A stretch of DNA of 64,000 nucleotides from Blastococcus sp. TF02A-26 (GTDB lineage Bacteria; Actinomycetota; Actinomycetes; Mycobacteriales; Geodermatophilaceae). Location: contig NZ_QOHG01000002.1 of assembly GCF_003319125.1 (NCBI RefSeq), positions 1 to 64,000 on the forward strand, given 5' to 3'. Below the pieces are notes generated by a model that was not told where the DNA came from, did not search any database, and saw only the letters and a program-made list of their open reading frames with translations. The position numbers were made by a program, and so were the translations under genes. Shown in pieces: positions 1-64,000 of this stretch; position 1 is the stretch's first letter, and each line of letters starts with the position of its first letter.

Positions 1-132
1 GAACCACGAGGGACCTCCTGTGGTCGGAGTGGGTGCTTGGCGGCTCCCACAGCCAACCCGGAGGTCCCTCCTCACTTCAAGATCACCCTCGGCCAGAGGC
101 CGTGCACCAACCTGTCCGATCAGTACAGCTAG
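1..132 (+). other. Open reading frame tail entering from the left edge
   Basis: Frame 1 is open from the first base to a TAG at 130-132, ending in HFKITLGQRPCTNLSDQYS. That TAG overlaps the TAG of the convergent spermidine-synthase-like gene (CTAG at 129-132). No family is recognised. It may be the C-terminus of a gene mostly outside the window or a chance open frame, because the inverted repeat at 8-70 lies inside it. Confidence 0.2.
8..70. repeat. 11-bp perfect inverted repeat
   Basis: GAGGGACCTCC at 8-18 is matched by its exact reverse complement at 60-70. The 41-nt interior contains a second short pairing (GTGGG at 29-33, CCCAC at 46-50). It lies about 60 bp beyond the stop of the minus-strand gene ending at 129, so it could be a terminator or the tip of an element outside the window. 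Confidence 0.45.
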
Positions 133-1652
133 CCCGGGGCCGCGTACGGCGTCAGCAGCTGGTCGACGGGAGCGGCGTCGTCGGTGAGCAGGCGGGCGTC
201 GCCGACGAACGCGTCGAGCTCGGCACCCTCGGCGACCTGCCAGGCCAGGTCGCGGTCCGGCAGCGCCGCGGCGATCTCCTCGACCGGCAGCGGTCGTTGC
301 GAGGCCACCGCGACGACGTTGCCGCCGTCCTCCCCCGCCAGGATCGGCGCGCGCGCCAGCAGCACCACGTGCCCGAACACCGCGCGCATCGTCGCGAGCT
401 CCGCGCGGACGAAGTCCAGCGGCGGGTGGTCGATGAGGTTCACGACGTAGACGCCGTCGTCGGTCAGCGCCGCGTCCACCGCCTCCAGCGCCTCGACCGT
501 GGTGAGCTGCCAGGGCACCGACAGGCCTCCGAAGGCGTCGCCCACCACCAGGTCCCGGCGCCCGGCCGGCTCGTCGGCCAGCCCGATGCGGGCGTCGACC
601 ACCCGCACCCGCAGCTGCTCGGAGGTCTCCAGCCCGAGCTGGTCGCGGTCGATCGCCACGACGCCGGGGTCGACCTCCAGGACGAGGCTCTCGGTGCCCG
701 GCCGGGCCTGCGCGAGGTAGCGCGGCACCGTGAGGCCGCCTCCGCCCAGGTGCAGCGCCGAGACCGGCTCCCCCGCGGGCAGCGCGACGTCGGTGACCGA
801 CGCGATCGCCCGCACGTACTCGAACTCCAGGTGCGTGGGGTCGGCGAGGTCGACGTAGGAGTGCCGCAGCGTGTCCAGCAGCAGCAACCGCCCGTTCGGC
901 CGGTCGGGGTCGGCAACCACCCGGGCGCAGTGGTAGCTCGTCTCCTCCGCGCACGGCGTCGGCGCGAGGGCGGCCAGCAGGGTGCCGACGACGGCGAGGA
1001 CGAGCAGCCCGGTGGTCACCCGTGCGGTGCTCCCGGCCGCGCGGCGCAGGTACACCGCCGAGGCGATCCCGGCGAGCACCGTGACCAGGCCGGTGCCCAC
1101 GAGGATGCCGCTGGTCGGGAACACCGCCACCAGCACGAAGCCGGTGAGGAACGTGGCCGCGATGCCGCCGAGGGTGCCGATGCCCGACAGCCGGCCGACG
1201 ACCGCGCCGGTCTCGTCGAGGCTGGCGAGCTGGAGCTTCACGACCATCGGCGGCACGGCGGACAGCAGCGCCGCCGGGACGACGATCGCGACGAAGGCCA
1301 GCAGCAGCACGCTGCCGGCGTCGGCGCCGCTGAACGCCTCGCCGGTGAACCGCACCAGCGGGAGCACCGCGACCACCAGCGCGCCCCCGGCGACCACGAG
1401 CGGCGGGATGAAGCGGCGCGGGTCCGTGCGGTCGGCGAGGCTGCCCCCGGCCCAGGCGCCGACGGCGATGGCGGCCAGGGCGAACCCGATGACCGCGGTG
1501 TTGGTCTGCAGCGTGATCCCGACGTAGGGGGCGATCAGCCGCAGGCCGGCGATCTCCAGGACCAGCACCGCACCGGAGCACAGGAAGGTCAGACCGGCGG
1601 CGACCCAGCCGGGCAGCGCCCGGCTGTCGGGGGCGGGATCCGGTGCGGTCAC
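129..1652 (-). CDS. Membrane-anchored spermidine/spermine synthase-like protein
   Basis: A 507-residue protein with two parts. The N-terminal 200 or so residues form several hydrophobic helices resembling the membrane half of fused MFS/spermidine-synthase proteins. The C-terminal half is a Rossmann methyltransferase fold with a glycine-rich SAM/dcSAM loop (LHLGGGGLTVPRYL), an acidic strand end (LEVDPGV) and VVGDAFGG. Classical spermidine synthases transfer aminopropyl groups from decarboxylated SAM, but members with this membrane half are mostly uncharacterised, so the substrate is unknown. The GTG start lies 1 nt after the SRAP gene stop, implying translational coupling. Confidence 0.8.
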   Translation of the reverse strand: MTAPDPAPDSRALPGWVAAGLTFLCSGAVLVLEIAGLRLIAPYVGITLQTNTAVIGFALAAIAVGAWAGGSLADRTDPRRFIPPLVVAGGALVVAVLPLVRFTGEAFSGADAGSVLLLAFVAIVVPAALLSAVPPMVVKLQLASLDETGAVVGRLSGIGTLGGIAATFLTGFVLVAVFPTSGILVGTGLVTVLAGIASAVYLRRAAGSTARVTTGLLVLAVVGTLLAALAPTPCAEETSYHCARVVADPDRPNGRLLLLDTLRHSYVDLADPTHLEFEYVRAIASVTDVALPAGEPVSALHLGGGGLTVPRYLAQARPGTESLVLEVDPGVVAIDRDQLGLETSEQLRVRVVDARIGLADEPAGRRDLVVGDAFGGLSVPWQLTTVEALEAVDAALTDDGVYVVNLIDHPPLDFVRAELATMRAVFGHVVLLARAPILAGEDGGNVVAVASQRPLPVEEIAAALPDRDLAWQVAEGAELDAFVGDARLLTDDAAPVDQLLTPYAAPG

Positions 1653-1653
1653 C

Positions 1654-2400
1654 TCAGAACAGCGCCGGCTGGTCGGCCGGCTCGCTGACCGACTCCGACC
1701 GCTCCGTGAGCTGGGCGCCGTTGTTCTTCACGCTGTTGACCATCGGGCTGACCGGCCGCGGCTCGAGCGCCTCGACGAGCTCCGGGGGCGTCGGCCGGGT
1801 CAGCGCCGCGACGTCGTCGCGCGCCGGGTCGAGCCAGTCGGCCCAGCGCTCCCGGGGCAGCACGAGCGGCATGCGGTCGTGGATCTCGGTGAGCGCGCCC
1901 TGCGCCGGCGCGGTGACGACCGTGCAGGTGTAGAGCCGGTCGTCGCCCTCCCCCCACACCTCCCACAGCCCGGCCATGGCCAGGACCGAGCCATCGGCCG
2001 GGGTGATGAAGTACGGCTGCTTGCCCGGCCGGTCCAGCCGCTTGGCCCACTCGTACCAGCCGTCGGCCGGGACCAGGCAGCGCCGGGAGGCCGCGGCGCG
2101 ACGGAAGGCGGGCTTCTCGGTCAGCGACTCGACGCGGGCGTTGAGCAGCCGGTTGCCGATCGACGCGTCCTTGGCCCAGGACGGCACCAGCCCCCAGCGG
2201 ACCGCACGCAGCTCGCGGTGGCCGCCGCCGGTGAGAGCGCCCTCCGCGTCGCGCTCGCGCTTGTGCCGGACGACGTAGACGTCCTTGGTCGGCGCGACGT
2301 TGTAGTCGGCCGGCAACGGCTTCTGCCCCTCGGCGGGCACCGCCTCGAACTCGACCACCAGGTCGTCGGGACGGCGGCTCGCGGCGTAGCGACCGCACAT
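1654..2400 (-). CDS. yedK: SOS response-associated peptidase (SRAP/HMCES/YedK family)
   Basis: A 248-residue protein starting MCGRY, so Cys2 becomes the N-terminal residue after Met removal. In this family that cysteine forms a thiazolidine crosslink with abasic sites in single-stranded DNA, shielding them during replication. Other family signatures present are YNVAPT, the DGWYEW motif with the conserved Glu, and EIHDRMPLVL with the conserved His. A Shine-Dalgarno GGGAGGAG precedes the ATG by about 8 nt. It is followed immediately by the spermidine-synthase-like gene and diverges from the aldehyde dehydrogenase gene. A homologue next to aroA and rsgA also occurs in mycobacteria (from memory). 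Confidence 0.93.
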   Translation of the reverse strand: MCGRYAASRRPDDLVVEFEAVPAEGQKPLPADYNVAPTKDVYVVRHKRERDAEGALTGGGHRELRAVRWGLVPSWAKDASIGNRLLNARVESLTEKPAFRRAAASRRCLVPADGWYEWAKRLDRPGKQPYFITPADGSVLAMAGLWEVWGEGDDRLYTCTVVTAPAQGALTEIHDRMPLVLPRERWADWLDPARDDVAALTRPTPPELVEALEPRPVSPMVNSVKNNGAQLTERSESVSEPADQPALF

Positions 2401-2536
2401 CGGCGGGCTCCTCCCTGCAGGGGCGTCGGCTCCACGAGCCTAGGTGGGCGCACCGACAGGCCGCGTCGCGTGCGCCGGACCGCCGCCGGGTAGGGCCCCG
2501 GGTGGCATCGGACGAGGACGAGACGAGGATGGACGC

Positions 2537-3991
2537 GTGACCGCGACAGACACCCAGCAGGCCAAGACTGCCAGCGACTCCGGGTCCCGGAAGTACGCGA
2601 CGGTCAACCCCTTCACCGGCGAGACCGAGAAGGAGTTCGACTTCACCCCGACCGAGGCGATCGACGGGATCATCGGCCGGGCGCACGCCGCCTACCAGGA
2701 GTGGGCGCAGCGCCCGGTCGCCGACCGGGCGGCCGTCGTCCGCCGGGCCGCCGAGCTCATGGACGAGCGCCGCGACGACCTCGCGAAGCTCATCACCACC
2801 GAGATGGGCAAGCGCCGCGACGAGGCGACCGGCGAGCTGTACCTGTGCTCGATGATCCTCAAGTACTACGCCGACAACGGCCCCGGCTTCCTCGAGCCGA
2901 CGTCCATCACGCCGCTGATGGGCAAGGGCGAGGCCGTCGTCGAGACCCGGCCGATCGGCGTCCTGCTGGCCATCGAGCCCTGGAACTACCCCTTCTACCA
3001 GGTGGTCCGTGTCGCCGGCCCCAACCTGGTGCTGGGCAACACGGTGATCCTCAAGCACGCCGAGATCACCCCGCAGTGCGCCGAGGCGATCGAGCAGCTG
3101 TTCACCGACGCCGGCGCTCCGGAGGGCGTCTTCACCAACACGTTCCTGCGCATCGACGACGTCGAGCGGGTCATCGCCGACCCCCGCATCCAGGGCGTGA
3201 CCCTGACCGGCAGCGAGCGGGCCGGCAGTGCCGTGGGCGCCCTGGCCGGCAAGTACCTGAAGAAGTCGGTGCTCGAGCTGGGCGGCAGCGACCCGTTCAT
3301 CGTGCTCGACGCCGAGGACATGGCCGCCACGGTCAAGGCCGCGACCTCCGGCCGGATGCAGAACACCGGCCAGGCCTGCACGGCGTCCAAGCGGCTGATC
3401 GTGACCGAGGAGCACTACGAGCCCTTCGTCGAGGGGCTCAAGCAGGCGTTCTCCACCTTCACGCCCGGCGACCCGGCCGATCCGGCGACGTCGCTGGCCC
3501 CGCTGTCGAGCGAGCGCGCCGCCCAGGACCTGCACGCGCAGATCCAGGACGCGATCGACAAGGGCGCCACCGTCGTCGCCGGCGGCAAGCGCCCCGACCG
3601 GCCCGGCGCCTTCGTCGAGGCCACGATCCTCACCGACGTCACCCCGGAGATGCGGGCCTTCCGCGAGGAGCTCTTCGGCCCGGCCGCCGTCGTCTACAAG
3701 GTGAAGGACGACGAGGAGGCGATCGCGCTGGCCAACGACAGCGACTTCGGCCTCGGCGCCACGGTCATGAGCAGCGACGTGGACCGCGCCCGCGCGGTCG
3801 CCGAGCGGCTCGAGGCCGGCATGGTGTGGATCAACCAGCCCACCGGCTCCTCGCCGGAGCTGCCCTTCGGCGGCGTGAAGCGGTCCGGCTACGGCCGGGA
3901 GCTCTCGGAGCTGGCGATGTTCGAGTTCGCCAACCGCCGGCTGGTGCGCACCGTCCCGGTGAAGAAGGCCTCGAAGCCGGTCTCCGGCTGA
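2537..3991 (+). CDS. NAD(P)-dependent aldehyde dehydrogenase, succinate-semialdehyde type
   Basis: A 484-residue ALDH-superfamily enzyme. It has the general-base Glu in LELGGSDPF (about residue 247), the catalytic Cys in [12 protein letters not shown] (about 281), the EPWNYPFYQ cofactor-binding segment and the C-terminal [13 protein letters not shown] motif. It most resembles actinobacterial succinate-semialdehyde dehydrogenases, which feed GABA or 2-oxoglutarate-derived semialdehyde into the TCA cycle, but ALDH substrate calls from sequence are weak. The GTG start at 2537 follows an ACGAGGA ribosome-binding site; the frame is open upstream but shows no better start. Confidence 0.85.
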
Positions 3992-4028
3992 GGACGGGGG
4001 CGTGCGTGCGCTCGGGCAGACTGAGGCC

Positions 4029-5297
4029 GTGACCGAGGTCTGGCCGGCGCCGCACGCCCCCTCCCCCGTCGACTCGGTCGTCGTCCTGCCCGGGTCGAAG
4101 TCGATCACGGCGCGGGCACTGGTCCTGGCCGCCCTGGCCGACGGGCCGAGCCGCCTGGTGCGTCCGCTGCGGGCCCGCGACACCGACCTCATGGCCGGCG
4201 CGCTGCGCGCGCTGGGCGTCCGGATCGACGACGACGGCGCGGACCAGGTGGTGACCCCCGCGCCGTTGCACGGGCCCGCGGAGGTGGACGCCGGCCTGGC
4301 CGGCACCGTGCTGCGCTTCCTCCCGCCGGTCGCCGCGCTGGCCGACGGCCCGGTGCGGGTGGACGGCGACCCGCGGCTGCACGAGCGCCCCAACGCCGGC
4401 CTGATCGCCGCGCTGCGCGACCTCGGGGTCGAGGTGGACGACGGCGGCCGCGGCCGGGCCCCCTTCACCGTGCACGGAACCGGCGGCGTGCGGGGCGGCG
4501 CGGTGACCGTCGACGCGTCGGAGTCCTCGCAGATCGTCTCCGGCCTGCTGCTGGCCGCCGCCCGGTTCGACGAGGGGGTGGACCTCGCGCTCGCCGGCGG
4601 GCTGCCGTCGATGCCGCACGTCGAGATGACCGTGACGACGCTGCGCGAGCACGGGGTCGACGTGACCGCCACCGACCGCGGCTGGCGGGTCGCGCCCGGC
4701 CCGGTCCACGCGCTCGACCGCGCGATCGAGCCGGACCTCTCCAACGCCGCCCCCTTCCTCGCCGCCGCCCTGGTCACCGGCGGGCGGGTGACCGTCCCGG
4801 GCTGGCCGGCGGTCACCACCCAGCCCGGCGCCCAGCTGGAGCGGCTGCTCCCGGCCATGGGCGCCGCCGTCGAGCGCACCGACGAGGGGCTGACCGTCAC
4901 CGGGACCGGGTCGATCTCCCCGCTGGTCGCCGACCTGGGCGAGGTCGGCGAGCTGACCCCGGTGCTGGCCGCGCTCTGCGTCCTCGCCGACGGCACCTCA
5001 CGGCTCACCGGCATCGGCCACCTGCGGGGCCACGAGACCGACCGGCTGCAGGCCCTCGACGAGGTGCTCACCGCGGTCGGCGCCCGGGTGCAGCAGCTGC
5101 CCGACGGGCTGGTCGTCGAGCCCGGCCCGCGCCGGCCGGCGGTGCTGGACTCCTACGCCGACCACCGGATGGTGCACGCCGCCGCCGTCCTCGGGCTGGT
5201 CGTCGACGGGGTGCAGGTGACCGGGGCCGAGGCGGTCACCAAGACGCTGCCGGACTTCCGCGAGCGCTGGGCCGCGATGCTCGGCGGTGCCCGCTGA
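4029..5297 (+). CDS. aroA: 3-phosphoshikimate 1-carboxyvinyltransferase (EPSP synthase)
   Basis: A 422-residue enzyme of the shikimate pathway that condenses shikimate-3-phosphate with phosphoenolpyruvate. The N-terminal PGSKSITARALVLAAL loop binds the phosphates; the C-terminal DSYADHRMVHAAAV motif is diagnostic. The GTG at 4029 (TEVWPAPHAPSPV) aligns with the start of mycobacterial AroA as I remember it; an upstream GTG at 4002 would add nine unconserved residues. A CAGACT hexamer 6 nt upstream may be a weak leaderless promoter. The stop overlaps the inferred rsgA start. Confidence 0.95.
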   Translation: MTEVWPAPHAPSPVDSVVVLPGSKSITARALVLAALADGPSRLVRPLRARDTDLMAGALRALGVRIDDDGADQVVTPAPLHGPAEVDAGLAGTVLRFLPPVAALADGPVRVDGDPRLHERPNAGLIAALRDLGVEVDDGGRGRAPFTVHGTGGVRGGAVTVDASESSQIVSGLLLAAARFDEGVDLALAGGLPSMPHVEMTVTTLREHGVDVTATDRGWRVAPGPVHALDRAIEPDLSNAAPFLAAALVTGGRVTVPGWPAVTTQPGAQLERLLPAMGAAVERTDEGLTVTGTGSISPLVADLGEVGELTPVLAALCVLADGTSRLTGIGHLRGHETDRLQALDEVLTAVGARVQQLPDGLVVEPGPRRPAVLDSYADHRMVHAAAVLGLVVDGVQVTGAEAVTKTLPDFRERWAAMLGGAR

Positions 5298-6316
5298 GCC
5301 CCCGCCGGCTGGACAGCCGCTCGGACGAGGACGACATCCGGTCCCGGCCGAGCCGGCGGGGGTCGCGACCGCGCACCCGCACCCGTCCCGCGCACGACGA
5401 CGCCGTCCCCGGGCTGGTCGTCGGCGTGGACCGCGGCCGCATGGCCGTCCGCATCGAGGGCCCGGACGGCGCGCCCGTCGAGGTCACCGCGATGCGCGCC
5501 CGCGAGCTGGGTCGGCACGGCGTCGTCGTCGGCGACCGGGTGCGGATCGTCGGGGACACCACCGGCCGGCCGGACACGCTGGCCCGCATCGTCGTCATCG
5601 AGGAGCGCGCCACCTCGCTGCGCCGGACCGCCGACGACACCGACCCGACCGAGCGCGTCGTCGTGGCCAACGCCGACCTGCTGGTCATCGTCACGGCGGT
5701 CGCCGATCCCGAGCCGGCGCTGGGCTTCCTCGACCGCTGCCTGGTGGCTGCCTACGCCGGCGGGCTCGAGCCGCTGCTGTGCCTCACCAAGATCGACCTG
5801 GCCAGCGCCCAGCCGCTGCTGGACCGCTACGCCGGACTGGACATCGACGCCGTCCCGATGTCACGGGAGGCGCCGCTCGACGACCTGCTGGCCCGGCTCA
5901 CCGGGCGGATGAGCGTGCTGGTCGGGCAGTCCGGTGTCGGCAAGTCGACCTTGGTGAACCGGCTCGTGCCCGACGCCTTCCGGGCCATCGGCGACGTCAG
6001 CAAGATCGGGAAGGGCCGGCACACCTCGTCGTCGGCGGTGCTGCTGGACCTGCCCGACGGTGCGGGCGAGGTCATCGACACCCCCGGCATCCGGTCGTTC
6101 GGGCTCGCCCACGTCACCGCCGCCGACGTGCTGACCGCGTTCGACGAGATCGCCCAGGCCGCCGAGGAGTGCCCGCCCGGGTGCGGGCACACCGCCGAGG
6201 ACCCGGACTGCGCCCTCGACGCGTGGGCGGCCGCAGGGCCCCCCGCCCGGCAGGACCAGCTGCGGGCGGTGCGGGTGCTGCTGGGTGCCGTCGGTCAGGT
6301 CGGCCCCGGCTACTAG
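5294..6316 (+). CDS. rsgA: Ribosome small-subunit maturation GTPase RsgA
   Basis: A circularly permuted GTPase of 340 residues that checks late 30S subunit assembly. Permuted order is visible: OB-like N-terminus, then the TKID (G4) motif, then the P-loop GQSGVGKS near residue 211, then DTPG, then a zinc-binding tail with cysteines and a His (ECPPGCGHTAEDPDC). Conserved N-terminal sequence (SPRRLDSRSDEDD, then PRTRTRPAHDDAVPGL) lies upstream of the first ATG or GTG (GTG 5426). The only initiator-like codon that includes it is CTG at 5294, overlapping the aroA TGA. The exact start is therefore inference. Confidence 0.9.
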   Translation: MSPRRLDSRSDEDDIRSRPSRRGSRPRTRTRPAHDDAVPGLVVGVDRGRMAVRIEGPDGAPVEVTAMRARELGRHGVVVGDRVRIVGDTTGRPDTLARIVVIEERATSLRRTADDTDPTERVVVANADLLVIVTAVADPEPALGFLDRCLVAAYAGGLEPLLCLTKIDLASAQPLLDRYAGLDIDAVPMSREAPLDDLLARLTGRMSVLVGQSGVGKSTLVNRLVPDAFRAIGDVSKIGKGRHTSSSAVLLDLPDGAGEVIDTPGIRSFGLAHVTAADVLTAFDEIAQAAEECPPGCGHTAEDPDCALDAWAAAGPPARQDQLRAVRVLLGAVGQVGPGY

Positions 6317-7053
6317 GAGGACCTCCCTTCCCCCCACGCCCCGCGAGCCCGGCGCGGACCCCTGGAGGAAGGCCGCACGAACAGCGTGTCGTCCATCGGC
6401 TCGTCCACGGCCTCGATCAGCACCTCGTGGCCGCTCCCGGCGTAGGTCCCGTCGAGTGCCTCGGTGAGCACGCAGACCCCCGTCCCGGCGTCGAGCCGGA
6501 CCCGCGAGGCGGTCGGGTAGTCGACGTCCCCGAAGCGCTCCGCAGCGTCGTCCCACTCCAGCCGGTCGATCACCGGGTCGTGCAGCAGCGAGCAGCAGCC
6601 GCAGCGGGGCTCGTAGGTGTCGGTCGTGGCCACGACGGCCTCCCACGCCGGCCGGCCCCCGTGCTCGACCTCGCGGACGCCGTCGATCTCCAGCGGCGGT
6701 CCGGCCGGCCCGCCGAGCTCCCGGTCCTGGCCGTCGGCGAGCTCGACCGGGTCGAGCATCGCCACCCAGGTGTAGTTCTCGAACATGGGGTCACCGTCCC
6801 GGTCGAGGTACTCCCTCGGCCGGGCGACCAGCCCGTCGGCCCTGAACACGGGCACCGGCAGCGGCCTGGACGGGGGCGTCCGGTCCACGTGGAGGAGAGC
6901 ACCGGCGACGGTCTCGACCCGCAGGACGTCGGGGCGCCGGAGCCAGGCCCGGACCCCGTCGGTGCACCGCACACCGCGGTACGTGAACCGCAGCGTCGAC
7001 CACAGCCACGGCGAGGACCTGGCCAGCGCACGGAAGTCCTCGGCGTCGGGCAC
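6313..7053 (-). CDS. Conserved hypothetical protein
   Basis: A 246-residue acidic soluble protein with no signal peptide. It has mixed beta-strand character (for example VLRVETVAGALLHVDR and MFENYTWVAMLDPVEL) and a small CGCC cluster. I do not recognise a named family; the layout faintly recalls outer-membrane-lipoprotein-carrier-like folds of actinobacterial hypotheticals. Its last four bases overlap the rsgA stop convergently. The final 20 or so residues are encoded by a divergent copy of the palindromic element at 6317-6374, so the C-terminus may be a late addition. Confidence 0.7.
   Translation of the reverse strand: MPDAEDFRALARSSPWLWSTLRFTYRGVRCTDGVRAWLRRPDVLRVETVAGALLHVDRTPPSRPLPVPVFRADGLVARPREYLDRDGDPMFENYTWVAMLDPVELADGQDRELGGPAGPPLEIDGVREVEHGGRPAWEAVVATTDTYEPRCGCCSLLHDPVIDRLEWDDAAERFGDVDYPTASRVRLDAGTGVCVLTEALDGTYAGSGHEVLIEAVDEPMDDTLFVRPSSRGPRRARGAWGEGRSS
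6317..6374. repeat. Divergent copy of the palindromic element (copy D)
   Basis: The order AGGACCTCCC, CCCCCCACG, CGCGAGC, GGCG, GACCCCTGGAGG matches the layout of the elements at 17261, 19954 and 34729. The outer arms pair only partly (CCTTCC 6326-6331 with GGAAGG 6367-6372). It lies between the convergent ends of rsgA and the hypothetical gene and could act as a two-way terminator. Confidence 0.5.
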
Positions 7054-7094
7054 CGGACGAGGATGCCCGCCGGACGTCGCCCGGTCGACCGACT

Positions 7095-7643
7095 TCAGAC
7101 GTCGACCCAGCCGCCGCTGCGCCAGTAGAGGCCGGCCTCGCGGGCGAGCAGCCCCTCGTCGACCAGGTAGCGCCGCAGGGCCGCGGTGTCCGGGTGCCAG
7201 ACGGCGAGCAGCGCGTTGACCTCCCGCTCCGGGTACCGGACGCCGACGTCGAACACCCGTACCAGGTGCTCCAGCACGACCCGCCGCTTGGTGGCCTGCG
7301 CCGGGATGGACACGAGCCGGCCGTCCCGGACGAACGCCGAGAGGACGGCGTCCTCCGCCGGGTCGTCCGACAGCGGCTCGGGGCGGGGCGCCGCCTGCGC
7401 CGCGGCGCGGGCAGCCGCGACGAACCGGTCGGTGAGCAGCTCCAGCTCGTGGCGGTCCCGCCGCACCAGCCCGGCCCGGGCCAGCCGGCGGGCGGCCAAC
7501 GCGACGTCCTTGAGACTCAGCCCCGAGGCCTCCGCGACCTCCTCGATGGTCCCCGCACCCAGGGCCAGCGCCGCCACCACACGCAGGCGGGTGGGGTCGG
7601 CGAGCAGCCCCGCGACGGTCATCGCATCGGGTCGGGCGTCCAC
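7095..7643 (-). CDS. ArsR-like helix-turn-helix protein with DUF2087 domain
   Basis: A 182-residue protein. The N-terminal 80 residues are a winged helix (TVAGLLADPTRLRVVAALAL, then IEEVAEASGLSLKDVALAARR), typical of ArsR-type regulators. The C-terminal half carries the DUF2087 signature (IPAQATKRRVVLEHLV, YPEREVNALL, RRYLVDEG.L.R). It probably binds DNA; its effector is unknown. Longer starts exist up to 7718, overlapping hisN. GTG 7643 is chosen because a TACCGT hexamer lies 7 nt upstream, the leaderless spacing seen at many genes here. It diverges from hisN. Confidence 0.82.
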   Translation of the reverse strand: MDARPDAMTVAGLLADPTRLRVVAALALGAGTIEEVAEASGLSLKDVALAARRLARAGLVRRDRHELELLTDRFVAAARAAAQAAPRPEPLSDDPAEDAVLSAFVRDGRLVSIPAQATKRRVVLEHLVRVFDVGVRYPEREVNALLAVWHPDTAALRRYLVDEGLLAREAGLYWRSGGWVDV

Positions 7644-7650
7644 GCCTGCG

Positions 7651-7656
7651 ACGGTA
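7651..7656 (-). promoter_or_regulatory. -10 hexamer TACCGT, leaderless promoter
   Basis: Read on the minus strand, TACCGT ends 7 nt before the GTG at 7643; no Shine-Dalgarno lies between. It faces the hisN promoter. Confidence 0.6.
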
Positions 7657-7672
7657 ACCAGCTCCGGCCCGC

Positions 7673-7678
7673 TAGGTT
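7673..7678 (+). promoter_or_regulatory. -10 hexamer TAGGTT of hisN
   Basis: TAGGTT ends 8 nt before the hisN ATG at 7687, consistent with a leaderless transcript. Confidence 0.6.
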
Positions 7679-7686
7679 CGGTGTCC

Positions 7687-8490
7687 ATGACGTCGGGGCG
7701 CGACCACACCGGGGACATGCACCTGGCGCACGTACTGGCCGATCAGGCCGACTCGATCAGCATGGACCGGTTCAAGGCGCAGGACCTCCAGGTCGACACC
7801 AAGCCCGACCTGACGCCGGTCACCGACGCCGACCGGGCCGTCGAGGAGCAGCTGCGGATCACCCTGGCCCGGGCCCGCACCCGCGACGCCGTCCTCGGCG
7901 AGGAGATGGGCACGACCGGCCACGGGCCGCGGCGGTGGGTGCTCGACCCGATCGACGGCACGAAGAACTTCGTCCGCGGCGTGCCGGTCTGGGCGACGCT
8001 GATCGCGCTGTTCGACGGTGACGAGCCGGTGGTCGGGCTGGTCTCCGCGCCGGCGCTCAACCGTCGCTGGTGGGCGGCGAAGGGCGTCGGCGCCTGGACC
8101 GGGCGGCGCCTGGAGTCCGCGACCCGCTGCCGGGTCTCGGGCGTGAGCACGCTCGCCGACGCGAGCCTCAGCTACTCCTCGCTGTCGGGCTGGGAGGAGC
8201 ACGGCCTGCTCGACGGCTTCCTCGACCTCACCCGCTCGGTCTGGCGCACCCGCGCCTACGGCGACTTCTGGAGCTACGTGCTGCTCGCCGAGGGCGCGGT
8301 GGACGTCGCGTGCGAGCCCGAGGTCTCGGTGTGGGACCTCGCCGCCCTGGACGTGATCGTGCGCGAGGCCGGCGGCACCTTCACCGACGTCAGCGGGGCC
8401 CCCGGCCCGACGGGCGGCAGCGCGCTGGCCACCAACGGCCTGCTGCACGAGGCCGCACTGGCCCACCTGCGGCCGCCCGCTCAGGCCTGA
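7687..8490 (+). CDS. hisN: Histidinol-phosphatase, inositol monophosphatase family
   Basis: A 267-residue Mg-dependent phosphatase. The metal-binding motifs are present: GEEMG (Glu of site 1), DPIDGTKNFVRG (Asp/Asp of site 2) and WDLAALDVIVREAGG. The protein follows actinobacterial HisN closely over its length, including TKPDLTPVTDADRAVE. In that family it removes phosphate from L-histidinol phosphate in histidine synthesis. The ATG at 7687 is supported by the leaderless -10; ATG 7717 is an in-frame alternative. The 3' end overlaps the convergent XdhC-like gene by 10 bp. Confidence 0.92.
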   Translation: MTSGRDHTGDMHLAHVLADQADSISMDRFKAQDLQVDTKPDLTPVTDADRAVEEQLRITLARARTRDAVLGEEMGTTGHGPRRWVLDPIDGTKNFVRGVPVWATLIALFDGDEPVVGLVSAPALNRRWWAAKGVGAWTGRRLESATRCRVSGVSTLADASLSYSSLSGWEEHGLLDGFLDLTRSVWRTRAYGDFWSYVLLAEGAVDVACEPEVSVWDLAALDVIVREAGGTFTDVSGAPGPTGGSALATNGLLHEAALAHLRPPAQA

Positions 8491-8954
8491 GCGGCTCCCG
8501 GCCCCGGTCCGTGCACCGGTCCGCCGGACCGGCCGTTGCGGTCGGCCAGCAGGCCCGCCAGGGTGCTCAGCGCGATCTCCGCGGGCGCCTTCGACCCGAT
8601 GTCGAGGCCGATCGGGCGGTGCACCCGCGCGATGTCGTCCGGGGCCACGCCCAGCGCCGTCAGGGCGGCGACGTGCGGCCCCTCGTGCCGGGGGTTGCCC
8701 AGGACGCCGACCCAGCGCACCGGACGGGCCAGCACGTCGCGCAGCACCTTCCCCAGCTCGTCGCGGTGGTGGTCGGTCACGACGACGTCGGCGTCCTCCA
8801 GCGGGACGTCGAGGTCCCCGACGCCGGCCGCCGGCGCCCCACGCCCGGGGTCCGGGTCCAGCAGCGCCGTCCGGTAGCCCAGCTCCGGTGCCCAGCGGAG
8901 CAGCACCTCGGCGACCGGCGAGGCGAAGACGGCCACCAGCACGCGTGCGGTCAC
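8481..8954 (-). CDS. XdhC/CoxI-type Rossmann domain protein
   Basis: A 157-residue protein corresponding to the C-terminal Rossmann domain of XdhC/CoxI proteins, which help insert sulfurated molybdenum cofactor into xanthine and CO dehydrogenases. Evidence is VVVTDHHRDELGKVL, WVGVLGNPRHEG and the diagnostic RPIGLDIGSKAPAEIALS. The usual N-terminal XdhC domain (with its CGGG-type cysteine) is absent, so this is a single-domain form. It starts 10 nt after the ferredoxin stop and probably shares the P450 operon. No molybdoenzyme gene is visible nearby, so its partner is unknown. Confidence 0.85.
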   Translation of the reverse strand: MTARVLVAVFASPVAEVLLRWAPELGYRTALLDPDPGRGAPAAGVGDLDVPLEDADVVVTDHHRDELGKVLRDVLARPVRWVGVLGNPRHEGPHVAALTALGVAPDDIARVHRPIGLDIGSKAPAEIALSTLAGLLADRNGRSGGPVHGPGPGAAQA

Positions 8955-8964
8955 CCCGGCATCC

Positions 8965-9159
8965 CTAGTGCGCTCGGTCGGCGAGCGTCAGGGCGCCGCT
9001 GGGGCACGCCCGGACCGCCTCCGCGACCACGGCGGGGTCCGGCTCGGCCGGCAGCAGCTGGAGGACGCCGTCGTCGTCCAGCTCGAACGCCTCCGGGGCC
9101 AGGTGCTCGCAGACCCCGCTGCTGATGCACCGGTCCCGGTCGACCTCGACCCGGGTCAC
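8965..9159 (-). CDS. Small 3Fe-4S/4Fe-4S ferredoxin, P450 redox partner
   Basis: A 64-residue acidic ferredoxin. Cysteines at residues 11, 17 and 52 (DRCISSGVC, ACPSGAL) match the CxxxxxC...CP pattern of mycobacterial and streptomycete 3Fe-4S ferredoxins that feed electrons to P450s; the position of the missing second-motif cysteine is Ser14 or Gly15. The GTG start overlaps the P450 TGA (GTGA at 9156-9159), so the two are translationally coupled. A ferredoxin reductase is not encoded nearby. Confidence 0.93.
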   Translation of the reverse strand: MTRVEVDRDRCISSGVCEHLAPEAFELDDDGVLQLLPAEPDPAVVAEAVRACPSGALTLADRAH

Positions 9160-10448
9160 CGGGCCAGCCGCGCCGGGAGCCGCTTGAGCCCGTTCACGAA
9201 CGACGACTGCAGCCGGTCCGGCGGACCGACCACCTCGAGGTCGGGCAGGTGCTCGAAGAGGGTCCGGAACGTCACGGCGATCTCCCGCCGGGCGAGGTGC
9301 GCACCCAGGCAGAAGTGCGGGCCCTTGGAGCCGAAGCCGACGTGCGGGTTGGGGTCGCGGCCCAGGTTGAAGCGGTGCGGATCGGCGAAGACGGCGGGGT
9401 CCCGGTTGGCCGCGGCGTAGAAGAGCAGGAACTTCGTGCCGGCGGGGAAGGTCTGCCCGGAGAGCTCGACCTCCTGGGTCGAGGTCCGGCGCATCCAGGT
9501 GATCGGGCTGGTCCAGCGCACGATCTCCTCGACCGCGGTCCGGTCCAGGCCGGGGTCGGCGGCCCAGCGGTCCCGCTGGTCGGGGTGCTCGGACAGCGCC
9601 AGCACGCCCTGCGAGATGGCGTTGCGGGTCGTCTCGTTGCCGGCCACCAGGAGCAGGATGAAGAAGCTGGCGATCTCCTGGTCGGTCAGCCGCTCGCCGT
9701 CGACCTCGGCGTTCACCAGCGCCGTCGTGAGGTCCTCGGTCGGACGGGCGCGCCGCTCGACCGCCATGCGGGTCATGAGACCGGCCAGCAGCTCGCCGGC
9801 CTGGAGGAACGCCGCGACCGCGTTGTCCTCGCTCTCGATGAGCTCGGGGTCCCCGCCGGAGAGGATCACGTTCGACTGCTGCAGGACCATCGCCCGGTCC
9901 TCCTCGGGCACGCCCATGAGGTCGCAGATGACCCGCAGCGGGACGGGCGCGGCGATGTCGGCGACGACGTCGATCGTGCCGTCGCCCTCCGCGGCCGTGC
10001 GGCGCGCGTGGGCGACGACGTCCTCAGCGACCGCCTGGACCGACCCGACCAGCCCCTGCAGGATCTTCGGGGTGAACGCCTTGGCCACGATGCGGCGGAT
10101 CTTGGCGTGCCGCGGGTCGTCCATGCTGATCAGCGAGCCGTAGAACTCGTTGAGGTCCGGCGGCATGTCCTGGATCGACACCGCTCCGGCGCCCGAGGAG
10201 AACAGGTCGGGACGGCAGCTGATCGCCTCGAGGTCGGCGTACCGGGTGACCGCGCGGTAGCCGGGCCCGACCGGCAGGTACGGGATCACCGGCTCGGCGA
10301 AGTAGGCGAACGGCGACTCGGCCCGTAGCAGGTCGAGCACGGCGTGCTTGACCTCGGGCGGCTGCGCCCAGAACGTCCGGTCGGAGAGGTCGACGTCGTC
10401 GATGCTGATCCCGAAGTCGGTTCCGGACGGGACGGCGGGTGCGGACAA
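9156..10448 (-). CDS. Cytochrome P450
   Basis: A 430-residue soluble bacterial P450. The I-helix oxygen-binding motif reads AGNETTRN, the ExxR pair is EEIVR, and the heme loop is FGSKGPHFCLG with the thiolate Cys near residue 380. Substrate specificity cannot be read from sequence; the region SMDDPRHAKIRRIVAKAF is common in actinobacterial P450s acting on steroids, fatty acids or terpenes. No ATG or GTG fits; TTG at 10448 is chosen because GGGAGGT lies just upstream and SAPAVPSG follows. It leads a P450-ferredoxin-XdhC-like operon. Confidence 0.93.
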   Translation of the reverse strand: MSAPAVPSGTDFGISIDDVDLSDRTFWAQPPEVKHAVLDLLRAESPFAYFAEPVIPYLPVGPGYRAVTRYADLEAISCRPDLFSSGAGAVSIQDMPPDLNEFYGSLISMDDPRHAKIRRIVAKAFTPKILQGLVGSVQAVAEDVVAHARRTAAEGDGTIDVVADIAAPVPLRVICDLMGVPEEDRAMVLQQSNVILSGGDPELIESEDNAVAAFLQAGELLAGLMTRMAVERRARPTEDLTTALVNAEVDGERLTDQEIASFFILLLVAGNETTRNAISQGVLALSEHPDQRDRWAADPGLDRTAVEEIVRWTSPITWMRRTSTQEVELSGQTFPAGTKFLLFYAAANRDPAVFADPHRFNLGRDPNPHVGFGSKGPHFCLGAHLARREIAVTFRTLFEHLPDLEVVGPPDRLQSSFVNGLKRLPARLAR

Positions 10449-10539
10449 GGGACCTCCCGGGATCGGCGCGCGAGCCCCTCCACCGTGGCCCGCGTCACAG
10501 CGCGGGTCAAGCGTGCCGCGGCGCGGGAGGATCGGTGTC

Positions 10540-11043
10540 ATGAGCGAGCACCGACCGGACACCGCCGACCTCGAGGCCGACCGGGCGCGCATCCGCGCCG
10601 CCCACCTGCGGCCGGCAGGCCAGCGCCCGGCCTCGACCGCGCGCGGCCTGCACCACACCGCGCTGATCAGCTCCGACGTCGAGCGGACCGTGCGCTTCTA
10701 CCAGGACGTGCTGGGGTTCCCGCTGACCGAGCTGATCGAGAACCGGGACTACCCCGGCTCGTCGCACTTCTTCTTCGACATCGGCAACGGGAAACTGATC
10801 GCGTTCTTCGACTTCCCGGGGCTGGACGTCGGTCCGTACGCCGAGGTGCTCGGCGGGCTCCACCACGTCGCGATCAGCGTGGACCCGGAGCGCTGGCACG
10901 AGCTGGTGCAGCGGCTCGCCGACGCAGGGGTGCCGCACGAGGTGCACAGCGGCGTCTCGGTCTACTTCCGCGACCCCGACGGCGCCCGCGTCGAGCTGAT
11001 CGCCGACCCGCTCGGGGAGATGTACGGCCAGCAGGTGCTCTGA
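10540..11043 (+). CDS. VOC (glyoxalase/dioxygenase) superfamily protein
   Basis: A 167-residue protein containing a vicinal-oxygen-chelate domain from about residue 38: LHHTALISSDVERTVRFYQDV, then HHVAISV and YFRDPDGARVELI. The His at LHH, His at LHHV and Glu at VELI are candidate metal ligands. Members are lyases, dioxygenases or resistance proteins; the substrate here is unknown. The ATG follows CGGGAGG by 9 nt. It diverges from the P450 operon across 91 bp, so the two may share a control region. Confidence 0.85.
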   Translation: MSEHRPDTADLEADRARIRAAHLRPAGQRPASTARGLHHTALISSDVERTVRFYQDVLGFPLTELIENRDYPGSSHFFFDIGNGKLIAFFDFPGLDVGPYAEVLGGLHHVAISVDPERWHELVQRLADAGVPHEVHSGVSVYFRDPDGARVELIADPLGEMYGQQVL

Positions 11044-11058
11044 CCCGCCGAGCGGGTC
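11042..11058. terminator. Hairpin between convergent genes
   Basis: GACCCGC at 11042-11048 and GCGGGTC at 11052-11058 form a 7-bp stem with a 3-nt loop between the VOC and GNAT genes. Confidence 0.5.
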
Positions 11059-11067
11059 GGCGGGCGA

Positions 11068-11355
11068 TCAGGGGGCGGTGTCGACCAGGTCCGCGTAGTC
11101 CGGGTGCTTCTCGATCCAGCCGCGGACGAAGGAGCACTGCGGCACCGCGTGCTCCTGGCGGGCCCGCACGTCGTCCAGGGCGCCGCGGACGAGCCTGCTG
11201 CCCACGCCGGTGCCCTCGGTCTCGGGGTCGACCTCGGTGTGGGTGAAGACGACGCGGCCGCCCTCACGGCGGTAGGCGGCGTGGCCGAGCACGCGGTCGC
11301 CGTCGCGGATCTCGTAGCGGGAGGACTCGGGGACGTCCTGCACGGTGGGCTCCAT
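11068..11355 (-). CDS. GNAT-like N-acetyltransferase, short YidJ/COG2388 type
   Basis: A 95-residue single-domain acetyltransferase of the short type. It shows the beta4-alpha3 acetyl-CoA segment in compact form (HTEVDPETEGTGVGSRLVRGAL), the tail PQCSFVRGWIEKHPDYADL and the typical start YEIRDGDRVLGHAAY. The substrate is unknown. The neighbouring VOC gene is convergent and the next gene on the same strand upstream is an initiator tRNA. Confidence 0.85.
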   Translation of the reverse strand: MEPTVQDVPESSRYEIRDGDRVLGHAAYRREGGRVVFTHTEVDPETEGTGVGSRLVRGALDDVRARQEHAVPQCSFVRGWIEKHPDYADLVDTAP

Positions 11356-11401
11356 GCCCGGCCCAACCGGCGCCGTCGGCCCGCTGTTCCCCGGGGACGT
11401 G

Positions 11402-11437
11402 ACGAGGGCCCGGTCACCGTGGTGACCGGGCCCTCGT
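11402..11437 (-). terminator. Terminator of the first initiator tRNA gene
   Basis: A perfect 17-bp stem (11402-11418 with 11421-11437, 2-nt loop) starts 5 nt past the tRNA 3' end. The stem core is GAGGGCCCGGTCACC. No U-tract follows, as is common in high-GC bacteria. Confidence 0.8.
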
Positions 11438-11442
11438 GCCAG

Positions 11443-11516
11443 TAGCGGGGACAGGATTCGAACCTGTGACCTCTGGGTTATGAGCCCAGCGAGCTACCGA
11501 GCTGCTCCACCCCGCG
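11443..11516 (-). tRNA. Initiator tRNA-fMet (CAT), copy 1
   Basis: A 74-nt cloverleaf without encoded CCA. The anticodon is CAT. The first base pair is a C:T mismatch (CGCGGGG against CCCCGCT), and the anticodon stem ends in three G:C pairs (CTGGG/CCCAG), both hallmarks of initiator tRNA. The T-arm is ACAGG-TTCGAAT-CCTGT. Confidence 0.97.
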
Positions 11517-11528
11517 TCGGGTGACACC

Positions 11529-11534
11529 ACTGTA
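11529..11534 (-). promoter_or_regulatory. -10 hexamer TACAGT of tRNA-fMet copy 1
   Basis: TACAGT on the minus strand lies 12 nt upstream of the mature tRNA 5' end. Confidence 0.5.
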
Positions 11535-11605
11535 CACAGCCGCTCGGGCCCCCTCACCGGGGTCCCCTCCGAGCGCGCCTCCCGGAGTGTGATGGTCCGG
11601 CCACT

Positions 11606-11611
11606 TAGAGT
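11606..11611 (+). promoter_or_regulatory. -10 hexamer TAGAGT, leaderless promoter
   Basis: TAGAGT ends 7 nt before the GTG at 11619. Confidence 0.6.
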
Positions 11612-11618
11612 CGCCGGT

Positions 11619-11960
11619 GTGGATGCGGCGCAGTCGACGGTGAGCTTCCTCGCCTCGCCGCAGCCGGTGCAGGTCCACCACCTCGGGTCCTGGCACGACG
11701 GCGACCTCCTCGGCTGGCGGCACGACGCCGACGGCTCCTGCTGGGTCCGCGTCCGCGCCGTCGTCGAGGGGCTGCGGCGGACGGCCTGGGTGGAGCTGAC
11801 GACGGTCCGGCTCCCCGAGCCCGACGCGGTCCGCGACACCCGGCCGCACCCGCTGCTGCGCCATGGGCGCGGCGGAGGCCAGAAGCCGCTGCTCCAGCCG
11901 GCCCGACCGCGGCACCGGGCCGCCGTCCTCGACGAGGACCTGCACCCCGCCTGGGCCTGA
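11619..11960 (+). CDS. Conserved hypothetical protein, beta-rich
   Basis: A 113-residue protein with no recognised family. The first 65 residues are strand-rich and aromatic (VQVHHLGSWHDGDLLGWR, DADGSCWVRVRAV, GLRRTAWVELTTVRL), suggesting a small beta-barrel; the tail is Arg/Pro-rich and probably disordered. The GTG at 11619 is preferred over ATG codons at 11589 and 11592 because of the TAGAGT -10 at leaderless distance. It lies between the two initiator tRNA genes, on the opposite strand to both. Confidence 0.6.
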   Translation: MDAAQSTVSFLASPQPVQVHHLGSWHDGDLLGWRHDADGSCWVRVRAVVEGLRRTAWVELTTVRLPEPDAVRDTRPHPLLRHGRGGGQKPLLQPARPRHRAAVLDEDLHPAWA

Positions 11961-11969
11961 CCGGCCGAC

Positions 11970-12851
11970 TCAGCCGGCGATCTCGCGGACGATCTCCCGC
12001 CGCGCCGCCCGGCCCTCGGGCGCGGGGACCAGCGGGTAGACGTGCACCGCACCCTCGCAGACCGTCACCTCGACCGCCGCGCCCTCGTCACGGGCCCGCT
12101 CCCGCAGCGCGGTCGCGTCGGGCAGGCAGATCTCCCGGGTGCCGACGTACACGTGCACCGGCGCCAGCCCGGCCAGCGGGCCGTTGCCGGGACTGAGCCG
12201 CGGATCGGTCGGGTCGTCCCCGCCGGCCCACGCCTCCGCCGCCACGTGCAGCCCGGTGCTGACCAGCCAGGGGTCGCGCCGCTCGACCGTCGGCAGGTCG
12301 GGGTGGCCCAGCGTCAGGTCCAGCCAGGGCGACAGCAGCACGATCCGGCGCGGCTGCGGCAGCCCGGCCGCGCCGAGGGTCTGCGCCAGCCCGAGCGCCA
12401 GGCCGCCGCCGGCGGAGTCCCCCGCCAGGCTGACGTCGGTCGCGTCCACCTCGGCCAGCAGCTCGCGGTACACCGCGGTGACGAACGGATACGCGTCGCG
12501 GTGCGTGTGCTGCGGTGCCAGCCCGTAGTGCGGCACCTCCACGCGGACGCCGGCGTCGGCGAGCCGGGAGACCAGCGCCCAGTGCTGCGGCGCGATCGCG
12601 CTGACGTAGGCGCCGCCGTGCAGGTAGACCGCGGCCCGCGTGGCGGCCCGGCCCCGCGGGGCGACGGTCGTGCAGCGGAAGCCACCGACCTCCCGGACGG
12701 TGACGTCGTGCCGCCGGCCCAGCGTCGCGGGCGGGACCGCCGAGCCCTTCGGCGCGGCCAGCCGGCGGTGCGCCCGCTCGCGGGTCGCCATCGCCCGCTT
12801 GCGGGTCAGCCGGAGAACGGTGGCGACCGCCCTCATCTGCAGGCTCGTCAC
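11970..12851 (-). CDS. Alpha/beta hydrolase, hormone-sensitive-lipase-like
   Basis: A 293-residue esterase of the HSL family. The oxyanion-hole motif is HGGAY (canonical HGGG), the nucleophile elbow is GDSAGGG, and a Asp/His pair is expected near ICLPDAT and AVHVYPL. Likely substrates are short acyl esters. The GTG at 12851 follows a strong AGGAGG ribosome-binding site by 8 nt. It sits between the two initiator tRNA genes and on the same strand, starting about 50 bp beyond the second tRNA terminator. Confidence 0.88.
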   Translation of the reverse strand: MTSLQMRAVATVLRLTRKRAMATRERAHRRLAAPKGSAVPPATLGRRHDVTVREVGGFRCTTVAPRGRAATRAAVYLHGGAYVSAIAPQHWALVSRLADAGVRVEVPHYGLAPQHTHRDAYPFVTAVYRELLAEVDATDVSLAGDSAGGGLALGLAQTLGAAGLPQPRRIVLLSPWLDLTLGHPDLPTVERRDPWLVSTGLHVAAEAWAGGDDPTDPRLSPGNGPLAGLAPVHVYVGTREICLPDATALRERARDEGAAVEVTVCEGAVHVYPLVPAPEGRAARREIVREIAG

Positions 12852-12897
12852 CGCACGTCCTCCTCGACCCTCGGACCGGCACACGCCCCGGGACGGC

Positions 12898-12934
12898 ACA
12901 GGGCCCCGGCACTCGGTGAGTGCCGGGGCCCTGT
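12898..12934 (-). terminator. Terminator of the second initiator tRNA gene
   Basis: A perfect 17-bp stem (12898-12914 with 12918-12934, 3-nt loop) starts 6 nt past the tRNA 3' end. The stem core is CAGGGCCCCGGCACTC. Confidence 0.8.
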
Positions 12935-12940
12935 CGCCAG

Positions 12941-13014
12941 TAGCGGGGGCAGGATTCGAACCTGCGACCTCTGGGTTATGAGCCCAGCGAGCTACCGAGC
13001 TGCTCCACCCCGCG
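12941..13014 (-). tRNA. Initiator tRNA-fMet (CAT), copy 2
   Basis: Identical to copy 1 over 74 nt except for the first T-stem pair, which is G:C (GCAGG-TTCGAAT-CCTGC) instead of A:T. It has the same 1:72 mismatch and three G:C pairs in the anticodon stem, and no encoded CCA. Confidence 0.97.
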
Positions 13015-13027
13015 TCGGTGTGCCTCA

Positions 13028-13033
13028 ACGGTA
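13028..13033 (-). promoter_or_regulatory. -10 hexamer TACCGT of tRNA-fMet copy 2
   Basis: TACCGT on the minus strand lies 13 nt upstream of the mature tRNA 5' end. Confidence 0.5.
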
Positions 13034-13056
13034 CACCATGCGCGGGGTGGCCTCCC

Positions 13057-16000
13057 TCAGTCCCCGGAGCCGCCCGCCGCCTCCTGCGCCGCGCGGTAGG
13101 CGTCGACGGCCTCCTGCAGGTCCTCCAGCGCCTGGCCCTGGCCGGCGAAGTCGCCGGTGCGCTGGGCGTCGGCGAGGGCCTGCAGAGCGTCGTTGATGGC
13201 GGTGACCGCCGTGTCGACGTCCTGCGGCGCATCGGTCCCCTCACCGGGCGGGGGTGGCGTCGGCGTCTCGGGTGCCGGCGTCTCCGGCGTCTCGGGTTCC
13301 GGGGTCTCCGGTGTCACCGGTTCCTCGCCGCCGACGTCGACCGCGCCGACGCCGAACACCTGCTCGAGGGCCTCGTCCAGGCTCGGCGCGTAGCCGACCT
13401 GGTCGCCGTAGTTGACCAGCACCCGCCGCAGCAGCGGGAAGGAGTTGGTCCCCGTGCCCTGGACGTAGAGCGGCTGCACGTACAGCAGCCCGTCCTCGCC
13501 GATCGGCAGCGTCAGCAGGTTGCCGAACACCGGCTGGGAGTCGGCGCTGCGGAACAGGGTCAGGTCCCGGGCGACGTCGTCGTTGGTGTTGAACGACTGC
13601 TGCACCTGCGAGGGGCCGAGGAACGGCGTGTTCCCCGGGAGTCTCAGGACCTGGATCTCCCCGTACGTGTCCGGGTCCGCCGATGCCGAGATGAACGACG
13701 ACAGGTTCTCCCGCCGGAACGCGTTCAACGCGCTGGTCAGCTGGAACGTGGCGTCGTCGTCACCGGGCCGCTCGGCCAGGATGTAGTACGCCGGCTGCGC
13801 CTCGTCGGTGTTCTGGGTCGGGTCGCTGGGGACCTGCCACCGGTCGTTGTTCTGGTAGAAGTCCTGCGGGTCGGACACGTGGTACCGGGTCAGGATGTCC
13901 CGCTGGAGCTTGAACAGGTCCTCGGGGTACCGGACGTGGTCGACGAGCTCGTCCGGCATCTCGTCCCCCGGCTGGATCACGCCGGGGAACGCCTTCATGT
14001 AGGTCTGCAGGACCGGGTCGGGGTTCTCCTCCTGGTCCCAGGCGTAGAGCCGCACCGTGCCGTCGTAGGCGTCGACGGTGGCCTTGACCGAGTTGCGGAT
14101 GTAGTTGAACTGCTCCTCGGGCAGCGCGGTGGTGCCCTGCCCGGTCAGCGCGTCCGACGCCGCCTCGCGCAGCTCCATGAACTCGGCGTAGGGGTAGGAG
14201 TCCGACGTCGTGTAGCCGTCGAGCACCCAGGTGATCCGCCCGTCGATGACGGCCGGGTACGGGTCGCCGTCGACCTCGAGGAACGGCGCGGCCTTCTCCA
14301 CGCGGTCCCGCGGGTCGCGGACGTAGAGGACGCGCGAGGCGTCGTTGACCGCGCCGGAGAGGAGGAAGTTCCGCTCCCGGTAGTGGATGGCGAACGTCAG
14401 CTGGCGGAAGAAGCTGCCGATCGACACCCCGCCCTCGCCGTCGTAGGTGTTGTTGACCTGCCCGTCCTCCGAGCCGCCGTCCTCGGGCCGGTCGAACTCG
14501 CGCGGCTCCGCGCCCTCGGGCGCGCCGACGACGGAGTAGATGTCCTCCCCACGGTCCTGGAGGAGCTCGCCGTAGTAGACGCGCGACTGCTCGGGGACGA
14601 TGTCGCCCCGGGTCGGCAGGTCCAGGGTGGTGAAGTTCGGGACGCCACCCTCCTGCCCCGCGGCCAGGTCGACGACCTGGTTGGCCGGGGCGGCGACGAA
14701 GCCGTTGCCGTGGGTGTAGACGGTGTGCCGGTTGATCCAGCTCGACTGGTTCTCCGAGAGGCTCTCGCTGTCCAGCTCGCGGACGGCCACCACGTAGTCG
14801 CGGGTCACCGGCTCACCGGTGGTGGGGTCGGGCAGCGTGTACCGGTCGATGTCCAGCTTCTCCGGGAAGCCGTAGATGTTCCGGATCTGCTGGCGGGCGG
14901 TGAACGTCGCCGACAGCACGTTCGGGTCCAGCAGCCGGGCGTTGCGGATCGTCCCGGTCTGGTCCTGCAGCGCCTCCTGGATGGTGTCCTGCACCGCGTC
15001 GGTGTCGGCCGTCTCGCCCGTGTCGTCCTGCGCGTAGTCGACGTAGGTGACCTCGTCGTCGGTGAGGCCGTAGGCGTCGCGGGTCGCGGCGATCGCCCGG
15101 GAGATGTACTCCGCCTCGCGCTGGTCGGCGCTGGGCTTGACCACGAACTGCTGCACGATCGCCGGGTAGGCGACGCCGATCACCAGGCTCGAGAGCAGCA
15201 GCAGGACCAGCGCGGCGGCCGGCAGCCGCAGGTTGCGGACGACGACGTTGGCGAAGAAGGCCACGGCGCAGAACGCCGCGGCGAACACGAGGATCGTCTT
15301 GGCGGGCAGCAGGGCGTTGATGTCGGTGTAGCTGGCCCCGGTGAACAGGTCGCCGCGGTCGGAGTAGACCAGCCCGTAGCGGTCCATCCAGTAGGCCAGC
15401 GCCTTGAGCAGCACGAACAGGCCCAGGAGCACCGAGAGCTGCACCATCGCCGCGGACGTGAGCTTCTGGCCCGGGGTCTGCAGCCGCAGGCCGCCGAACA
15501 GGTAGTGGGTCAGTGCCGACCCGACCAGGGCCAGCAGCACGATCGCGAAGCCGAAGCCGAGCAGCAGCCGGTAGAACGGGTAGTCGAAGACGAAGAAGGA
15601 CAGGTCGAGACCGAACTGCGGGTCGACCCGGCCGAACTCCGTGGAGTTGCGGAAGCGCAGCCACGTCTCCCAGCTGCTCTGCGCGGTGAACCCGGCGAAC
15701 AGGCCGACGACGACGGCGACCGCGGACAGGACCAGGGTCCGCCGCGGCTCCAGCGACTGCCGGTAGCGCTCGAGGTTCTGCTGCTCCAACGACATCGGGC
15801 GGAACGTCGGCCGGAACCGGTAGGCCAGGTGGACCGCCAGGGCGGTGGCGCCACCGGTGGCCACACCCGCGACCGCGAACAGCAGCGCCCGCGTCTGGAG
15901 CTCGGTCCAGAAGACCTCGGTGTAGCCGGTCTCGTCGAACCAGAGGTAGTCGACGTAGACGTTGGTCAGCGTCCCGATGGCGGTGAACAGCACCAGCAGG

Positions 16001-16074
16001 ACGGCGATGGCCCCGATGACGAACTTGGCGCGCCGCGACAGCGTCGGCACGGACACGGGGGGCCGCATGGCCAC
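13057..16074 (-). CDS. UPF0182 family large membrane protein
   Basis: A 1005-residue protein matching the usual length of actinobacterial UPF0182. About seven hydrophobic helices occupy the first 330 residues (for example FVIGAIAVLLVLFTAIGTL), followed by a large extracytoplasmic domain with the family signatures YVDYLWFDETGYTEVF and RLYAWDQEENPDPVL. The last 70 residues are a Thr/Pro/Glu repeat linker (PETPEPETPETPAPE) plus a short helix. Function is unknown. The GTG start follows AAGGAG by 7 nt. It lies downstream of the PDZ protease gene, the same order as in mycobacteria (from memory). Confidence 0.93.
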   Translation of the reverse strand: MAMRPPVSVPTLSRRAKFVIGAIAVLLVLFTAIGTLTNVYVDYLWFDETGYTEVFWTELQTRALLFAVAGVATGGATALAVHLAYRFRPTFRPMSLEQQNLERYRQSLEPRRTLVLSAVAVVVGLFAGFTAQSSWETWLRFRNSTEFGRVDPQFGLDLSFFVFDYPFYRLLLGFGFAIVLLALVGSALTHYLFGGLRLQTPGQKLTSAAMVQLSVLLGLFVLLKALAYWMDRYGLVYSDRGDLFTGASYTDINALLPAKTILVFAAAFCAVAFFANVVVRNLRLPAAALVLLLLSSLVIGVAYPAIVQQFVVKPSADQREAEYISRAIAATRDAYGLTDDEVTYVDYAQDDTGETADTDAVQDTIQEALQDQTGTIRNARLLDPNVLSATFTARQQIRNIYGFPEKLDIDRYTLPDPTTGEPVTRDYVVAVRELDSESLSENQSSWINRHTVYTHGNGFVAAPANQVVDLAAGQEGGVPNFTTLDLPTRGDIVPEQSRVYYGELLQDRGEDIYSVVGAPEGAEPREFDRPEDGGSEDGQVNNTYDGEGGVSIGSFFRQLTFAIHYRERNFLLSGAVNDASRVLYVRDPRDRVEKAAPFLEVDGDPYPAVIDGRITWVLDGYTTSDSYPYAEFMELREAASDALTGQGTTALPEEQFNYIRNSVKATVDAYDGTVRLYAWDQEENPDPVLQTYMKAFPGVIQPGDEMPDELVDHVRYPEDLFKLQRDILTRYHVSDPQDFYQNNDRWQVPSDPTQNTDEAQPAYYILAERPGDDDATFQLTSALNAFRRENLSSFISASADPDTYGEIQVLRLPGNTPFLGPSQVQQSFNTNDDVARDLTLFRSADSQPVFGNLLTLPIGEDGLLYVQPLYVQGTGTNSFPLLRRVLVNYGDQVGYAPSLDEALEQVFGVGAVDVGGEEPVTPETPEPETPETPAPETPTPPPPGEGTDAPQDVDTAVTAINDALQALADAQRTGDFAGQGQALEDLQEAVDAYRAAQEAAGGSGD

Positions 16075-16220
16075 GAGCGGTCTCCTTCTAGTTGCGGTGG
16101 TGCAGAACGGGCGCCGGCCCGGTCAACCCTGGACAACGCACGGGCCTGCCCGGGGTTCCCCGCCGGGACCCAGCTTCCCTCACGGCGGACACGAGGGGTC
16201 GGTGGAGGACGGCGGCACGG

Positions 16221-17243
16221 TCAGCAGCGCTCCGGCTCGCGGCCGGCCCGGTGGTCGGCGAGGGCGTCGAGCGCGTCGTCGAGGTCGACCACCCGCGCGA
16301 GGACCAGACCCGGCTGCGGGGCCTCGAGCGCCTCCTCGCAGTTCTCCGCAGGGACGAGGAACATCTCCGCGCCGATCTCGTGCGCCTTGACCATCTTCAG
16401 CTGGATCCCGCCGATGGGGCCGACCTCGCCCTCGGCGGTGATGGTCCCGGTGCCGGCGATGACCGCGCCCTCGGTGAGGTCGGTGTCCCCCACCAGGTCC
16501 AGGATCCCCAGCGTGAGCATCAGCCCGGCCGAGGGCCCACCGACGTCGGCCACCTGGATGTCGATGTCGAAGGGCGCCGAGGGCCGGTCCCCGACCAGCA
16601 CGCCCAGCAGTGCGCCGCCGTCCTCCGTCGTCCCGGTGGTGATCCGTGCGGTGCCCGGCTCGCCCAGCCGGGTGTAGGCCACGGTGACCGTGCTGCCGGG
16701 CTCGACCGCGGACAGGGCCTCGTCCAGGGCCGCGCGGTCCGGGGTCGGCCGGCCGTCGACCGACTCGATCGCGTCGTTCTCCTCGAGCAGCCCCTCCGAC
16801 GGCGAGTCGTCGCCGGAGAGCCCGCGCACGACCACCTTCACGGGGAAGCCGAGCCGGCTCAGCGCCGCCGCCTCCGCGCGCTCCTCGGAGCTGAGGAACG
16901 CCTCCCGGTTGGCCCGCTGGGTCTCCTCCCGGCTGCGTCCGGCGGGGTAGACGACCTCCTGCGGGACGACGCTCACCTCGTCGTCGAACCAGCCCTGCAC
17001 CGCCTCGACCAGGCTCAGCCCGGGCCGGCTGACCCCGACCGTCGTCAGGTTGAGGTTGCCGCTGACGTCGTTGCGCTCGCGGCCCTCGATGGCGATGACC
17101 GGCTCGCCGTCGACCTCGCCGAGGGTGTTGAGGGTGGGCCCGGGGACCTGCGCGACGTAGGGCACGGGGATCGCCGCGCCGAGCACGCCGAGGACCAGGA
17201 GCAGCACCACGCCGGTTCCGAGGACGGCGATCCGACGGGTCAC
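16221..17243 (-). CDS. Membrane-anchored PDZ and Lon-like (S16) serine protease
   Basis: A 340-residue YlbL-type protein. A single N-terminal membrane anchor (IAVLGTGVVLLLVLGVL) is followed by a PDZ domain (about 115-200) and a C-terminal Lon protease domain with the Ser of GGPSAGLMLTLGIL and the Lys of IQLKMVKAHE, the S16 dyad. It probably acts outside the membrane on exported substrates. The GTG at 17243 is chosen because TAAGCT lies 8 nt upstream and no other start fits; 340 residues equals the mycobacterial homologue as I recall it. UPF0182 follows 146 bp downstream. Confidence 0.93.
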   Translation of the reverse strand: MTRRIAVLGTGVVLLLVLGVLGAAIPVPYVAQVPGPTLNTLGEVDGEPVIAIEGRERNDVSGNLNLTTVGVSRPGLSLVEAVQGWFDDEVSVVPQEVVYPAGRSREETQRANREAFLSSEERAEAAALSRLGFPVKVVVRGLSGDDSPSEGLLEENDAIESVDGRPTPDRAALDEALSAVEPGSTVTVAYTRLGEPGTARITTGTTEDGGALLGVLVGDRPSAPFDIDIQVADVGGPSAGLMLTLGILDLVGDTDLTEGAVIAGTGTITAEGEVGPIGGIQLKMVKAHEIGAEMFLVPAENCEEALEAPQPGLVLARVVDLDDALDALADHRAGREPERC

Positions 17244-17251
17244 GAGCGGCG

Positions 17252-17257
17252 AGCTTA
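17252..17257 (-). promoter_or_regulatory. -10 hexamer TAAGCT of the PDZ protease
   Basis: TAAGCT on the minus strand ends 8 nt before the GTG at 17243. The palindromic element begins only 4 bp further upstream, filling the -35 region. Confidence 0.6.
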
Positions 17258-17260
17258 TGT

Positions 17261-17319
17261 GAAGGACCTGGGTGCCCCCCACCGCTCGCACGCTCGCGGC
17301 GGGCCCCTGCACCCAGGCC
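17261..17319. repeat. Palindromic element copy A
   Basis: Outer arms CCTGGGTGC (17267-17275) and GCACCCAGG (17309-17317) are perfectly complementary. Between them lies the shared core CCCCCACCGCTCGC...GCTCGCGGCGGGCCCCT. Flanks AAGGA on the left and CC on the right match copies B and C. It sits between two divergent leaderless promoters. Confidence 0.8.
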
Positions 17320-17378
17320 GTGCGCCGTGGGCGTAACCGATCGTCTCCCGAACGGCTGGCCGGGGAGATCATCGCGAC

Positions 17379-17384
17379 TACCGT
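17379..17384 (+). promoter_or_regulatory. -10 hexamer TACCGT of the DUF2342 gene
   Basis: TACCGT ends 6 nt before the ATG at 17391; no Shine-Dalgarno is present. Confidence 0.6.
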
Positions 17385-17390
17385 GGAGCC

Positions 17391-18734
17391 ATGAGTGACG
17401 TGCCGTTCGGCTTCGGCCTGCCCGACCCCGACCCCGAGCGTCGCAACCAGGGCGGGGCCGGCAACGACCCCTTCGGGTTCGGCGCGCTCTTCGGCGGTGG
17501 CGCAGGCGCGGGCGCCGGCACCCCGCAGGAGTTCCTGGCCAAGATGCCGCTGTTCGCCGAGCTGCAGAAGCTGATGACCTGGTCCGGCGGGCCGGTCAAC
17601 TGGGACCTCGCCCGCCAGGGCGCGATCAGCGCGCTGGCCGCCGGGACGCAGCCGGTGTCCGACGCCGAGCGGACGGCGGTCACCGAGGCGCTGCGGCTGG
17701 CCGACCTGTGGCTGGACCAGGCCACCGACCTGCCCTCGGGCGTGGAGCGCACCCTCGCCTGGTCCCGCGTCGAGTGGGTCGAGCAGACGCTCCCGCAGTG
17801 GGCGACGCTCATCGACCCGCTCGCCGAGCGCGTGGTCGCCGCCATGACCGGCGCCCTCCCCCAGGAGGCCATGGCGATGGCCGGGCCGCTCGCCGGGATG
17901 ATGGGCCAGGTCGGTGGGCTGATGTTCGGCGCCCAGGTGGGCCAGGCCTTCGGCCGGCTGGCCGGGGAGATCCTCACCGGCACCGAGGTCGGTCTGCCGG
18001 TCGCGCCCGCCGGGGCCGCGGTCCTCGTCCCGCAGAACGTCGCCGAGTTCGCCGCCGGCCTCGACCGCCCGGCCGACGAGGTCCGCTTGTTCCTCGCCCT
18101 GCGCGAGGCCGCCTCCCTGCGGCTGTTCGCGCACGTGCCGTGGCTGCGCCAGCAGCTGCACGACGCCGTCCACGCCTACGCCCGCGGCATCACCGTCGAT
18201 CGCGAGGCCATCGAGCGGGGCATCACCGAGGCCATGGGTTCCGGCGGCATCGACCCCAACGACCCCGAGAGCCTGCAGCGGCTGCTGCCCATGCTCGAGC
18301 CGGAGGAGACCCCCGAGCAGCAGATGGCGCTGCGCCGGCTGGAGACGCTCCTCGCGCTCGTCGAGGGCTGGGTGGACGCCGTCGTGGCCGCCGCGGCCGG
18401 CGACCGGCTGCCCGGGCACGGGGCCCTGGCCGAGACCATGCGCCGCCGCCGGGCCTCGGGCGGACCGGCCGAGCAGACCTTCGCCACGCTCGTCGGCCTG
18501 CAGCTGCGCCCCCGCCGGCTGCGCGACGCGGCGACCGTGTGGGGCGCGATGGCCCAGCAGCACGGCACGGCCGAGCGGGACCGGCTCTGGTCGCACCCGG
18601 ACCTGCTGCCGACGTCGGAGGACCTCGACGAGCCGCTGGACTTCGTCGGCCGCCAGGGCGGCGGTCTCGACGACGAGCTGCGGGGCCTGACCGACGGGGA
18701 GCCCGAGGACGGCCGGGAGACGGGCCGGGACTGA
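17391..18734 (+). CDS. Zinc-dependent metalloprotease-like protein (DUF2342)
   Basis: A 447-residue protein of the actinobacterial DUF2342/zincin-2 family. A Gly-rich start (FGALFGGGAGAGAG) leads into a helical core with WTLIDPLAERV-like segments, LPVAPAGAAVLVPQNVAEFA and the conserved LREAASLRLFAHVPWL region, where Glu and His are likely metal ligands. Protease activity is assumed from the family and has not been widely shown. The ATG is supported by the leaderless promoter. It diverges from the PDZ protease, as in mycobacteria. Confidence 0.85.
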   Translation: MSDVPFGFGLPDPDPERRNQGGAGNDPFGFGALFGGGAGAGAGTPQEFLAKMPLFAELQKLMTWSGGPVNWDLARQGAISALAAGTQPVSDAERTAVTEALRLADLWLDQATDLPSGVERTLAWSRVEWVEQTLPQWATLIDPLAERVVAAMTGALPQEAMAMAGPLAGMMGQVGGLMFGAQVGQAFGRLAGEILTGTEVGLPVAPAGAAVLVPQNVAEFAAGLDRPADEVRLFLALREAASLRLFAHVPWLRQQLHDAVHAYARGITVDREAIERGITEAMGSGGIDPNDPESLQRLLPMLEPEETPEQQMALRRLETLLALVEGWVDAVVAAAAGDRLPGHGALAETMRRRRASGGPAEQTFATLVGLQLRPRRLRDAATVWGAMAQQHGTAERDRLWSHPDLLPTSEDLDEPLDFVGRQGGGLDDELRGLTDGEPEDGRETGRD

Positions 18735-18752
18735 GGTCCGGCCGGACCGGCC

Positions 18753-19409
18753 TCAGAGGACGAGGTCGTCGTCCTCCGAGGACGCGGCGCCGGCGTCCTG
18801 GCGGGCCGTCTCGACGCCCTCGAGGAACCCCCGCGCGCGCTCGGCGCGGGGGTAGCGGGCGACGAGCGCCCAGAACCGCTGGTCGTGGCTCGGCTCGATC
18901 AGGTGCGCGAGCTCGTGCACGAGCACGTAGTCGACGACGTACTCGGGCATCCCGCGCAGCCGGCTGGACAGGCGGATGCTGCCGTCGGACGGCGTGCACG
19001 AGCCCCAGCGGCGCTGCTGGTTGTCGACCCACCGCACGCTGCTGGGCTGCGGGACGCCGTCCAGGTGGGCCGCCGACAGGGCCCGGGCGCGCGCCACGAG
19101 CTCGTCGTCGGCCCCGAGCGACCGGCGGCGGCGTTCCTCGCGGGTCTGCAGCTTGGCCACCATCTGGGCCACCCAGCGGCGCTCCTCGGCCGGGGTGAAC
19201 GCCGCGGGGATCAGCACGATGGTGCGGCCGGACTCGCGGTACGCCGTCACGGTGCGACGGCGCCGGGCGCTGCGGCGCACCTCGATCGGCCCCATGGCCC
19301 TGCCCGCGAGCTCCGGCCCGACCGCGGGCAGCGCGCGGGGAGCCCGGTCGGCCGGCGGTCGATCCGCCGGTCGGGGGCTGTTCGGGGTGTCGGGGGTCCT
19401 TCCGGGCAC
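18753..19409 (-). CDS. YgjP/SprT-like M48-related metallopeptidase
   Basis: A 218-residue protein with the DUF45/YgjP fold. Visible signatures are [31 protein letters not shown] and the zincin helix [16 protein letters not shown] with its HExxH and downstream His. It is probably cytoplasmic; the substrate is unknown. GTG 19409 is chosen because TACCGT lies 7 nt upstream; an ATG at 19295 would trim 38 disordered Pro/Arg-rich residues and is a fair alternative. It is convergent with the DUF2342 gene. Confidence 0.85.
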
Positions 19410-19416
19410 GGAGTGC

Positions 19417-19422
19417 ACGGTA
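19417..19422 (-). promoter_or_regulatory. -10 hexamer TACCGT of the YgjP-like gene
   Basis: On the minus strand it ends 7 nt before the GTG at 19409. Confidence 0.55.
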
Positions 19423-19734
19423 GTCAGGCCCCGGGGGCGCCGCCGCACGGCGACACCCACTCGGGTGCAGGTCCGCACGGACGGTGGACACGGACGTGCA
19501 CCCGACCCGGCGACGTGCTGCACTGTCCGGCCTCCACAGCCCCGCGCAGCGTGTTCCCGCAGGTCGAGGGGCTCATCGGCGGCACAGGAGGGAGCCAGCC
19601 GGGACCGCTGTCCCGAGCCCGCCCACAGCGACACGCCACGGACTCCCCAGCTCCTCCACAGCGTCGTCCACAGGCTGTGGGGAGCCGGGCCCCCGGCTCC
19701 CGCCCGATCACGGGGGCGGGAGGGGGCGGGCGGG

Positions 19735-19740
19735 TAGCGT
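19735..19740 (+). promoter_or_regulatory. -10 hexamer TAGCGT of the DUF5679 gene
   Basis: TAGCGT lies 59 nt upstream of the GTG at 19800, giving a short leader that contains an AGGAGGAGGAG ribosome-binding site. Confidence 0.5.
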
Positions 19741-19799
19741 TCCTGCCCAGCGGCGCCCCGGACCGGGGGCCGGACGAGCCCAGCAGGAGGAGGAGCACC

Positions 19800-19952
19800 G
19801 TGGCGGAGAGCTACAACGGCTACTGCGTGAAGTGCAAGGAGAAGCGCGACTTCGACGGCGAGGTCAAGGTCAGCGAGTCCGGCCGCCGGATGGCCCAGGG
19901 CACCTGCCCGGTCTGCGGCACCAAGATGAACCGGATCCTCGGCAAGGCCTGA
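19800..19952 (+). CDS. DUF5679 zinc-ribbon small protein
   Basis: A 50-residue protein with two CxxC knuckles ([12 protein letters not shown] and [13 protein letters not shown]) that should bind one zinc. The length and both knuckles match the DUF5679 family widespread in Actinobacteria; the role is unknown. The GTG start follows an AGGAGGAGGAG ribosome-binding site. A palindromic element (copy B) begins 2 bp after the stop and probably terminates the transcript. Confidence 0.88.
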
Positions 19953-19953
19953 A

Positions 19954-20012
19954 GAAGGACCCCTTCGCCCCCCACCGCTCGCGAGCTCGCGGCGGGCCCC
20001 TGCGAAGGGGCC
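19954..20012. repeat. Palindromic element copy B
   Basis: Outer arms CCCCTTCGC (19960-19968) and GCGAAGGGG (20002-20010) pair perfectly. The core contains the 12-bp palindrome CGCGAGCTCGCG. The core is nearly identical to copies A and C while the arms differ. Placed directly after the DUF5679 stop. Confidence 0.85.
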
Positions 20013-20117
20013 GGGGGTACAGACGGCGGCGTACCCCTCGGGGGCGCCGCCGTCGGCGTGTCTGCCGCTTGTGGACGACGACGGCATCGCCCCGCCGACG
20101 GTGCCAGGCTGCCCGGC

Positions 20118-21167
20118 GTGTCCGACACCGCCCACCCGCTGCTGCCGTCCACCACGCCCCTCCTGCGCCGCGCCGGCGACGCCGTCCAGGTGGGTGGCGT
20201 GGACGCCGGCGACGGGCTGGTGGTGCGCCCCGCGGCCGCCGAGGTGACGACGCTGCTGCGCGGCCTGGACGGCCGGCGACCGCAGCGGTCGGTGCTCGCC
20301 GACGCGGTCACCGCCGGCTTCGACGCCGCCGCCGTCGCGGGTCTGCTCGACGGGCTGCGCAGCACCGGACTCCTGGTCGACCTCGACCCCGCCGACCTGC
20401 TGGCCTCCGACGCCGGTCCGGCCGCCGTCGCGCGGACCGCGGCCGAGCTCCCCGCGGCCCGCGGCACCTCTCCCGGCGCGGCGCGGTGGGCGGCCCGACG
20501 CCGTGCCACGGTGGTCGTCGAGGGCGCCACGCGGGTCGGCGTGCCGCTGGCCGCGGTGCTCGCCGCCAGCGGGGTGGGCCGGGTCAGCGTGCGGGACCGC
20601 GGCGTGGTGGGAGCCGGGGACGCCGTGGTCGGTGGACTCTCGGCCGAGGACGAGGGGCGACCGCGCGCCCTGGCCGCCGCCGACGCCGTTCGCCGGGCCA
20701 GCCCGCTGGCCGACGTGCGGCCGCTGCCGGACGGGGTGCTGCCGGACCTCGTGGTGCTGGCCCGCCCGTGGGCGGCCGCCGATCCGGTGGTGACCGTCTG
20801 GCAGTCGGCCGGCGCCGCGCACCTGGTGGCGACCGTCCGCGGGGAGACCGGCGTCGTGGGCCCGCTGGTCGTGCCGGGGCGGACCAGCTGCCTGGGCTGC
20901 GCCGACCTGCACCGCCGCGACGCCGACCCCTCGTGGCCGGCGCTGGCCGCCCAGCTCACCGCCACCGACGCGCCGCCCGGCGGTTCGACCCTCACCTGCC
21001 TGCTGACCGCCGTGACCGCCGCCCAGCAGGCACTCGCCTACCTGGACGGCAGCGGCGCGCCCGCGACACTGGAGGCCACGGTGGAACTCCGGTGGCCCGA
21101 GCTCGTGCCGGCCCGCCGCCGGTGGCCCGCCCACGCGGAGTGCGGCTGCCTGGACGCGCCCGCATGA
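20118..21167 (+). CDS. ThiF-like protein (TOMM leader-binding/cyclodehydratase-like)
   Basis: A 349-residue protein. Residues 1-100 form a winged-helix-like domain ([33 protein letters not shown]) like the peptide-binding half of TOMM cyclodehydratase partners. Residues 130-330 are a degenerate ThiF/E1 fold ([21 protein letters not shown]). Zinc cysteines are present as CLGC and CGC. The usual E1 ATP-binding GxGxxG is altered, so adenylation is doubtful. No YcaO or precursor peptide is adjacent. The GTG at 20118 has a CAGGCT hexamer 7 nt upstream. Confidence 0.75.
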
Positions 21168-21172
21168 CCCCC

Positions 21173-21210
21173 GGGGAGGACTTCCTCCCCCCACGCCCGG
21201 CGACCGGGCG
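21173..21210 (+). terminator. Tandem hairpins after the ThiF-like gene
   Basis: GGGGAGGA (21173-21180) pairs with TCCTCCCC (21183-21190), and CGCCCGG (21194-21200) pairs with CCGGGCG (21204-21210). The run CTCCCCCCACGCCC recalls the palindromic element but the right arm is missing. Confidence 0.5.
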
Positions 21211-21308
21211 CACCGACGGGGATGATGGCTCCAGGAGCGTCGTCCCGGTGACCGGCTCCCGGACGACCCGACACCGCCGTGACCGACCAGCGTCAGCGAG
21301 GAGGACAC

Positions 21309-22631
21309 GTGCCCGACAGCGAGCGGCCGATCCCCAAGGGCTCGGTGGCCCGCACGGCGCGCCTGGCCTCCCTTCCGCTGGGCGCCGCCGGGCGCGCCAC
21401 CCTCGGCCTGGGCAAGCGGCTGTCGGGGCAGTCCTCCGAGGCCGTCTCGGCCGAGTTGCAGCAGCGCACCGCCGAGCAGTTGTTCGCCGTCCTGGGTCAG
21501 CTCAAGGGCGGCGCGATGAAGCTCGGCCAGACCCTGTCGGTGTTCGAGGCCGCGGTCCCCGAGGAGGTCGCCGCCCCCTACCGCGAGGCCCTGGTCAAGC
21601 TGCAGGAGGAGGCGCCGCCGATGCCGGTGCGCACCGTGCACGCGGTGCTCGCCCAGCAGCTCGGCGGGAAGTGGCGCGAGCGGTTCCGACACTTCGACGA
21701 CCAGCCGGCGGCCGCCGCCAGCATCGGGCAGGTGCACCGCGCGACCTGGCGTGACGGCCGCGACGTGGCGGTGAAGATCCAGTACCCCGGCGCCGCGACC
21801 GCCCTCATGGCCGACCTCAACCAGCTGGCCCGCTTCGCCCGGATGTTCGCCGCGCTGTTCCCCGGCATGGACGTCAAGCCGCTCATCGCCGAGCTCAAGG
21901 CCCGGGTGATCGAGGAGCTGGACTACGGGTTGGAGGCCGACGCCCAGCGGCAGTTCTCCGCCGCCTACGTCGACGACCCCGACATCGTCGTCCCGCGGGT
22001 GGTCGCCAGCGCACCGAAGGTGATCGTGTCGGAGTGGCTGGAGGGCACTCCCCTGTCGCGGGTCATCGCCGACGGGACGCGGGAGCAGCGCGACCGCGCC
22101 GGGCTCCTCATGGCCCGGCTGCACTTCTCCGGCCCGCAGCGGGCGGGGCTGCTGCACGCCGACCCGCACCCGGGCAACTTCCGGCTCGTCCCCGACGGCC
22201 GGCTCGGCGTCATCGACTTCGGCGCCACCGCCCGGCTGCCCGACGGGCATCCGGAGCCGATCGGCCGGCTGCTCCGCTGGGCGCTCGACGGCCGGGCGGA
22301 GGACGTGCTGGTCGACCTGCGCGCCGAGGGGTTCGTCCGGGCCGGCGTGGAGGTCGACGCCGACGCCGTGCTCGGGTACCTGGAGCCGCTGCTGGCGCCG
22401 ATCGAGACCGACCACTTCCACTTCACGCGGGCGTGGATGCAGGAGCAGGCGGCCCGCATCGCCGATCCGCGCAACGAGGCGAGCCGGCTGGGCCGGCAGC
22501 TCAACCTGCCGCCGGCCTACCTGCTCATCCACCGGGTGACGATCGGCTCCATCGGCGTGCTGTGCCAGCTGGACTCGGCCGGGGACTTCCGCGCCGTCCT
22601 GGAGGAGTGGCTCCCCGGCTTCACCGGCTGA
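21309..22631 (+). CDS. ABC1/AarF/UbiB-type atypical kinase
   Basis: A 440-residue kinase-like protein. It has the KxGQ-type motif in its actinobacterial form ([17 protein letters not shown]), the VAVKIQYPG lysine, the catalytic loop [13 protein letters not shown] and [10 protein letters not shown] in place of DFG. UbiB/ABC1 proteins act as ATPases supporting isoprenoid lipid metabolism; the actinobacterial role is unclear. GTG 21309 is preferred over 21279 because AGGAGG precedes it and [20 protein letters not shown] matches the mycobacterial N-terminus from memory. It faces dapA convergently. Confidence 0.9.
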
Positions 22632-22639
22632 GCCGGACC

Positions 22640-23503
22640 TCAGCCGCGGGCGACCTCGAGCAGGCCGTGGCGCTCGAGCATCGCCCGGACCACCGCCGTC
22701 TCCTGCTCGTCGGCCTCGACGAGCGGCAGCCGCAGGCGGGCCGAGCAGTGGCCCAGCAGTGCCAGGGCGCGCTTGATGCCGATCGGGTTGGTGGTCACCG
22801 CCAGCGCGGCGTAGACGTCGCGCAGGGAGGCGTCGATCCCGGCCCGCTCCTCCGGCTCGGTGACCATCCGGCGCATCTCGGATCCGAGGACGTGACTGGC
22901 CACGAGGATGCCGCCGACCGCGCCGGCGTCCAGCGCCCGGGCGAAGGAGTCGTCGTTGCCCGCGTAGAGGTCCAGGCCCTCGATCGGCGCGAGGTTGTCG
23001 TCGTTGGCCTGCTTGACGCCGACGATGTTGTCCGCGAGCTGCGCGATCTCGGCCAGCAGGTCGTTGGGGACGTCGATGACCGACCGCGACGGGATGTTGT
23101 AGAGCAGGACCGGCTTGTCGGTGCTGCGCGCCACCTCGGCGTAGTGCGCGAGCAGACCGCGGCGGTTGGGCTTGTTGTAGTACGGCGTGACGGACAGGAC
23201 GCCGTCGACGCCGAGCTCGGTGGCCTTCGCGGTGAGCTCGCAGGCGTGGCGGGTGTCGTTGGAGCCCGTCCCCGCGATGACCTGGGCGCCCTCCGGCTTC
23301 TCGCGGACGGCCAGCTCGATCACCCGCAGGTGCTCGCTGTCGCTGAGGGTCGCCGCCTCACCGGTGCTCCCGGCCACCACGACGCCGTCGGACCCGGTGG
23401 CGCAGACGTGCCGGAGGAGGGCGACGAAGGCCTCCTCGTCGACGTCCCCGCGCTCGTCGAACGGTGTGACGATCGCCGTCAGGACGGGGCCGAAGCGGAT
23501 CAT
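22640..23503 (-). CDS. dapA: 4-hydroxy-tetrahydrodipicolinate synthase
   Basis: A 287-residue TIM-barrel aldolase of lysine and meso-diaminopimelate synthesis, condensing pyruvate with aspartate semialdehyde. Signatures are [21 protein letters not shown], the Tyr of LLYNIPSRS and the Schiff-base Lys of IVGVKQAND. The product also supplies peptidoglycan. The ATG at 23503 has a TAGCCT -10 at 7 nt, so it has its own leaderless promoter, separated from the whiB7 operon by a strong hairpin. Confidence 0.95.
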
Positions 23504-23510
23504 GGCCGCC

Positions 23511-23516
23511 AGGCTA
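23511..23516 (-). promoter_or_regulatory. -10 hexamer TAGCCT of dapA
   Basis: On the minus strand TAGCCT ends 7 nt before the ATG at 23503. Confidence 0.6.
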
Positions 23517-23521
23517 TCCGG

Positions 23522-23564
23522 CGGCCGGACGCCACTCGACGGGCCGTCGAGTGGCGTCCGGCCG
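23522..23564 (-). terminator. Terminator of the whiB7 operon
   Basis: A perfect 19-bp stem (23522-23540 with 23546-23564) with a 5-nt loop, 7 bp past the stop of the small coupled gene. It insulates dapA from the whiB7 transcript. Confidence 0.8.
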
Positions 23565-23571
23565 GTGGCCG

Positions 23572-23811
23572 TCAGCGGACGGCGGCGCTGGCGCGGGCCG
23601 CGCGCAGCCGCGCGTGCTCCGCGCGGCGGGCCCAGCGCCGGGCGGCGCGCAGCCGGCGCAGCCGCGTGGCCGTGTCGGCCTGGTGCCGCAGCTCCGCCAG
23701 CCGGTCGCAGGCCAGGTCGTACTCGTAGCCGTACATCTGGATCGCCTCGTTCCGGAGGGCGACCGCCCTGGACAGGGTCGGCCGGGGTGGTGGTCGGGTG
23801 GTGTCGTTCAC
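23572..23811 (-). CDS. Small basic helical protein coupled to whiB7
   Basis: A 79-residue protein of unknown function. Its GTG overlaps the whiB7 TGA (GTGA at 23808-23811), so translation is probably coupled. A short disordered start is followed by SRAVALRNEAIQMYGYEY, then a long Arg/Ala-rich helix (RLRRLRAARRWARRAEHARL) suited to binding nucleic acid or a ribosome. The strong terminator comes right after it, which marks it as the last gene of the whiB7 transcript. Confidence 0.65.
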   Translation of the reverse strand: MNDTTRPPPRPTLSRAVALRNEAIQMYGYEYDLACDRLAELRHQADTATRLRRLRAARRWARRAEHARLRAARASAAVR

Positions 23812-24155
23812 GCCGCGACGACCTTCCGGGGACGTCCCCGGGGCCGCTTGCGGGCGATGACGGCGCCGCGCTCGAAGATCTCGCCGCCCCACACCCCCCA
23901 CGGCTCGGCGCGGGCCAGGGCGCCGGCCAGGCACGCCTCGCGCACCGGGCAGTCGGCGCAGAAGGCCTTCGCCTGCTCCAGCTGCTCGGGCCGCTCGGCG
24001 AACCACAGGTCGCGGTCCTCCTCGCGGCACGGCAGCGGACGCCGCACCGGCGCGGGGGTGACGGGCGCCTGCGGCCGACGCGGGGTGGTGGCGCCACCGG
24101 TCCGGGGGGCGCCGGGACGGCGGTGGGACACCGGGCGGGTCAGGGTCGACTGCAC
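23808..24155 (-). CDS. whiB7: WhiB7/WblC-type redox transcriptional regulator
   Basis: A 115-residue WhiB protein. Four cysteines for the 4Fe-4S cluster (PCREED, FCADCP, REAC), the turn GVWGGEIF and a C-terminal AT-hook RGRPRK identify the WhiB7 subclass. In mycobacteria and Streptomyces it binds SigA and AT-rich DNA just upstream of -35 elements and activates intrinsic resistance to ribosome-targeting antibiotics. The GTG follows GAGGAGGAG. Upstream lie a hairpin, a small ORF and a promoter with an AT-rich box, the layout of a ribosome-mediated attenuator. Confidence 0.95.
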   Translation of the reverse strand: MQSTLTRPVSHRRPGAPRTGGATTPRRPQAPVTPAPVRRPLPCREEDRDLWFAERPEQLEQAKAFCADCPVREACLAGALARAEPWGVWGGEIFERGAVIARKRPRGRPRKVVAA

Positions 24156-24237
24156 TGCCGCTCCTCCTCGTTGTCGTCGTCTCCGGCCGGCGGTTCCGCC
24201 GACCGTGTGGTGGGGCCGGGTGCCGCAGGAATGACGA

Positions 24238-24271
24238 AGGCCGCGGATCCCGGGGTTCGGGTCCGCGGCCT
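24238..24271 (-). promoter_or_regulatory. Attenuator hairpin in the whiB7 leader
   Basis: AGGCCGCGGA (24238-24247) and TCCGCGGCCT (24262-24271) form a 10-bp stem that can extend inward. On the transcript it follows the leader ORF stop by about 20 nt and is followed by a short T-containing stretch. It lies 83 nt before whiB7. Confidence 0.65.
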
Positions 24272-24290
24272 CGAGGAGGTCCGGTGAGCG

Positions 24291-24569
24291 CTAGCTCAGC
24301 GGCCTGCCCGGGGAGTGGATCCCGACGGAGGGGTCGTTCTTGGTGGACTGCTCGTACGCGTGGAGCTCATCGGTGGCCGTGCCGGCGCCGAACGGCGTGC
24401 CGCCGGTCAGGGCGCGCAGGCGGACGGCGGGCACACGGGTGCCGGCGAACGGAGCCGGTGCGGCAGCGGTGGCCGTCGCGACGGCCGCGAAGGCGCTGAG
24501 ACCGGCCGGGCACGTGGCGATGACCCCGGCGATCGGAGCCGGGGTGGCCGTCCAGGTCATGTCGATCAC
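24291..24569 (-). CDS. Candidate leader ORF upstream of whiB7
   Basis: A 92-codon reading frame from GTG 24569, preceded by GGAGGAGGGG at 8 nt, and ending in TAG just before the attenuator hairpin. The peptide is Ala/Thr/Pro-rich (VIDMTWTATPAPIAG; AVATATAAAPAPFAG) with no family. In characterised whiB7/wblC leaders, stalled translation of an upstream ORF prevents terminator formation. Here the position fits that role; whether all 92 codons are translated is uncertain, and ATG 24551 is an alternative start. Confidence 0.5.
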   Translation of the reverse strand: MIDMTWTATPAPIAGVIATCPAGLSAFAAVATATAAAPAPFAGTRVPAVRLRALTGGTPFGAGTATDELHAYEQSTKNDPSVGIHSPGRPLS

Positions 24570-24661
24570 CAGTGCCACCCCTCCTCCCGGGGACGCGGTG
24601 CGGCCGTGGTCGGCGGCACCGGAGTTGGTGCGGCCCGAGGTCGTCCCCGGGCGCGATCAGG

Positions 24662-24700
24662 ACAGTAGGGGGCGCGTCGGAGGAGGGTCAACGCAATTAA
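24662..24700 (-). promoter_or_regulatory. whiB7: whiB7 promoter with AT-rich WhiB7-binding box
   Basis: On the minus strand: TTAATTG (24700-24694), then TTGACC as -35 (24691-24686), an 18-nt spacer and TACTGT as -10 (24667-24662). An AT-rich block a few bases upstream of -35 is the known WhiB7 autoregulation signature, and this is one of the few AT-rich heptamers in the window. Confidence 0.75.
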
Positions 24701-24767
24701 CGACGACGTCCCCCGAGGGCGTGGCCCGGTCGCGACGGGTCGACCTGCCGTGACCCGGCGCACATCC

Positions 24768-26762
24768 TCAAGAGCTGAGCGTCGCCAGCACGTCCTCGCC
24801 GTAGAGCTCGAGCTTCTTGGCGCCGATGCCGGGCAGGCCTCCCAGCTCGCGCAGTGTCGTCGGCCGGGTCTCGGCGATCGCCTGCAGCGTGGAGTCGTTG
24901 AAGACGACGTAGGCCGGCACGGACGCGGCCTGGGCCGCGGTGCTGCGCCAGGCGCGCAGCCGCTCGAACAGCTCCCCCGCCTCGCCGTCCAGGACGACCT
25001 TCGCCTTCTTCTGCTTGCGCACCGGGACCGCCGCGGCGGAGTCCGGCGCCAGCCCGTCGAGGAACCGGCTGCGCGGGCGGCTGCGCCGGGCGCCGGGGTT
25101 GCGGGCCAGCGACCACGAGAGCGTCAGCTGCTCGCGCGCCCGGGTGACCGCGACGTAGAGCAGCCGGCGCTCCTCCTCGACGGCGTCGGGCCGGGCCAGC
25201 GACTGGGCGATCGGCACCACGCCGTCGACCAGGCCGACGACGAACACGGCGTCCCACTCCAGGCCCTTGGCGGCGTGCATCGACGCGAGGGTGACGCCCT
25301 GGACGGTCGGCGCGTGCTGGGCGTCGGCCCGCTGGGCGAGGTGCGCGACGAAGCCGGGCAGGTCCAGCGAGGGGGTCTCGGCGACGAGGTCGACGGCGAG
25401 GTCGACCAGCGCCGACAGCGACTGCCAGCGGTCCCGCGCCGCGCCGCCGGCCGGTGGCCGGTGCTCCACCCAGCCGGTGGAGGCCAGCACGTCGCGGACG
25501 GTGGGCACGAGCGCGCCGGGCTCGCTGCCGCCGGCCGCCGCGCCGCGCAGCAGCAGGACCGCCTCGCGCACCTCGGGACGCTCGAAGAAGCGCTCGCCGC
25601 CCTTGAGGACGTACGGCACCCCGACGTCGGTCAGCGCGTTCTCGTACACCTCGGACTGCGCGTTGATCCGGAAGAGGATCGCGATCTCGGCGGCGGGGGT
25701 GCCGGCGTCGACCAGCTCCCGGCACGCCGCCGCGACCGCCTTGGCCTCGGCCGGCTCGTCGGGGTGCTCGGCGAAGCGCGGGGCCGGGCCCTCGGCGCGC
25801 TGGCCGAGCAGCCGCAGGCCGGGCAGGCCCTTGCGCCTGGGGGCCTGCCCGATGAGCTTGTTCGCCAGCCCGACCACCTGGGGCGTGGAGCGGTAGTCCC
25901 GCTCCAGCTTCACGACCTCGGCGTCGGGATAGCGGTCGGCGAAGCCCAGCAGGTAGTCCGGGTCGGCCCCGGTGAACGAGTAGATGGTCTGGTTCGGGTC
26001 GCCGACGACGCAGACGTCGGCCCGGCCGCCGAGCCAGGCGTCGAGCAGCCGCTGCTGGAGCGGGTTGACGTCCTGGTACTCGTCGACGACGAAGTGCCGG
26101 TACTGGGCGCGGATCTGGCGGGAGACCTGCGGGTGCTCCTCCAGCGCGTAGGCCGTGACCAGCAGCAGGTCCTCGAAGTCCAGCGCGCCGTCGCGCTGCT
26201 TGGCCGCCTCGTAGGAGGCGTAGACCTGCGCCACGGCGGCGGCCTCGAACGGCGGTTCCCGGCCGGCGGCCTTCGCCCTGGCCGGGTAGTCCTCGGGCGT
26301 CGCCAGCGTCGTCTTGGCCCACTCGATCTCGCTGGCGAGGTCGCGCAGGCTCGTCCGGTCGGTGGTGAGCCGCGCGCGGGCCGCGGCGTTCCCGACCACC
26401 CGCAGCTTGTTCTCGATCAGCGGCGGCATGGGGCCGCCGAGCACCTGCGGCGCGAAGTAGCGCAGCTGCCGCATCGCCGCGGCGTGGAAGGTCCGCGCCT
26501 GCACGCCGCCGACCCCGAGGGACGCCAGCCGGGTGCGCAGCTCCCCCGCCGCCCGCGCGGTGAACGTGACCGCCAGGACCGTCTCGGGAGCGAAGGCGCC
26601 GACGTGCACGCCGTAGGCGATGCGGTGGGTGATGGTCCGGGTCTTGCCGGTGCCCGCACCGGCGAGGATGCAGACCGGACCGCTCACCGCCGAGGCCGCG
26701 GCCCGCTGCTCGTCGTCCAGTCCGGCGAGGACCGCCTCGCCGCCCCGCTCTCCCGCGCTCAC
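24768..26762 (-). CDS. uvrD2: UvrD2-type ATP-dependent DNA helicase with HRDC domain
   Basis: A 664-residue superfamily 1A helicase. Walker A is AGAGTGKTRT, motif II is VVDEYQDVNPLQ, motif III GDPNQTIYSF, motif IV/V SMHAAKGLEWDAV and VAVTRAREQL. The C-terminal HRDC domain (TLRELGGLPGIGAKKLELYG) identifies UvrD2. The tetracysteine motif that mycobacterial UvrD2 carries between helicase core and HRDC is absent; this linker has no Cys. The GTG at 26762 is the only start near the core. The next gene is divergent. Confidence 0.93.
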   Translation of the reverse strand: MSAGERGGEAVLAGLDDEQRAAASAVSGPVCILAGAGTGKTRTITHRIAYGVHVGAFAPETVLAVTFTARAAGELRTRLASLGVGGVQARTFHAAAMRQLRYFAPQVLGGPMPPLIENKLRVVGNAAARARLTTDRTSLRDLASEIEWAKTTLATPEDYPARAKAAGREPPFEAAAVAQVYASYEAAKQRDGALDFEDLLLVTAYALEEHPQVSRQIRAQYRHFVVDEYQDVNPLQQRLLDAWLGGRADVCVVGDPNQTIYSFTGADPDYLLGFADRYPDAEVVKLERDYRSTPQVVGLANKLIGQAPRRKGLPGLRLLGQRAEGPAPRFAEHPDEPAEAKAVAAACRELVDAGTPAAEIAILFRINAQSEVYENALTDVGVPYVLKGGERFFERPEVREAVLLLRGAAAGGSEPGALVPTVRDVLASTGWVEHRPPAGGAARDRWQSLSALVDLAVDLVAETPSLDLPGFVAHLAQRADAQHAPTVQGVTLASMHAAKGLEWDAVFVVGLVDGVVPIAQSLARPDAVEEERRLLYVAVTRAREQLTLSWSLARNPGARRSRPRSRFLDGLAPDSAAAVPVRKQKKAKVVLDGEAGELFERLRAWRSTAAQAASVPAYVVFNDSTLQAIAETRPTTLRELGGLPGIGAKKLELYGEDVLATLSS

Positions 26763-26882
26763 CCCCCGATACTCCCAGTCGGCACCGACGGTCCGGGGAA
26801 GCATCCCCGGGCCCGTGGTGTTGCCCGGTCGGGACAGCGGAACCGTCCCGGACCCGAACCACAGCACTGGGAGGACCCCTCG

Positions 26883-27146
26883 ATGAGCGCCGCGACCGCC
26901 GCCGTGACGATGTACACCACCACCTGGTGCGGCTACTGCAACCGGCTGAAGAAGCTGATGCAGCGCGAGGGCATCGAGTTCGTCGAGGTCGACATCGAGG
27001 TGACCGAGGGCGCCGCGGACGTCGTCATGGCGGCCAACGGCGGCAACCGGACGGTGCCGACCCTGGTCTTCGCCGACGGTGTGGCGCTGACCAACCCGAG
27101 CCTGGACCAGGTCAAGGCCCAGCTGGCGCAGCTGCCCGGCGCCTGA
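26883..27146 (+). CDS. Mycoredoxin-type glutaredoxin
   Basis: An 87-residue glutaredoxin fold with the CGYC active site (TTWCGYCNRLKKLM) and the cis-Pro segment NRTVPTLVFADG. In Actinobacteria such proteins reduce mycothiol mixed disulfides (Mrx1). The ATG follows GGGAGGA by 7 nt. It diverges from uvrD2, the arrangement also seen in mycobacteria. Confidence 0.93.
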   Translation: MSAATAAVTMYTTTWCGYCNRLKKLMQREGIEFVEVDIEVTEGAADVVMAANGGNRTVPTLVFADGVALTNPSLDQVKAQLAQLPGA

Positions 27147-27171
27147 GCCGCGGCCGGCGGGCCGCCGCGGC
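27147..27171 (+). terminator. Hairpin after the mycoredoxin gene
   Basis: GCCGCGGC occurs at 27147-27154 and again at 27164-27171; being self-complementary the two copies pair around a 9-nt loop, directly after the stop. Confidence 0.4.
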
Positions 27172-27287
27172 ACGTACCCGTCGGCATCTCCCGGCAACGC
27201 CCCCGCACGGGGCATGATCGGGGACCGACGGACCGCACCGGGCGGCCCGCACCCGGGAACGGCCGGTTCTCCTCGGAGGTCGAAGAC

Positions 27288-27914
27288 GTGAGCACCCCCG
27301 AGCACCCGCACGGTGCTCCCGGCTGCTGCCCGGGGACCGCTGGTCCCCCGGGGGTGACGGTCGTGCGCACCGCCCGCGGCTGGTCCGTGGTCGCGCCCGG
27401 GTCGGTCACGGACGTGCACGACCTCCTCGAGGGGCTGTCGCTCGCCGACCTGCTGGCCGAGGCCACCGGGTCGACGCCCGAGCCGGACCGGACCACCCGC
27501 CGCGCCGCCCGCGGTCCGGCGGCGGTGGACGCCGGCGGCGACGTCGACCCGCGGGACGCGCGGGTGGCCACGCTGGAGCGCACGGTCGCCCAGCTGGAGC
27601 ACGCCCTCGCCGCCCGCGTCTCCACGGAGCGCGCGATCGGCGTCCTCGCCGAGCGGCACGGCACCACCCCGCGCTCGGCGTTCGAGCTGCTGCGCGGCGA
27701 GGCCCGCAGCACCGGGCGGCCCGTGCACGAGCTCGCCCGCGCCGTCCTGCAGCCGCTCGACGAGCGTCCGGTGGTCCCGCTGACCGCCGTCGCGCCGTCC
27801 CCGGAGCCCGTCGCGGCAGCCGAGGTGCCGCTGCCGCCCGCCCCGCGGATGCCCGGCAGCCGCCGGTCCCGCAGCCGTGCGGGCGCCGTGGTGACAGGGG
27901 ACGACCGCTCCTGA
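27288..27914 (+). CDS. ANTAR-domain protein
   Basis: A 208-residue protein with a C-terminal ANTAR RNA-binding helix bundle (LEHALAARVSTERAIGVLAE, then SAFELLRGEARSTGR and VHELARAVL), preceded by a predicted coiled coil (ARVATLERTVAQLEHAL). ANTAR proteins bind paired hexaloop stems and prevent termination. The N-terminal 90 residues show no receiver or GAF domain, so the input signal is unclear. The GTG follows GGAGG by 8 nt. Its TGA overlaps the inferred CTG start of the next gene. Confidence 0.85.
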   Translation: MSTPEHPHGAPGCCPGTAGPPGVTVVRTARGWSVVAPGSVTDVHDLLEGLSLADLLAEATGSTPEPDRTTRRAARGPAAVDAGGDVDPRDARVATLERTVAQLEHALAARVSTERAIGVLAERHGTTPRSAFELLRGEARSTGRPVHELARAVLQPLDERPVVPLTAVAPSPEPVAAAEVPLPPAPRMPGSRRSRSRAGAVVTGDDRS

Positions 27915-28561
27915 CCCGCCCCGAACCGCTCGGGCCCGACGTGCTGGCCGACCGGCTGGCCGGGCTGCTCGCCGCGCTCCCGGCGGAGCCCGGCGCGACG
28001 GCCCTGCGCGTCGCCGTCGACGGCCCCGACGTCGCCGACCCGGGCGGACTGGCGGGCGCGGTGGCCGAGCGGCTCCCCGTGCTCGGCCGGCCGGCCGTGG
28101 TCGTGCCCGCCGAGGGCTTCTTCCGGCCCGCGTCGCTGCGGCTGGAGCACGGCCGCACCGACCCCGACGCCCGGTACACCGACTGGCTCGACGCCGGCGC
28201 CCTGGCCCGCGAGGTGCTGGACCCGCTCGGCCCCGGCGGGAGCGGCGAGTACCTGCCGGTGCTGTGGGACCTCGCCCGCAACCGGGCCGCCCGGGTGCCG
28301 CGCCGTCCGCTGCCGGGAGGCGGGGCGCTGCTGGTGCCGGGCGCCTTCCTGCAGGGCATGGGGCTGGCCTTCGACGCCGTCGTCCACCTCCGCGTCGCCC
28401 CGGCGGCACGCCGCCGCCGGACCCCGGCCGAGGACGCGTGGCAGCTGCCTGCCTACGACCGGTACGACGACGAGGTCGACCCCGCCGGCCTGGCCGACGC
28501 GGTGGTGCTGGCCGACTCCCCCGACCACCCGGCGCTGGTCCTGCAGGGGCGGTTCACCTAG
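27911..28561 (+). CDS. Uridine-kinase-like protein lacking a P-loop
   Basis: A 216-residue protein resembling actinobacterial uridine-kinase-like hypotheticals: RPASLRLEHGRTDPDARYTDW, LVPGAFLQGMGLAFDAVVHL and RRRTPAEDAWQLPAYDRY. The P-loop position reads VAVDGPDVADPGGLAG and has no GK[ST], so phosphoryl transfer is doubtful. CTG 27911 within CTGA overlaps the ANTAR stop and has AGGGGA about 9 nt upstream; the first conventional start, GTG 27941, has no ribosome-binding site and would cut conserved residues. Confidence 0.7.
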   Translation: MTRPEPLGPDVLADRLAGLLAALPAEPGATALRVAVDGPDVADPGGLAGAVAERLPVLGRPAVVVPAEGFFRPASLRLEHGRTDPDARYTDWLDAGALAREVLDPLGPGGSGEYLPVLWDLARNRAARVPRRPLPGGGALLVPGAFLQGMGLAFDAVVHLRVAPAARRRRTPAEDAWQLPAYDRYDDEVDPAGLADAVVLADSPDHPALVLQGRFT

Positions 28562-28570
28562 GGGACGCCG

Positions 28571-29524
28571 TCACAGCTCGCCGGCGACCCAGCGGTCGAT
28601 GAGGTTCCGCGCGATCGACACCGGCGGCGGCAGGATCTGCGGACCCTCCCCCGAGCGCAGCTCGTCGCGGGAGAACCAGCGGGCCTCCTCGATCTCGGTC
28701 GGGTCCAGCCGCAGCGCCTGGTCGCCCTCCACACGGGCGGTGAAGCCCAGCATCAGCGACTGCGGGAACGGCCAGGGCTGGCTGGTGACGTAGCGGACGT
28801 CGGTCACCTGCACGCCGACCTCCTCGAACACCTCCCGGGCCACCGCACCCTCGGCGGACTCCCCCGGCTCGACGAACCCGGCCAGGACCGAGAACCGCCC
28901 CGGCGGCCACACGGCCTGGCGGCCCAGCACGCAGCGGTCGCCGCCGTCGTGCACGAGCATGATCACGGCCGGGTCGGTGCGCGGGAACAGCTCGGCGCCG
29001 GTGACCGGGTCGCGCTGCACCCAGCCGGCCTTCTCGATGGTGGTGGCGGCGCCGGACAGCGGGCTGAACCGGGCGCGGGCGTGCCACTCGAGGATGCCGA
29101 TGGCCTGCGCGAGGAGCCCCGCCTCGAGGTCGTCGAGGTCGGCGCCGAGCTCGCGCAGGTCGTGCCAGCCGTCGACGTCCCGCCCGTTGACCGTCAATGC
29201 CCGCTCACCGCGCACGGCGGCGTAGGGGACGTCGTCGGCCTCGCCGAGGTAGACGGCACCCGTCGGCAGGGCGGCTTGCTCGTCCCACACCAGCCGGGGG
29301 CTCCCGGACCCGCGGCTCACCGGGACGGTGCCGCGCGGGTCGACCGTCAGCACCCGGACGGGCCGGCCGCCGGTGGGACCGGGCAGCGAGCGGGCCAGGT
29401 GCGCGCGGTCGTGCGCGGAGCGCGACAGGACCGGCACGAGGCCGGTGGTCGCGCGGTCGTCGTCGCCCCAGGCGTCCCGCGGGGGGTTGTCCGCCGGGGT
29501 GCTCCCGCCGTCCGGGACGCTCAC
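28571..29524 (-). CDS. nudC: NADH pyrophosphatase NudC
   Basis: A 317-residue Nudix hydrolase. The Nudix box GFVEPGESAEGAVAREVFEEVG is followed by the NudC-specific SQPWPFPQSLM array. NudC cleaves NAD(H) to NMN and AMP and can remove NAD caps from RNA. The zinc-ribbon position that normally holds CxxC before PRTDPAVI reads FSPLSG and QRDP here, so the zinc site appears lost. The GTG at 29524 overlaps the upstream M16 stop (GTGA), so it is coupled to that gene. Confidence 0.92.
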   Translation of the reverse strand: MSVPDGGSTPADNPPRDAWGDDDRATTGLVPVLSRSAHDRAHLARSLPGPTGGRPVRVLTVDPRGTVPVSRGSGSPRLVWDEQAALPTGAVYLGEADDVPYAAVRGERALTVNGRDVDGWHDLRELGADLDDLEAGLLAQAIGILEWHARARFSPLSGAATTIEKAGWVQRDPVTGAELFPRTDPAVIMLVHDGGDRCVLGRQAVWPPGRFSVLAGFVEPGESAEGAVAREVFEEVGVQVTDVRYVTSQPWPFPQSLMLGFTARVEGDQALRLDPTEIEEARWFSRDELRSGEGPQILPPPVSIARNLIDRWVAGEL

Positions 29525-30900
29525 GCCTCGCCCGTCGTCTGCTCCACCGTCTCGCTGACCACGACCGGCCCCAGGGCCCGCAGCGGCTCGGCGATCTGCC
29601 CGGCGTCGCCGACGACGACCGCGGTCAGCGCGTCCGGCGCCAGGTACCGGCGGGCGGCCTCCTGCACCTCGTCGACGGTGACGGCGGCCAGCGCCCGCTG
29701 GTGCTCGGCCAGCCAACCCGGTTCCAGGCCCGCCCCGATGAGGGCGGAGAGCGTGCTGGCCAGGCCGGCGTGCGTGGCCGTGGACAGCGCCATGGACCCG
29801 AGCACGTAGCGGCGGGCGCCGTCGAGCTCCGCCTCGGTCACCGGCAGCAGCGCCATCCGGCCCAGCTCGTAGAGCGTCTCGAGCAGGGCCGGCCCGGTGA
29901 CCTCGGTGGCGACGTCGGCCTCGACGACGAAGGACGAGGCCGCGGCGAGGTGGTCGACGGAGCTGCGCGGGCTGTAGGTGTAGCCGCGCCGCTCGCGGAT
30001 GTTCTCCACCAGACGCGAGGAGAAGTAGCCGCCGAAGACCATGTTGGCCAACCGGACGGCGGGCAGGTCGGCGTCGGTGCGGCGCGGAGCCGGCCCGCCG
30101 AGGCGCAGGTTGGACTGCACCGCGCCGGGCCGGTCGACCACCTGCAGCTCGGGGACCCGCTGCTCGGCCACCGGCGGCGCGACCACGGCGCTGCCCTCTC
30201 CGGTCCAGCCGGCGAGCGCGGCGGCGGCGGCGTCGACGGCCCCGGCGGGGTCGACGTCACCGACGAGGACGAGCGTGCTGCCGGCCGGGACGATCCGGTC
30301 GCGGTGCAGCTTGCGCAGCGCGGTGGCCCGGACCAGCGCCACCTGCTCGGCGGCCGGCAGCTGCAGGGCGTACGGGTGCGCGCCGTAGCGCCGCTCGGCC
30401 AGCGCGGTGCGGGCGATGACGCCGGGCTGCGACCGGGCGATGGCGATCCGCTCGGCGACACGGGCGCGCTCGGCCTCGACCTGGGCGTTCGGGTAGGTCG
30501 CCGAGGTGAGCAGCTCCGCGAGGACGCCGAGGACCGGTGCCAGCCCGTCGGTGGGCAGGGTGGTGGAGAACAGCACCCGGTCGGGGTCGGTGGAGACCGC
30601 GAGCTCGCCGCCGTGGGCCTGCACCAGCTGGGCGATCTCGGTCTGGTCGTGCTGCTCGGTGCCGAGGAGGACGGCGCCGGCGAGCACCGAGGCCCGGGCG
30701 CCGTGCTGGGCCGCGGCGCGCGCCGTCCCGGCGGCGAAGGGCACCCGCAGGCGCAGCTCCACCAGGGGCACGCCCGGCCGGGGGACGACGACCACGCGGA
30801 GCCCGTTGGGCAGGGTCTGCTCGGTGACCGCCAGCTCCGGCTGCGGGCGCGGCTCCCCCAGCGGCGGGACCAGGTCGAGGTCGAGCACCGGTGCACTCAT
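29521..30900 (-). CDS. M16 peptidase family, non-catalytic partner
   Basis: A 459-residue M16 protein with two homologous halves. The HxxEH zinc motif is replaced by AAAQHGARASVL, so it should be inactive, while the C-terminal RxxGYTYSPRSS signature is intact (RERRGYTYSPRS). Such subunits pair with a catalytic M16 protein to form the clamshell chamber. It starts by ATGA overlap with the catalytic gene upstream. Confidence 0.9.
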   Translation of the reverse strand: MSAPVLDLDLVPPLGEPRPQPELAVTEQTLPNGLRVVVVPRPGVPLVELRLRVPFAAGTARAAAQHGARASVLAGAVLLGTEQHDQTEIAQLVQAHGGELAVSTDPDRVLFSTTLPTDGLAPVLGVLAELLTSATYPNAQVEAERARVAERIAIARSQPGVIARTALAERRYGAHPYALQLPAAEQVALVRATALRKLHRDRIVPAGSTLVLVGDVDPAGAVDAAAAALAGWTGEGSAVVAPPVAEQRVPELQVVDRPGAVQSNLRLGGPAPRRTDADLPAVRLANMVFGGYFSSRLVENIRERRGYTYSPRSSVDHLAAASSFVVEADVATEVTGPALLETLYELGRMALLPVTEAELDGARRYVLGSMALSTATHAGLASTLSALIGAGLEPGWLAEHQRALAAVTVDEVQEAARRYLAPDALTAVVVGDAGQIAEPLRALGPVVVSETVEQTTGEA

Positions 30901-32207
30901 CGCTTGCCTCCCGTGGCCTGGAGCTCGAGGACGGCGACGGTGCCCGGATCGAGCCCGCGGGCGGCGGTCTGCACCTGGTCGGGGGTGACTGCGGCCAGGC
31001 GCGCGGCGAACTCGCCGGCGAGTTCGGCACGGCCGTGGATCAGCTCCGAGGCCGCGAACTCCAGGGTGCGGCCCAGGACGCTGTCGGCCTGGCGCAGCAG
31101 CTGCGCCTCGGCCCGGGCCTGCACGCGGGCGAGCTCCTCGACCTCGACGCCCTGCCGGGCCACCGTGGCGATCTCCTCGTGCACCGCGCCGACGACGGCG
31201 TCCACCGGGACGGCGGCCGGGTGGTGCACCTGGGTGGTGAGCAGCGTGGCGTCGCGGACGTCGAACGGGTCGCCGAACAGCCCGACGTAGCTGCTCTGGG
31301 CGACGGCGAGCGACTCGTCGTGGACCAGCCGGCGCTCCAGCCGGGAGGCGTCGCCCTCGCTCAGCAGCTCGGCGAGCAGCACGGTGCCGAGGTAGGTGTC
31401 GAGGTCGCCGACCGGGTCGGGCACCCGCCAGCCGAGCGCGACCGCGGGCGCGGGCGCGAGGCGGTCCTCGACGACGGCGGAGCGGACCGCGGTCGGCGAG
31501 GGCTCCCCCGTCGCCGGGGTGGCCGGCACGTCGCGGGCGTCGACGGCGCCGAACCAGCGGCGCACCAGCCGCTCGGTCTCGGCGACGTCGAGGTCGCCGC
31601 CGACGCACAGCACCGCGTTGCCCGGCGCGTAGTACTTGTGGAAGAAGTCCGCGGCGTCGTCGACGGTGGAGGACTCCAGATCCACGAACGAGCCGTAGCC
31701 GTCGTGGGTGTTGGCGAAGCTCTCGAAGGCCACCGGCGGCAGCTGCAGCCAGGGGAAGGCGCCGTAGGGCCGGTTGAGCACGTTGACCCGGATCTCCTCC
31801 TTGACCACGTCGATCTGGTTGCGGAGGTTCTCGGCGGTGATCGCCGGGGCGGCCATGCGGTCGGCCTCGAGGAACAGGGCCCGCTCGAGCGCCTCGGCGG
31901 GGAGCGCCTCGTAGTAGTTCGTGTAGTCCTGGTGCGTCGACCCGTTGAAGGTGCCGCCGGCGGCCTGGACCAGCCGGGCGTGCTCCATCTTCGGGACGTG
32001 CGCCGAGCCCTGGAACATCAGGTGCTCGAAGAGGTGGGCGAATCCGGTGCGGCCCTCGGGCTCGTTGCGCATGCCGACGTCGTAGAAGACGGTCACGGCC
32101 ACGACCGGCACGCTGCGGTCGGGCGCCAGGACGACCCGCAGGCCGTTGTCCAGGCGGAAGCGCTCCACCGGGTGCCGGATGGTCAGGTCGGCCCCAGCTG
32201 CTGTCAC
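30897..32207 (-). CDS. M16 zinc peptidase, catalytic subunit
   Basis: A 436-residue processing-peptidase-like protein with the inverted zinc motif HLFEHLMFQGS and the downstream Glu in the region around EIRVNVLNRPYG. It probably degrades peptides together with the inactive partner encoded just downstream. The GTG at 32207 has TAGGGT 6 nt upstream, marking a leaderless promoter for the M16-M16-nudC operon. Confidence 0.93.
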   Translation of the reverse strand: MTAAGADLTIRHPVERFRLDNGLRVVLAPDRSVPVVAVTVFYDVGMRNEPEGRTGFAHLFEHLMFQGSAHVPKMEHARLVQAAGGTFNGSTHQDYTNYYEALPAEALERALFLEADRMAAPAITAENLRNQIDVVKEEIRVNVLNRPYGAFPWLQLPPVAFESFANTHDGYGSFVDLESSTVDDAADFFHKYYAPGNAVLCVGGDLDVAETERLVRRWFGAVDARDVPATPATGEPSPTAVRSAVVEDRLAPAPAVALGWRVPDPVGDLDTYLGTVLLAELLSEGDASRLERRLVHDESLAVAQSSYVGLFGDPFDVRDATLLTTQVHHPAAVPVDAVVGAVHEEIATVARQGVEVEELARVQARAEAQLLRQADSVLGRTLEFAASELIHGRAELAGEFAARLAAVTPDQVQTAARGLDPGTVAVLELQATGGKR

Positions 32208-32213
32208 GACCCG

Positions 32214-32219
32214 ACCCTA
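32214..32219 (-). promoter_or_regulatory. -10 hexamer TAGGGT of the M16 operon
   Basis: On the minus strand it ends 6 nt before the GTG at 32207. Confidence 0.6.
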
Positions 32220-32239
32220 ACCGCGATGATCGCGGCGCG

Positions 32240-33127
32240 TCAGAGCACGTCGACCGAGGCCACGACCTGGTCGATGACGCCGTACAGCTCGGCGTGGGTG
32301 TTCGGGATCGAGAGGTAGAGCAGCGCGGGCTGGGCACGACCGACGTCGACCAGCAGCAGCGCGGCGCGCTCGCCGCTGGCGTCGTAGCCCGGCACCTCCC
32401 AGGTGAGCCGGAACTCGATCAGGTGCGCGGGGGCGCCGTCGACGGTGAGGGCCTCGTCCCGCAGCACCTCCTGCTGGTTGGGCGCCGGGTAGTAGTTGGT
32501 CCGCGCGCGGTCCGCCACCTGCTGCACCGTGGCCTGGAGGCTGCCCGGCCCGGCGTAGCCGAACTCCGGCGCCAGCGGGCCCGACGTGCACTGCGCGATG
32601 AAGACGCCGTCGGGCGTCTGGTCCTGAGTGACGAAGTACTGGCCGGCGGTCTCGGTGGTCTCGATCATCGGGAGCAGGTCCCACTCCGACCAGCCGTCAC
32701 CGAGGTAGGGGTAGGCGATCCCCGCGGCCTCGTCGACGATCCGCACCGTGCCGGGCGGGAAGGCGTTGCCCGACGGCCCCGCCGGGCCGCCGCTCGGCCC
32801 CGCCGCCTCGCCCGGGTCCCCGCCACCGCCCTTGCCGACCAGCAGCCCGAGGACGACGACGAGCACCACCGCGAGCACGCCCAGCCCGATCCCCCACGCG
32901 AGGCGACCGCGCCGGGGCGGCGGGGCGCCGACCGGCTGGTGGGTGACCGGCCGGGCCGGGGCGAGGGTGGGCGCGGCACCGGCCGCCGCCTGCACCGCGA
33001 CCCCGGGACCGGCGGGGGTCGTGACGTCGGACCAGGACAGGCCGTTCCACCAGCGGACCATGCCGGGGGTGCCGTCGGGGTCGGGGTACCAGCCCGCGGG
33101 CGCGGAGGGCTCGCCAGGTCCGGTCAC
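32240..33127 (-). CDS. DUF2510 membrane protein with extracytoplasmic domain
   Basis: A 295-residue protein. Residues 10-35 form a DUF2510 motif (AGWYPDPDGTPGMVRWWNG..W), followed by a Pro-rich linker, one membrane helix (AWGIGLGVLAVVLVVVLGLLV), a Gly/Pro linker and an external domain of about 165 residues with a single Cys. Function is unknown. GTG 33127 has TACCCT 6 nt upstream. Together with the kinase next door it may form a membrane signalling unit, which is inference. Confidence 0.85.
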   Translation of the reverse strand: MTGPGEPSAPAGWYPDPDGTPGMVRWWNGLSWSDVTTPAGPGVAVQAAAGAAPTLAPARPVTHQPVGAPPPRRGRLAWGIGLGVLAVVLVVVLGLLVGKGGGGDPGEAAGPSGGPAGPSGNAFPPGTVRIVDEAAGIAYPYLGDGWSEWDLLPMIETTETAGQYFVTQDQTPDGVFIAQCTSGPLAPEFGYAGPGSLQATVQQVADRARTNYYPAPNQQEVLRDEALTVDGAPAHLIEFRLTWEVPGYDASGERAALLLVDVGRAQPALLYLSIPNTHAELYGVIDQVVASVDVL

Positions 33128-33133
33128 GCGCTC

Positions 33134-33139
33134 AGGGTA
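33134..33139 (-). promoter_or_regulatory. -10 hexamer TACCCT of the DUF2510 gene
   Basis: On the minus strand it ends 6 nt before the GTG at 33127; it lies in the gap after the kinase stop. Confidence 0.55.
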
Positions 33140-33144
33140 GGAGA

Positions 33145-34806
33145 TCAGATCCCCCGGTCGGCGTTGTTCGCCCACCAGCTGGCGAAGTCGCCGAGGTCGT
33201 CCACGTCGCCGCCCGGCACGGAGACCTCGCCGCGGATGCCCAGGTCGTCCCACGCCCACACGAGCACCGCGTCGTTGCTCGCCTCGTCGACGTAGCAGGC
33301 GACGGTGCCGTAGACGGTCCCCTCGAAGTCGCTCACCACCTCGTACCCGTCGGGAGTGTCCTCCGACCCGCACTGGGACAGGCTCGACTCGAACTCGGGC
33401 AGACCCAGGCGGTCGATCGTCGCGGCCAGCCTCTCCCCCGCCGCGTCGTCCTCGACCACCGTGTACGTGCCGGCCGGCAGGGCCGCGTCCGGCGAGCCGT
33501 CCGGGCAGGAGAGCCGGCGCAGCTCGCCGCCGGACGGCTCCTGCGTCGTGCAGTCCTCGGGAGCGAGCTCACCGGGCAGCGCCAGGGCGAGCAGCCGGTC
33601 GGAGACGGCCGTCACGCCGTCGTCGGCCGAGTCCGCCCGCTGAGCCAGGACGACGGCGACGACGGCGAGCGCCAGCGTGGCCACGGTCAGGAGGGCGACC
33701 AGCACCCACGGCAGCCGCCTCCTGCGCGGAGCGGGCGCGCCCGGGGCGACAGCGCCCACCACGGTGGGCGGTGCGCCGGCTCCGAGCTGCTGGCGGGTGG
33801 CCGGCCGGTCGCCGTCCCAGGCGAGCGGGGCGACGGCGGTGCGGTTCCCGTCCGGCTGCGGGACCGGCACCCCGCTGCCGGCGAGCGCCTGGCGGGCCGC
33901 GGCAGCCAGGGCGCCCGCGGACTGCCAGCGCTGCTCGCGGTCCTTGGCCAGGCCGCGCAGCACGACGGCGTCGAGGGCCGGCGGCAGGCCCGGCCGGACC
34001 ACCGACGGGGCCGGCGGCTGCTCGTTGAGGTGCGCGTACATCAGGCCCACGGGGTCGCCGGGGGCGAAGGGGCGACGCCCGGTGAGCAGCTCGAACAGCA
34101 GGCAGGCCAGCGAGTAGACGTCCGCGCGGCCGTCCAGCGGAGAGCCGCTGAAGCGCTCCGGCGCCATGTACTCGGTGCTGCCGATGGCCAGCCCGGTGCC
34201 GGTGAGGGCCGGTCCGGTGCCCTCGTCCGCGGCGGCCCGGGCGATGCCGAAGTCGGCGAGGTAGGCGAAGTCCTCCCCGGGCGCGGAGCTCGCGAGGTCC
34301 CGGCCGTCGGCCCGCGCGACGAGCAGCACGTTGGAGGGCTTCACGTCGCGGTGCACCAGGCCGCCGGCGTGGGCGGCGTCCAGTGCCCGGGCGACCTGGC
34401 CGACGAGGTCCACGGCACGGGCCGGCACCAGCGGACCGGAGCGGGCGAGCAGGGAGGCGAGGTCCTCGCCCTCGACGAGCCGCATGTCGAGGAACAGCTG
34501 ACCGTCGATCTCGCCGTAGCGGTGGATCGGGACGACGTGCGGTTCGTTGAGCCGGGCGGCGATCTGCGCCTCGCGGCGGAACCGCTCGCGGTAGTTCTCG
34601 TCGGCGGCCAGCTCGCCGGGCAGCAGCTTGAGCGCGACGTCGCGCTGGTGCTCGGCGTCGTGCGCCCGGAGCACCTGGCCCATGCCGCCGCGGCCGAGCA
34701 CGCCGAGGACCCGGTAGGGGCCGAAGTGGAAGGACCCCTCGCCTCCCGCCCCTCGCGAGCTCGCGGCGGGCCCCTGCGAGGGGCCGTGCTCGTGCGGGGT
34801 GCTCAC
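33145..34806 (-). CDS. Membrane Ser/Thr protein kinase (PknB-like)
   Basis: A 553-residue Hanks-type kinase. Glycine loop LGRGGMGQV near residue 37, VALK lysine, HRDVKPSN catalytic loop, LADFGIA and GSTEYMAPE are all intact. A juxtamembrane linker precedes one membrane helix (LPWVLVALLTVATLALAVVA, about 355-378) and an external domain of about 170 residues with four Cys, unlike PASTA repeats. Residues 8-26 ([19 protein letters not shown]) are encoded by a palindromic element. The GTG overlaps the M20 stop. Confidence 0.93.
   Translation of the reverse strand: MSTPHEHGPSQGPAASSRGAGGEGSFHFGPYRVLGVLGRGGMGQVLRAHDAEHQRDVALKLLPGELAADENYRERFRREAQIAARLNEPHVVPIHRYGEIDGQLFLDMRLVEGEDLASLLARSGPLVPARAVDLVGQVARALDAAHAGGLVHRDVKPSNVLLVARADGRDLASSAPGEDFAYLADFGIARAAADEGTGPALTGTGLAIGSTEYMAPERFSGSPLDGRADVYSLACLLFELLTGRRPFAPGDPVGLMYAHLNEQPPAPSVVRPGLPPALDAVVLRGLAKDREQRWQSAGALAAAARQALAGSGVPVPQPDGNRTAVAPLAWDGDRPATRQQLGAGAPPTVVGAVAPGAPAPRRRRLPWVLVALLTVATLALAVVAVVLAQRADSADDGVTAVSDRLLALALPGELAPEDCTTQEPSGGELRRLSCPDGSPDAALPAGTYTVVEDDAAGERLAATIDRLGLPEFESSLSQCGSEDTPDGYEVVSDFEGTVYGTVACYVDEASNDAVLVWAWDDLGIRGEVSVPGGDVDDLGDFASWWANNADRGI
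34729..34785. repeat. Palindromic element copy C, within the kinase gene
   Basis: Arms CCCCTCGC (34735-34742) and GCGAGGGG (34776-34783) pair perfectly; relative to copy B each arm lost one matching base. The core contains CGCGAGCTCGCGGCGGGCCCC. It lies in frame near the kinase N-terminus. Confidence 0.85.
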
Positions 34807-36215
34807 CGGCGCGGCACCGTGGCGAGCTCGCGCCAGAGGTGTGCCGCCGCCTCGGCGCCCCGGTACAGCATCGGCAGCAGGACGCGCTCGTTCGGCGAGT
34901 GGATGCGGTCGGTCGGCAGGCCGGCGCCGAGGAACAGCAACGGGGCGCCCAACACGTCGACCAGGTCGGCCTCCGGGCCGCTGCCGCCCTCACGCGTGAA
35001 CAGCACGTCGGCCGGGTCCCGGTCGAACGCCTGCCCGATGGCGGCCAGCAGTGCCGACATGGCCGGGGAGTCCAGGTCGCTGGCGCACGGCGAGACCCCG
35101 CCGGGCGGGGTGTGCACCTCGGCGACGATGCCCTCGGGCAGGTGCCGGTCGACCCAGGCGCGGACCTGCGCGGCGACGTCCTCCGGGCGCTGGTCGGCGA
35201 CCAGCCGGAAGGTCAGCTTGGCGTGCGCCTCCGCCGGGATGATCGTCTTGTGGCCGGGGCCGGTGTAGCCGCCCCACATGCCGTTGACCTCGGCGGTCGG
35301 CCGGGCGCCGATCCGCTCCAGGGTGCTGAAGCCGGCCTCGCCGGCCGTCGCACGGGAGGCCGCCGGCCCGGCCAGCCAGGCGTGCTCGTCGAAGGGCACC
35401 CGGGACATGAGCTCGCGCTCGCGGTCCGACAGCGGGCGGACGGCGTCGTAGAAGCCGGGCAGCGTGACCCGGCCCTGCTCGTCGTGCAGCGCGGCGATCA
35501 GCTCCGCCATCGCGTGCAGCGGGTTGGGCACGCCTCCACCGAAGGAGCCGGAGTGGAGGTCGACGGCCGGACCGCGGAGGGTGATCTCGGCGTCGGCCAG
35601 GCCGCGCATGCCGACGACGGCGCTGGGCACGTCGGGGGCGACCATCCCGGTGTCGCTGACGACGACGACGTCGCAGGCCAGCCGGTCGGCGCGCTCGCGC
35701 AGCAGGTCGGCGAAGTGCGGGGAGCCGGACTCCTCCTCGCCCTCGACCAGCAGCTTGACGGTGACGGCGGGGGTGTCGCGGCCGGTGGCGGCGAGGTGGG
35801 CGCGCAGGCCGAGGAGGTGGAAGGCGACGTTGCCCTTGTCGTCGATGGCGCCGCGGGCGTGCAGCTCCGGCCCGTCGGCCGCCTCGACGACGGTCGGCTC
35901 GAACGGCGGGTGCTCCCAGAGCTCGACCGGGTCGACCGGCTGCACGTCGTGGTGGCCGTAGACGAGCGCGACCGGTGCGCCGGCGTCGGCCGAGGGCCAC
36001 TCGGCGTAGACGGCCGGGGCGCCCGGGGTCGGCCAGATCTCCACGGTCGGGAAGCCGGTGCGCCGCAGCGCGTCGGCGAGCCACTCGGCGCTGCGGACGA
36101 CGTCGTCGGCGTGCGCGGGGTCGGCGGAGATCGAGGGGATGCGCAGCCACGCCTCGAGGTCGGCGTGCAGCTCGTCGAGGTGGGCGTGCACGAACGCACG
36201 TTCGGGGCTCGTCAC
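34803..36215 (-). CDS. M20 family metallopeptidase (dipeptidase)
   Basis: A 470-residue zinc peptidase. Metal ligands appear as the His/Asp of YGHHDVQPVDP, the bridging Asp of ARGAIDDKGN, the catalytic EGEEESGS, and a C-terminal His in DRIHSPNE. The dimerisation-domain signature HSGSFGGGVPNP is present. Family members cleave dipeptides or remove acyl groups; the precise substrate is unknown. The GTG has TACCGT 7 nt upstream and is followed by the kinase gene in the same operon. Confidence 0.92.
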   Translation of the reverse strand: MTSPERAFVHAHLDELHADLEAWLRIPSISADPAHADDVVRSAEWLADALRRTGFPTVEIWPTPGAPAVYAEWPSADAGAPVALVYGHHDVQPVDPVELWEHPPFEPTVVEAADGPELHARGAIDDKGNVAFHLLGLRAHLAATGRDTPAVTVKLLVEGEEESGSPHFADLLRERADRLACDVVVVSDTGMVAPDVPSAVVGMRGLADAEITLRGPAVDLHSGSFGGGVPNPLHAMAELIAALHDEQGRVTLPGFYDAVRPLSDRERELMSRVPFDEHAWLAGPAASRATAGEAGFSTLERIGARPTAEVNGMWGGYTGPGHKTIIPAEAHAKLTFRLVADQRPEDVAAQVRAWVDRHLPEGIVAEVHTPPGGVSPCASDLDSPAMSALLAAIGQAFDRDPADVLFTREGGSGPEADLVDVLGAPLLFLGAGLPTDRIHSPNERVLLPMLYRGAEAAAHLWRELATVPRR

Positions 36216-36222
36216 GCCGACG

Positions 36223-36228
36223 ACGGTA
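36223..36228 (-). promoter_or_regulatory. -10 hexamer TACCGT of the M20 peptidase
   Basis: On the minus strand it ends 7 nt before the GTG at 36215; it diverges from the hydrolase promoter 16 bp away. Confidence 0.6.
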
Positions 36229-36243
36229 ACGGGGGCGCCCGGC

Positions 36244-36249
36244 TAGCGT
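36244..36249 (+). promoter_or_regulatory. -10 hexamer TAGCGT of the hydrolase gene
   Basis: TAGCGT ends 6 nt before the ATG at 36256. Confidence 0.6.
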
Positions 36250-36255
36250 GCCCCC

Positions 36256-37092
36256 ATGACCGCCAGCCTGGAGCGCGTGGACGTCGGCGACCTCACCTTC
36301 GACGTGCGGGCCGACGGCCCCGAGGACGGCCGGCCGGTGCTGCTGCTGCACGGCTTCCCGGAGACGTCGCTGTCCTGGGCCGCGGTGACGCCGCTGCTCA
36401 CCTCGGCCGGGCTGCGCACCTACGCCGTCGACCAGCTGGGCTACTCCCCCGGCGCCCGCCCCGCCGAGGTCGAGGCCTACGCGATGACCAACATCGCGCA
36501 GGTGACCGCCGACCTGATGACGGCGCTGGACGCGCCGGTGGCCGACGTCGTCGGGCACGACTGGGGCGCGAACGCCGCGTGGGCGCTGGCCGCCTGGCAC
36601 GGCGACCGCGTGCGGTCGCTGACCGCGGTCTCGGTGCCGCACCCGACCGCGTTCACCGCGGCCTTCCGCAGCGACCCCGAGCAGAAGGAGCGGTCGGGCT
36701 ACATCCGGCTGTTCTGGCAGGAGGGCAAGGCCGAGGAGGTGCTGCTGGCCGACGACGCGCGCCGGCTGCGGCGGATGTTCGGCGGCGTGGTGCCCGAGGA
36801 GGCGGTCGACGAGTACGTGGCGGTGCTGTCGGCGCCGGGCGCGCTGACCGCGGCGCTCAACTGGTACCGCGCGATGAGCTCCTCGACGCCGGTGGACGAC
36901 GTCGCGGTGCCGACGACGTACGTGTGGAGCGACGGCGACGTGGCGATCGGCCGCATCGCCGCCGAGGGCTGCGCGGAGTACGTGACCGCCGACTACCGCT
37001 TCGTGGAGATCCCCGGCGTCAGCCACTGGATCCCCGAGGAGGCGCCGGAGGCCCTCGCCCGCGCGATCCTGGACCGCATCGCGTCGACGTGA
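36256..37092 (+). CDS. Alpha/beta hydrolase (epoxide-hydrolase/haloalkane-dehalogenase-like)
   Basis: A 278-residue hydrolase. The oxyanion-hole motif is LLHGFPETSLSW, the nucleophile elbow is VVGHDWGANAAW, where Asp replaces Ser as in epoxide hydrolases and dehalogenases, and the catalytic His lies in PGVSHWIPEE. So an Asp-nucleophile mechanism is expected. Substrate unknown. It occupies the place of LipV (a Ser hydrolase) relative to adnAB in mycobacteria, from memory. Its TGA overlaps the GNAT start. Confidence 0.9.
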   Translation: MTASLERVDVGDLTFDVRADGPEDGRPVLLLHGFPETSLSWAAVTPLLTSAGLRTYAVDQLGYSPGARPAEVEAYAMTNIAQVTADLMTALDAPVADVVGHDWGANAAWALAAWHGDRVRSLTAVSVPHPTAFTAAFRSDPEQKERSGYIRLFWQEGKAEEVLLADDARRLRRMFGGVVPEEAVDEYVAVLSAPGALTAALNWYRAMSSSTPVDDVAVPTTYVWSDGDVAIGRIAAEGCAEYVTADYRFVEIPGVSHWIPEEAPEALARAILDRIAST

Positions 37093-37583
37093 GCGTCGAG
37101 CTCCGGGTCCCGATCGACGCGGACGCCGACGCGTGGACGGAGCTGTTCGACGACCCGGTGGTGATGCGGTACGTCGGCACCGGAGAGGTCCGGGACCGGG
37201 GCTGGTACCGCGGCTTCGTCCGGCGTCAGCAGGAGCTGGCCGGGTCGACGGGCCTGTGCCTGTGCACCGTGCTGGTCGACGGCGAGGTGGCCGGCTTCGC
37301 CGGGATCCAGCCCTGGGCCCACCCGTGGGGTCCGACCGGCGAGCTCGAGATCGGCTGGCGGCTCGGACGCCGGTTCTGGGGCCGGGGTACCGCGACCGCC
37401 GCGGCGCGCCTGGTGCTCGGCCGGGCGCGGGAGCTGCGGGTGCGGCACGTCGTCGCCCTGATCCACGCGGAGAACGCGGCGTCCCTGGCGGTGGCCGGGA
37501 AGGTGGGTCTCGGCGAGGAGGCGGTGCTCCGCGCACCGCACGGAGCACCGGTCCTCCAGTACGGCGCGACGCTCGCCGGCTGA
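37089..37583 (+). CDS. GNAT N-acetyltransferase (RimJ-like)
   Basis: A 164-residue GNAT domain: strand-rich start (VELRVPIDADADAWTELF), YVGTGEVRDRGWYR, GFAGIQPWAHP, the acetyl-CoA loop LGRRFWGRGTATAAARL and HAENAASLAVAGKVG. RimJ/RimL-like enzymes acetylate proteins or small amines; the target is unknown. GTG 37089 overlaps the hydrolase stop (GTGA). It converges on adnB. Confidence 0.88.
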   Translation: MSVELRVPIDADADAWTELFDDPVVMRYVGTGEVRDRGWYRGFVRRQQELAGSTGLCLCTVLVDGEVAGFAGIQPWAHPWGPTGELEIGWRLGRRFWGRGTATAAARLVLGRARELRVRHVVALIHAENAASLAVAGKVGLGEEAVLRAPHGAPVLQYGATLAG

Positions 37584-37584
37584 C

Positions 37585-40500
37585 CTAGGCGGTGCCCTCC
37601 ACCAGAGCCAGGAGCCCGGCCTCGTCGAGCAGGTCGACGGGGCGGACGGTCAGGTTCGCCGCGACGTGGTGGAAGCCGGCGCTGACCTGCTCGACCGGCA
37701 CCCCGGCCAGGCGCGACCAGCCGAGCCGATAGGCGGCGAGCTGCACGCCGGCGGCGGCCAGCTCGGCGCCCCTCGGCGGCGGGCCGGTCTTCCAGTCGAC
37801 GACCTCGAACCGGCCCTGCTCGTCGGCGAACACCGCGTCGATCCGCCCGCGCAGGGTCAGCGGACCCAGCGGCGTCTCGAAGGGCACCTCGACCTCGACC
37901 GGCTGGCGCTCGGCCCACTCGCTGGCGAGGAAGGCCTCCTGCAGGTCGGCCAGCGAGCTGTCCGGCACCGCCAGCTCGTCACCGGAGCCGGGCAGCTCGT
38001 CGAGGTCGAGCAGCCGGGAGGCGCCGAACCGCTCCTCCAGCCAGGCGTGGAAGGCGGTGCCACGACGGGCCTGCGGTGCGGGCGCAGCCGGCATCGGGCG
38101 GCGCAGCCGGCGGGCGAGTTCCGCTGGGTCCCGACGCAGCGTGACCAGCGCCGACACCGACAGGTGCGAGGGCAGCGGCACCTCCACCTGCGGCCGGTCG
38201 GTGCGGTGACGCTCGCGCAGCAGCAGGTCCGCGTCCCGGATCCACGAGTCGACCAGCTCGTCGTCGGTGCCGAGCCGGTCGGCGTCCAGCGGGTGCGGCT
38301 GGGACGCGTCGACCAGCTGGGCCGCGGCGGTCAGGGCCCGGCGGCGGTGCTCCGACAGCGGATCGGCCGGCCAGACGCCGACCGGCCACTCCTCCAGCGC
38401 GGGGTTGGTCGCCCCGTCGGCCGGCGGCTCGGCCCAGTGCACGACCACGCCGGCGCCCGCGGCGCAGGCCCGGCGGGCGGTGTCGAGCAGCACCGAGGGC
38501 CCGCACGGCTTCACGCCGTCGCGCCACCAGCTGCCGGAGCACACCAGCAGGTGCCGGGCGCGGGTGACCGCGACGTAGCCGATGCGGATCTCCTCGGCGA
38601 GGCCGAACTCCTTCCACTCGGCCACGTAGTCCTCGAGCGCGGCCCGGACGACGGCCTGGTCACCGGAGCCCGGCACCGGCAGCTTGAGCCGGGGCAGCTC
38701 CTCGCGGTCGGTGAGCCGCAGGTCGACCGGCATCGAGCCGGGGTCCTTCACCCAGGAGTCGCTGCTGTCGGTCCGCGCGGGGAACTGGTCGGCGGTCATG
38801 CCGGGCACGGCCACGACGTCCCACTCCAGCCCCTTCGCCGAGTGCCCGGTGAGCAGCTGCACCGCCTCCGGGTTGACCGCGACCTCCCCGGGCTCGAGCC
38901 CGCGCTCGCGCTCGTCGGCGTCGCGCAGGTAGCCGAGGAACGCCGGCAGCGAGGGCAGCTCGGCCAGCTCGGTGAACTCGGCGGCGACGGCGTGCAGCGC
39001 GTCGAGGTGCGCGCGGGCGCCGGCGGGGCTGACGCCGGGCGCGCTGGCCAGCTCGGTCTCCAGGCCGAGGGTGCGGGCCACCTCGTCGACCAGATCGGGC
39101 AGCGCGTCGCCGAGACGCCCGCGCAGGCGGTCGAGCTCCGCACCCAGCCGGCGCAGCCGCCGCCAGGCCGCGGTCGAGTACGCCGAGGCGTCCCCGAGGT
39201 CGTCGAGGGCCTCGATGATGCTGCCGCGCTCGGTGGGCGGCTCCGGCGCCGTGCCGTCGGCCGGACGCTCGGGCCTCCGGGCGTGCACCAGCGCCCGGGC
39301 GCGGGCCTCCAGCGCGGCGAGGTCGCGCGGGCCGATCCGCCACCGGGCGCCGGTGAGCAGCCGGCCGAGCGCGTCCCCGGCGGTGGGGTCGACGAGCACG
39401 GTCAGCGTGGCGACGACGTCGGAGACCTCGGGCACCTCGAGCAGCCCGCCGAGGCCGACGATCTCCACCGGGAGCTCGCGCTCGCGCAGCGCCGTGGCGA
39501 TGGCGGCCAGCTGCTTGCGGGTGCGCACGAGCACCGCGACGGTCGGCCGGCCGCCGTCCCGACGGGGCGGGAACTGCGGATCGGTGCCGTGCCAGCAGGC
39601 GGCCAGCCGGTCGGCCAGGGCCGCGTTCTCCTCGGCCACCGTCTCGTACAGCCCGACGGTCACCGCGCCCCGACCGGCGGTCGGCGCGGGCGACAGGTCC
39701 GGCAGCTCCTGCGGAGGCGGTGGCAGCAGCCCGGAGACGGCGTTGGCGATGGCGAGCACCGAGTCGTCGTTGCGCCAGCTGGTGGCCAGGGTGAGCCGCT
39801 GCGCCGGCTTCCCGCGCGAGCCGGGGAAGGTGCGGGCGAAGCGCTCGATGGTCCCGGCCGACGCGCCCCGCCAGCCGTAGATCGACTGCCGGGGGTCGCC
39901 CACCGCCAGCACCGGGTGCCCGGTGGTCCGGCCGAACAGCGCCTCGAGCATCCGGAGCTGACCGACGCTGGTGTCCTGGTACTCGTCGAGCAGCACCACC
40001 TGCCAGCGGGTCCGCTCGCGCCGGCCGACCTCGGGGGCGGCGACGGCGATCCGGGCGGCGTGGCTGACCTGGTCGGCGTAGTCGATGGCGCCGGCCGCGC
40101 GCTTGCGGGCCTCGAACGCCTCGACCAGCGGGAGCAGCGCCACCCGGGCCCGCTGCCGGGTGAGCATCTCCAGCACCGGCGCGTAGGGCCCCTTCTTGCG
40201 GGGCGCGTCGGGATAGCCGCCGATCTGGTGCTCCAGCTTCGTCGTCCACGCGCGCAGGGCGGCCGGGGAGACGTCGTGCTCGCCGAGCTCGGCGGCGAGC
40301 GCCAGCACGTCCTCGACGGTGGAGACCAGCCCGAGCGGGACGTCGTCCATGTCGCCGGTGTAGCCGGTGACGACGGTGGCGGCCTGGCCCCAGCACATCG
40401 CCGGGCCGAGGACGCCGGCGCCGGGCTCCACACCGATCCGCAGGCCGTGCTCGGCGACGAGCGCGGCGGCGTAACCGTGGTAGGTCGAGACGGTCGGCAT

Positions 40501-40908
40501 CGCGACGGCCAGGCGCTCGCGCAGCTCCGGCTCGGTCTCCGGGTGCCGCGCCAGGGCGCCGAGCCGCAGCCGGATGCGCTCGTTGAGCTCGCTGGCGGCC
40601 TTGCGGGTGAAGGTGAGCCCGAGGATCGCCTCCGGCTCGACGACCCGGTTGGCGACCAGCCACGACACCCGCGCGGCCATGGTCTCGGTCTTGCCCGACC
40701 CGGCGCCGGCCACCACGACGAGCGGACGGTCGGCGGGGGCGGCGACGACACGCGCCTGCTCCGGCGAGGGCGCGTAGGACAGCCCGCAGCGGGCGGCGAC
40801 CTCGGCCGGGTCGAGCAGCCGCCGCGGCGCGGGTGCCGGCTCCGGAGCCCCACCGAACAGGTCGTCGAAGCTCAGCTGTTCCTCGGTGGCGGGCTGCCGG
40901 GGGCTCAC
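37585..40908 (-). CDS. adnB: AdnB-type helicase-nuclease subunit
   Basis: A 1107-residue protein. The N-terminal two thirds are a UvrD-like helicase (Walker A VVAGAGSGKTETMA, VLLDEYQDTSVGQL, GDPRQSIYGWRGA, GHSAKGLEWDVV, VAVTRARHLL). The C-terminus is a PD-(D/E)xK nuclease (RGTAFHAWLEERF, GRIDAVFADEQG, VVDWKTG, QLAAYRL). No iron-sulfur cysteine cluster is seen here. With AdnA it would resect double-strand breaks, the mycobacterial alternative to RecBCD. The GTG overlaps the adnA stop. Confidence 0.93.
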   Translation of the reverse strand: MSPRQPATEEQLSFDDLFGGAPEPAPAPRRLLDPAEVAARCGLSYAPSPEQARVVAAPADRPLVVVAGAGSGKTETMAARVSWLVANRVVEPEAILGLTFTRKAASELNERIRLRLGALARHPETEPELRERLAVAMPTVSTYHGYAAALVAEHGLRIGVEPGAGVLGPAMCWGQAATVVTGYTGDMDDVPLGLVSTVEDVLALAAELGEHDVSPAALRAWTTKLEHQIGGYPDAPRKKGPYAPVLEMLTRQRARVALLPLVEAFEARKRAAGAIDYADQVSHAARIAVAAPEVGRRERTRWQVVLLDEYQDTSVGQLRMLEALFGRTTGHPVLAVGDPRQSIYGWRGASAGTIERFARTFPGSRGKPAQRLTLATSWRNDDSVLAIANAVSGLLPPPPQELPDLSPAPTAGRGAVTVGLYETVAEENAALADRLAACWHGTDPQFPPRRDGGRPTVAVLVRTRKQLAAIATALRERELPVEIVGLGGLLEVPEVSDVVATLTVLVDPTAGDALGRLLTGARWRIGPRDLAALEARARALVHARRPERPADGTAPEPPTERGSIIEALDDLGDASAYSTAAWRRLRRLGAELDRLRGRLGDALPDLVDEVARTLGLETELASAPGVSPAGARAHLDALHAVAAEFTELAELPSLPAFLGYLRDADERERGLEPGEVAVNPEAVQLLTGHSAKGLEWDVVAVPGMTADQFPARTDSSDSWVKDPGSMPVDLRLTDREELPRLKLPVPGSGDQAVVRAALEDYVAEWKEFGLAEEIRIGYVAVTRARHLLVCSGSWWRDGVKPCGPSVLLDTARRACAAGAGVVVHWAEPPADGATNPALEEWPVGVWPADPLSEHRRRALTAAAQLVDASQPHPLDADRLGTDDELVDSWIRDADLLLRERHRTDRPQVEVPLPSHLSVSALVTLRRDPAELARRLRRPMPAAPAPQARRGTAFHAWLEERFGASRLLDLDELPGSGDELAVPDSSLADLQEAFLASEWAERQPVEVEVPFETPLGPLTLRGRIDAVFADEQGRFEVVDWKTGPPPRGAELAAAGVQLAAYRLGWSRLAGVPVEQVSAGFHHVAANLTVRPVDLLDEAGLLALVEGTA

Positions 40909-43900
40909 GCGGTCACCTGCCGGCCGCGCTCGTGCAGCGGGCAGGTGCGGCGGGCGGGGCACCGGGAGCAGTGTGACCCGGTGCGCACCTCGAAGGTCGC
41001 CGCACCCATCCCCTCGCCCACCTCGGCGATCAGCTCGCCGGCCCAGGTCTGCTCGACCGGCACGTCGGCCGGCAGCGGCTGCTGGTGCTGCTCCTTGGCC
41101 TTGGCGCCGGTGCCGACCTGCAGCAGCGCCGCGCCACCGGGCTGGCTGCCGTGGTCACCGAAGGCCCCCTGCGCGATGGCGACCTGGTAGGCGGCGAGCT
41201 GGCCGTGCGTCTCGATCTCGCGCGGGGCGCTCTTGCCGGTCTTGAGGTCGACGACGACCAGCCGGCCCTGCGCGTCGCGCTCCAGCCGGTCCACCTGGCC
41301 GCGGATCCGCGCCCGGCCGAGGACGACGTCGAAGTCCGCCTCCGCCTCGATCAGCTCCCGGCTGTTCGCGGCGTGCCAGCGCAGGAACCGGTCGAGCATG
41401 TCGTGCGCGGCGACGCGCTGCCGCTGGTCGGACCACCCCGGACCGAGGTCGAGGAGGTCGAGCTCGGCGGCCAGCGCCTCCTTCGCCTCCGCGGGCGGCA
41501 GGCCGTCGGCCACCTTCTGGGCGACGGCGTGCACCGCCGTCCCCACCGTGCGGGTGGCGTCCGGCGAGGCCTCGGCGCCGACGGCGCCGAGCACCCAGCG
41601 CAGCGGGCAGCGCTGGAAGGTCTCGATCGCCGAGGGCCGGACCCGCACGGTCAGCTCCTCGGGCACCAGCGGGGCGTCGTCGGACAGCGGCGCCAGCCCC
41701 CACCAGTCGTCCGGGGAGGCGCCGGGCACGCCCTCGTCGGCCAGCCGGCGCAGCACCGCGGCGGCCGCCGACCGGCGGGCCGGCGGGGTCTGCGGATCGG
41801 AGACCGACCGGCGCAGCTCGGCCACCAGCGCGGGGAGGGTGAGCGAGCGGGGCAGCGTGGTCAGCGGGCGGCCGTCGGGCGGGGGCGGCGTCACGAGGTC
41901 GAGGAAGCGGGAGGCGGTCGCTCCGGCGTCGGCGCCGTCGAGCGCACCCTCCACCGCGGTGACGACGAGCCGGCGGCGGGCGCGGGTGCAGGCGACGTAG
42001 AACAACCGCCGCTCCTCGGCCAAGGCGAGGGTGCGGCGGTCGACCGCGGCACCGTCGATGCCGGCCGCCCGCTCCACCAGCAGCTCGGTGCCCAGCAGCG
42101 AGCCCCGGTCGCTCAGGTTGGGCCACAGGCCCTCCTGCACGCCGGCGACGCAGACCACGTCCCACTCCAGACCCTTGCTGGCGTGCGCGGTGAGCACACG
42201 GACAGCGTCGGGGGTGGCGGCCCGGGCGGCGCCCGTGTCGCCGGGGAGCTCCTGGGCGGCGAGGTGCTCGACGAAGGCGCGCACGTCGGCCGACGGCAGG
42301 CGGTCGACGAAGCCGGCGGCGGCGTCGAACAGCGCCACGACGGCGTCCAGGTCGCGATCGGCCACGGCACCGGCCGCTCCCCCGGCAGCGCTGGCGCGGG
42401 CCCACTTCGCGGCCAGGCCGCTGCGCTGCCACATCGCCCACAGCACGTCCTCGGCGGTGCCGCCCATGGCCAGCGCGGCGCGGCCGGCGGCCAGCACCCC
42501 GGCCACCCGGGCGGCGGGACGGGCGACGTGCTCGGGCACGTCGGCGAGGAGGAACTCGTCGGTCAGCACGGTGGCCAGCGGCGCACCGCGCTCCGCGGCG
42601 TCGATGCCACGGTGGGCCAGCGCGATGCGCACCGCACGCCGGAGGCGGCGCAGGTCGAGCACGGTGGCGCTCCCGAGCGGCGAGGCGAGCAGCGCCTCGG
42701 CGGCGGGCTCGTCGAGCGGGAGCTCCCCGTCGGGCACACCGGGGCGGGGCAGCAGCACGGTGAGCGCGCCGAGGAGGGGCGCGACGGCCGGCTGCGCGTG
42801 CAGCGGCAGGTCGTCGGCGGAGACCGCGACCGGCACCCCGGCCGAGCCCAGCGCGCGCCGCAGCGGGCCCAACGCGAGCGAGGTCCGCACCACGACCGCC
42901 ATCTCCGACCACGGGACGCCGTCGAGCAGGTGCGACCGGCGCAGCGTGTCGGCGACGTAGGCGGCCTCGACCGCCGTCGAGCCGAAGACGTGCACCTCAC
43001 CGGAGCCCGGCGCGGCGCCCGCGCCGGACCCGGGCGCCGTGTCCTGGCCCGGCTGCAGCCGCCGGTGCTCCCACGGCCCGGGCAGCCCCTCGGCCACCCG
43101 CCGGCTGATCGCGAGCAGCTCGGCGCCCGACCGCCGGCACACGCCCAGCGACAGCCGCTGGGCGGGCCGCCCGTCGGCGTGCCGGAAGCGCTGCGGGAAC
43201 TCGACGATCCCGCGCGGCTCGGCGCCGCGGAAGGCGTAGATGGCCTGGTCGGGGTCGCCGACGGCGACGAGGTCGCCGCCGCCGCCGGCCAGCAGCTCGA
43301 GCAGCTCGACCTGGGCGGGGTCGGTGTCCTGGTACTCGTCGACGAACAGCCAGCGGGCCCGCTCGCGCTCCTGGCGCAGCAGCTCGGGATCGGCCGCGAG
43401 CTCGGCGATGGCGGCGCGGACCAGCTCGGCCGGGTCGTAGCCGGAGGCGTCGCCGCGGCCGGCGGTCGAGAAGGCGGTGACCGCCTCGTACTGCTCCTGG
43501 AAGGCCGCGGCGTGCACCCACGCGTCGTGGCCGAGCTCGCGCCCCCAGGCGGCCAGCACGTCGGCGCCGACGCCGCGCTCGGTGGCCCGCAGCAGCAGCT
43601 CGCGGAGCTCGGTGCGGAACCCCGCGGTGGCCAGCGCCGGGGTGAGCGAGTCGGGCCAGCGGACGGCGCCCTCCTCCGCGAGGTCGCCGCGGAGCAGCTC
43701 GGCTACGACCGCGTCCTGCTCGGCCGCGGTCAGCAGCCGCGGCGGCGCCTCCCCGCGCAGCAGCGCCGCCCGGCGCAGCACGCCGTAGGCGTAGGAGTGG
43801 AACGTCCGCGCCAGCGGCTCGCGGATGGTGCGGGCGACGCGGGCGGTGATCCGGGTGCGCAGCTCGGCGGCGGCCTTGCGGCTGAAGGTCAGGACGAGGA

Positions 43901-44114
43901 TCTGCTCGGGGTCGACGCCCGCGTCGATGCGGGCGGCGACGGCCTCGACGATCGTCGTCGTCTTGCCGGTGCCGGGGCCGGCCAGCACCAGCAGCGGCCC
44001 GCTCGGGTGGTCGACCACCGCCTGCTGGGTCGGGTCCAGCCGCGGCCGGACCGCCGGCGCCGTCTCCGCCTGCACGAGCCGGTAGACCGGCTCGACGTCC
44101 CCCCGTACTGCCAC
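40905..44114 (-). CDS. adnA: AdnA-type helicase-nuclease subunit
   Basis: A 1069-residue protein with the same plan as its partner: Walker A LVLAGPGTGKTTT (about 42-54), FVDEYQDTDPAQ, GDPDQAIYAFRGAE, AHASKGLEWDVV, VACTRARRRL, and a C-terminal nuclease (IRGQVDRLERDAQG, VVDLKTGKS, QLAAYQVA). The end carries CSRCPARRTC plus an upstream FQRCPLRW, the four-cysteine arrangement of Fe-S AddB/Cas4-type nucleases. It is the upstream gene of the adnA-adnB pair, as in mycobacteria. Confidence 0.93.
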   Translation of the reverse strand: MAVRGDVEPVYRLVQAETAPAVRPRLDPTQQAVVDHPSGPLLVLAGPGTGKTTTIVEAVAARIDAGVDPEQILVLTFSRKAAAELRTRITARVARTIREPLARTFHSYAYGVLRRAALLRGEAPPRLLTAAEQDAVVAELLRGDLAEEGAVRWPDSLTPALATAGFRTELRELLLRATERGVGADVLAAWGRELGHDAWVHAAAFQEQYEAVTAFSTAGRGDASGYDPAELVRAAIAELAADPELLRQERERARWLFVDEYQDTDPAQVELLELLAGGGGDLVAVGDPDQAIYAFRGAEPRGIVEFPQRFRHADGRPAQRLSLGVCRRSGAELLAISRRVAEGLPGPWEHRRLQPGQDTAPGSGAGAAPGSGEVHVFGSTAVEAAYVADTLRRSHLLDGVPWSEMAVVVRTSLALGPLRRALGSAGVPVAVSADDLPLHAQPAVAPLLGALTVLLPRPGVPDGELPLDEPAAEALLASPLGSATVLDLRRLRRAVRIALAHRGIDAAERGAPLATVLTDEFLLADVPEHVARPAARVAGVLAAGRAALAMGGTAEDVLWAMWQRSGLAAKWARASAAGGAAGAVADRDLDAVVALFDAAAGFVDRLPSADVRAFVEHLAAQELPGDTGAARAATPDAVRVLTAHASKGLEWDVVCVAGVQEGLWPNLSDRGSLLGTELLVERAAGIDGAAVDRRTLALAEERRLFYVACTRARRRLVVTAVEGALDGADAGATASRFLDLVTPPPPDGRPLTTLPRSLTLPALVAELRRSVSDPQTPPARRSAAAAVLRRLADEGVPGASPDDWWGLAPLSDDAPLVPEELTVRVRPSAIETFQRCPLRWVLGAVGAEASPDATRTVGTAVHAVAQKVADGLPPAEAKEALAAELDLLDLGPGWSDQRQRVAAHDMLDRFLRWHAANSRELIEAEADFDVVLGRARIRGQVDRLERDAQGRLVVVDLKTGKSAPREIETHGQLAAYQVAIAQGAFGDHGSQPGGAALLQVGTGAKAKEQHQQPLPADVPVEQTWAGELIAEVGEGMGAATFEVRTGSHCSRCPARRTCPLHERGRQVTA

Positions 44115-44170
44115 CCCTCCATGGGATCACGGGGGACCGACACTCCCGTGGCGCGTGGGGGAGCCGGGAC

Positions 44171-44920
44171 TCAGCTCCCGAGGAGGTCCCAGGACGCCGC
44201 GCCGACGTCGTCGGCCTCCGCGCGGGTGAGCGCGCCGACGTCCACCAGCCGGTCGAGCACGTGCTCCTGCCGCGCGGCCGCGCGCTCGGGGTGCTCCAGC
44301 GGGTCGTAGGCGCTCGGGGCCTGCAGCAGTCCGGCCAGCAGGCTGGCCTGCGGCCACGACAGCTGGTCGGGCGCCAGGCCGAAGTAGCCCTCGCTGGCCG
44401 CGGTCACGCCGTAGAAGCCGTGCCCGAAGTACGCCGTGTCCAGGTACATGCGCAGCAGCTCCTCCTTGCTCCAGTGCGCGTCGAGCTTCACCGCGAGGAC
44501 GACGGAACGGACCCGGGCGAGCGCGTCGTTGGCGCCGTCCTCGTAGAGGTTCTTGGCCAGCTGCTGGTCCAGCGTGGAACCGCCCAGGTCCTCGCCGGTC
44601 AGCGCACCCCACGGGGCGCGCAGCGCGCCGCGCCAGTCGATGCCGACGTGGTCGGCGAAGCGGCTGTCCTCGGTGGCCAGCACGGCGACGCTCACCCGCT
44701 CGGGCAGCTCACCGGTCAGCGGCGGCGCGCCGTGCACGGCCAGCAGCGCGTCGGCCCGGTCGCGGGCGTCGCCCACGCCGGGGGTGGCCAGCCACGCCGC
44801 CGCGCCGAGCAGCAGGACGAGCAGCACCCCGCCGAGCCCGGCCGCTGCCATCCTTCGGAGCAGCCGGCGCCCGCGCGAGCGGCGGGCCGGGGCGGGCGGC
44901 ATGAGCAGGGTCGTGTCCAT
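44171..44920 (-). CDS. Monofunctional peptidoglycan glycosyltransferase (GT51)
   Basis: A 249-residue membrane protein. One N-terminal helix (AAGLGGVLLVLLLGAAAWLA) anchors a GT51 domain: catalytic Glu in LATEDSRFADHVGIDW, then GGSTLDQQLAKNLY, KEELLRMYLDTAYFG and ASLLAGLLQAPSAYDP. No transpeptidase domain follows, so it polymerises glycan only. It lies upstream of adnA on the same strand with a 56-bp gap. Confidence 0.92.
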   Translation of the reverse strand: MDTTLLMPPAPARRSRGRRLLRRMAAAGLGGVLLVLLLGAAAWLATPGVGDARDRADALLAVHGAPPLTGELPERVSVAVLATEDSRFADHVGIDWRGALRAPWGALTGEDLGGSTLDQQLAKNLYEDGANDALARVRSVVLAVKLDAHWSKEELLRMYLDTAYFGHGFYGVTAASEGYFGLAPDQLSWPQASLLAGLLQAPSAYDPLEHPERAAARQEHVLDRLVDVGALTRAEADDVGAASWDLLGS

Positions 44921-45012
44921 GCCGGCAGTCCATCTCCGCAGGTCGTCCCGGCGCGTCGGCCTGCGGGACGATCATGGTCGGCGGCGACGTCAGACCACGG
45001 GACGACGGCGGG

Positions 45013-45309
45013 TCAGTCCGGCCAGCCCACGGCGCGCAGGTCGACCCGGCCGCCGCGCACGGGCACGCCCTCCCCCGCGAGGAGCTCGAGCTGGCGCGCG
45101 CGCACCGGCTCGGCCGCCGTCCCGTCCGCGCGCAGCACCCGGTACCAGGGCACCGCTCCCCCGCCCTGGCTCAAGGCCCGGGCCACCCTCCGCGGGCCGA
45201 CGCCGACCAGCCGGCCGATCGCCCCGTAGGTGCTGACCCGGCCCGGCGGGATGGTCTCGACCACGTCGTAGACGGCCTCGTCCACGTCGGCCGGGTCGCG
45301 GTCGGGCAC
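45013..45309 (-). CDS. Alkyltransferase-like protein (ATL, MGMT fold)
   Basis: A 98-residue protein homologous to the C-terminal domain of O6-alkylguanine DNA alkyltransferase: VYDVVETIPPGRVSTYGAIG, GPRRVARAL and the active-site segment VPWYRVLRADG. The acceptor Cys of PCHR is replaced by Trp, the ATL signature. ATLs bind O6-alkylguanine and hand it to nucleotide excision repair. The GTG lies 5 bp past the preceding stop, so it is co-transcribed with the TIGR03086-type gene. Confidence 0.93.
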   Translation of the reverse strand: MPDRDPADVDEAVYDVVETIPPGRVSTYGAIGRLVGVGPRRVARALSQGGGAVPWYRVLRADGTAAEPVRARQLELLAGEGVPVRGGRVDLRAVGWPD

Positions 45310-45314
45310 CGGTC

Positions 45315-45896
45315 TCAGCTCCGGCGGCCGTAGCGGGCCAGCACCCGCGCCTGCTCGGAGGCGCCGTCGGACAGCTCCAGCGGCGGGTCGAAGAAGCCGG
45401 GCAGACCGTCGTCGGGCAGCCGGTCGGCCAGCACCGCGGCGGCCCCCAGCAGCGCCGGGTCGATCCGCTCGTCGCCACCGGTGGCGCGGGCGAGGTCCCA
45501 CGCGTGGACGACGAGGTCGGCGGTCAGCTCCTCGACGTACTCCCGCACCGGCGTCGGGCCGCGGGACAGGTGCACCGTGCCGGCCAGGTCGGCGGTCGCG
45601 ACCGCGGCCAGCGCCTCGTCCGCGACCGCTTCCCAGGCACCGAGCGGGTCGCTCCCGAGCAACGCGGCCGTGCCCGAGGGCACCCGCGCGGCGACGTCGT
45701 CGAGGGGTTCGCCGACGAGCAGGCCCGGCACCCAGTGGGCCTCACCCACCAGGTGGGCGACCAGGTCCGCCACCGTCCAGCCGGGGAGCGCGACGTCGTC
45801 CCACCGGCCGGCCTCGACGGCGTCGACCCGGTCGGTGAAGGCGTTCTGGGCGCACTGGAACAGCTCGATCAGGGCGGCGTCGTCGGCGGAGGGCAC
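45315..45896 (-). CDS. TIGR03086/DinB-like metal-binding protein
   Basis: A 193-residue four-helix-bundle protein of the mycothiol-dependent maleylpyruvate isomerase superfamily. The DinB-type metal ligands are visible: ALPGWTVADLVAHLVGEAH (His) and LTADLVVHAWDLARATG (His). Catalytic role unknown; relatives use metal and often mycothiol. The GTG start has TTCACT 7 nt upstream, a variant of the leaderless -10. The ATL gene follows at once. Confidence 0.88.
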   Translation of the reverse strand: MPSADDAALIELFQCAQNAFTDRVDAVEAGRWDDVALPGWTVADLVAHLVGEAHWVPGLLVGEPLDDVAARVPSGTAALLGSDPLGAWEAVADEALAAVATADLAGTVHLSRGPTPVREYVEELTADLVVHAWDLARATGGDERIDPALLGAAAVLADRLPDDGLPGFFDPPLELSDGASEQARVLARYGRRS

Positions 45897-45913
45897 GTCG
45901 TCCAGTGAACATG

Positions 45914-45951
45914 ACGAGGGCCCGACCCCCGTGCGGAGATCGGGCCCTCGT
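45914..45951 (-). terminator. Terminator of moeZ
   Basis: ACGAGGGCCCGA (45914-45925) and TCGGGCCCTCGT (45940-45951) form a 12-bp stem with a 14-nt loop, 9 bp past the moeZ stop. Confidence 0.75.
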
Positions 45952-45959
45952 GCGGCGCG

Positions 45960-47120
45960 TCAGTACGTAGGCAGCGCCTTGTCGATGCGGGTCGCCCAGG
46001 CGGTGACGCCGCCCTGGACGTGGACGGCGTCCTTGAACCCGGCGTTCTTGATCGCCGCCAGGACCTCCGCGGAGCGGACGCCGGTCTTGCAGTGCAGCAC
46101 GATCGGCTTGTCCTGCGGCAGCTGCGACAGCGCGCGGCCGGACAGCAGCTCGTCCTTGGGGATGAGCTTCGCGCCGGGGATCGACACGATCTCGTACTCG
46201 TTGGGCTCCCGGACGTCGATCAGCTCGAAGTCCTTGCCGGCGTCCATCATGTCCTTGAGCTCGTCGACGGTGATCGTCGCGCCCGCCGCGGCCTCCTGGG
46301 CCTCGGTGGAGACGACGCCGCAGAACGTCTCGTAGTCGATGAGGCCGGTGATCGGCTCGCCCTCGGGGTCCTTGCGCACCTTGATCGTGCGGAAGGTCAT
46401 CTCCAGGGCGTCGTAGACCATCAGCCGGCCGAGCAGCGTCTCGCCGATGCCGGTGATGAGCTTGACCGCCTCGGTGGCCTGGATGGCGCCGATGGTCGCG
46501 CAGAGGACGCCGAGCACGCCGCCCTCGGCGCAGCTGGGCACCATGCCGGGCGGCGGGGGCACCGGGTACAGGTCGCGGTAGTTGGGGCCGTGCTCGTTCC
46601 AGAAGACCGAGACCTGGCCGTCGAACCGGTAGATCGAGCCCCACACGTACGGCTTGTCGAGCAGGACGCAGGCGTCGTTCACCAGGTAGCGCGTGGCGAA
46701 GTTGTCCGTGCCGTCCACGATCAGGTCGTAGTCGCGGAAGATGTCGAGCACGTTGTCGCTGTCCAGCCGCGTCTCGTGCAGGCGGACGTCGACGTAGGGG
46801 TTGATCTCCTTGATGGAGTCCCGCGCGCTCTCGGCCTTCGACCGGCCGACGTCGGAGGCGCCGTGGATGATCTGGCGCTGCAGGTTCGACTCGTCGACGG
46901 TGTCGAACTCGACGATGCCGAGCGTGCCGACACCGGCGGCCGCGAGGTACATCAGGACCGGCGAGCCGAGGCCACCCGCGCCGACGGCGAGCACCTTGGC
47001 GTTCTTCAGCCGCTTCTGCCCGTCCATGCCGACGTCGGGGATGATCAGGTGACGGCTGTACCGGCGGACCTCGTCGATCGACAGGTCGGCGGCGGGCTCC
47101 ACCAGCGGTGGCAGGGACAC
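45960..47120 (-). CDS. moeZ: Adenylyltransferase/sulfurtransferase MoeZ (MoeB-rhodanese fusion)
   Basis: A 386-residue fusion. Residues 20-270 form an E1-like adenylyltransferase (VGAGGLGSPVLMYLAAAG, the DNFATRYLVNDAC segment, VPSCAEGGVLGVL). Residues 280-386 are a rhodanese domain with the persulfide Cys in VLHCKTGVRSAE. It activates sulfur-carrier proteins of molybdopterin, cysteine or thiocarboxylate pathways by C-terminal adenylation and sulfur transfer. The zinc CxxC pairs of MoeB are not obvious. The GTG follows GAGGAG by 5 nt. Confidence 0.95.
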   Translation of the reverse strand: MSLPPLVEPAADLSIDEVRRYSRHLIIPDVGMDGQKRLKNAKVLAVGAGGLGSPVLMYLAAAGVGTLGIVEFDTVDESNLQRQIIHGASDVGRSKAESARDSIKEINPYVDVRLHETRLDSDNVLDIFRDYDLIVDGTDNFATRYLVNDACVLLDKPYVWGSIYRFDGQVSVFWNEHGPNYRDLYPVPPPPGMVPSCAEGGVLGVLCATIGAIQATEAVKLITGIGETLLGRLMVYDALEMTFRTIKVRKDPEGEPITGLIDYETFCGVVSTEAQEAAAGATITVDELKDMMDAGKDFELIDVREPNEYEIVSIPGAKLIPKDELLSGRALSQLPQDKPIVLHCKTGVRSAEVLAAIKNAGFKDAVHVQGGVTAWATRIDKALPTY

Positions 47121-47230
47121 GCTTGCTCCTCGGGTTGCGGACCGCGGCTCCTCCCGGAGCCGGCCTTGGTTCGCACAACAGCGTCCCAGGTGCGGTTCTT
47201 CCCGCCGCCCACGGGACTCCGCCCGCCCGC
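47121..47230. other. Intergenic stretch upstream of moeZ
   Basis: About 110 bp, the first part of a 508-bp gap that otherwise holds only a doubtful 71-codon ORF. GGCTCC and GGAGCC at 47145-47163 give a short hairpin ahead of moeZ; no clear -10 was found. Confidence 0.35.
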
Positions 47231-47446
47231 TCAGCGCACCCGGCGCAGCACCCCCGAGAGGCGGCGGCGCACCCCGTCGGGGAGGTGTCCGGCGGCGGAC
47301 CGGGCCGCGGCGGTGACGGTCTCCCGGCCGGCCGGTCGGCGGCCGGCCGGCCATGACGACCAGGTCGCCGTGCGTCCCGGTGGCACGACCGCGGGGTGCG
47401 GGATGTGGCTGCCGTACGGGGCCAGCAGGGCACCGACCCGGCTCAT
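47231..47446 (-). CDS. Hypothetical small protein
   Basis: A 71-codon frame starting MSRVGALLAPYGSHIPHPAV and ending in a basic amphipathic helix (VRRRLSGVLRRVR). No family is recognised. It is supported only by its protein-like composition and position in an otherwise empty gap; first- and second-position base use is not clearly coding. The frame is open further upstream to GTG 47567. Confidence 0.35.
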   Translation of the reverse strand: MSRVGALLAPYGSHIPHPAVVPPGRTATWSSWPAGRRPAGRETVTAAARSAAGHLPDGVRRRLSGVLRRVR

Positions 47447-47628
47447 CCCGAGGTCGTGGACGGGGGTACTCGCCGGCGTCCTGCGCTCCGACGTGCTCGC
47501 CGAGCAGCAGCCCGTCGCGGTGCGAGGAGAGGCGGCCACCTGCCGGGCGTCCGAGTCGTCGGTGACGGAGAGGGACCACACCGACCACGGGCCGAGGCCA
47601 GGGGCCGCCGGGACCGGCGCCCGCGGCT

Positions 47629-48795
47629 CTAGGGGTAGGGCCAGGCGTTCTTGGTGCAGCCCTCGAGACCGAGCGTCTGCTGCTGCATCACGGGGGCCAG
47701 CTGCCCCGGCCCCGGGCAGGGCTGGTGGCCGTTGCCGAGCGCGTGCCCGACCTCGTGGTTGACGACGTAGAGGCGGTAGGTGGCGACGTCGCCCTGGTAG
47801 TCCGGGACGGCGGTCTCCCACCGGGCCAGGTTGATGACGGCTCGGTCGCCGTACCGGCAGGAGGTGTAGCCCTGGGTGCCGACCCCGGGGCAGTACGTCT
47901 CCATGCTGCCCGGGCTGATCAGGCTGACCTTGAAGTCGAAGTCCCCGGCGGCCGCCTCCTCGACGCCGACGCGCTGGAAGGACATCCGGCCCCCGGCGCC
48001 CCATCCGCGCGGATCGGCGAGGGTCTGCTCGACCGCGAGGGCGAAGGCCGCCGCGTCGACACCGATGCCGTCCTCGACCTCGACCGCGAAGCGCCGCAGC
48101 GGGCCGGTGCCGAACACCGCCGACGTCCCGGGGACGACGGTGACCGTGCCCGCACCCTGCTCGACGTAGGTGGCCTCGGCGACGGTGGTGGGCGTCACGG
48201 ACGGCACGCCCTCCCCCACGGCCTCGCCGGTGGGAGCGGGCGCGCCCGTCCGCACGGTGTCGGCCGGCCGGTCGGCCGTCGACGCCGCGGCAGGCGGGGT
48301 CGCGGGGTCCGTCCCGGTCCCGGTCCCGGTGCGGGCCAGGTCGACGAGGGCCAGCAGCGTGGCGACGGTGAGGATGGGGATGGCGTAGGCACGCCAGCCG
48401 TACCGGAGGACGAACCGGCGCACCCGTCCCGGAGGCGGGCCGCCGCGCCGGGTCACCGGCGGACGGCGCTCCTGCGGTCCCCTGACCCCAGGCCGGTCCT
48501 CGGGATACCGCACGCCGGGACGGTCGTCGGCCGGCCGCGCACCGGGGCGGGCGGCGACCGGGCGGGGCGGCGAGGGCGGGCGGGGCGGCGGGGGACGGCG
48601 GCCCGCGACGGGCGGCACGTCCTGCTCGCGTCCGGTCCGGCGCTGCCCGGCGTCGGCGGCGGGGCGTCGGCTGCCGGACCGGTTCCCGGCCGGCGATCCA
48701 GCCGCCACGGCACGCCCTCCCGCGGGTCGTCGGTACGCCGGCCGATTCCGGCCAGGGGCCAGAGTCTCACGATCACCCGCCGCGAGCTGAACCAT
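47629..48795 (-). CDS. DUF3152 metzincin-like membrane protein
   Basis: A 388-residue protein. A long Arg/Pro-rich cytoplasmic start (about 1-125) precedes one membrane helix (YAIPILTVATLLALVDLA), a Thr/Ala/Pro linker and a DUF3152 domain ending in NHEVGHALGNGHQPC, an HExxHxxGxxH zincin motif, with paired Cys (YCPGVG, SCRYGD). It is probably a secreted-side metalloprotease. The basic N-terminal tail varies greatly among homologues; the ATG at 48795 is the first available start and later GTGs are possible. Confidence 0.88.
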   Translation of the reverse strand: MVQLAAGDRETLAPGRNRPAYRRPAGGRAVAAGSPAGNRSGSRRPAADAGQRRTGREQDVPPVAGRRPPPPRPPSPPRPVAARPGARPADDRPGVRYPEDRPGVRGPQERRPPVTRRGGPPPGRVRRFVLRYGWRAYAIPILTVATLLALVDLARTGTGTGTDPATPPAAASTADRPADTVRTGAPAPTGEAVGEGVPSVTPTTVAEATYVEQGAGTVTVVPGTSAVFGTGPLRRFAVEVEDGIGVDAAAFALAVEQTLADPRGWGAGGRMSFQRVGVEEAAAGDFDFKVSLISPGSMETYCPGVGTQGYTSCRYGDRAVINLARWETAVPDYQGDVATYRLYVVNHEVGHALGNGHQPCPGPGQLAPVMQQQTLGLEGCTKNAWPYP

Positions 48796-48830
48796 CGCGC
48801 TGCGAGTCGTGACGGCTCAGCCGTGTCCGG

Positions 48831-49886
48831 TCACCGTGTGTCGCTCGCCTCCGGGACGCCGACCCCGGTGCCGGCCGCTGACGCGGTGTCCTCCGCGAGG
48901 GCGAGGACGGCCCGCGCCGTCTCCTCCGGGGCTTCGAGCATCGCGACGTGCCCGACCCCCGGGAGCACCTGCAGCCGGGCATCCGGCACGGCACCGGCCA
49001 GGCGCGGGGCGAGCGCCGGGTCGACGAGCCGGTCGCGGTCGCCCCACACCACGAGCGTCGGCACGCGCAGCGAGCGGGCCATGCGCCACGCATTGGCCGC
49101 ACCCACGCGCAGGTAGGAGGTCATGAGCCCGCGCATGCTGCGCGCCAGGGCACGGTGCGCCCACGCCTGCTCGGCCCGCTCGCGCATCTCCGCCAGCGCC
49201 TGCTCCAGCCGCTGCGGCGGGATCCGCGACGGGTCCCCGAAGCACATCGACACCATGCCGCGGACCTGCTGCTCGGGTGCCACGCCGGCCAGCCGGCGCT
49301 CGGCGAACGAGGGCACGCCGGGCACCAGCAGCAGCAGGAGCGCGGGGCTGAAGGCCTTGGGCACCCGGTAGACCGGCATCGCCGGGGAGACCAGCGTGAG
49401 GGTGGCCACCAGGTCGGGGCGGCGGGCGGCGACCATCAGGCTGACCAGCCCCCCGAGGGAGTTGCCGAGCAGGTGCACCGGCTGCCCGGCGCCCGCACCC
49501 GGCTCGGCGGCCACCTGCTCCAGCACGTCGACGACCGCCTGCACGTGGCCACGGATCGAGTACGAGCTGCGCGGGGGCGGCTGGCTGCGGCCGAAGCCGG
49601 GCAGGTCCACCGCCCAGCCGTCGAACCGGACGGCGAGGAGACCCGCGAGGTCGGTCCAGTTCGTCGAGGCGCCGCCCAGCCCGTGCACGTAGAGGGCCCG
49701 CTCGCGGGGGGCGCCGGCGTCGGCGCCGTCCACCGGACCGCGCCACGGCGTGCGGCGGACGTACACCTCGCCGCCCCGGACGGTCACCGCGGAGCCGGGC
49801 CACGCCGCGGAGTCGGTGTCCAGCGGCGGCAGGGCGACGTCGGAGAGCCGCGCGGACGTCGGGTCGGAGCCGGCGGTACGAGGCAC
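48831..49886 (-). CDS. Alpha/beta hydrolase
   Basis: A 351-residue hydrolase with the oxyanion motif YVHGLGGASTNW, the Ser elbow LLGNSLGGLVSL, Asp in VVWGDRDRLVD and His in LPGVGHVAMLEAP, a complete Ser-Asp-His triad. Substrate unknown. GTG 49886 is chosen because TACCGT lies 6 nt upstream; starts up to 49961 would overlap the divergent TetR gene. Confidence 0.88.
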   Translation of the reverse strand: MPRTAGSDPTSARLSDVALPPLDTDSAAWPGSAVTVRGGEVYVRRTPWRGPVDGADAGAPRERALYVHGLGGASTNWTDLAGLLAVRFDGWAVDLPGFGRSQPPPRSSYSIRGHVQAVVDVLEQVAAEPGAGAGQPVHLLGNSLGGLVSLMVAARRPDLVATLTLVSPAMPVYRVPKAFSPALLLLLVPGVPSFAERRLAGVAPEQQVRGMVSMCFGDPSRIPPQRLEQALAEMRERAEQAWAHRALARSMRGLMTSYLRVGAANAWRMARSLRVPTLVVWGDRDRLVDPALAPRLAGAVPDARLQVLPGVGHVAMLEAPEETARAVLALAEDTASAAGTGVGVPEASDTR

Positions 49887-49892
49887 CGGGGA

Positions 49893-49898
49893 ACGGTA
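49893..49898 (-). promoter_or_regulatory. -10 hexamer TACCGT of the hydrolase
   Basis: On the minus strand it ends 6 nt before the GTG at 49886. Confidence 0.6.
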
Positions 49899-49939
49899 GA
49901 ACGCCCCGCTCCGGGACGCGCGCCGGAGTGACCCGTCGG

Positions 49940-49945
49940 TAACAT
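49940..49945 (+). promoter_or_regulatory. -10 hexamer TAACAT of the TetR gene
   Basis: TAACAT ends 9 nt before the ATG at 49955; the same hexamer appears upstream of rhlE. Confidence 0.55.
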
Positions 49946-49954
49946 CCCCTCGCC

Positions 49955-50593
49955 ATGTCACTGTCGCGCCCCGCCTCCGCTCCGGCCCGCCGCACCTCCC
50001 GCCTCCCCCGGAGTGCGCGCCGGCTGCAGCTGCTGCAGGCCGCGCAGGAGGTCTTCGTGGCCCAGGGGTTCCACGCCGCGGCCATGGACGAGATCGCCGA
50101 CCGGGCCGGGGTCAGCAAGCCGGTCCTGTACCAGCACTTCCCCGGCAAGCGGGAGCTGTACCTGGCCCTGCTGGAGCTCCAGGTCACCGAGCTCGCCGAG
50201 CGGGTCCGCTCCGCCATGTCCGGTACCGCGGACAACCAGGAGCGGGTCGACGGCGCCGTCGGCGCCTACTTCGACTTCATCGACGCCGAGGGCGAGGCGT
50301 TCCGGCTCGTCTTCGAGTCCGACCTGCGCAACGACGAGGACGTCCGCACCCTGGTCGACCGCGGGACCCGCGAGTGCGTCGAGGCGATCGCCGACGTCAT
50401 CGGCGCCGAGACCGGTGCCGACCACGAGCGCGCGCTGCTGCTGGCCGCCGGCCTGACCGGGCTCGCCGAGACCAGTGCGCGGTGGTGGCTGGCCAGCAAG
50501 GGGACGGTCACCCGCGACGAGGCCGTCGCCTTCATGTCCGCGCTGGCCTGGCGCGGGATGTCCGGCTTCCCACGGGTGGACGGCGGAGCCTGA
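49955..50593 (+). CDS. TetR family transcriptional regulator
   Basis: A 212-residue regulator. The N-terminal helix-turn-helix reads LLQAAQEVFVAQGFHAAAMD, EIADRAGVSKPVLYQHFPGK, the TetR signature. The C-terminal ligand-binding domain has no clear specificity clue. It diverges from the alpha/beta hydrolase across 68 bp, so control of that gene is plausible. It is followed by the DUF3107 gene, the same pair as in mycobacteria from memory. Confidence 0.92.
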   Translation: MSLSRPASAPARRTSRLPRSARRLQLLQAAQEVFVAQGFHAAAMDEIADRAGVSKPVLYQHFPGKRELYLALLELQVTELAERVRSAMSGTADNQERVDGAVGAYFDFIDAEGEAFRLVFESDLRNDEDVRTLVDRGTRECVEAIADVIGAETGADHERALLLAAGLTGLAETSARWWLASKGTVTRDEAVAFMSALAWRGMSGFPRVDGGA

Positions 50594-50651
50594 CCCTCGC
50601 CGTTCGCTGTCGGCGCAGCCGTACGGCGGGTCCCCGGGTCGGCCGCTGGAC

Positions 50652-50657
50652 TAGCGT
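50652..50657 (+). promoter_or_regulatory. -10 hexamer TAGCGT of the DUF3107 gene
   Basis: It lies 34 nt upstream of the GTG at 50692, leaving a short leader with a CGAGGAGG ribosome-binding site. Confidence 0.5.
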
Positions 50658-50691
50658 GGACGCAGCTGAGCTACTCGAGGAGGCATCCAGC

Positions 50692-50928
50692 GTGGAAGTC
50701 AAGATCGGTGTCCAACACTCCCCCCGGGAGCTGGTCATCGACAGCCCCAAGACCCCCGACGAGATCGCTGCCGACGTGGCCGCGGCCATGAGCGGTGCCA
50801 CCAAGGACGGGCTGCTCTCGCTCGTCGACGACCGCGGTCGCCGCGTCGTCGTCCCGGTGGACCGGATCGCCTACGTGGAGATCGCCCCGGCCGACAAGCC
50901 GCGCGTGGGCTTCATCGCCGGCGCCTAG
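50692..50928 (+). CDS. DUF3107 small protein
   Basis: A 78-residue alpha/beta protein matching the full length of DUF3107: VEVKIGVQHSPRELVID, PDEIAADVAAAMSG, DRGRRVVVPVDRIAYVEI and GFIAGA. It is conserved in Actinobacteria with unknown function. GTG start with CGAGGAGG 10 nt upstream. A strong bidirectional hairpin follows. Confidence 0.93.
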   Translation: MEVKIGVQHSPRELVIDSPKTPDEIAADVAAAMSGATKDGLLSLVDDRGRRVVVPVDRIAYVEIAPADKPRVGFIAGA

Positions 50929-50940
50929 CGAGAACTGCCG

Positions 50941-50978
50941 CCTCGGGGCGTCCCCTCTCCGGAGGGGGCGCCCCGAGG
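50941..50978. terminator. Bidirectional terminator between DUF3107 and GDPD genes
   Basis: CCTCGGGGCGTCCCCTC (50941-50957) pairs with GAGGGGGCGCCCCGAGG (50962-50978) over 17 bp with one G:T pair and a 4-nt loop. Confidence 0.8.
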
Positions 50979-50982
50979 TCGT

Positions 50983-51777
50983 TCACGCCTCCGGCACCCG
51001 CGCCGCGGCCAGCTCCCGGCGCAGCTCCAACGCCCGCTGCGGGAAGTTCGTCGTCACCAGCCACGCGCGGTCGTCGCGCAGCCACGCCCGCAGCCCGGCC
51101 GGGTCGTCGACGGTCCACACCAGCAGCGGCACGCCGGCCCGCCGTGCCCAGCGCGCACCCCAGAGCCGCGCGTGACCGCGGGGGCAGACGGCGAGGTTCG
51201 CGTCGCAGGCCCGGCGGCGCCGCCCCGGCAGCACCTCGGAGATCCGCCCGGACAGCACCTTCGCGAGCCCGCGCAGACCGGCGTCCCGGGCGAGCGCGAT
51301 CCCGACGAGCAGGTCCGGGTGGCGGTCGCGGGACCAGTTCCGCACCGCCGCGACCGCGTCGTCGTCGAGCCCCGTGACCACCACGGCGTCCGGGCCCATC
51401 ACCTCGACCACGTGCCGCACCAGCACGACCTCCTCGGCCGGCGCGACGTCCCCCGCCTCGGGCCGGGACGCGAACTTGAGGTCCAGGTGGACGCGCGTGC
51501 GGCCGCGCAGCGCCGCGAGGGCGTCGTCGAGCAGGAGGAACGTCCCGGCCAGGGCGGCGAACTCGGGGAACGTCAGCGAGGCGACCGGGACGCGGCGGTC
51601 CCCGTCGGCCACCCAGGAGTCGTGGTGGACGACGTGGACGCCGTCCCGGCACCGCTGGACGTCGACCTCCACGTACTCGCAGCCGTTCCCGGCCGCCTCG
51701 CGCAGCGCCTCGAGGGTGTTCTCCCGCGCGACGTCGTCCCCCACCCCGCCGCGGTGCGCCGACAGCAGCGGCGTCAC
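50983..51777 (-). CDS. Glycerophosphodiester phosphodiesterase
   Basis: A 264-residue TIM-barrel enzyme releasing sn-glycerol-3-phosphate from glycerophosphodiesters. The start SAHRGG holds the catalytic His/Arg, ENTLEAL and YVEVDVQRCRDGVHVVHHD hold metal ligands and the second His, and HLDLKF and WTVDDPAGLRAWL complete the GDPD pattern. No signal peptide, so it is cytoplasmic. The GTG overlaps the ferritin-like gene stop (GTGA). Confidence 0.92.
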   Translation of the reverse strand: MTPLLSAHRGGVGDDVARENTLEALREAAGNGCEYVEVDVQRCRDGVHVVHHDSWVADGDRRVPVASLTFPEFAALAGTFLLLDDALAALRGRTRVHLDLKFASRPEAGDVAPAEEVVLVRHVVEVMGPDAVVVTGLDDDAVAAVRNWSRDRHPDLLVGIALARDAGLRGLAKVLSGRISEVLPGRRRRACDANLAVCPRGHARLWGARWARRAGVPLLVWTVDDPAGLRAWLRDDRAWLVTTNFPQRALELRRELAAARVPEA

Positions 51778-52424
51778 GGGTTGAGGCCCAGCGTCCTCAT
51801 CCGGTCGGTGTGCGCGCTGGTGATCCGCTCGATGAGGCGGCCGATGCCCGAGAGGTCCCCGGTCCCGGTCATGATCAGCTGGGCCAGGTCGTCCCGCTCG
51901 GCGATGACGGCCTGCGACTGGGTGATGGCCTCACCGACCAGCCGCCGTCCCCACAACGCGAGCCGGCCGGCCACCTTCTGGTTGCTGACGATGGCGGCCC
52001 GGACCTCGCGGACGGCGAAGTCCGCGTGGCCGGTGTCGGCCATGACCTCGAGGATCAGCGACCGGTCGGGCTCGGGCAGGAAGGTCGCGACCTCGCGGTA
52101 GAAGTCCGCGGCCAGCCCGTCGCCGACGTAGGCCTTGACCAGGCCCTCGAGCCAGGTCCGCGGCCGGGTGCTGGTGTGGAAGGCGTCGAGGGCGGCGACG
52201 AAGGGGCCCATGGCCTCCACCGGGTCCGCGCCGAGCTCGACCAGCCGCGCGGTCAGCCGCCCGTGGTGCGCCAGCTCGGCGGCGGCCATGCGGGCCAGCG
52301 CGGCGTGACCGGTCAGCGTCGGAGCCAGCCGGGCGTCCTCCGCCAGCCGGTCGAAGGCGGTCAGCTCGGCGTACGCGAGCGCGCCGAGCAGGTCGACGAC
52401 GGCGCGGGTCTCGACCGTGGTCAC
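51774..52424 (-). CDS. Ferritin-like-fold protein (MiaE-like)
   Basis: A 216-residue helical protein with carboxylate and His residues spaced as in ferritin-like di-iron proteins: LAYAELTAFDRLAEDA, AAAELAHHGRL, YVGDGLAADFYREV and ADTGHADFAV. Relatives include tRNA hydroxylase MiaE, but its substrate is not known. The GTG follows GAGGAG by 4 nt. A TAGCCT -10 lies 81 nt upstream. Coupled downstream to the GDPD gene. Confidence 0.85.
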   Translation of the reverse strand: MTTVETRAVVDLLGALAYAELTAFDRLAEDARLAPTLTGHAALARMAAAELAHHGRLTARLVELGADPVEAMGPFVAALDAFHTSTRPRTWLEGLVKAYVGDGLAADFYREVATFLPEPDRSLILEVMADTGHADFAVREVRAAIVSNQKVAGRLALWGRRLVGEAITQSQAVIAERDDLAQLIMTGTGDLSGIGRLIERITSAHTDRMRTLGLNP

Positions 52425-52505
52425 GGAACTCCTCGGGGTCCGGAGGGAGCACAGCGGGGGTGGTCCGGGTGCCCCGGCGGGGGTACTCGACACGCTGCGG
52501 CACGG

Positions 52506-52511
52506 AGGCTA
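52506..52511 (-). promoter_or_regulatory. -10 hexamer TAGCCT of the ferritin-like gene
   Basis: On the minus strand, 81 nt before the GTG at 52424, so this transcript has a leader. Confidence 0.45.
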
Positions 52512-52525
52512 ACCGTCGCGCGCGG

Positions 52526-52531
52526 TAACAT
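52526..52531 (+). promoter_or_regulatory. -10 hexamer TAACAT of the rhlE leader transcript
   Basis: It precedes a roughly 230-nt leader before the helicase start; the same hexamer serves the TetR gene. Confidence 0.5.
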
Positions 52532-52580
52532 GGGGGTCGGTGGGCCACCGGCCCGCCTGATCCACGTGCGCTGACACGTC

Positions 52581-52772
52581 TTGGACGACGCCCCGCAGAG
52601 CCCCTCCCGGGCGCGGGGCAGTCTCCCGGGCAGCCCTCGCAGGGACCCGGTCCGCTGGCCGCGTCGGCGCTGGAGAGAGATCCGCGACAACCGACCGCGG
52701 AGCGCGACCGCAGCGACGAGGACGTCGTCCGCCGGTGCCCGCTCCCCCAGCAGACCGAGGCGAGAGCACTGA
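52581..52772 (+). CDS. Candidate leader ORF upstream of rhlE
   Basis: A 63-codon TTG-initiated frame encoding a very basic, Trp-containing peptide (RDPVRWPRRRWREIRDNR). Its TGA overlaps the inferred CTG start of rhlE (CTGA at 52769-52772). No family is recognised and the start codon is weak, but it fills the leader exactly between promoter and helicase. Translation of this ORF could deliver ribosomes to the CTG by termination-reinitiation. Confidence 0.35.
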   Translation: MDDAPQSPSRARGSLPGSPRRDPVRWPRRRWREIRDNRPRSATAATRTSSAGARSPSRPRREH

Positions 52773-54478
52773 CCTCCACCGAGAGCACCCCCACGACCCC
52801 CGAGACCGAGCGCGCCGAGACCGGCGCCCCGGCACCCGAGCAGATCGAGCAGTCCGTCGAGGAGCTCGGCGGCGCGCCGGTCGCGCCCGACAGCCCGCTG
52901 TTCAGCGACTTCGACGTGCACCCCGACATCGTCGCCTCGCTGGCCGACGTCGGCATCCACCGCACCTTCGCCATCCAGGAGCTCACCCTCCCCCTGGCGC
53001 TGGCCGGCAACGACCTCATCGGCCAGGCGCGCACCGGCACCGGCAAGACCCTGGGCTTCGGTGTCCCGCTGCTCACCCGCATGACCCCGCCGAGCGAGGG
53101 GGCCGACGGCGTCCCGCAGGCGCTGGTCGTCGTCCCGACCCGCGAGCTGTGCGTGCAGGTGGCCCGCGACCTGGGCGCCGCCGGCACCCGCCGCGGCATC
53201 CGCGTGCAGGCGATCTACGGCGGCCGCGCGTTCGAGCCGCAGATCGAGTCCCTGCAGAAGGGTGTCGAGGTCGTCGTCGGCACCCCGGGCCGGCTGCTCG
53301 ACCTGGCCCAGCGCGGCGACCTGATCCTGGGCAAGGTCAAGGTCCTCGTCCTCGACGAGGCCGACGAGATGCTCGACCTGGGCTTCCTGCCCGACATCGA
53401 GCGGATCCTCGCGATGGTCCCGGAGAAGCGGCAGACGATGCTCTTCTCGGCGACCATGCCGGGCCCGATCGTGACCCTCTCCCGGTCGTTCATGACCCAG
53501 CCGACGCACATCCGGGCGCACGGCAACGACGAGGGCAGCACCGTCCCGCAGACGACCCAGTTCATCTACCGGGCGCACAACCTGGACAAGCCGGAGCTGC
53601 TCGCCCGCGTGCTGCAGTCCCGCGACCGCGGCCTGGTGATGGTCTTCTGCCGCACCAAGCGCACCGCGCAGAAGGTCGCCGACGAGCTGGTCGACCGCGG
53701 GTTCGCCGCCGCTGCCGTGCACGGCGACCTCGGCCAGGGCGCGCGCGAGCAGGCGCTGCGCGCGTTCCGCAGCGGCAAGGTCGACGTGCTGGTCGCCACC
53801 GACGTCGCCGCCCGCGGCATCGACGTCACCGGGGTCAGCCACGTCGTGAACTACCAGTGCCCCGAGGACGAGAAGACCTACGTCCACCGCATCGGCCGCA
53901 CCGGCCGGGCCGGTTCGACCGGTGTCGCCGTGACGCTGGTCGACTGGGACGACATCCCGCGCTGGCAGCTGATCAACAAGGCGCTGGACCTCGGCTTCGA
54001 CGACCCGCCGGAGACCTACTCCACCTCGCCGTGGGTCTACACCGACCTCGACGTGCCCGAGAGCGCGAAGGGCCGGCTGCCGCGCTCGCAGCGGACCCGC
54101 GAGGGCCTGGAGGCCGAGACCCTCGAGGACCTCGGCGAGACCGGCAAGCGCAACCGTCCCGCGGCCGGCGGTCGCGACGGCGCCCGGGACAGCCGCGGCC
54201 CGGCGCGCGACGCCGGCGCCGACGATGCCGAGCGCCCCGCGGGCCCGCGCAAGAGCCGTCCGCGTCGCCGCACCCGCGGCGGGTCGGGCGGGGGCTCGGC
54301 GGACGCCGGCACCCCGCAGCCGTCCGCCGAGGAGGCGACCGGCTCCCCGGACGCCTCCGGTGGGGCCGCCACGTCCGGCGAGGGCTCGTCCCGCCCGCGT
54401 CGCCGTCGTCGTCGCGGCGGTTCGGGCCGCGGTGCCGCCGGTGCTCCCGACGGCGGTCCCGAGTCCGCTTCCCAGTAG
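52769..54478 (+). CDS. rhlE: DEAD-box ATP-dependent RNA helicase
   Basis: A 569-residue helicase. Q-motif FSDFDVHPDIVASL then TFAIQELTLPLAL, Walker A ARTGTGKT, VLDEADEMLDLGF, SATMPG, ATDVAARGIDV and HRIGRTGRAG are intact. The last 110 residues are an Arg/Gly/Pro-rich basic tail for RNA binding. No ATG, GTG or TTG exists in frame before the Q-motif; GTG 52916 falls inside it. CTG 52769, with GAGG 8 nt upstream and sequence TSTESTPTTPE following, is the likely start. Confidence 0.9.
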   Translation: MTSTESTPTTPETERAETGAPAPEQIEQSVEELGGAPVAPDSPLFSDFDVHPDIVASLADVGIHRTFAIQELTLPLALAGNDLIGQARTGTGKTLGFGVPLLTRMTPPSEGADGVPQALVVVPTRELCVQVARDLGAAGTRRGIRVQAIYGGRAFEPQIESLQKGVEVVVGTPGRLLDLAQRGDLILGKVKVLVLDEADEMLDLGFLPDIERILAMVPEKRQTMLFSATMPGPIVTLSRSFMTQPTHIRAHGNDEGSTVPQTTQFIYRAHNLDKPELLARVLQSRDRGLVMVFCRTKRTAQKVADELVDRGFAAAAVHGDLGQGAREQALRAFRSGKVDVLVATDVAARGIDVTGVSHVVNYQCPEDEKTYVHRIGRTGRAGSTGVAVTLVDWDDIPRWQLINKALDLGFDDPPETYSTSPWVYTDLDVPESAKGRLPRSQRTREGLEAETLEDLGETGKRNRPAAGGRDGARDSRGPARDAGADDAERPAGPRKSRPRRRTRGGSGGGSADAGTPQPSAEEATGSPDASGGAATSGEGSSRPRRRRRRGGSGRGAAGAPDGGPESASQ

Positions 54479-54487
54479 TCCACTCCG

Positions 54488-55645
54488 ATGCCCCGACTGC
54501 GCCGCCCGCCGCTGCGGGTCTGGGTGTGGACCGCGGCCACCCTCGTGCTCGTGGTGGTGGCCGCGCTCCTGTGGCGCGGCTCCGACGCCGCGGCGACGGA
54601 GAGCACGACCGCTGCACCGGCCGACGTCCCCGACGGGGCGCCGGCCGGCGCCGTCTCGCGGGCCTGGGCCGCCGACGGCGACCCCGTCCCGGAGACCCCG
54701 GTGCAGGCCGGCCGGGTGCTCCTCGGTGAGGCGCACGGCGTCCGCGCCCTCGACGCGGTCACCGGCGAGGAGGCCTGGCACTACACCCGCTCCAACGCGC
54801 GGCTGTGCGACGTCACCGCCGTGGACGGCCGGGCGGTCGCGGTGTTCGCCACCGCGGGGCGCTGCGACGAGGCCGTGGCCCTGGACGCGGGCACCGGCGT
54901 CCGGCAGTGGACCCGCAACGTGAGCCTGCGCCCCGACGTCTCGCTGACCAGCGCGCCCGGCATGGTGGTCGCGACCTCGCCGACGGGGGTGGTCGCGATC
55001 GACCCCGCCAGCGACACGCTGCGCTGGAGCTCCGAGGTCTCGGAGGGCTGCCGGATCGAGACCGGTTCGGCCGGCAGCTCGGCCGTCGTCCTCCTGGAGT
55101 CCTGCGACGGGACGGCGCGGCTGCGCGGTCTCGACCGCAGCGACGGCGAGCAGCTGTGGAGCCGGGACGTGCCACCGCCCGACGACGGCGGCGCGGTCCA
55201 GCTCGCTGGGGCCGGCCGGCTGGTCGCCGTGGTGGCCGGCGCGGAGCTGCAGCTCTTCCAGGGCGACACCGGCGACCCGCTGCCCGCCCTCCCCCTCCCG
55301 CCCGGGTCCGCCGACGACGCACCGCCGGCGGCCGTCGAGACGACCGGCACGCTGCTCGTCTGGGCCCGCGGCACGACCGTCGCCCTCGAGCAGCCGCGCG
55401 GCCGGGTGCTGTGGTCGCAGTTCTCCCTCGGGCTGCCCGCGGTCGATCCGGACAAGGCGCTGCAGCTCGGCAGTGCGCCGGTGCTGGTGCCCGAGGACGG
55501 CGCGTTCGTGTCCCGGGACCCCCGGACGGGCGCGGAGACCGGCCGCAGCACCGTCGACGGTGGGCTGCCCGCCGGCGGGCGGACGGCGACGGTCGGACCG
55601 GTGGTGGTCTACCGGCTGCCCGACCGGGTGATCGCCTCCTCCTAG
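54488..55645 (+). CDS. Membrane-anchored PQQ-like beta-propeller protein
   Basis: A 385-residue protein. An N-terminal signal anchor (VWVWTAATLVLVVVAALLW) precedes an extracytoplasmic propeller with repeated ALDAVTGEEAWHYTR, ALDAGTGVRQWTR, AIDPASDTLRWSS and LDRSDGEQLWSRD blades. Such propellers usually scaffold other proteins; no PQQ ligands or catalytic residues stand out. It starts 9 nt after rhlE, as in mycobacteria from memory. Confidence 0.88.
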   Translation: MPRLRRPPLRVWVWTAATLVLVVVAALLWRGSDAAATESTTAAPADVPDGAPAGAVSRAWAADGDPVPETPVQAGRVLLGEAHGVRALDAVTGEEAWHYTRSNARLCDVTAVDGRAVAVFATAGRCDEAVALDAGTGVRQWTRNVSLRPDVSLTSAPGMVVATSPTGVVAIDPASDTLRWSSEVSEGCRIETGSAGSSAVVLLESCDGTARLRGLDRSDGEQLWSRDVPPPDDGGAVQLAGAGRLVAVVAGAELQLFQGDTGDPLPALPLPPGSADDAPPAAVETTGTLLVWARGTTVALEQPRGRVLWSQFSLGLPAVDPDKALQLGSAPVLVPEDGAFVSRDPRTGAETGRSTVDGGLPAGGRTATVGPVVVYRLPDRVIASS

Positions 55646-55692
55646 CGGGGACCCGCCCGGCAGCGGCCGCCGCGACGCGGTTCACTGGGTGC

Positions 55693-56646
55693 ATGGTCAT
55701 GCCCGGCGGCTCCGACGACCGCACCACCCTCGCCATCGCCCCCGACGACCTGCGCCAGCTGGCCGACCACGACGCCTCGGCCCGGACGTTCACCGGCGGC
55801 GCCGGCCCACTCGCCGCGCTGGACACCGGCGGGGACGGCGAGCGCGGCACCGTCCTCATGGTCGCCGGCTACACCGGCAGCAAGGAGGACTTCGCCCCGC
55901 TGCTGGCGCCGCTGTGCGCCGCCGGCTACCGGGTCGTCGCCGTCGACCAGCGGGGCCAGTTCGAGTCCCCCGGCCCGGACGACCCGGCGCGTTACTCGGT
56001 GGCCGAGCTGGCCGAGGACCTGCTCGGGGTGGCGCGGGTGATCGCCGACGAGACCGGGGTGCCGCACCTGCTCGGGCACAGCTTCGGCGGGCTGGTGGCC
56101 CGCGCCGCCGTCCTCGCCGACCCGTCCGCGTTCCGATCCCTGACACTGCTGGGCTCGGGCCCCTCGCAGCTGGTCGGCCCGCGCGCCGACCTGCTCGACC
56201 ACCTCGGTCCGCTGCTGGACAGCGGCGGCGTCCAGCTGGTGCACGAGACCCTCGAGCAGCTGGCGATGACCGACCCCAAGGCGCAGGCCGTCCCCGAGCC
56301 GACCCGCGCCTTCTACGCCCGCCGGTTCCTGGCCAACAGCGCCGCCGGCCTGCGCGGCATGGCCGACGCGATGACCTCCGAGCCCGACCGGGTCGCGGAG
56401 CTGGCCACCACCGGCATGCCGGTGCTGGTCGCGCACGGCGTGGCCGACGACGCCTGGACCCCGGCCGCGCAGGCCGACATGGCCGAGCGGCTCGGGGCGC
56501 GGCACGTGGTGATCGCCTCGGCGATCCACTCCCCCGCCGTCGAGAACCCGCCGGAGACGCTGGCCGCCCTGCTGGACTTCTGGGCGTCGGTGTCGGTGTC
56601 GGCCGCCGACGAGGACGCCGGCTCGACCGCTGCGGGACGCCCGTGA
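55693..56646 (+). CDS. Alpha/beta hydrolase
   Basis: A 317-residue hydrolase with VAGYTGSKEDFAPL at the oxyanion position, VVAVDQRGQFES, the Ser elbow LLGHSFGGLVARA, Asp in AHGVADDAWTP and His in ASAIHSPAVE, a full triad. Substrate unknown. ATG 55693 has TTCACT 6 nt upstream, the same variant hexamer as the TIGR03086-type gene; ATG 55699 is also possible. The stop overlaps the next GTG. Confidence 0.88.
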   Translation: MVMPGGSDDRTTLAIAPDDLRQLADHDASARTFTGGAGPLAALDTGGDGERGTVLMVAGYTGSKEDFAPLLAPLCAAGYRVVAVDQRGQFESPGPDDPARYSVAELAEDLLGVARVIADETGVPHLLGHSFGGLVARAAVLADPSAFRSLTLLGSGPSQLVGPRADLLDHLGPLLDSGGVQLVHETLEQLAMTDPKAQAVPEPTRAFYARRFLANSAAGLRGMADAMTSEPDRVAELATTGMPVLVAHGVADDAWTPAAQADMAERLGARHVVIASAIHSPAVENPPETLAALLDFWASVSVSAADEDAGSTAAGRP

Positions 56647-57521
56647 CCGGCTACCGGACGCCGCTGCCCGATCCGGCCGGCTGGACGGCGGAGGAGGACT
56701 CCCGCGGGTTCTTCGGCCCCGACAGCGTCACCTGGCGGATCCACGCCGACCCCAGCTACTCCGCCGGCGGGCTGCGCGCGCTGATGCTGCAGGCCCTGCA
56801 CCCGGTCGCGATGGACGGGGTGGCCCGCAACTCCGCCGCCTTCCGTGACGAGCCGTGGCAGCGGCTGATCCGCACCGGCCAGTACGTGGAGACGCTGACC
56901 TTCGGCACCCGCACCGAGGCGCGCCGCACGGTCGCCCGGGTGCGCGGACTGCACCACCAGCTGGGCGGCGTCGAGGAGTCCACCGGGCGCGCGTACCGCG
57001 TCGACGACCCCGACCTCCTGCTGTGGGTGCACAACTGCGAGGTCGACTCACTGCTGTCCACCGCCCGCCGTGCCGGGGTGCCGCTGACCGACGCCGACGC
57101 CGACCGTTACGTGGCCGAGCAGGTCGTCGCCGCCACGCTGGTCGGGGTCCCGGAGGACACCGTGCCGCGCACCGTCGCCGCCCTCGACGCGTGGTTCGCC
57201 GAGATGCGGCCGTCGCTGGCCGCGACCGCCGCGGCGCGCGACGCCGTCCGGACGCTGCTCCTGCCGCCGATGCCCACCTGGGTGCAGCTGCTGACCCCCG
57301 CCCGGCCGGCGTGGGGCGGCCTGGCCGGGCTCGGCTTCGCGCTACTGCCGGTGTGGGCACGGCAGATGTTCTCGATGCCCGGGCTGGGTCTGACCGACGC
57401 CGCGGCGACCGGCGCGCTGCGGGCGTTCCGGCAGGGCCTGCTCGCGCTGCCGGTGCGGATGCGTCAGTCGCCGATCGTGCGGGCCGGGTTCGACCGGACG
57501 GCACCGGCGGTCAGCGCGTAG
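56643..57521 (+). CDS. Oxygenase MpaB family protein (DUF2236)
   Basis: A 292-residue helical protein of the MpaB/latex-clearing-protein family (DUF2236). Heme-ligand candidates occur in LQALHPVAMDGVARNS and LLWVHNCEVDSLL; RTGQYVETLTFGTRTEARR is typical. Family members are heme oxygenases acting on polymers or secondary metabolites, many uncharacterised. It is coupled by GTGA overlap to the hydrolase upstream. Confidence 0.9.
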   Translation: MTGYRTPLPDPAGWTAEEDSRGFFGPDSVTWRIHADPSYSAGGLRALMLQALHPVAMDGVARNSAAFRDEPWQRLIRTGQYVETLTFGTRTEARRTVARVRGLHHQLGGVEESTGRAYRVDDPDLLLWVHNCEVDSLLSTARRAGVPLTDADADRYVAEQVVAATLVGVPEDTVPRTVAALDAWFAEMRPSLAATAAARDAVRTLLLPPMPTWVQLLTPARPAWGGLAGLGFALLPVWARQMFSMPGLGLTDAAATGALRAFRQGLLALPVRMRQSPIVRAGFDRTAPAVSA

Positions 57522-57546
57522 CAGGCTTCGCTGATGGAGGCCCTGA

Positions 57547-58119
57547 TCAGCCCTTCATCACGTACATCGACATCGCGAGCAGCGCCATGAAGATGACGGT
57601 GAAAGGCTCGACGTAGTCCCACGCGCCGGGGACGAGGCGGACGGCTAGGGCCAGCGGCACCGCGGCCGCGGCGAGCGCCACGACGACGACGCCCCGTTGA
57701 TGCTCCGGCGACCACGGTCGACTCTCGATCTGCCCGGGCTGCGCCCCCGACACGGCCGGTGGACCGACGTCTTCGTCCACGCCCCGTGCCGCCCCGTGCC
57801 AGCCGTCGCCCCGTCCGGACGACGACCGCGGAGACTCTTCGGCATGCGCCCGCGACCACGTGTACTCGCTGTCGGGGTGCCACGCCTGCCAGGCACCCAG
57901 CCGGCTCACGGCCTCGAGGATGACCGGGTAGAGCTCTTCCGCGAGCCGGTGAACGGCGTTCACCAGCGGCAACATCTGCTGGTTCGCGAACTCCGCCAGG
58001 GCCTGCATCGCTGGCGCCAGCTGCCGAGCCAGATCATCCAGAGCAGGCCCCATCGCCTCCAGCAGACGCGCCGCAACCGCCTCTGCGAGAGTCGGCGGTG
58101 CTACGGCCGGCGCGGTCAT
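57547..58119 (-). CDS. Hypothetical membrane protein coupled to a RecB-type nuclease
   Basis: A 190-residue protein with no recognised family. Residues 1-80 are predicted amphipathic helix (LAEAVAARLLEAMGPALDDL), 85-135 a polar linker, and the last 50 hold two membrane helices (VVVVALAAAAVPLALAV; FTVIFMALLAMSMYV). The ATG overlaps the nuclease stop (ATGA). Its base composition looks lower in GC than that of neighbours and it breaks the otherwise conserved gene order, suggesting later acquisition. Confidence 0.7.
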   Translation of the reverse strand: MTAPAVAPPTLAEAVAARLLEAMGPALDDLARQLAPAMQALAEFANQQMLPLVNAVHRLAEELYPVILEAVSRLGAWQAWHPDSEYTWSRAHAEESPRSSSGRGDGWHGAARGVDEDVGPPAVSGAQPGQIESRPWSPEHQRGVVVVALAAAAVPLALAVRLVPGAWDYVEPFTVIFMALLAMSMYVMKG

Positions 58120-59006
58120 GTCATCAGACTACGACCAGTGATCGACTGCTCGCTCGCCAAAGTGGCCGGCTCCTCCTCGGCGAGAAAGCTCCACGTCTCC
58201 GGCTGCGGGCCCGCAGCCCGGCCAGGGGCGCAGCTGGAGCGGAAGTCGCACCAGCCGCACTGCCGACCCGGGACGGCGGGGAACGCGGCGTCGGCGTCCT
58301 CCCCCGCCTGGAGCGCCTCGGAGGCCCGCTCGATGTCGGTGGCGGTGTCCTCGGCCCGGCGCACGTGGTTGGCCAGCGAGCGGTCGGTGTGCTCGAACGC
58401 GGCGACGGTGCCCGAGGGCAGGTGGTGCAGCTCCACCCGGCTGCAGGCGCGGCGCAGGGTGCGGCGGACACCGAGCACGTAGGTGGCCAGCGCCGCCGAG
58501 CCGCGCGCCTCGTCCTCGGTGCTGGGCCGGCGACCGGTCTTGTAGTCCACGACGACCAGCTCGTCGCCACGCAGGTCGATGCGGTCGATCCGGCCCGACA
58601 GCGCCAGCCGCTCGGTGGTGGCCGCGACCTGGCGCTCGGTGCCGACCGGTTCCTCGGCCGGGTCGAGGCCGGTCACGTAGTCGGTGAGCCAGCCCGCGGC
58701 CCGGGAGCGCCAGCGCTGGGCCTGGTCGGCGTCGCGGAACCCGGCGGGCGACCAGACGCCGTAGAGCAGCTGGCGGGCCGAGGCCGCCGTCCGCTCCCGG
58801 AGCGGCAGCTCCCACCACGACCGCAGCGCGGCGTGCACCGCGGAGCCGACGGAGTTGTGCGCCCAGGCGGGGCCCTTCGGCGGCGTCGGCCGGTCGAGGT
58901 AGGCGTGCCGGTAGCGGCGCGGGCAGTCGGTGAAGGTGGCGAGTTTGCTCGGTGTCGCGGGGAAGAGCCGGCGAGGCATGCCCGGCATCTCCAGCTGTCC
59001 CCCCAT
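58116..59006 (-). CDS. RecB-family PD-(D/E)xK exonuclease
   Basis: A 296-residue stand-alone nuclease: SKLATFTDCPRRYRHAYLD, VGSAVHAALRSWW, LSGRIDRIDLRGDELV, VVDYKTG (D, then ExK-like DYK) and ATYVLGVRR. The end carries CGWCDFRSSC, which with the early Cys makes the four-cysteine Fe-S arrangement of Cas4/AddB nucleases. Role probably DNA repair. ATG 59006 has TAGCGT 6 nt upstream (leaderless). Confidence 0.92.
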   Translation of the reverse strand: MGGQLEMPGMPRRLFPATPSKLATFTDCPRRYRHAYLDRPTPPKGPAWAHNSVGSAVHAALRSWWELPLRERTAASARQLLYGVWSPAGFRDADQAQRWRSRAAGWLTDYVTGLDPAEEPVGTERQVAATTERLALSGRIDRIDLRGDELVVVDYKTGRRPSTEDEARGSAALATYVLGVRRTLRRACSRVELHHLPSGTVAAFEHTDRSLANHVRRAEDTATDIERASEALQAGEDADAAFPAVPGRQCGWCDFRSSCAPGRAAGPQPETWSFLAEEEPATLASEQSITGRSLMT

Positions 59007-59012
59007 GCCCCC

Positions 59013-59018
59013 ACGCTA
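59013..59018 (-). promoter_or_regulatory. -10 hexamer TAGCGT of the RecB-type nuclease
   Basis: On the minus strand it ends 6 nt before the ATG at 59006. Confidence 0.6.
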
Positions 59019-59516
59019 GCGCCGGGGGCCGACGGTCCCGACGACGCGAGCGACGAAGGAGGACTTACGGGCGGTGTACTCGCCCCAGTCGTCGGTCTGC
59101 GCGGCGATGCCGCGCTTGAGGGTCACGTACTCCCGAGCCAGGGCCCCGTCGCGGAGCAATGCGTCGCGGAAGGTGGTCCGGCGGTGCCACTCCGCACCGT
59201 CGGCCAGCACCACGTGCACGACGGTCACCCGAGTCCCGTCGACCCACCGGGCGAGCCAGCCGTGGGGTTCGCCCTCGGCCGTGGTCCGGTTCCCGCCCTC
59301 GACGAGCCCGGCCTCGGTCAGCACCGCCACCGCCTGCGGGTTGGCGGCCGCAGGAACGCCGACCAGGACGTCGACGACGTCCTTGGCCTCGATGCCCAGG
59401 GCCGTGGACCCGACGTGCTCGACGGGCGTGCCGGGTCCGAGGATGCCGCGGATCCGGGCCGCCTCAGTCGCGAACCGAGCCGCCCAGCCGGCGGGGTCCG
59501 GGGCGACCAGCTCCAC
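59016..59516 (-). CDS. GrpB/UPF0157 nucleotidyltransferase-like protein
   Basis: A 166-residue protein of the GrpB family: EHVGSTALGIEAKDVVDVLVG is the nucleotidyltransferase-like GS...D pattern, with HVVLADGAEWHRRTTFRDAL and YTARKSSFVARVV at the end. Function of the family is unsettled, and some members occur fused to dephospho-CoA kinase. The GTG starts 1 nt after the PHP gene stop, so they form an operon. Confidence 0.9.
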   Translation of the reverse strand: MELVAPDPAGWAARFATEAARIRGILGPGTPVEHVGSTALGIEAKDVVDVLVGVPAAANPQAVAVLTEAGLVEGGNRTTAEGEPHGWLARWVDGTRVTVVHVVLADGAEWHRRTTFRDALLRDGALAREYVTLKRGIAAQTDDWGEYTARKSSFVARVVGTVGPRR

Positions 59517-59517
59517 G

Positions 59518-60375
59518 TCAGTCGGTGAGCGGCGCGCTGCCGGTGCCGGCGGCCAGGAGGGCCTCCAGCTGATCGGGCGCGGTGGTGCAGGCGGCGATCG
59601 GCGTCGCCTTGTTGCTGCCGTGGTAGTCGCTGGAGCCGGTCACGACCAGCCCGAGCTCGCCGGCCAGGCCGCGCAGGTGCGCCCGCTCGGCGTCGCTGTG
59701 GTCGGGGTGGTCGACCTCCAGGCCGAGCAGGCCCGCCTCGGCCATGGCGGCGATCGCGTCGTCGTCGACGACCCGGCCGCGCTTGGTGGCCAGCCCGTGG
59801 GCGAACACCGGCACGCCACCGGCCGCGCGGACCAGGCGGATGCCGTCGAGGACGTCGGTGTCGGCCTTGGCGACGTAGTACGGGCTGCGGTGGTGCAGCA
59901 GGTCGGCGAACGCCTCGTCGACCGAGCCCACGACACCGGCGTCGACCAGCGCCCGGGCCACGTGCGGCCGGCCCACCACGCCGCCCTGCGAGCTCTCGAC
60001 GATCCGCGACCACTCGACCGGGTAGCCGGCCCCGGCGAGCGCGGTGACGATCGCCTCGCCGCGGCCGAGCCGCTCCTCGCGCAGCCGCGCGCGCTCGGCG
60101 GCCAGCGCCGGGTGGTCGGGGTCGAACAGGTAGGCCAGCAGGTGCAGGCTGATCGGGTTCCCCTCGCCGCGCATCCAGCGGCACGAGAGCTCCATGCCCG
60201 GGACGACGGTCAGCCCGCGGGGACGCGCCCGCTCGGCGGCGGCCCAGCCGTCGGTGGTGTCGTGGTCGGTGAGGGCGACGACGTCCAGCCCGGCGTCGCG
60301 GGCGGTGGCCAGCAGCTCGGCCGGCGACTGGGTGCCGTCGGAGACCGAGGAGTGGGTGTGGAGGTCGATCAGCAT
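59518..60375 (-). CDS. PHP-domain phosphoesterase (RNase AM/YciV-like)
   Basis: A 285-residue PHP protein. Metal ligands: DLHTHSSVSDGTQ, ALTDHDTTDGW, GMELSC, GRPHVARAL, FAHGLA and SSDYHGSNK. The set matches YciV/RNase AM proteins, which release 5' nucleotides from oligonucleotides and 3',5'-bisphosphates. CAGGCT 8 nt upstream of the ATG may be a weak leaderless -10. Confidence 0.92.
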   Translation of the reverse strand: MLIDLHTHSSVSDGTQSPAELLATARDAGLDVVALTDHDTTDGWAAAERARPRGLTVVPGMELSCRWMRGEGNPISLHLLAYLFDPDHPALAAERARLREERLGRGEAIVTALAGAGYPVEWSRIVESSQGGVVGRPHVARALVDAGVVGSVDEAFADLLHHRSPYYVAKADTDVLDGIRLVRAAGGVPVFAHGLATKRGRVVDDDAIAAMAEAGLLGLEVDHPDHSDAERAHLRGLAGELGLVVTGSSDYHGSNKATPIAACTTAPDQLEALLAAGTGSAPLTD

Positions 60376-60413
60376 CGGCGGTCAGCCTGCCCGATGCCTC
60401 GTGCGGACGGCGC

Positions 60414-61043
60414 TCAGGGGCCCCGGGGCGGCTGCGGGATCGGCTGGGTGTCCCGCCGGCCGGTGTCCGGCTGGCCGGCGCGCTGCTGGGCGACCGGTTC
60501 GACGCCGCCCTCCTCGTCGTCCTCCACGCCGTCGGTGCCGAACAGCAGCTGGCTGACCCGGCGGTAGAGCACGTCGGCCTGCGGCAGGTAGGTGATCTCC
60601 GACAGCGCCTGCTGCTGGCCGGCGGACTCGAACCGGAAGGTGCCGTAGCCCAGCACCTGGCCGAGCAGGGTCTCCTTCCAGGTGAGGTCGGTGATCCGGC
60701 GCAGCGGGAGCAGGGCGACCGTCCGGACGACGATGCCGCTGGTCAGCAGCACGCGGCGGTTGGTGACGATGAAGTGGCGCATCCACCACTCGCCGGCGCG
60801 CAGCGCGAGGAAGCACAGGGCACCGGCGACGACGAGCAGCCCGGCCGTGGCCAGCACCCGGTTGTCCGGGTCGACGGCGAGCAGCCAGACCCCGAGGACC
60901 AGCACCGGCAGCGCCTTGAGCGTGGGTGCGATGAGCACCGCCCAGTGCCGCCGGGTGGCGACGACCGGTGGCTGCTCGGCCGGCAGGAGGTACTTGGCCG
61001 CGTCCTTGCGCCACCGCTCTGGGCGCGGGGCCGGGTCGGTCAT
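60414..61043 (-). CDS. PH-domain (bPH) membrane protein
   Basis: A 209-residue protein with two membrane helices (PTLKALPVLVLGVWLLAV; VLATAGLLVVAGALCFLAL) followed by a bacterial PH domain (MRHFIVTNRRVLLTSGIVV, LLPLRRITDLTWKETLLGQ, LGYGTFRFESAGQQ). The tail is acidic then Gln/Pro-rich. Function unknown; YdbS/YdbT-like relatives act at the membrane. It starts 5 bp after the small membrane peptide gene. Confidence 0.88.
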   Translation of the reverse strand: MTDPAPRPERWRKDAAKYLLPAEQPPVVATRRHWAVLIAPTLKALPVLVLGVWLLAVDPDNRVLATAGLLVVAGALCFLALRAGEWWMRHFIVTNRRVLLTSGIVVRTVALLPLRRITDLTWKETLLGQVLGYGTFRFESAGQQQALSEITYLPQADVLYRRVSQLLFGTDGVEDDEEGGVEPVAQQRAGQPDTGRRDTQPIPQPPRGP

Positions 61044-61048
61044 GCGGC

Positions 61049-61207
61049 CTAGATCAGCGACGAGACGAAGTCACCCAGCGAGGAGGCCGCGTCCCCGAGG
61101 GTCTCCCCGGCGCTCTTCACGATCTCCGCCGACTTCTCCGGCGCCTGGATGACGTAGAAGACGACGAAGGCGATGACCACCCACGTGACGACCTTCTTGA
61201 GGTTCAC
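61049..61207 (-). CDS. 52-residue single-pass membrane peptide
   Basis: The frame starts at GTG 61207 after CCGGAGGTGGCC and encodes NLKKVVTWVVIAFVVFYVIQ (one membrane helix) then an amphipathic segment (KSAGETLGDAASSLGDFVSS). It ends 5 bp before the PH-domain gene, with which it must be co-transcribed. It resembles short actinobacterial hypotheticals; no function is known. Confidence 0.75.
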   Translation of the reverse strand: MNLKKVVTWVVIAFVVFYVIQAPEKSAEIVKSAGETLGDAASSLGDFVSSLI

Positions 61208-61356
61208 GGCCACCTCCGGGGGCGCTCAGGACACCGGCGGAGAGGTCCCGCCGGGTGGCCCGGGCGGGCCGGCCACATGGGTAACACGCGCCCCACGGGC
61301 ACCCGCCGCAGACACGCCGCTCGGTTACGGAGCGGTCCGGTCCTGTGCGAGGGCCG

Positions 61357-61980
61357 CTACTCCCCGGGGAGCAGGTGCTCGCTGGGCGGGCCCAGCGGCA
61401 GATCGGGGTAGACGCGCTCGCGCAGGTCGATGAGCTCGAGCTGCTCGGCGAGCAGCCAGGCGGCCGACATCGGCCACATGACCAGCCACAGCCAGACCCC
61501 GTAGGCCTCGCCGACGAAGGCGGCCCGGTCGTCGGTGGTGGGTACCGCCCAGAGCGGCGCGTGCTGGCCGGCGGCCTCGACCGTGGCCGAGGACGGGCCG
61601 GTGATGACGTCACCGGGGTCGAGGCCCGGGAGACCGGCGTAGCCGCAGCCGACGCCGGTGCCCGGCTCCTCGGCGACCAGCACGAGCTCCGCCGAGCCGC
61701 CCAGGGGTGCCGGGCCGGCGCAGTCGACGACGATCGCCCGCGCGCCGGGCTCGCCACCCCACGCCATGCCGGTGACCGACCAGCCCGCGGGCATGGGGTC
61801 GGGCACCCAGGCGGGCACGCGCGCATCGGCGGTGACCGCGGCGATGGCGTCGTGCGCGATGAGCGCGGTGTGGTGCAGCGGGGTGATGGCCCCGTGGACG
61901 TGGCACCACGCCTGTCCGGGGTCCCCGGGGCGGACGGCGGGGCGCTCGCCGCAGCGGGGGCAGACCGGGGAGGCACTCAT
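61357..61980 (-). CDS. Conserved hypothetical with zinc-ribbon start (DUF6758-like)
   Basis: A 207-residue protein. The start CPRCGERPA with a later WCHVHG could bind zinc. The body contains VPDPMPAGWSVTGMAWGG, ELVLVAEEPGTGVGCGYAGL and the C-terminal EHLLPGE, typical of an actinobacterial family that I recall as DUF6758. Function unknown. ATG 61980 is chosen; GTG 61989 is an alternative. It diverges from the NUDIX gene. Confidence 0.8.
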   Translation of the reverse strand: MSASPVCPRCGERPAVRPGDPGQAWCHVHGAITPLHHTALIAHDAIAAVTADARVPAWVPDPMPAGWSVTGMAWGGEPGARAIVVDCAGPAPLGGSAELVLVAEEPGTGVGCGYAGLPGLDPGDVITGPSSATVEAAGQHAPLWAVPTTDDRAAFVGEAYGVWLWLVMWPMSAAWLLAEQLELIDLRERVYPDLPLGPPSEHLLPGE

Positions 61981-62046
61981 CGCAGACACCGTCCTGGGGG
62001 CCGTGGGGGTTCGTCAAGCGTGGACCAGGGCGGCGCCGGGCGCGCG

Positions 62047-62052
62047 TAGCGT
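62047..62052 (+). promoter_or_regulatory. -10 hexamer TAGCGT of the NUDIX gene
   Basis: TAGCGT ends 7 nt before the GTG at 62060. Confidence 0.6.
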
Positions 62053-62059
62053 CCGCGGC

Positions 62060-62503
62060 GTGCCCTCTCCCGCCCCTGACAGCGGCCCGGCCGCCGGTGC
62101 GCTGCCGGTGGTCGCCTGCGTCGGCGGGGTCGTGCACGACGCCGCCGGGCGGCTGCTGCTGATCCGCCGGGGCACCGAGCCGGGCCGTGGGCGGTGGTCG
62201 GTGCCCGGCGGCCGGGTGGAGCCGGGCGAGTCGCTGGCCGAGGCGGTCGAGCGGGAGGTGCTGGAGGAGACGGGGCTGCCGGTGCGGGCGGGCGCGGTCG
62301 TCGGCCGGGTGCGCGTGCCCGGGCGGGGCGTCGTCTACGACGTGGTCGACCTCGCGTGCGCGCTGGTGGATCCGTCGGTGGTGCCGGTGGCGGGCGACGA
62401 CGCCGACGAGGTCACCTTCGTCGACGCCGCCGCCCTCGAGCAGCTGTCGTGCACGGACGGGCTGCTGGAGAGCCTGGGCGCCTGGGGCGTGCTACCCCGC
62501 TGA
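62060..62503 (+). CDS. NUDIX hydrolase
   Basis: A 147-residue Nudix domain with the full box in GGRVEPGESLAEAVEREVLE continuing ETG, preceded by RRGTEPGRGRWSVPGG. This is the ADP-ribose-pyrophosphatase/MutT-like small type; the substrate nucleotide is unknown. GTG 62060 is supported by the leaderless promoter. Convergent with the MaoC gene. Confidence 0.9.
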   Translation: MPSPAPDSGPAAGALPVVACVGGVVHDAAGRLLLIRRGTEPGRGRWSVPGGRVEPGESLAEAVEREVLEETGLPVRAGAVVGRVRVPGRGVVYDVVDLACALVDPSVVPVAGDDADEVTFVDAAALEQLSCTDGLLESLGAWGVLPR

Positions 62504-62524
62504 CCTGGCCGCCCGCCTCCCGGC

Positions 62525-63031
62525 TCAGCGGTCCTTGGGCTCCGGGCGGCCGGGCTGCTCGCCGCCGCGGGTGTCGCCGTAGCTGCGCTTGGGGACCATG
62601 ACCTTGCGGCGGAAGATGCAGACGACGGTGCCGTCCTGCTTGTAGCCGATGGTCTCCACGTAGACCACGCCGCGGTCGTCCTTGGACTTGGACTCGGTCT
62701 TGTCGAGGACCGTGGTCTCGCCGTAGATCGTGTCGCCGTGGAAGGTCGGCTTGACGTGCCGGAGGGACTCGACCTCCAGGTTGGCGATCGCCTTGCCGGA
62801 GACGTCGGCGACGCTCATGCCCAGCAGCAGCGAGTAGATGTAGTTGCCGACGACGACGTTCTTGCCGAAGTCGGTGGTCTCCTCGGCGTAGTTCGCGTCC
62901 AGGTGCAGCGGGTGGTGGTTCATCGTGATCAGGCAGAACAGGTGGTCGTCGTACTCGGTCACCGTCTTGCCGGGCCAGTGCTTGTAGACGGCCCCGACCT
63001 CGAACTCCTCGTAGTACCGACCGAACTGCAT
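62525..63031 (-). CDS. MaoC-like hot-dog dehydratase
   Basis: A 168-residue R-specific enoyl-CoA hydratase-like protein: VGAVYKHWPGKTVTEYDDHLF, NHHPLHLDANYAEE with the catalytic Asp/His pair and VVVGNYIYSLLLGMS. It may act in fatty-acid or mesaconyl-type CoA metabolism. ATG 63031 follows CGGGAG; a longer frame to 63073 adds unconserved residues. Confidence 0.9.
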   Translation of the reverse strand: MQFGRYYEEFEVGAVYKHWPGKTVTEYDDHLFCLITMNHHPLHLDANYAEETTDFGKNVVVGNYIYSLLLGMSVADVSGKAIANLEVESLRHVKPTFHGDTIYGETTVLDKTESKSKDDRGVVYVETIGYKQDGTVVCIFRRKVMVPKRSYGDTRGGEQPGRPEPKDR

Positions 63032-63153
63032 GTGGGGGCTCCCGCGACGTTGCTGGGTGGAGGGCGCCGGCACGAGCGGGACAGCGGAACCTGGCGGGGC
63101 CGGGTGCTGTGCCCACGCACGCGTCGGTGACCCGCCTGGACGGGCGCCGATCC

Positions 63154-63159
63154 TACGAT
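63154..63159 (+). promoter_or_regulatory. -10 hexamer TACGAT, leaderless promoter
   Basis: TACGAT ends 6 nt before the ATG at 63166. Confidence 0.6.
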
Positions 63160-63165
63160 GGGCCG

Positions 63166-63654
63166 ATGTCCACGCCCTCCACGGCCGGGAAGGCCACCGG
63201 AACGGACGTGGTCCACCTCTCCGGCACCTCGCGCCGGGTGCGCCTGGGCGTGACCGCGGTGGTGTTCGCGGTGGTCATGAGCGGCACCGTCTGGGGCGAC
63301 GACTCCGACTTCCCGTTCGGCCCGTTCCGCATGTACTCGACGCGCGCCGATCCCGACGCCCCGGTCGTCTCCACCCGGGTGGTGGGCCTGACCGCGGCCG
63401 GGGAGGAGGTGCGCCTGTCCGGCGGTGCGGTGGGGCTGCGCCGGGCCGAGTTCGAGGGCCAGCTGCCCCGGATGCAGGAGGACCCGGAGCTGCTCGGCCT
63501 GCTCGCCGAGACCTTCGCCGAGCGGCACCCGGACGCCGAGCCGCTCGTCGAGGTGCAGGTGATCCACCGCCGCTTCGAGCTCGTCGACGGCCAGCGCACC
63601 GGCGAGTTCACCGACACGGTCGTCGTCGACCACGACCTGGAGGAGGCCCCGTGA
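63166..63654 (+). CDS. Hypothetical membrane-anchored protein
   Basis: A 162-residue protein with one N-terminal membrane helix (LGVTAVVFAVVMSGTVW) and an external domain containing DFPFGPFRMYSTRADPDAPV and VEVQVIHRRFELVDG. No named family is recognised. The GTG of the following membrane protein overlaps its stop, a pairing that implies joint function. Confidence 0.75.
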   Translation: MSTPSTAGKATGTDVVHLSGTSRRVRLGVTAVVFAVVMSGTVWGDDSDFPFGPFRMYSTRADPDAPVVSTRVVGLTAAGEEVRLSGGAVGLRRAEFEGQLPRMQEDPELLGLLAETFAERHPDAEPLVEVQVIHRRFELVDGQRTGEFTDTVVVDHDLEEAP

Positions 63655-64000
63655 GCCGGTCCGACGTCTCCTCCCCCGCCGTCCCCGCCGCGGACGACGC
63701 GACGCTGCGGAACCCGCTGCGCCCGGCGTGGTGGTTCCGCCCGGTGCCGCTGACCCGTATCGCGGTGATGCGGACCATCGCCTACCTGTTCATCTGGGTC
63801 GACGTCTGGCTGACCACCTCGTGGGTCAAGGCGCACGCGGACGTGCCGACGGAGTGGTACGCGCCGCTGACCATCGGCAAGCTGCTGGCCCTCCCCACGC
63901 CGACGCACACGGTGGTCACCGTCGTGCAGTGGGCGCTGCTGCTCACCGCCCTGGTCGCGGCGACCGGCCGGGCGCCCCGACTGCTCGGGACGGCGGTGTT
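63651..64000 (+). CDS. Multi-pass membrane protein, HTTM-like, truncated by window end
   Basis: The first 116 codons are visible. After a polar start, hydrophobic helices begin at LTRIAVMRTIAYLFIWVDVW and continue with VVTVVQWALLLTALVAATG. The arrangement resembles HTTM/vitamin-K-carboxylase-like membrane proteins often paired with a small anchored partner, but too little is present to be sure. GTG 63651 overlaps the upstream TGA. Confidence 0.65.
   Translation, partial: MSRSDVSSPAVPAADDATLRNPLRPAWWFRPVPLTRIAVMRTIAYLFIWVDVWLTTSWVKAHADVPTEWYAPLTIGKLLALPTPTHTVVTVVQWALLLTALVAATGRAPRLLGTAV

Follow-up and report, generated by a model that had tools for sequence, protein, structure and literature searches.

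The window analysed here, a stretch of 64,000 nucleotides of the Blastococcus sp. TF02A-26 genome, carries short palindromic elements whose outer arms vary between copies while staying complementary to each other. This raises the question of what preserves the fold and how the copies came to lie where they do. The initial annotation had described three closely similar elements and a divergent fourth, and all four were found on the plus strand (Table 1). The outer arms of copies 1 to 3 form perfectly complementary pairs (CCTGGGTGC/GCACCCAGG, CCCCTTCGC/GCGAAGGGG and CCCCTCGC/GCGAGGGG), and the loss of one base in copy 3 is matched in both arms, as had been claimed. None of 200 dinucleotide shuffles matched the fold of copy 1 or of copy 2, and one of 200 matched that of copy 3; the divergent copy at 6317 was equalled or surpassed by 158 of its 200 shuffles. 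Two points of the description had to be revised. The core is not invariant among the copies, copy 3 carrying CTCCCGCCCCTCGC and the inner stem covarying across the family. Nor are the outer arms entirely different, the 5' side being pyrimidine-rich, with 27 distinct arm middles among 81 copies. The varied placement was borne out between divergent gene starts (17261), after a stop codon (19954) and inside a gene (34729); the element at 6317, thought to lie between convergent ends, directly follows a TAG and overlaps the 3' end of a convergent ORF.

Table 1. Elements of the window and architecture of the hairpin, with copy 2 as reference
Feature	Coordinates	Strand	Remarks
Copy 1	17261..17319	+	Between divergent gene starts: Lon_C/PDZ gene, minus (start 17243, start codon chosen by us), and Zincin_2 gene, plus (start 17391); R2 81.5 bits
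Copy 2	19954..20012	+	One base past the TGA (19950-19952) of a DUF5679-domain gene; R2 81.8 bits
Copy 3	34729..34785	+	Inside a protein-kinase gene on the minus strand (33145-34806), in frame within its N-terminal coding region; R2 67.8 bits
Copy 4, divergent	6317..6374	+	Follows the TAG that ends an RsgA-like GTPase gene; R2 59.0 bits
Conserved 5' foot GAAGGA	19954..19959	+	GG is paired to the terminal CC; bulged A (on the bottom strand, T)
Outer 5' arm	19960..19968	+	Variable, covarying
Internal loop, 5' side	19969..19970	+	CC; TC in one subfamily
Inner 5' arm CCCACCGC	19971..19978	+	CCCACGCC, CTCACCCC in other subfamilies
Conserved apical loop TCGCNNGCTC	19979..19988	+	
Inner 3' arm GCGGCGGG	19989..19996	+	GGCGCGGG, GGGGCGAG in other subfamilies
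Internal loop, 3' side	19997..20001	+	CCCCT; CCTCT in one subfamily
Outer 3' arm and terminal CC	20002..20012	+	Arm 20002-20010

The element is about 58 bp long and consists of an outer and an inner stem separated by an internal loop. Across the family the 5' foot is mostly GAAGGA or GGAGGA, and in many copies the hairpin is followed by a 3' tail near GTTCCAGCACGTCACC, which contains CGTC, away from the hairpin foot. In the inner 5' arm, an A stands opposite a C, which corresponds to a G.T or G.U wobble on the bottom strand. The inner-stem register given by the energy fold of copies 1 and 2 was abandoned after the analysis of inner-stem covariation across the family.

A covariance search detected at least 120 copies in the genome of Blastococcus sp. 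TF02A-26 and matches in 101 of 112 Geodermatophilaceae genomes, so that the scarcity of copies named beforehand as evidence against a family was not encountered. Of the 80 loci listed when named genomes were scanned, 79 had Geodermatophilaceae in their title, and 24 genomes representing the order's other families gave no match. The hairpins are confined to Geodermatophilaceae as far as seen. Among the 11 family genomes without a match, G019 and G059 are nearly complete and belong to genera whose members mostly carry dozens. Simply counting the occurrences of the 14-mer core in this genome, one mismatch being allowed (65, against 59 for a reversed control), does not set the family above chance; its distinction from chance rests on the exact core copies, 31 in number, since all 30 that were examined sit in a recognisable element, including one (L003) that has lost most of its 5' arm. 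Searching the whole window against Rfam 15 at gathering scores returned two tRNAs only and no element match, and a search of 17151-20150 with E up to 5 gave three matches far under gathering scores, none of them on the element. A literature search, mostly outside subscription journals, found no earlier description of the hairpin family.

We then analysed the stems in 81 copies collected by a pattern search that left the arm middles free. The arms were fully paired in 61 of the 81, compared with a mean of 10.3 and a maximum of 20 for shuffled arms, and the outcome held to contradict the initial reading, arms that fail to pair in further copies, did not occur. Cells in which both partners had changed numbered 63, against 20.4 after shuffling and at most 12 when the arms were slid, and in the family alignment the inner stem covaries as well as the outer one. 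Stems were still 91-93% paired in copies whose loops had diverged by 22-34%, a figure to be read with the fact that a covariance search favours paired copies. Selection in place would likewise give such stems. Uncompensated arm mismatches were present in three orthologous copies of one subfamily (L299, L300 and L317), and other copies at the same orthologous site showed a matched change between them. Together, copy number and arm pairing support the earlier proposal that the fold is preserved rather than the sequence, by selection or by mobilisation. Covariation could instead be a mutational artefact in which one arm is rewritten from the other by template switching inside imperfect palindromes, so that selection on the fold is not required. 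The commonness of double changes, the small number of one-sided wobble intermediates, and the core-deleted hairpins and tandem partial copies, which suggest replication slippage, are what this process would produce; however, it should have corrected the bulge and the inner wobble, which are retained, it needs another cause for loops that are fixed across genera, and it leaves dispersal unexplained. We regard it as quite unlikely.

The wobble pairs also bear on which strand folds. The apparent A.C mismatch of the inner stem reads as G.U, G-C or A-U on the bottom strand in 242 of 267 rows. The raw excess of A.C over G.T (171 against 41) owes part of its size to a single misaligned column (67 cells) and to a position shared by a whole subfamily (18 cells). 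When these two, the two foot pairs and the 75 rows of A6 were omitted, the remaining 175 copies gave 47 wobbles for the bottom strand and 15 for the top strand. The bottom strand folded better in 170 of the 175 copies as RNA and in 145 as DNA. Wobble pairs and fold energy thus suggest that the bottom strand is the folding strand. A strand bias could also arise from mutation on one strand. The same two lines of evidence would fit spread through RNA, with a bottom-strand hairpin RNA being reverse-transcribed and inserted; however, the reverse transcriptase domain PF00078 had no match in this genome (G000), and of the 49 family genomes out of 112 in which it was found, some are element-free (G030, G011, G032 and G025). 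This route appears highly improbable.

Comparison with relatives provided evidence of another kind. By reading, 12 of the 20 elements on one contig had a clear empty orthologous site, the kind of evidence that the initial annotation had proposed to look for, and copy 3 was absent from each of the four relatives examined. Among 58 genomes, the copy-2 site occurs in filled, empty, remnant and nested form; the states were classed by eye and several remnants are uncertain. On a tree of the upstream gene, built for the 39 of 69 loci with enough of that gene (39 genomes), at least 18 state changes were required, against a mean of 20.1 in shuffles, of which 32 of 200 were as low; classing by eye may add noise to this comparison. 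With a scatter close to that of the shuffles, the states carry little phylogenetic signal. Nested copies defined by exact arm complementarity numbered 6 of 248, five of which were accepted on reading, a count not above the shuffled control (mean 2.2, maximum 7); the claim of nesting is based on host remainders that match the element. No target duplication was detected among 79 copies, for which the best flank identity, with element ends approximate, lay within the range of shuffled partners. Judged by empty sites, nested copies and turnover at one orthologous site, the elements look mobile, and mobilisation appears more directly supported than selection in place. We infer that the direction of change at most sites is insertion.

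Most copies lie directly behind a stop codon. A stop codon of a frame of at least 100 codons lay within 30 nt upstream of 176 of 251 copies, compared with 26-28 of 267 random positions and 11-37 of 240-255 positions at fixed offsets; these counts are not independent, since they include orthologous copies of the copy-2 site. Some copies lie within coding DNA. In 90 of 256 copies a stop was also seen on the opposite strand at the 3' end, most often (21 copies) at a distance of 10 nt; open antisense frames and the CGTCACC tail are the probable source. Such a position behind genes, together with stems that stay paired in loop-diverged copies, would be expected if the hairpins were functional 3' elements that form transcript ends, protect mRNA or block antisense read-through, maintained by selection site by site, their mobility being old and incidental. 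Several observations argue against this. The T-run after the hairpin that marks intrinsic terminators was not found in the 81 copies, T accounting for 5-27% of the bases at every one of the 26 positions that come after GGCC. The copy-2 site is followed by another inverted repeat, GC-rich and separate from the element, whether or not a genome carries the element. The same gene end occurs without the element in relatives, 11 of the 112 family genomes have no match, and some copies are located in coding DNA. We consider a functional 3' element unlikely.

A search for the mobiliser was conducted in the same genomes. The REP-associated tyrosine transposase that the initial annotation had in mind was not detected: Y1_Tnp (PF01797) had no match in this genome or in any of the 112 family genomes, and the same search was positive in 5 of 14 control genomes. 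No recurrent neighbour gene emerged from BLASTP clusters of the ORFs at 80 of 112 loci, the largest of the 14 clusters listed (5 loci) representing orthologous regions or a common enzyme family. Examination of 214 loci for a gene-carrying version with split ends gave 16 cases in which two half-elements lay no more than 4.5 kb apart, none of which convinced on reading. A DUF222 gene was considered as mobiliser and rejected; in L002, L006 and L008 the element lies in the 3' part of such a gene, at a place where the C-terminal motif that we take these genes to carry is disrupted, and we interpret the gene as a target that was duplicated afterwards rather than as a helper.

The reading that we favour, and consider fairly probable, is that these are non-autonomous, REP-like mobile hairpins of about 58 bp whose enzyme is supplied in trans and recognises a folded single strand. 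One enzyme, encoded elsewhere in the genome, would recognise this strand, probably the bottom one, by its shape and a few fixed unpaired features, namely the bulge in the GG.CC foot, the 2x5 internal loop, the inner-stem wobble and the TCGCNNGCTC loop. Insertion would proceed without target duplication, beside short motifs often overlapping a stop codon (CTGA), and also within hairpins already present. Renewed copying would be open only to copies able to fold, and because of this proposed filter the stem sequences would change in matched pairs, with the unpaired features held constant. The failure to find a mobiliser, a recurrent neighbour gene or a gene-carrying version in the searches described above counts against this reading. 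A more specific version, which we put forward tentatively and hold to be doubtful, is that of an undescribed mobile hairpin recognised through its bottom-strand fold, with an enzyme that is neither Y1 (HUH) nor a reverse transcriptase, inserting by stops and inside its own older copies, so that copies replace one another in place.

How do these hairpins compare with known systems? Integron attC sites are hairpins with variable arms, located at gene ends and recognised by their fold and extrahelical bases; the likeness follows their general description, and in contrast the genes beside our hairpins looked like ordinary chromosomal genes. Rickettsia palindromic elements, which occur in frame inside genes, are likewise similar by general description, in an unrelated host group. 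Like bacterial MITEs, as far as the consulted part of PMC10969869 describes them, the hairpins are short, non-autonomous, dispersed and foldable; unlike MITEs, they are GC-rich and have neither terminal inverted repeats conserved between copies nor target-site duplication. The consulted portion of PMC3733652 divides REP elements, of 20-40 bp, into the GTAG and CGTC superfamilies, describes GTAG REPs as often providing a stop codon, and reports a Y1 REP-associated tyrosine transposase for GTAG REPs and none for CGTC REPs; the phyla named in that portion do not include Actinobacteria, and the main text nowhere uses the word. Compared with REPs so described, the hairpins are longer, have two stems with a fixed bulge, an internal loop and an apical loop, lack a GTAG or CGTC tag at the foot, show bottom-strand wobbles, and belong to a bacterial family in which 112 genomes gave no Y1 transposase match. 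Features common to both are high copy number, palindromic structure, location mostly 3' of genes with some intragenic copies, dimers, tandem groups, and division into subfamilies whose stems use alternative complementary residues. Repeats of palindromic form for which no transposase is known pose an open problem, of which CGTC REPs, in the same portion of PMC3733652, are one case. With its size, its filled and empty states across 58 genomes and the match-free G019 and G059, the present family is a good system in which to hunt for such an enzyme, and it is suited to telling selection on a fold from copying that demands one.

The palindromic elements of about 58 bp in this window belong to a real, large REP-like family in Geodermatophilaceae. 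The positions of the four sequences given in the initial annotation were all confirmed (copies 1-4 in the table below). Their outer arms, described there as complementary, are perfectly so in three copies, but the fold of the divergent copy 4 was no better than that of its shuffles, whereas for copies 1-3 at least 199 of 200 shuffles folded worse. The genome contains the core 14-mer 31 times without mismatch; this count proves nothing alone, because the 65 matches with one mismatch are close to the 59 obtained with a reversed control. All 30 exact copies inspected lie inside a recognisable element, one of them without most of the 5' arm. The window also contains two tRNA genes of nearly the same sequence, separated by about 1.5 kb.

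Covariance-model searching, proposed with the annotation, revealed a large set of further copies. A model built from 18 copies gave at least 109 matches in the genome (E up to 0.01), and a second, from 30 copies of several genomes, at least 120; both are lower bounds since only 150 candidates were scored. In a set of 59 genomes, including this one, matches were found in 25 of 35 genomes of the same family and in none of the 24 that represent other families of the order. Across the whole family set, 101 of 112 genomes had a match, with per-genome counts that are lower bounds reaching at least about 48. The other 11 comprise all members of genera g5, g8 and g10, plus G019 and G059, two nearly complete genomes with zero matches although most other members of their genera carry dozens of copies. 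A scan of named genomes (at least 112 stretches) listed 80 loci, 79 of them titled Geodermatophilus, Blastococcus, Modestobacter, Trujillonella or Geodermatophilaceae; the remaining one, a Thermomicrobiales MAG, is possibly mis-binned.

Coordinates of elements and other features, and parts of the hairpin
Feature	Location	Strand	Description
Copy 1	17261-17319	+
Copy 2	19954-20012	+
Copy 3	34729-34785	+
Copy 4	6317-6374	+	divergent
tRNA gene	11443-11516	-
tRNA gene	12941-13014	-
Foot			GG.CC with bulged A
Outer stem			8-9 pairs
Internal loop			CC/CCCCT
Inner stem			8 positions, A opposite C
Apical loop			TCGCNNGCTC
Nested locus	L342:8851-8972		copy within copy
DUF222 gene region	L002:445-1671		element in 3' part
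Tandem array	G020:C18:1-127		full copies, period 66 bp
Tandem array	G020:C24:140449-140641		full copies, period 66 bp

The pairing of differing arms extends to most of the named copies. Using a pattern with fixed core and arm ends and free arm middles, which recovered the named copies, the middles were fully paired in 61 of 81 copies, compared with a mean of 10.3 (maximum 20) when 3' arms were shuffled among copies. Paired arm cells, with G-T counted as a pair, numbered 382 of 402 (shuffled mean 284, maximum 301). In a 30-copy alignment, whose structure was derived from the same sequences tested and in which related copies count more than once, both sides had changed in 63 cells; shuffles gave 20.4 such cells and slid controls no more than 12. 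Energy folding of copies 1 and 2 placed the inner stem in a different register from the one adopted here, which pairs 94.8% of cells in 30 aligned copies, compared with 63.3% in the energy-fold register. Whole inner stems are exchanged between subfamilies (CCGC/GCGG, CGCC/GGCG, CCCC/GGGG; also CCC/GGG versus CTC/GAG). A 3' tail close to GTTCCAGCACGTCACC just after GGCC is common to many copies in several genera (loci L144, L148, L163, L172, L194, L211, L217, L218, L290, L298 and others), pointing to a possible longer form. Genome G020 contains two tandem arrays.

The folded strand is probably the bottom one. In a set of 267 rows that counts orthologous copies too, A/C occupies the odd inner position in 193, G/C in 29 and A/T in 20; on the bottom strand these become G.U, G-C and A-U, hence pairable in 242, versus 49 Watson-Crick pairs on the top strand. 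Folding also favoured the bottom strand, which had the greater stability in 170 of 175 copies when folded as RNA and in 145 of 175 as DNA. Other stem mismatches in these 175 copies gave 47 bottom-strand and 15 top-strand wobbles (binomial p 6e-5, counting copies rather than events, over 14 of the 18 pairs), a ratio for which strand-biased mutation is an alternative cause.

Unpaired stem cells amounted to 3.3% in the 118 of 240 copies whose loops were intact, 7.1% at a mean loop divergence of 22% and 8.9% at 34%, well below free drift; these low figures are not taken as proof of in-place selection, because copies that pair are more readily picked up by the search model and differences between loops in part reflect subfamily membership. 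Uncompensated mismatches are present in L299, L300 and L317, which are orthologous, and L344 differs from L298 by a matched change at one arm position. In-place selection and a copying filter may both act.

Most copies lie at gene ends: 176 of 251 are at most 30 nt behind the stop codon of a frame with 100 codons or more, compared with 26-28 of 267 random positions; in 156 of the 176 the distance is 3 nt or less. Counting from GGAC, 157 of 223 copies had, within 14 nt, a stop at the end of a frame of 90 or more codons, and 85 of these shared a single spacing; the 66 copies without such a stop still showed a preference for C at -8 (40 copies) and for G at -6 (46 copies). We read the target as a short motif often overlapping the stop codon, combined with loss of harmful insertions. 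No target duplication was found at element insertions.

The family moved after its host genera and species separated. Across 340 kb of the contig, 12 of 20 elements had, by our reading of the syntenic DNA, a clear empty site in at least one of four relatives, and the differences in length were mostly 40-60 bases. Copy 3 is absent from all four relatives; among the other elements compared, two genomes share one subfamily at the E15 site, and the E8 and E16 sites hold different subfamilies in different genomes. In 58 genomes the copy-2 site, behind a conserved DUF5679 gene, is variously empty or occupied by copies of several subfamilies, by remnants with the core deleted, by nested copies or, once, by a copy in reverse orientation. 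Classed by eye, 39 of them gave 15 empty, 11 filled, 9 remnant and 4 nested sites, states needing at least 18 changes on the upstream-gene tree, about the same as with shuffled labels (mean 20.1). In nested copies the younger lies within the inner hairpin of the older, some bases of which are lost (L323, L298, L302, L170, L180). Examples of partial tandem and mixed copies are L154, L155 and L201. At L342, a copy nested in another copy has in its loop a third palindromic sequence, unrelated to them, that includes AGGAGAATCC...GGATTCTC. In each of three DUF222 gene regions (L002, L006, L008; domain assigned by a Pfam scan of L002 only) the 3' part contains the same copy of the element, with no difference in the arms, and L002 is about 85% identical to the other two over 1.35 kb, as if the interrupted gene had been duplicated together with the element.

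A REP-associated tyrosine transposase had been suggested as mobiliser; no Y1 match was found in the genome or the family. Neither was a reverse transcriptase matched in this genome, a recurrent neighbour gene seen among the clusters listed, or a gene-carrying version found in 214 loci scanned.

The literature searched yielded no description of this family. According to excerpts of one account (PMC3733652), REP stems have alternative complementary residues and G-T pairing, GTAG repeats provide stop codons, REP copies occur within genes, and one REP superfamily apparently has no dedicated transposase. Compared with the REPs described in those excerpts, the Geodermatophilaceae hairpins differ in their length and architecture, in the strand that probably folds and in lacking a Y1 transposase match; REP elements are nonetheless the nearest described kind.
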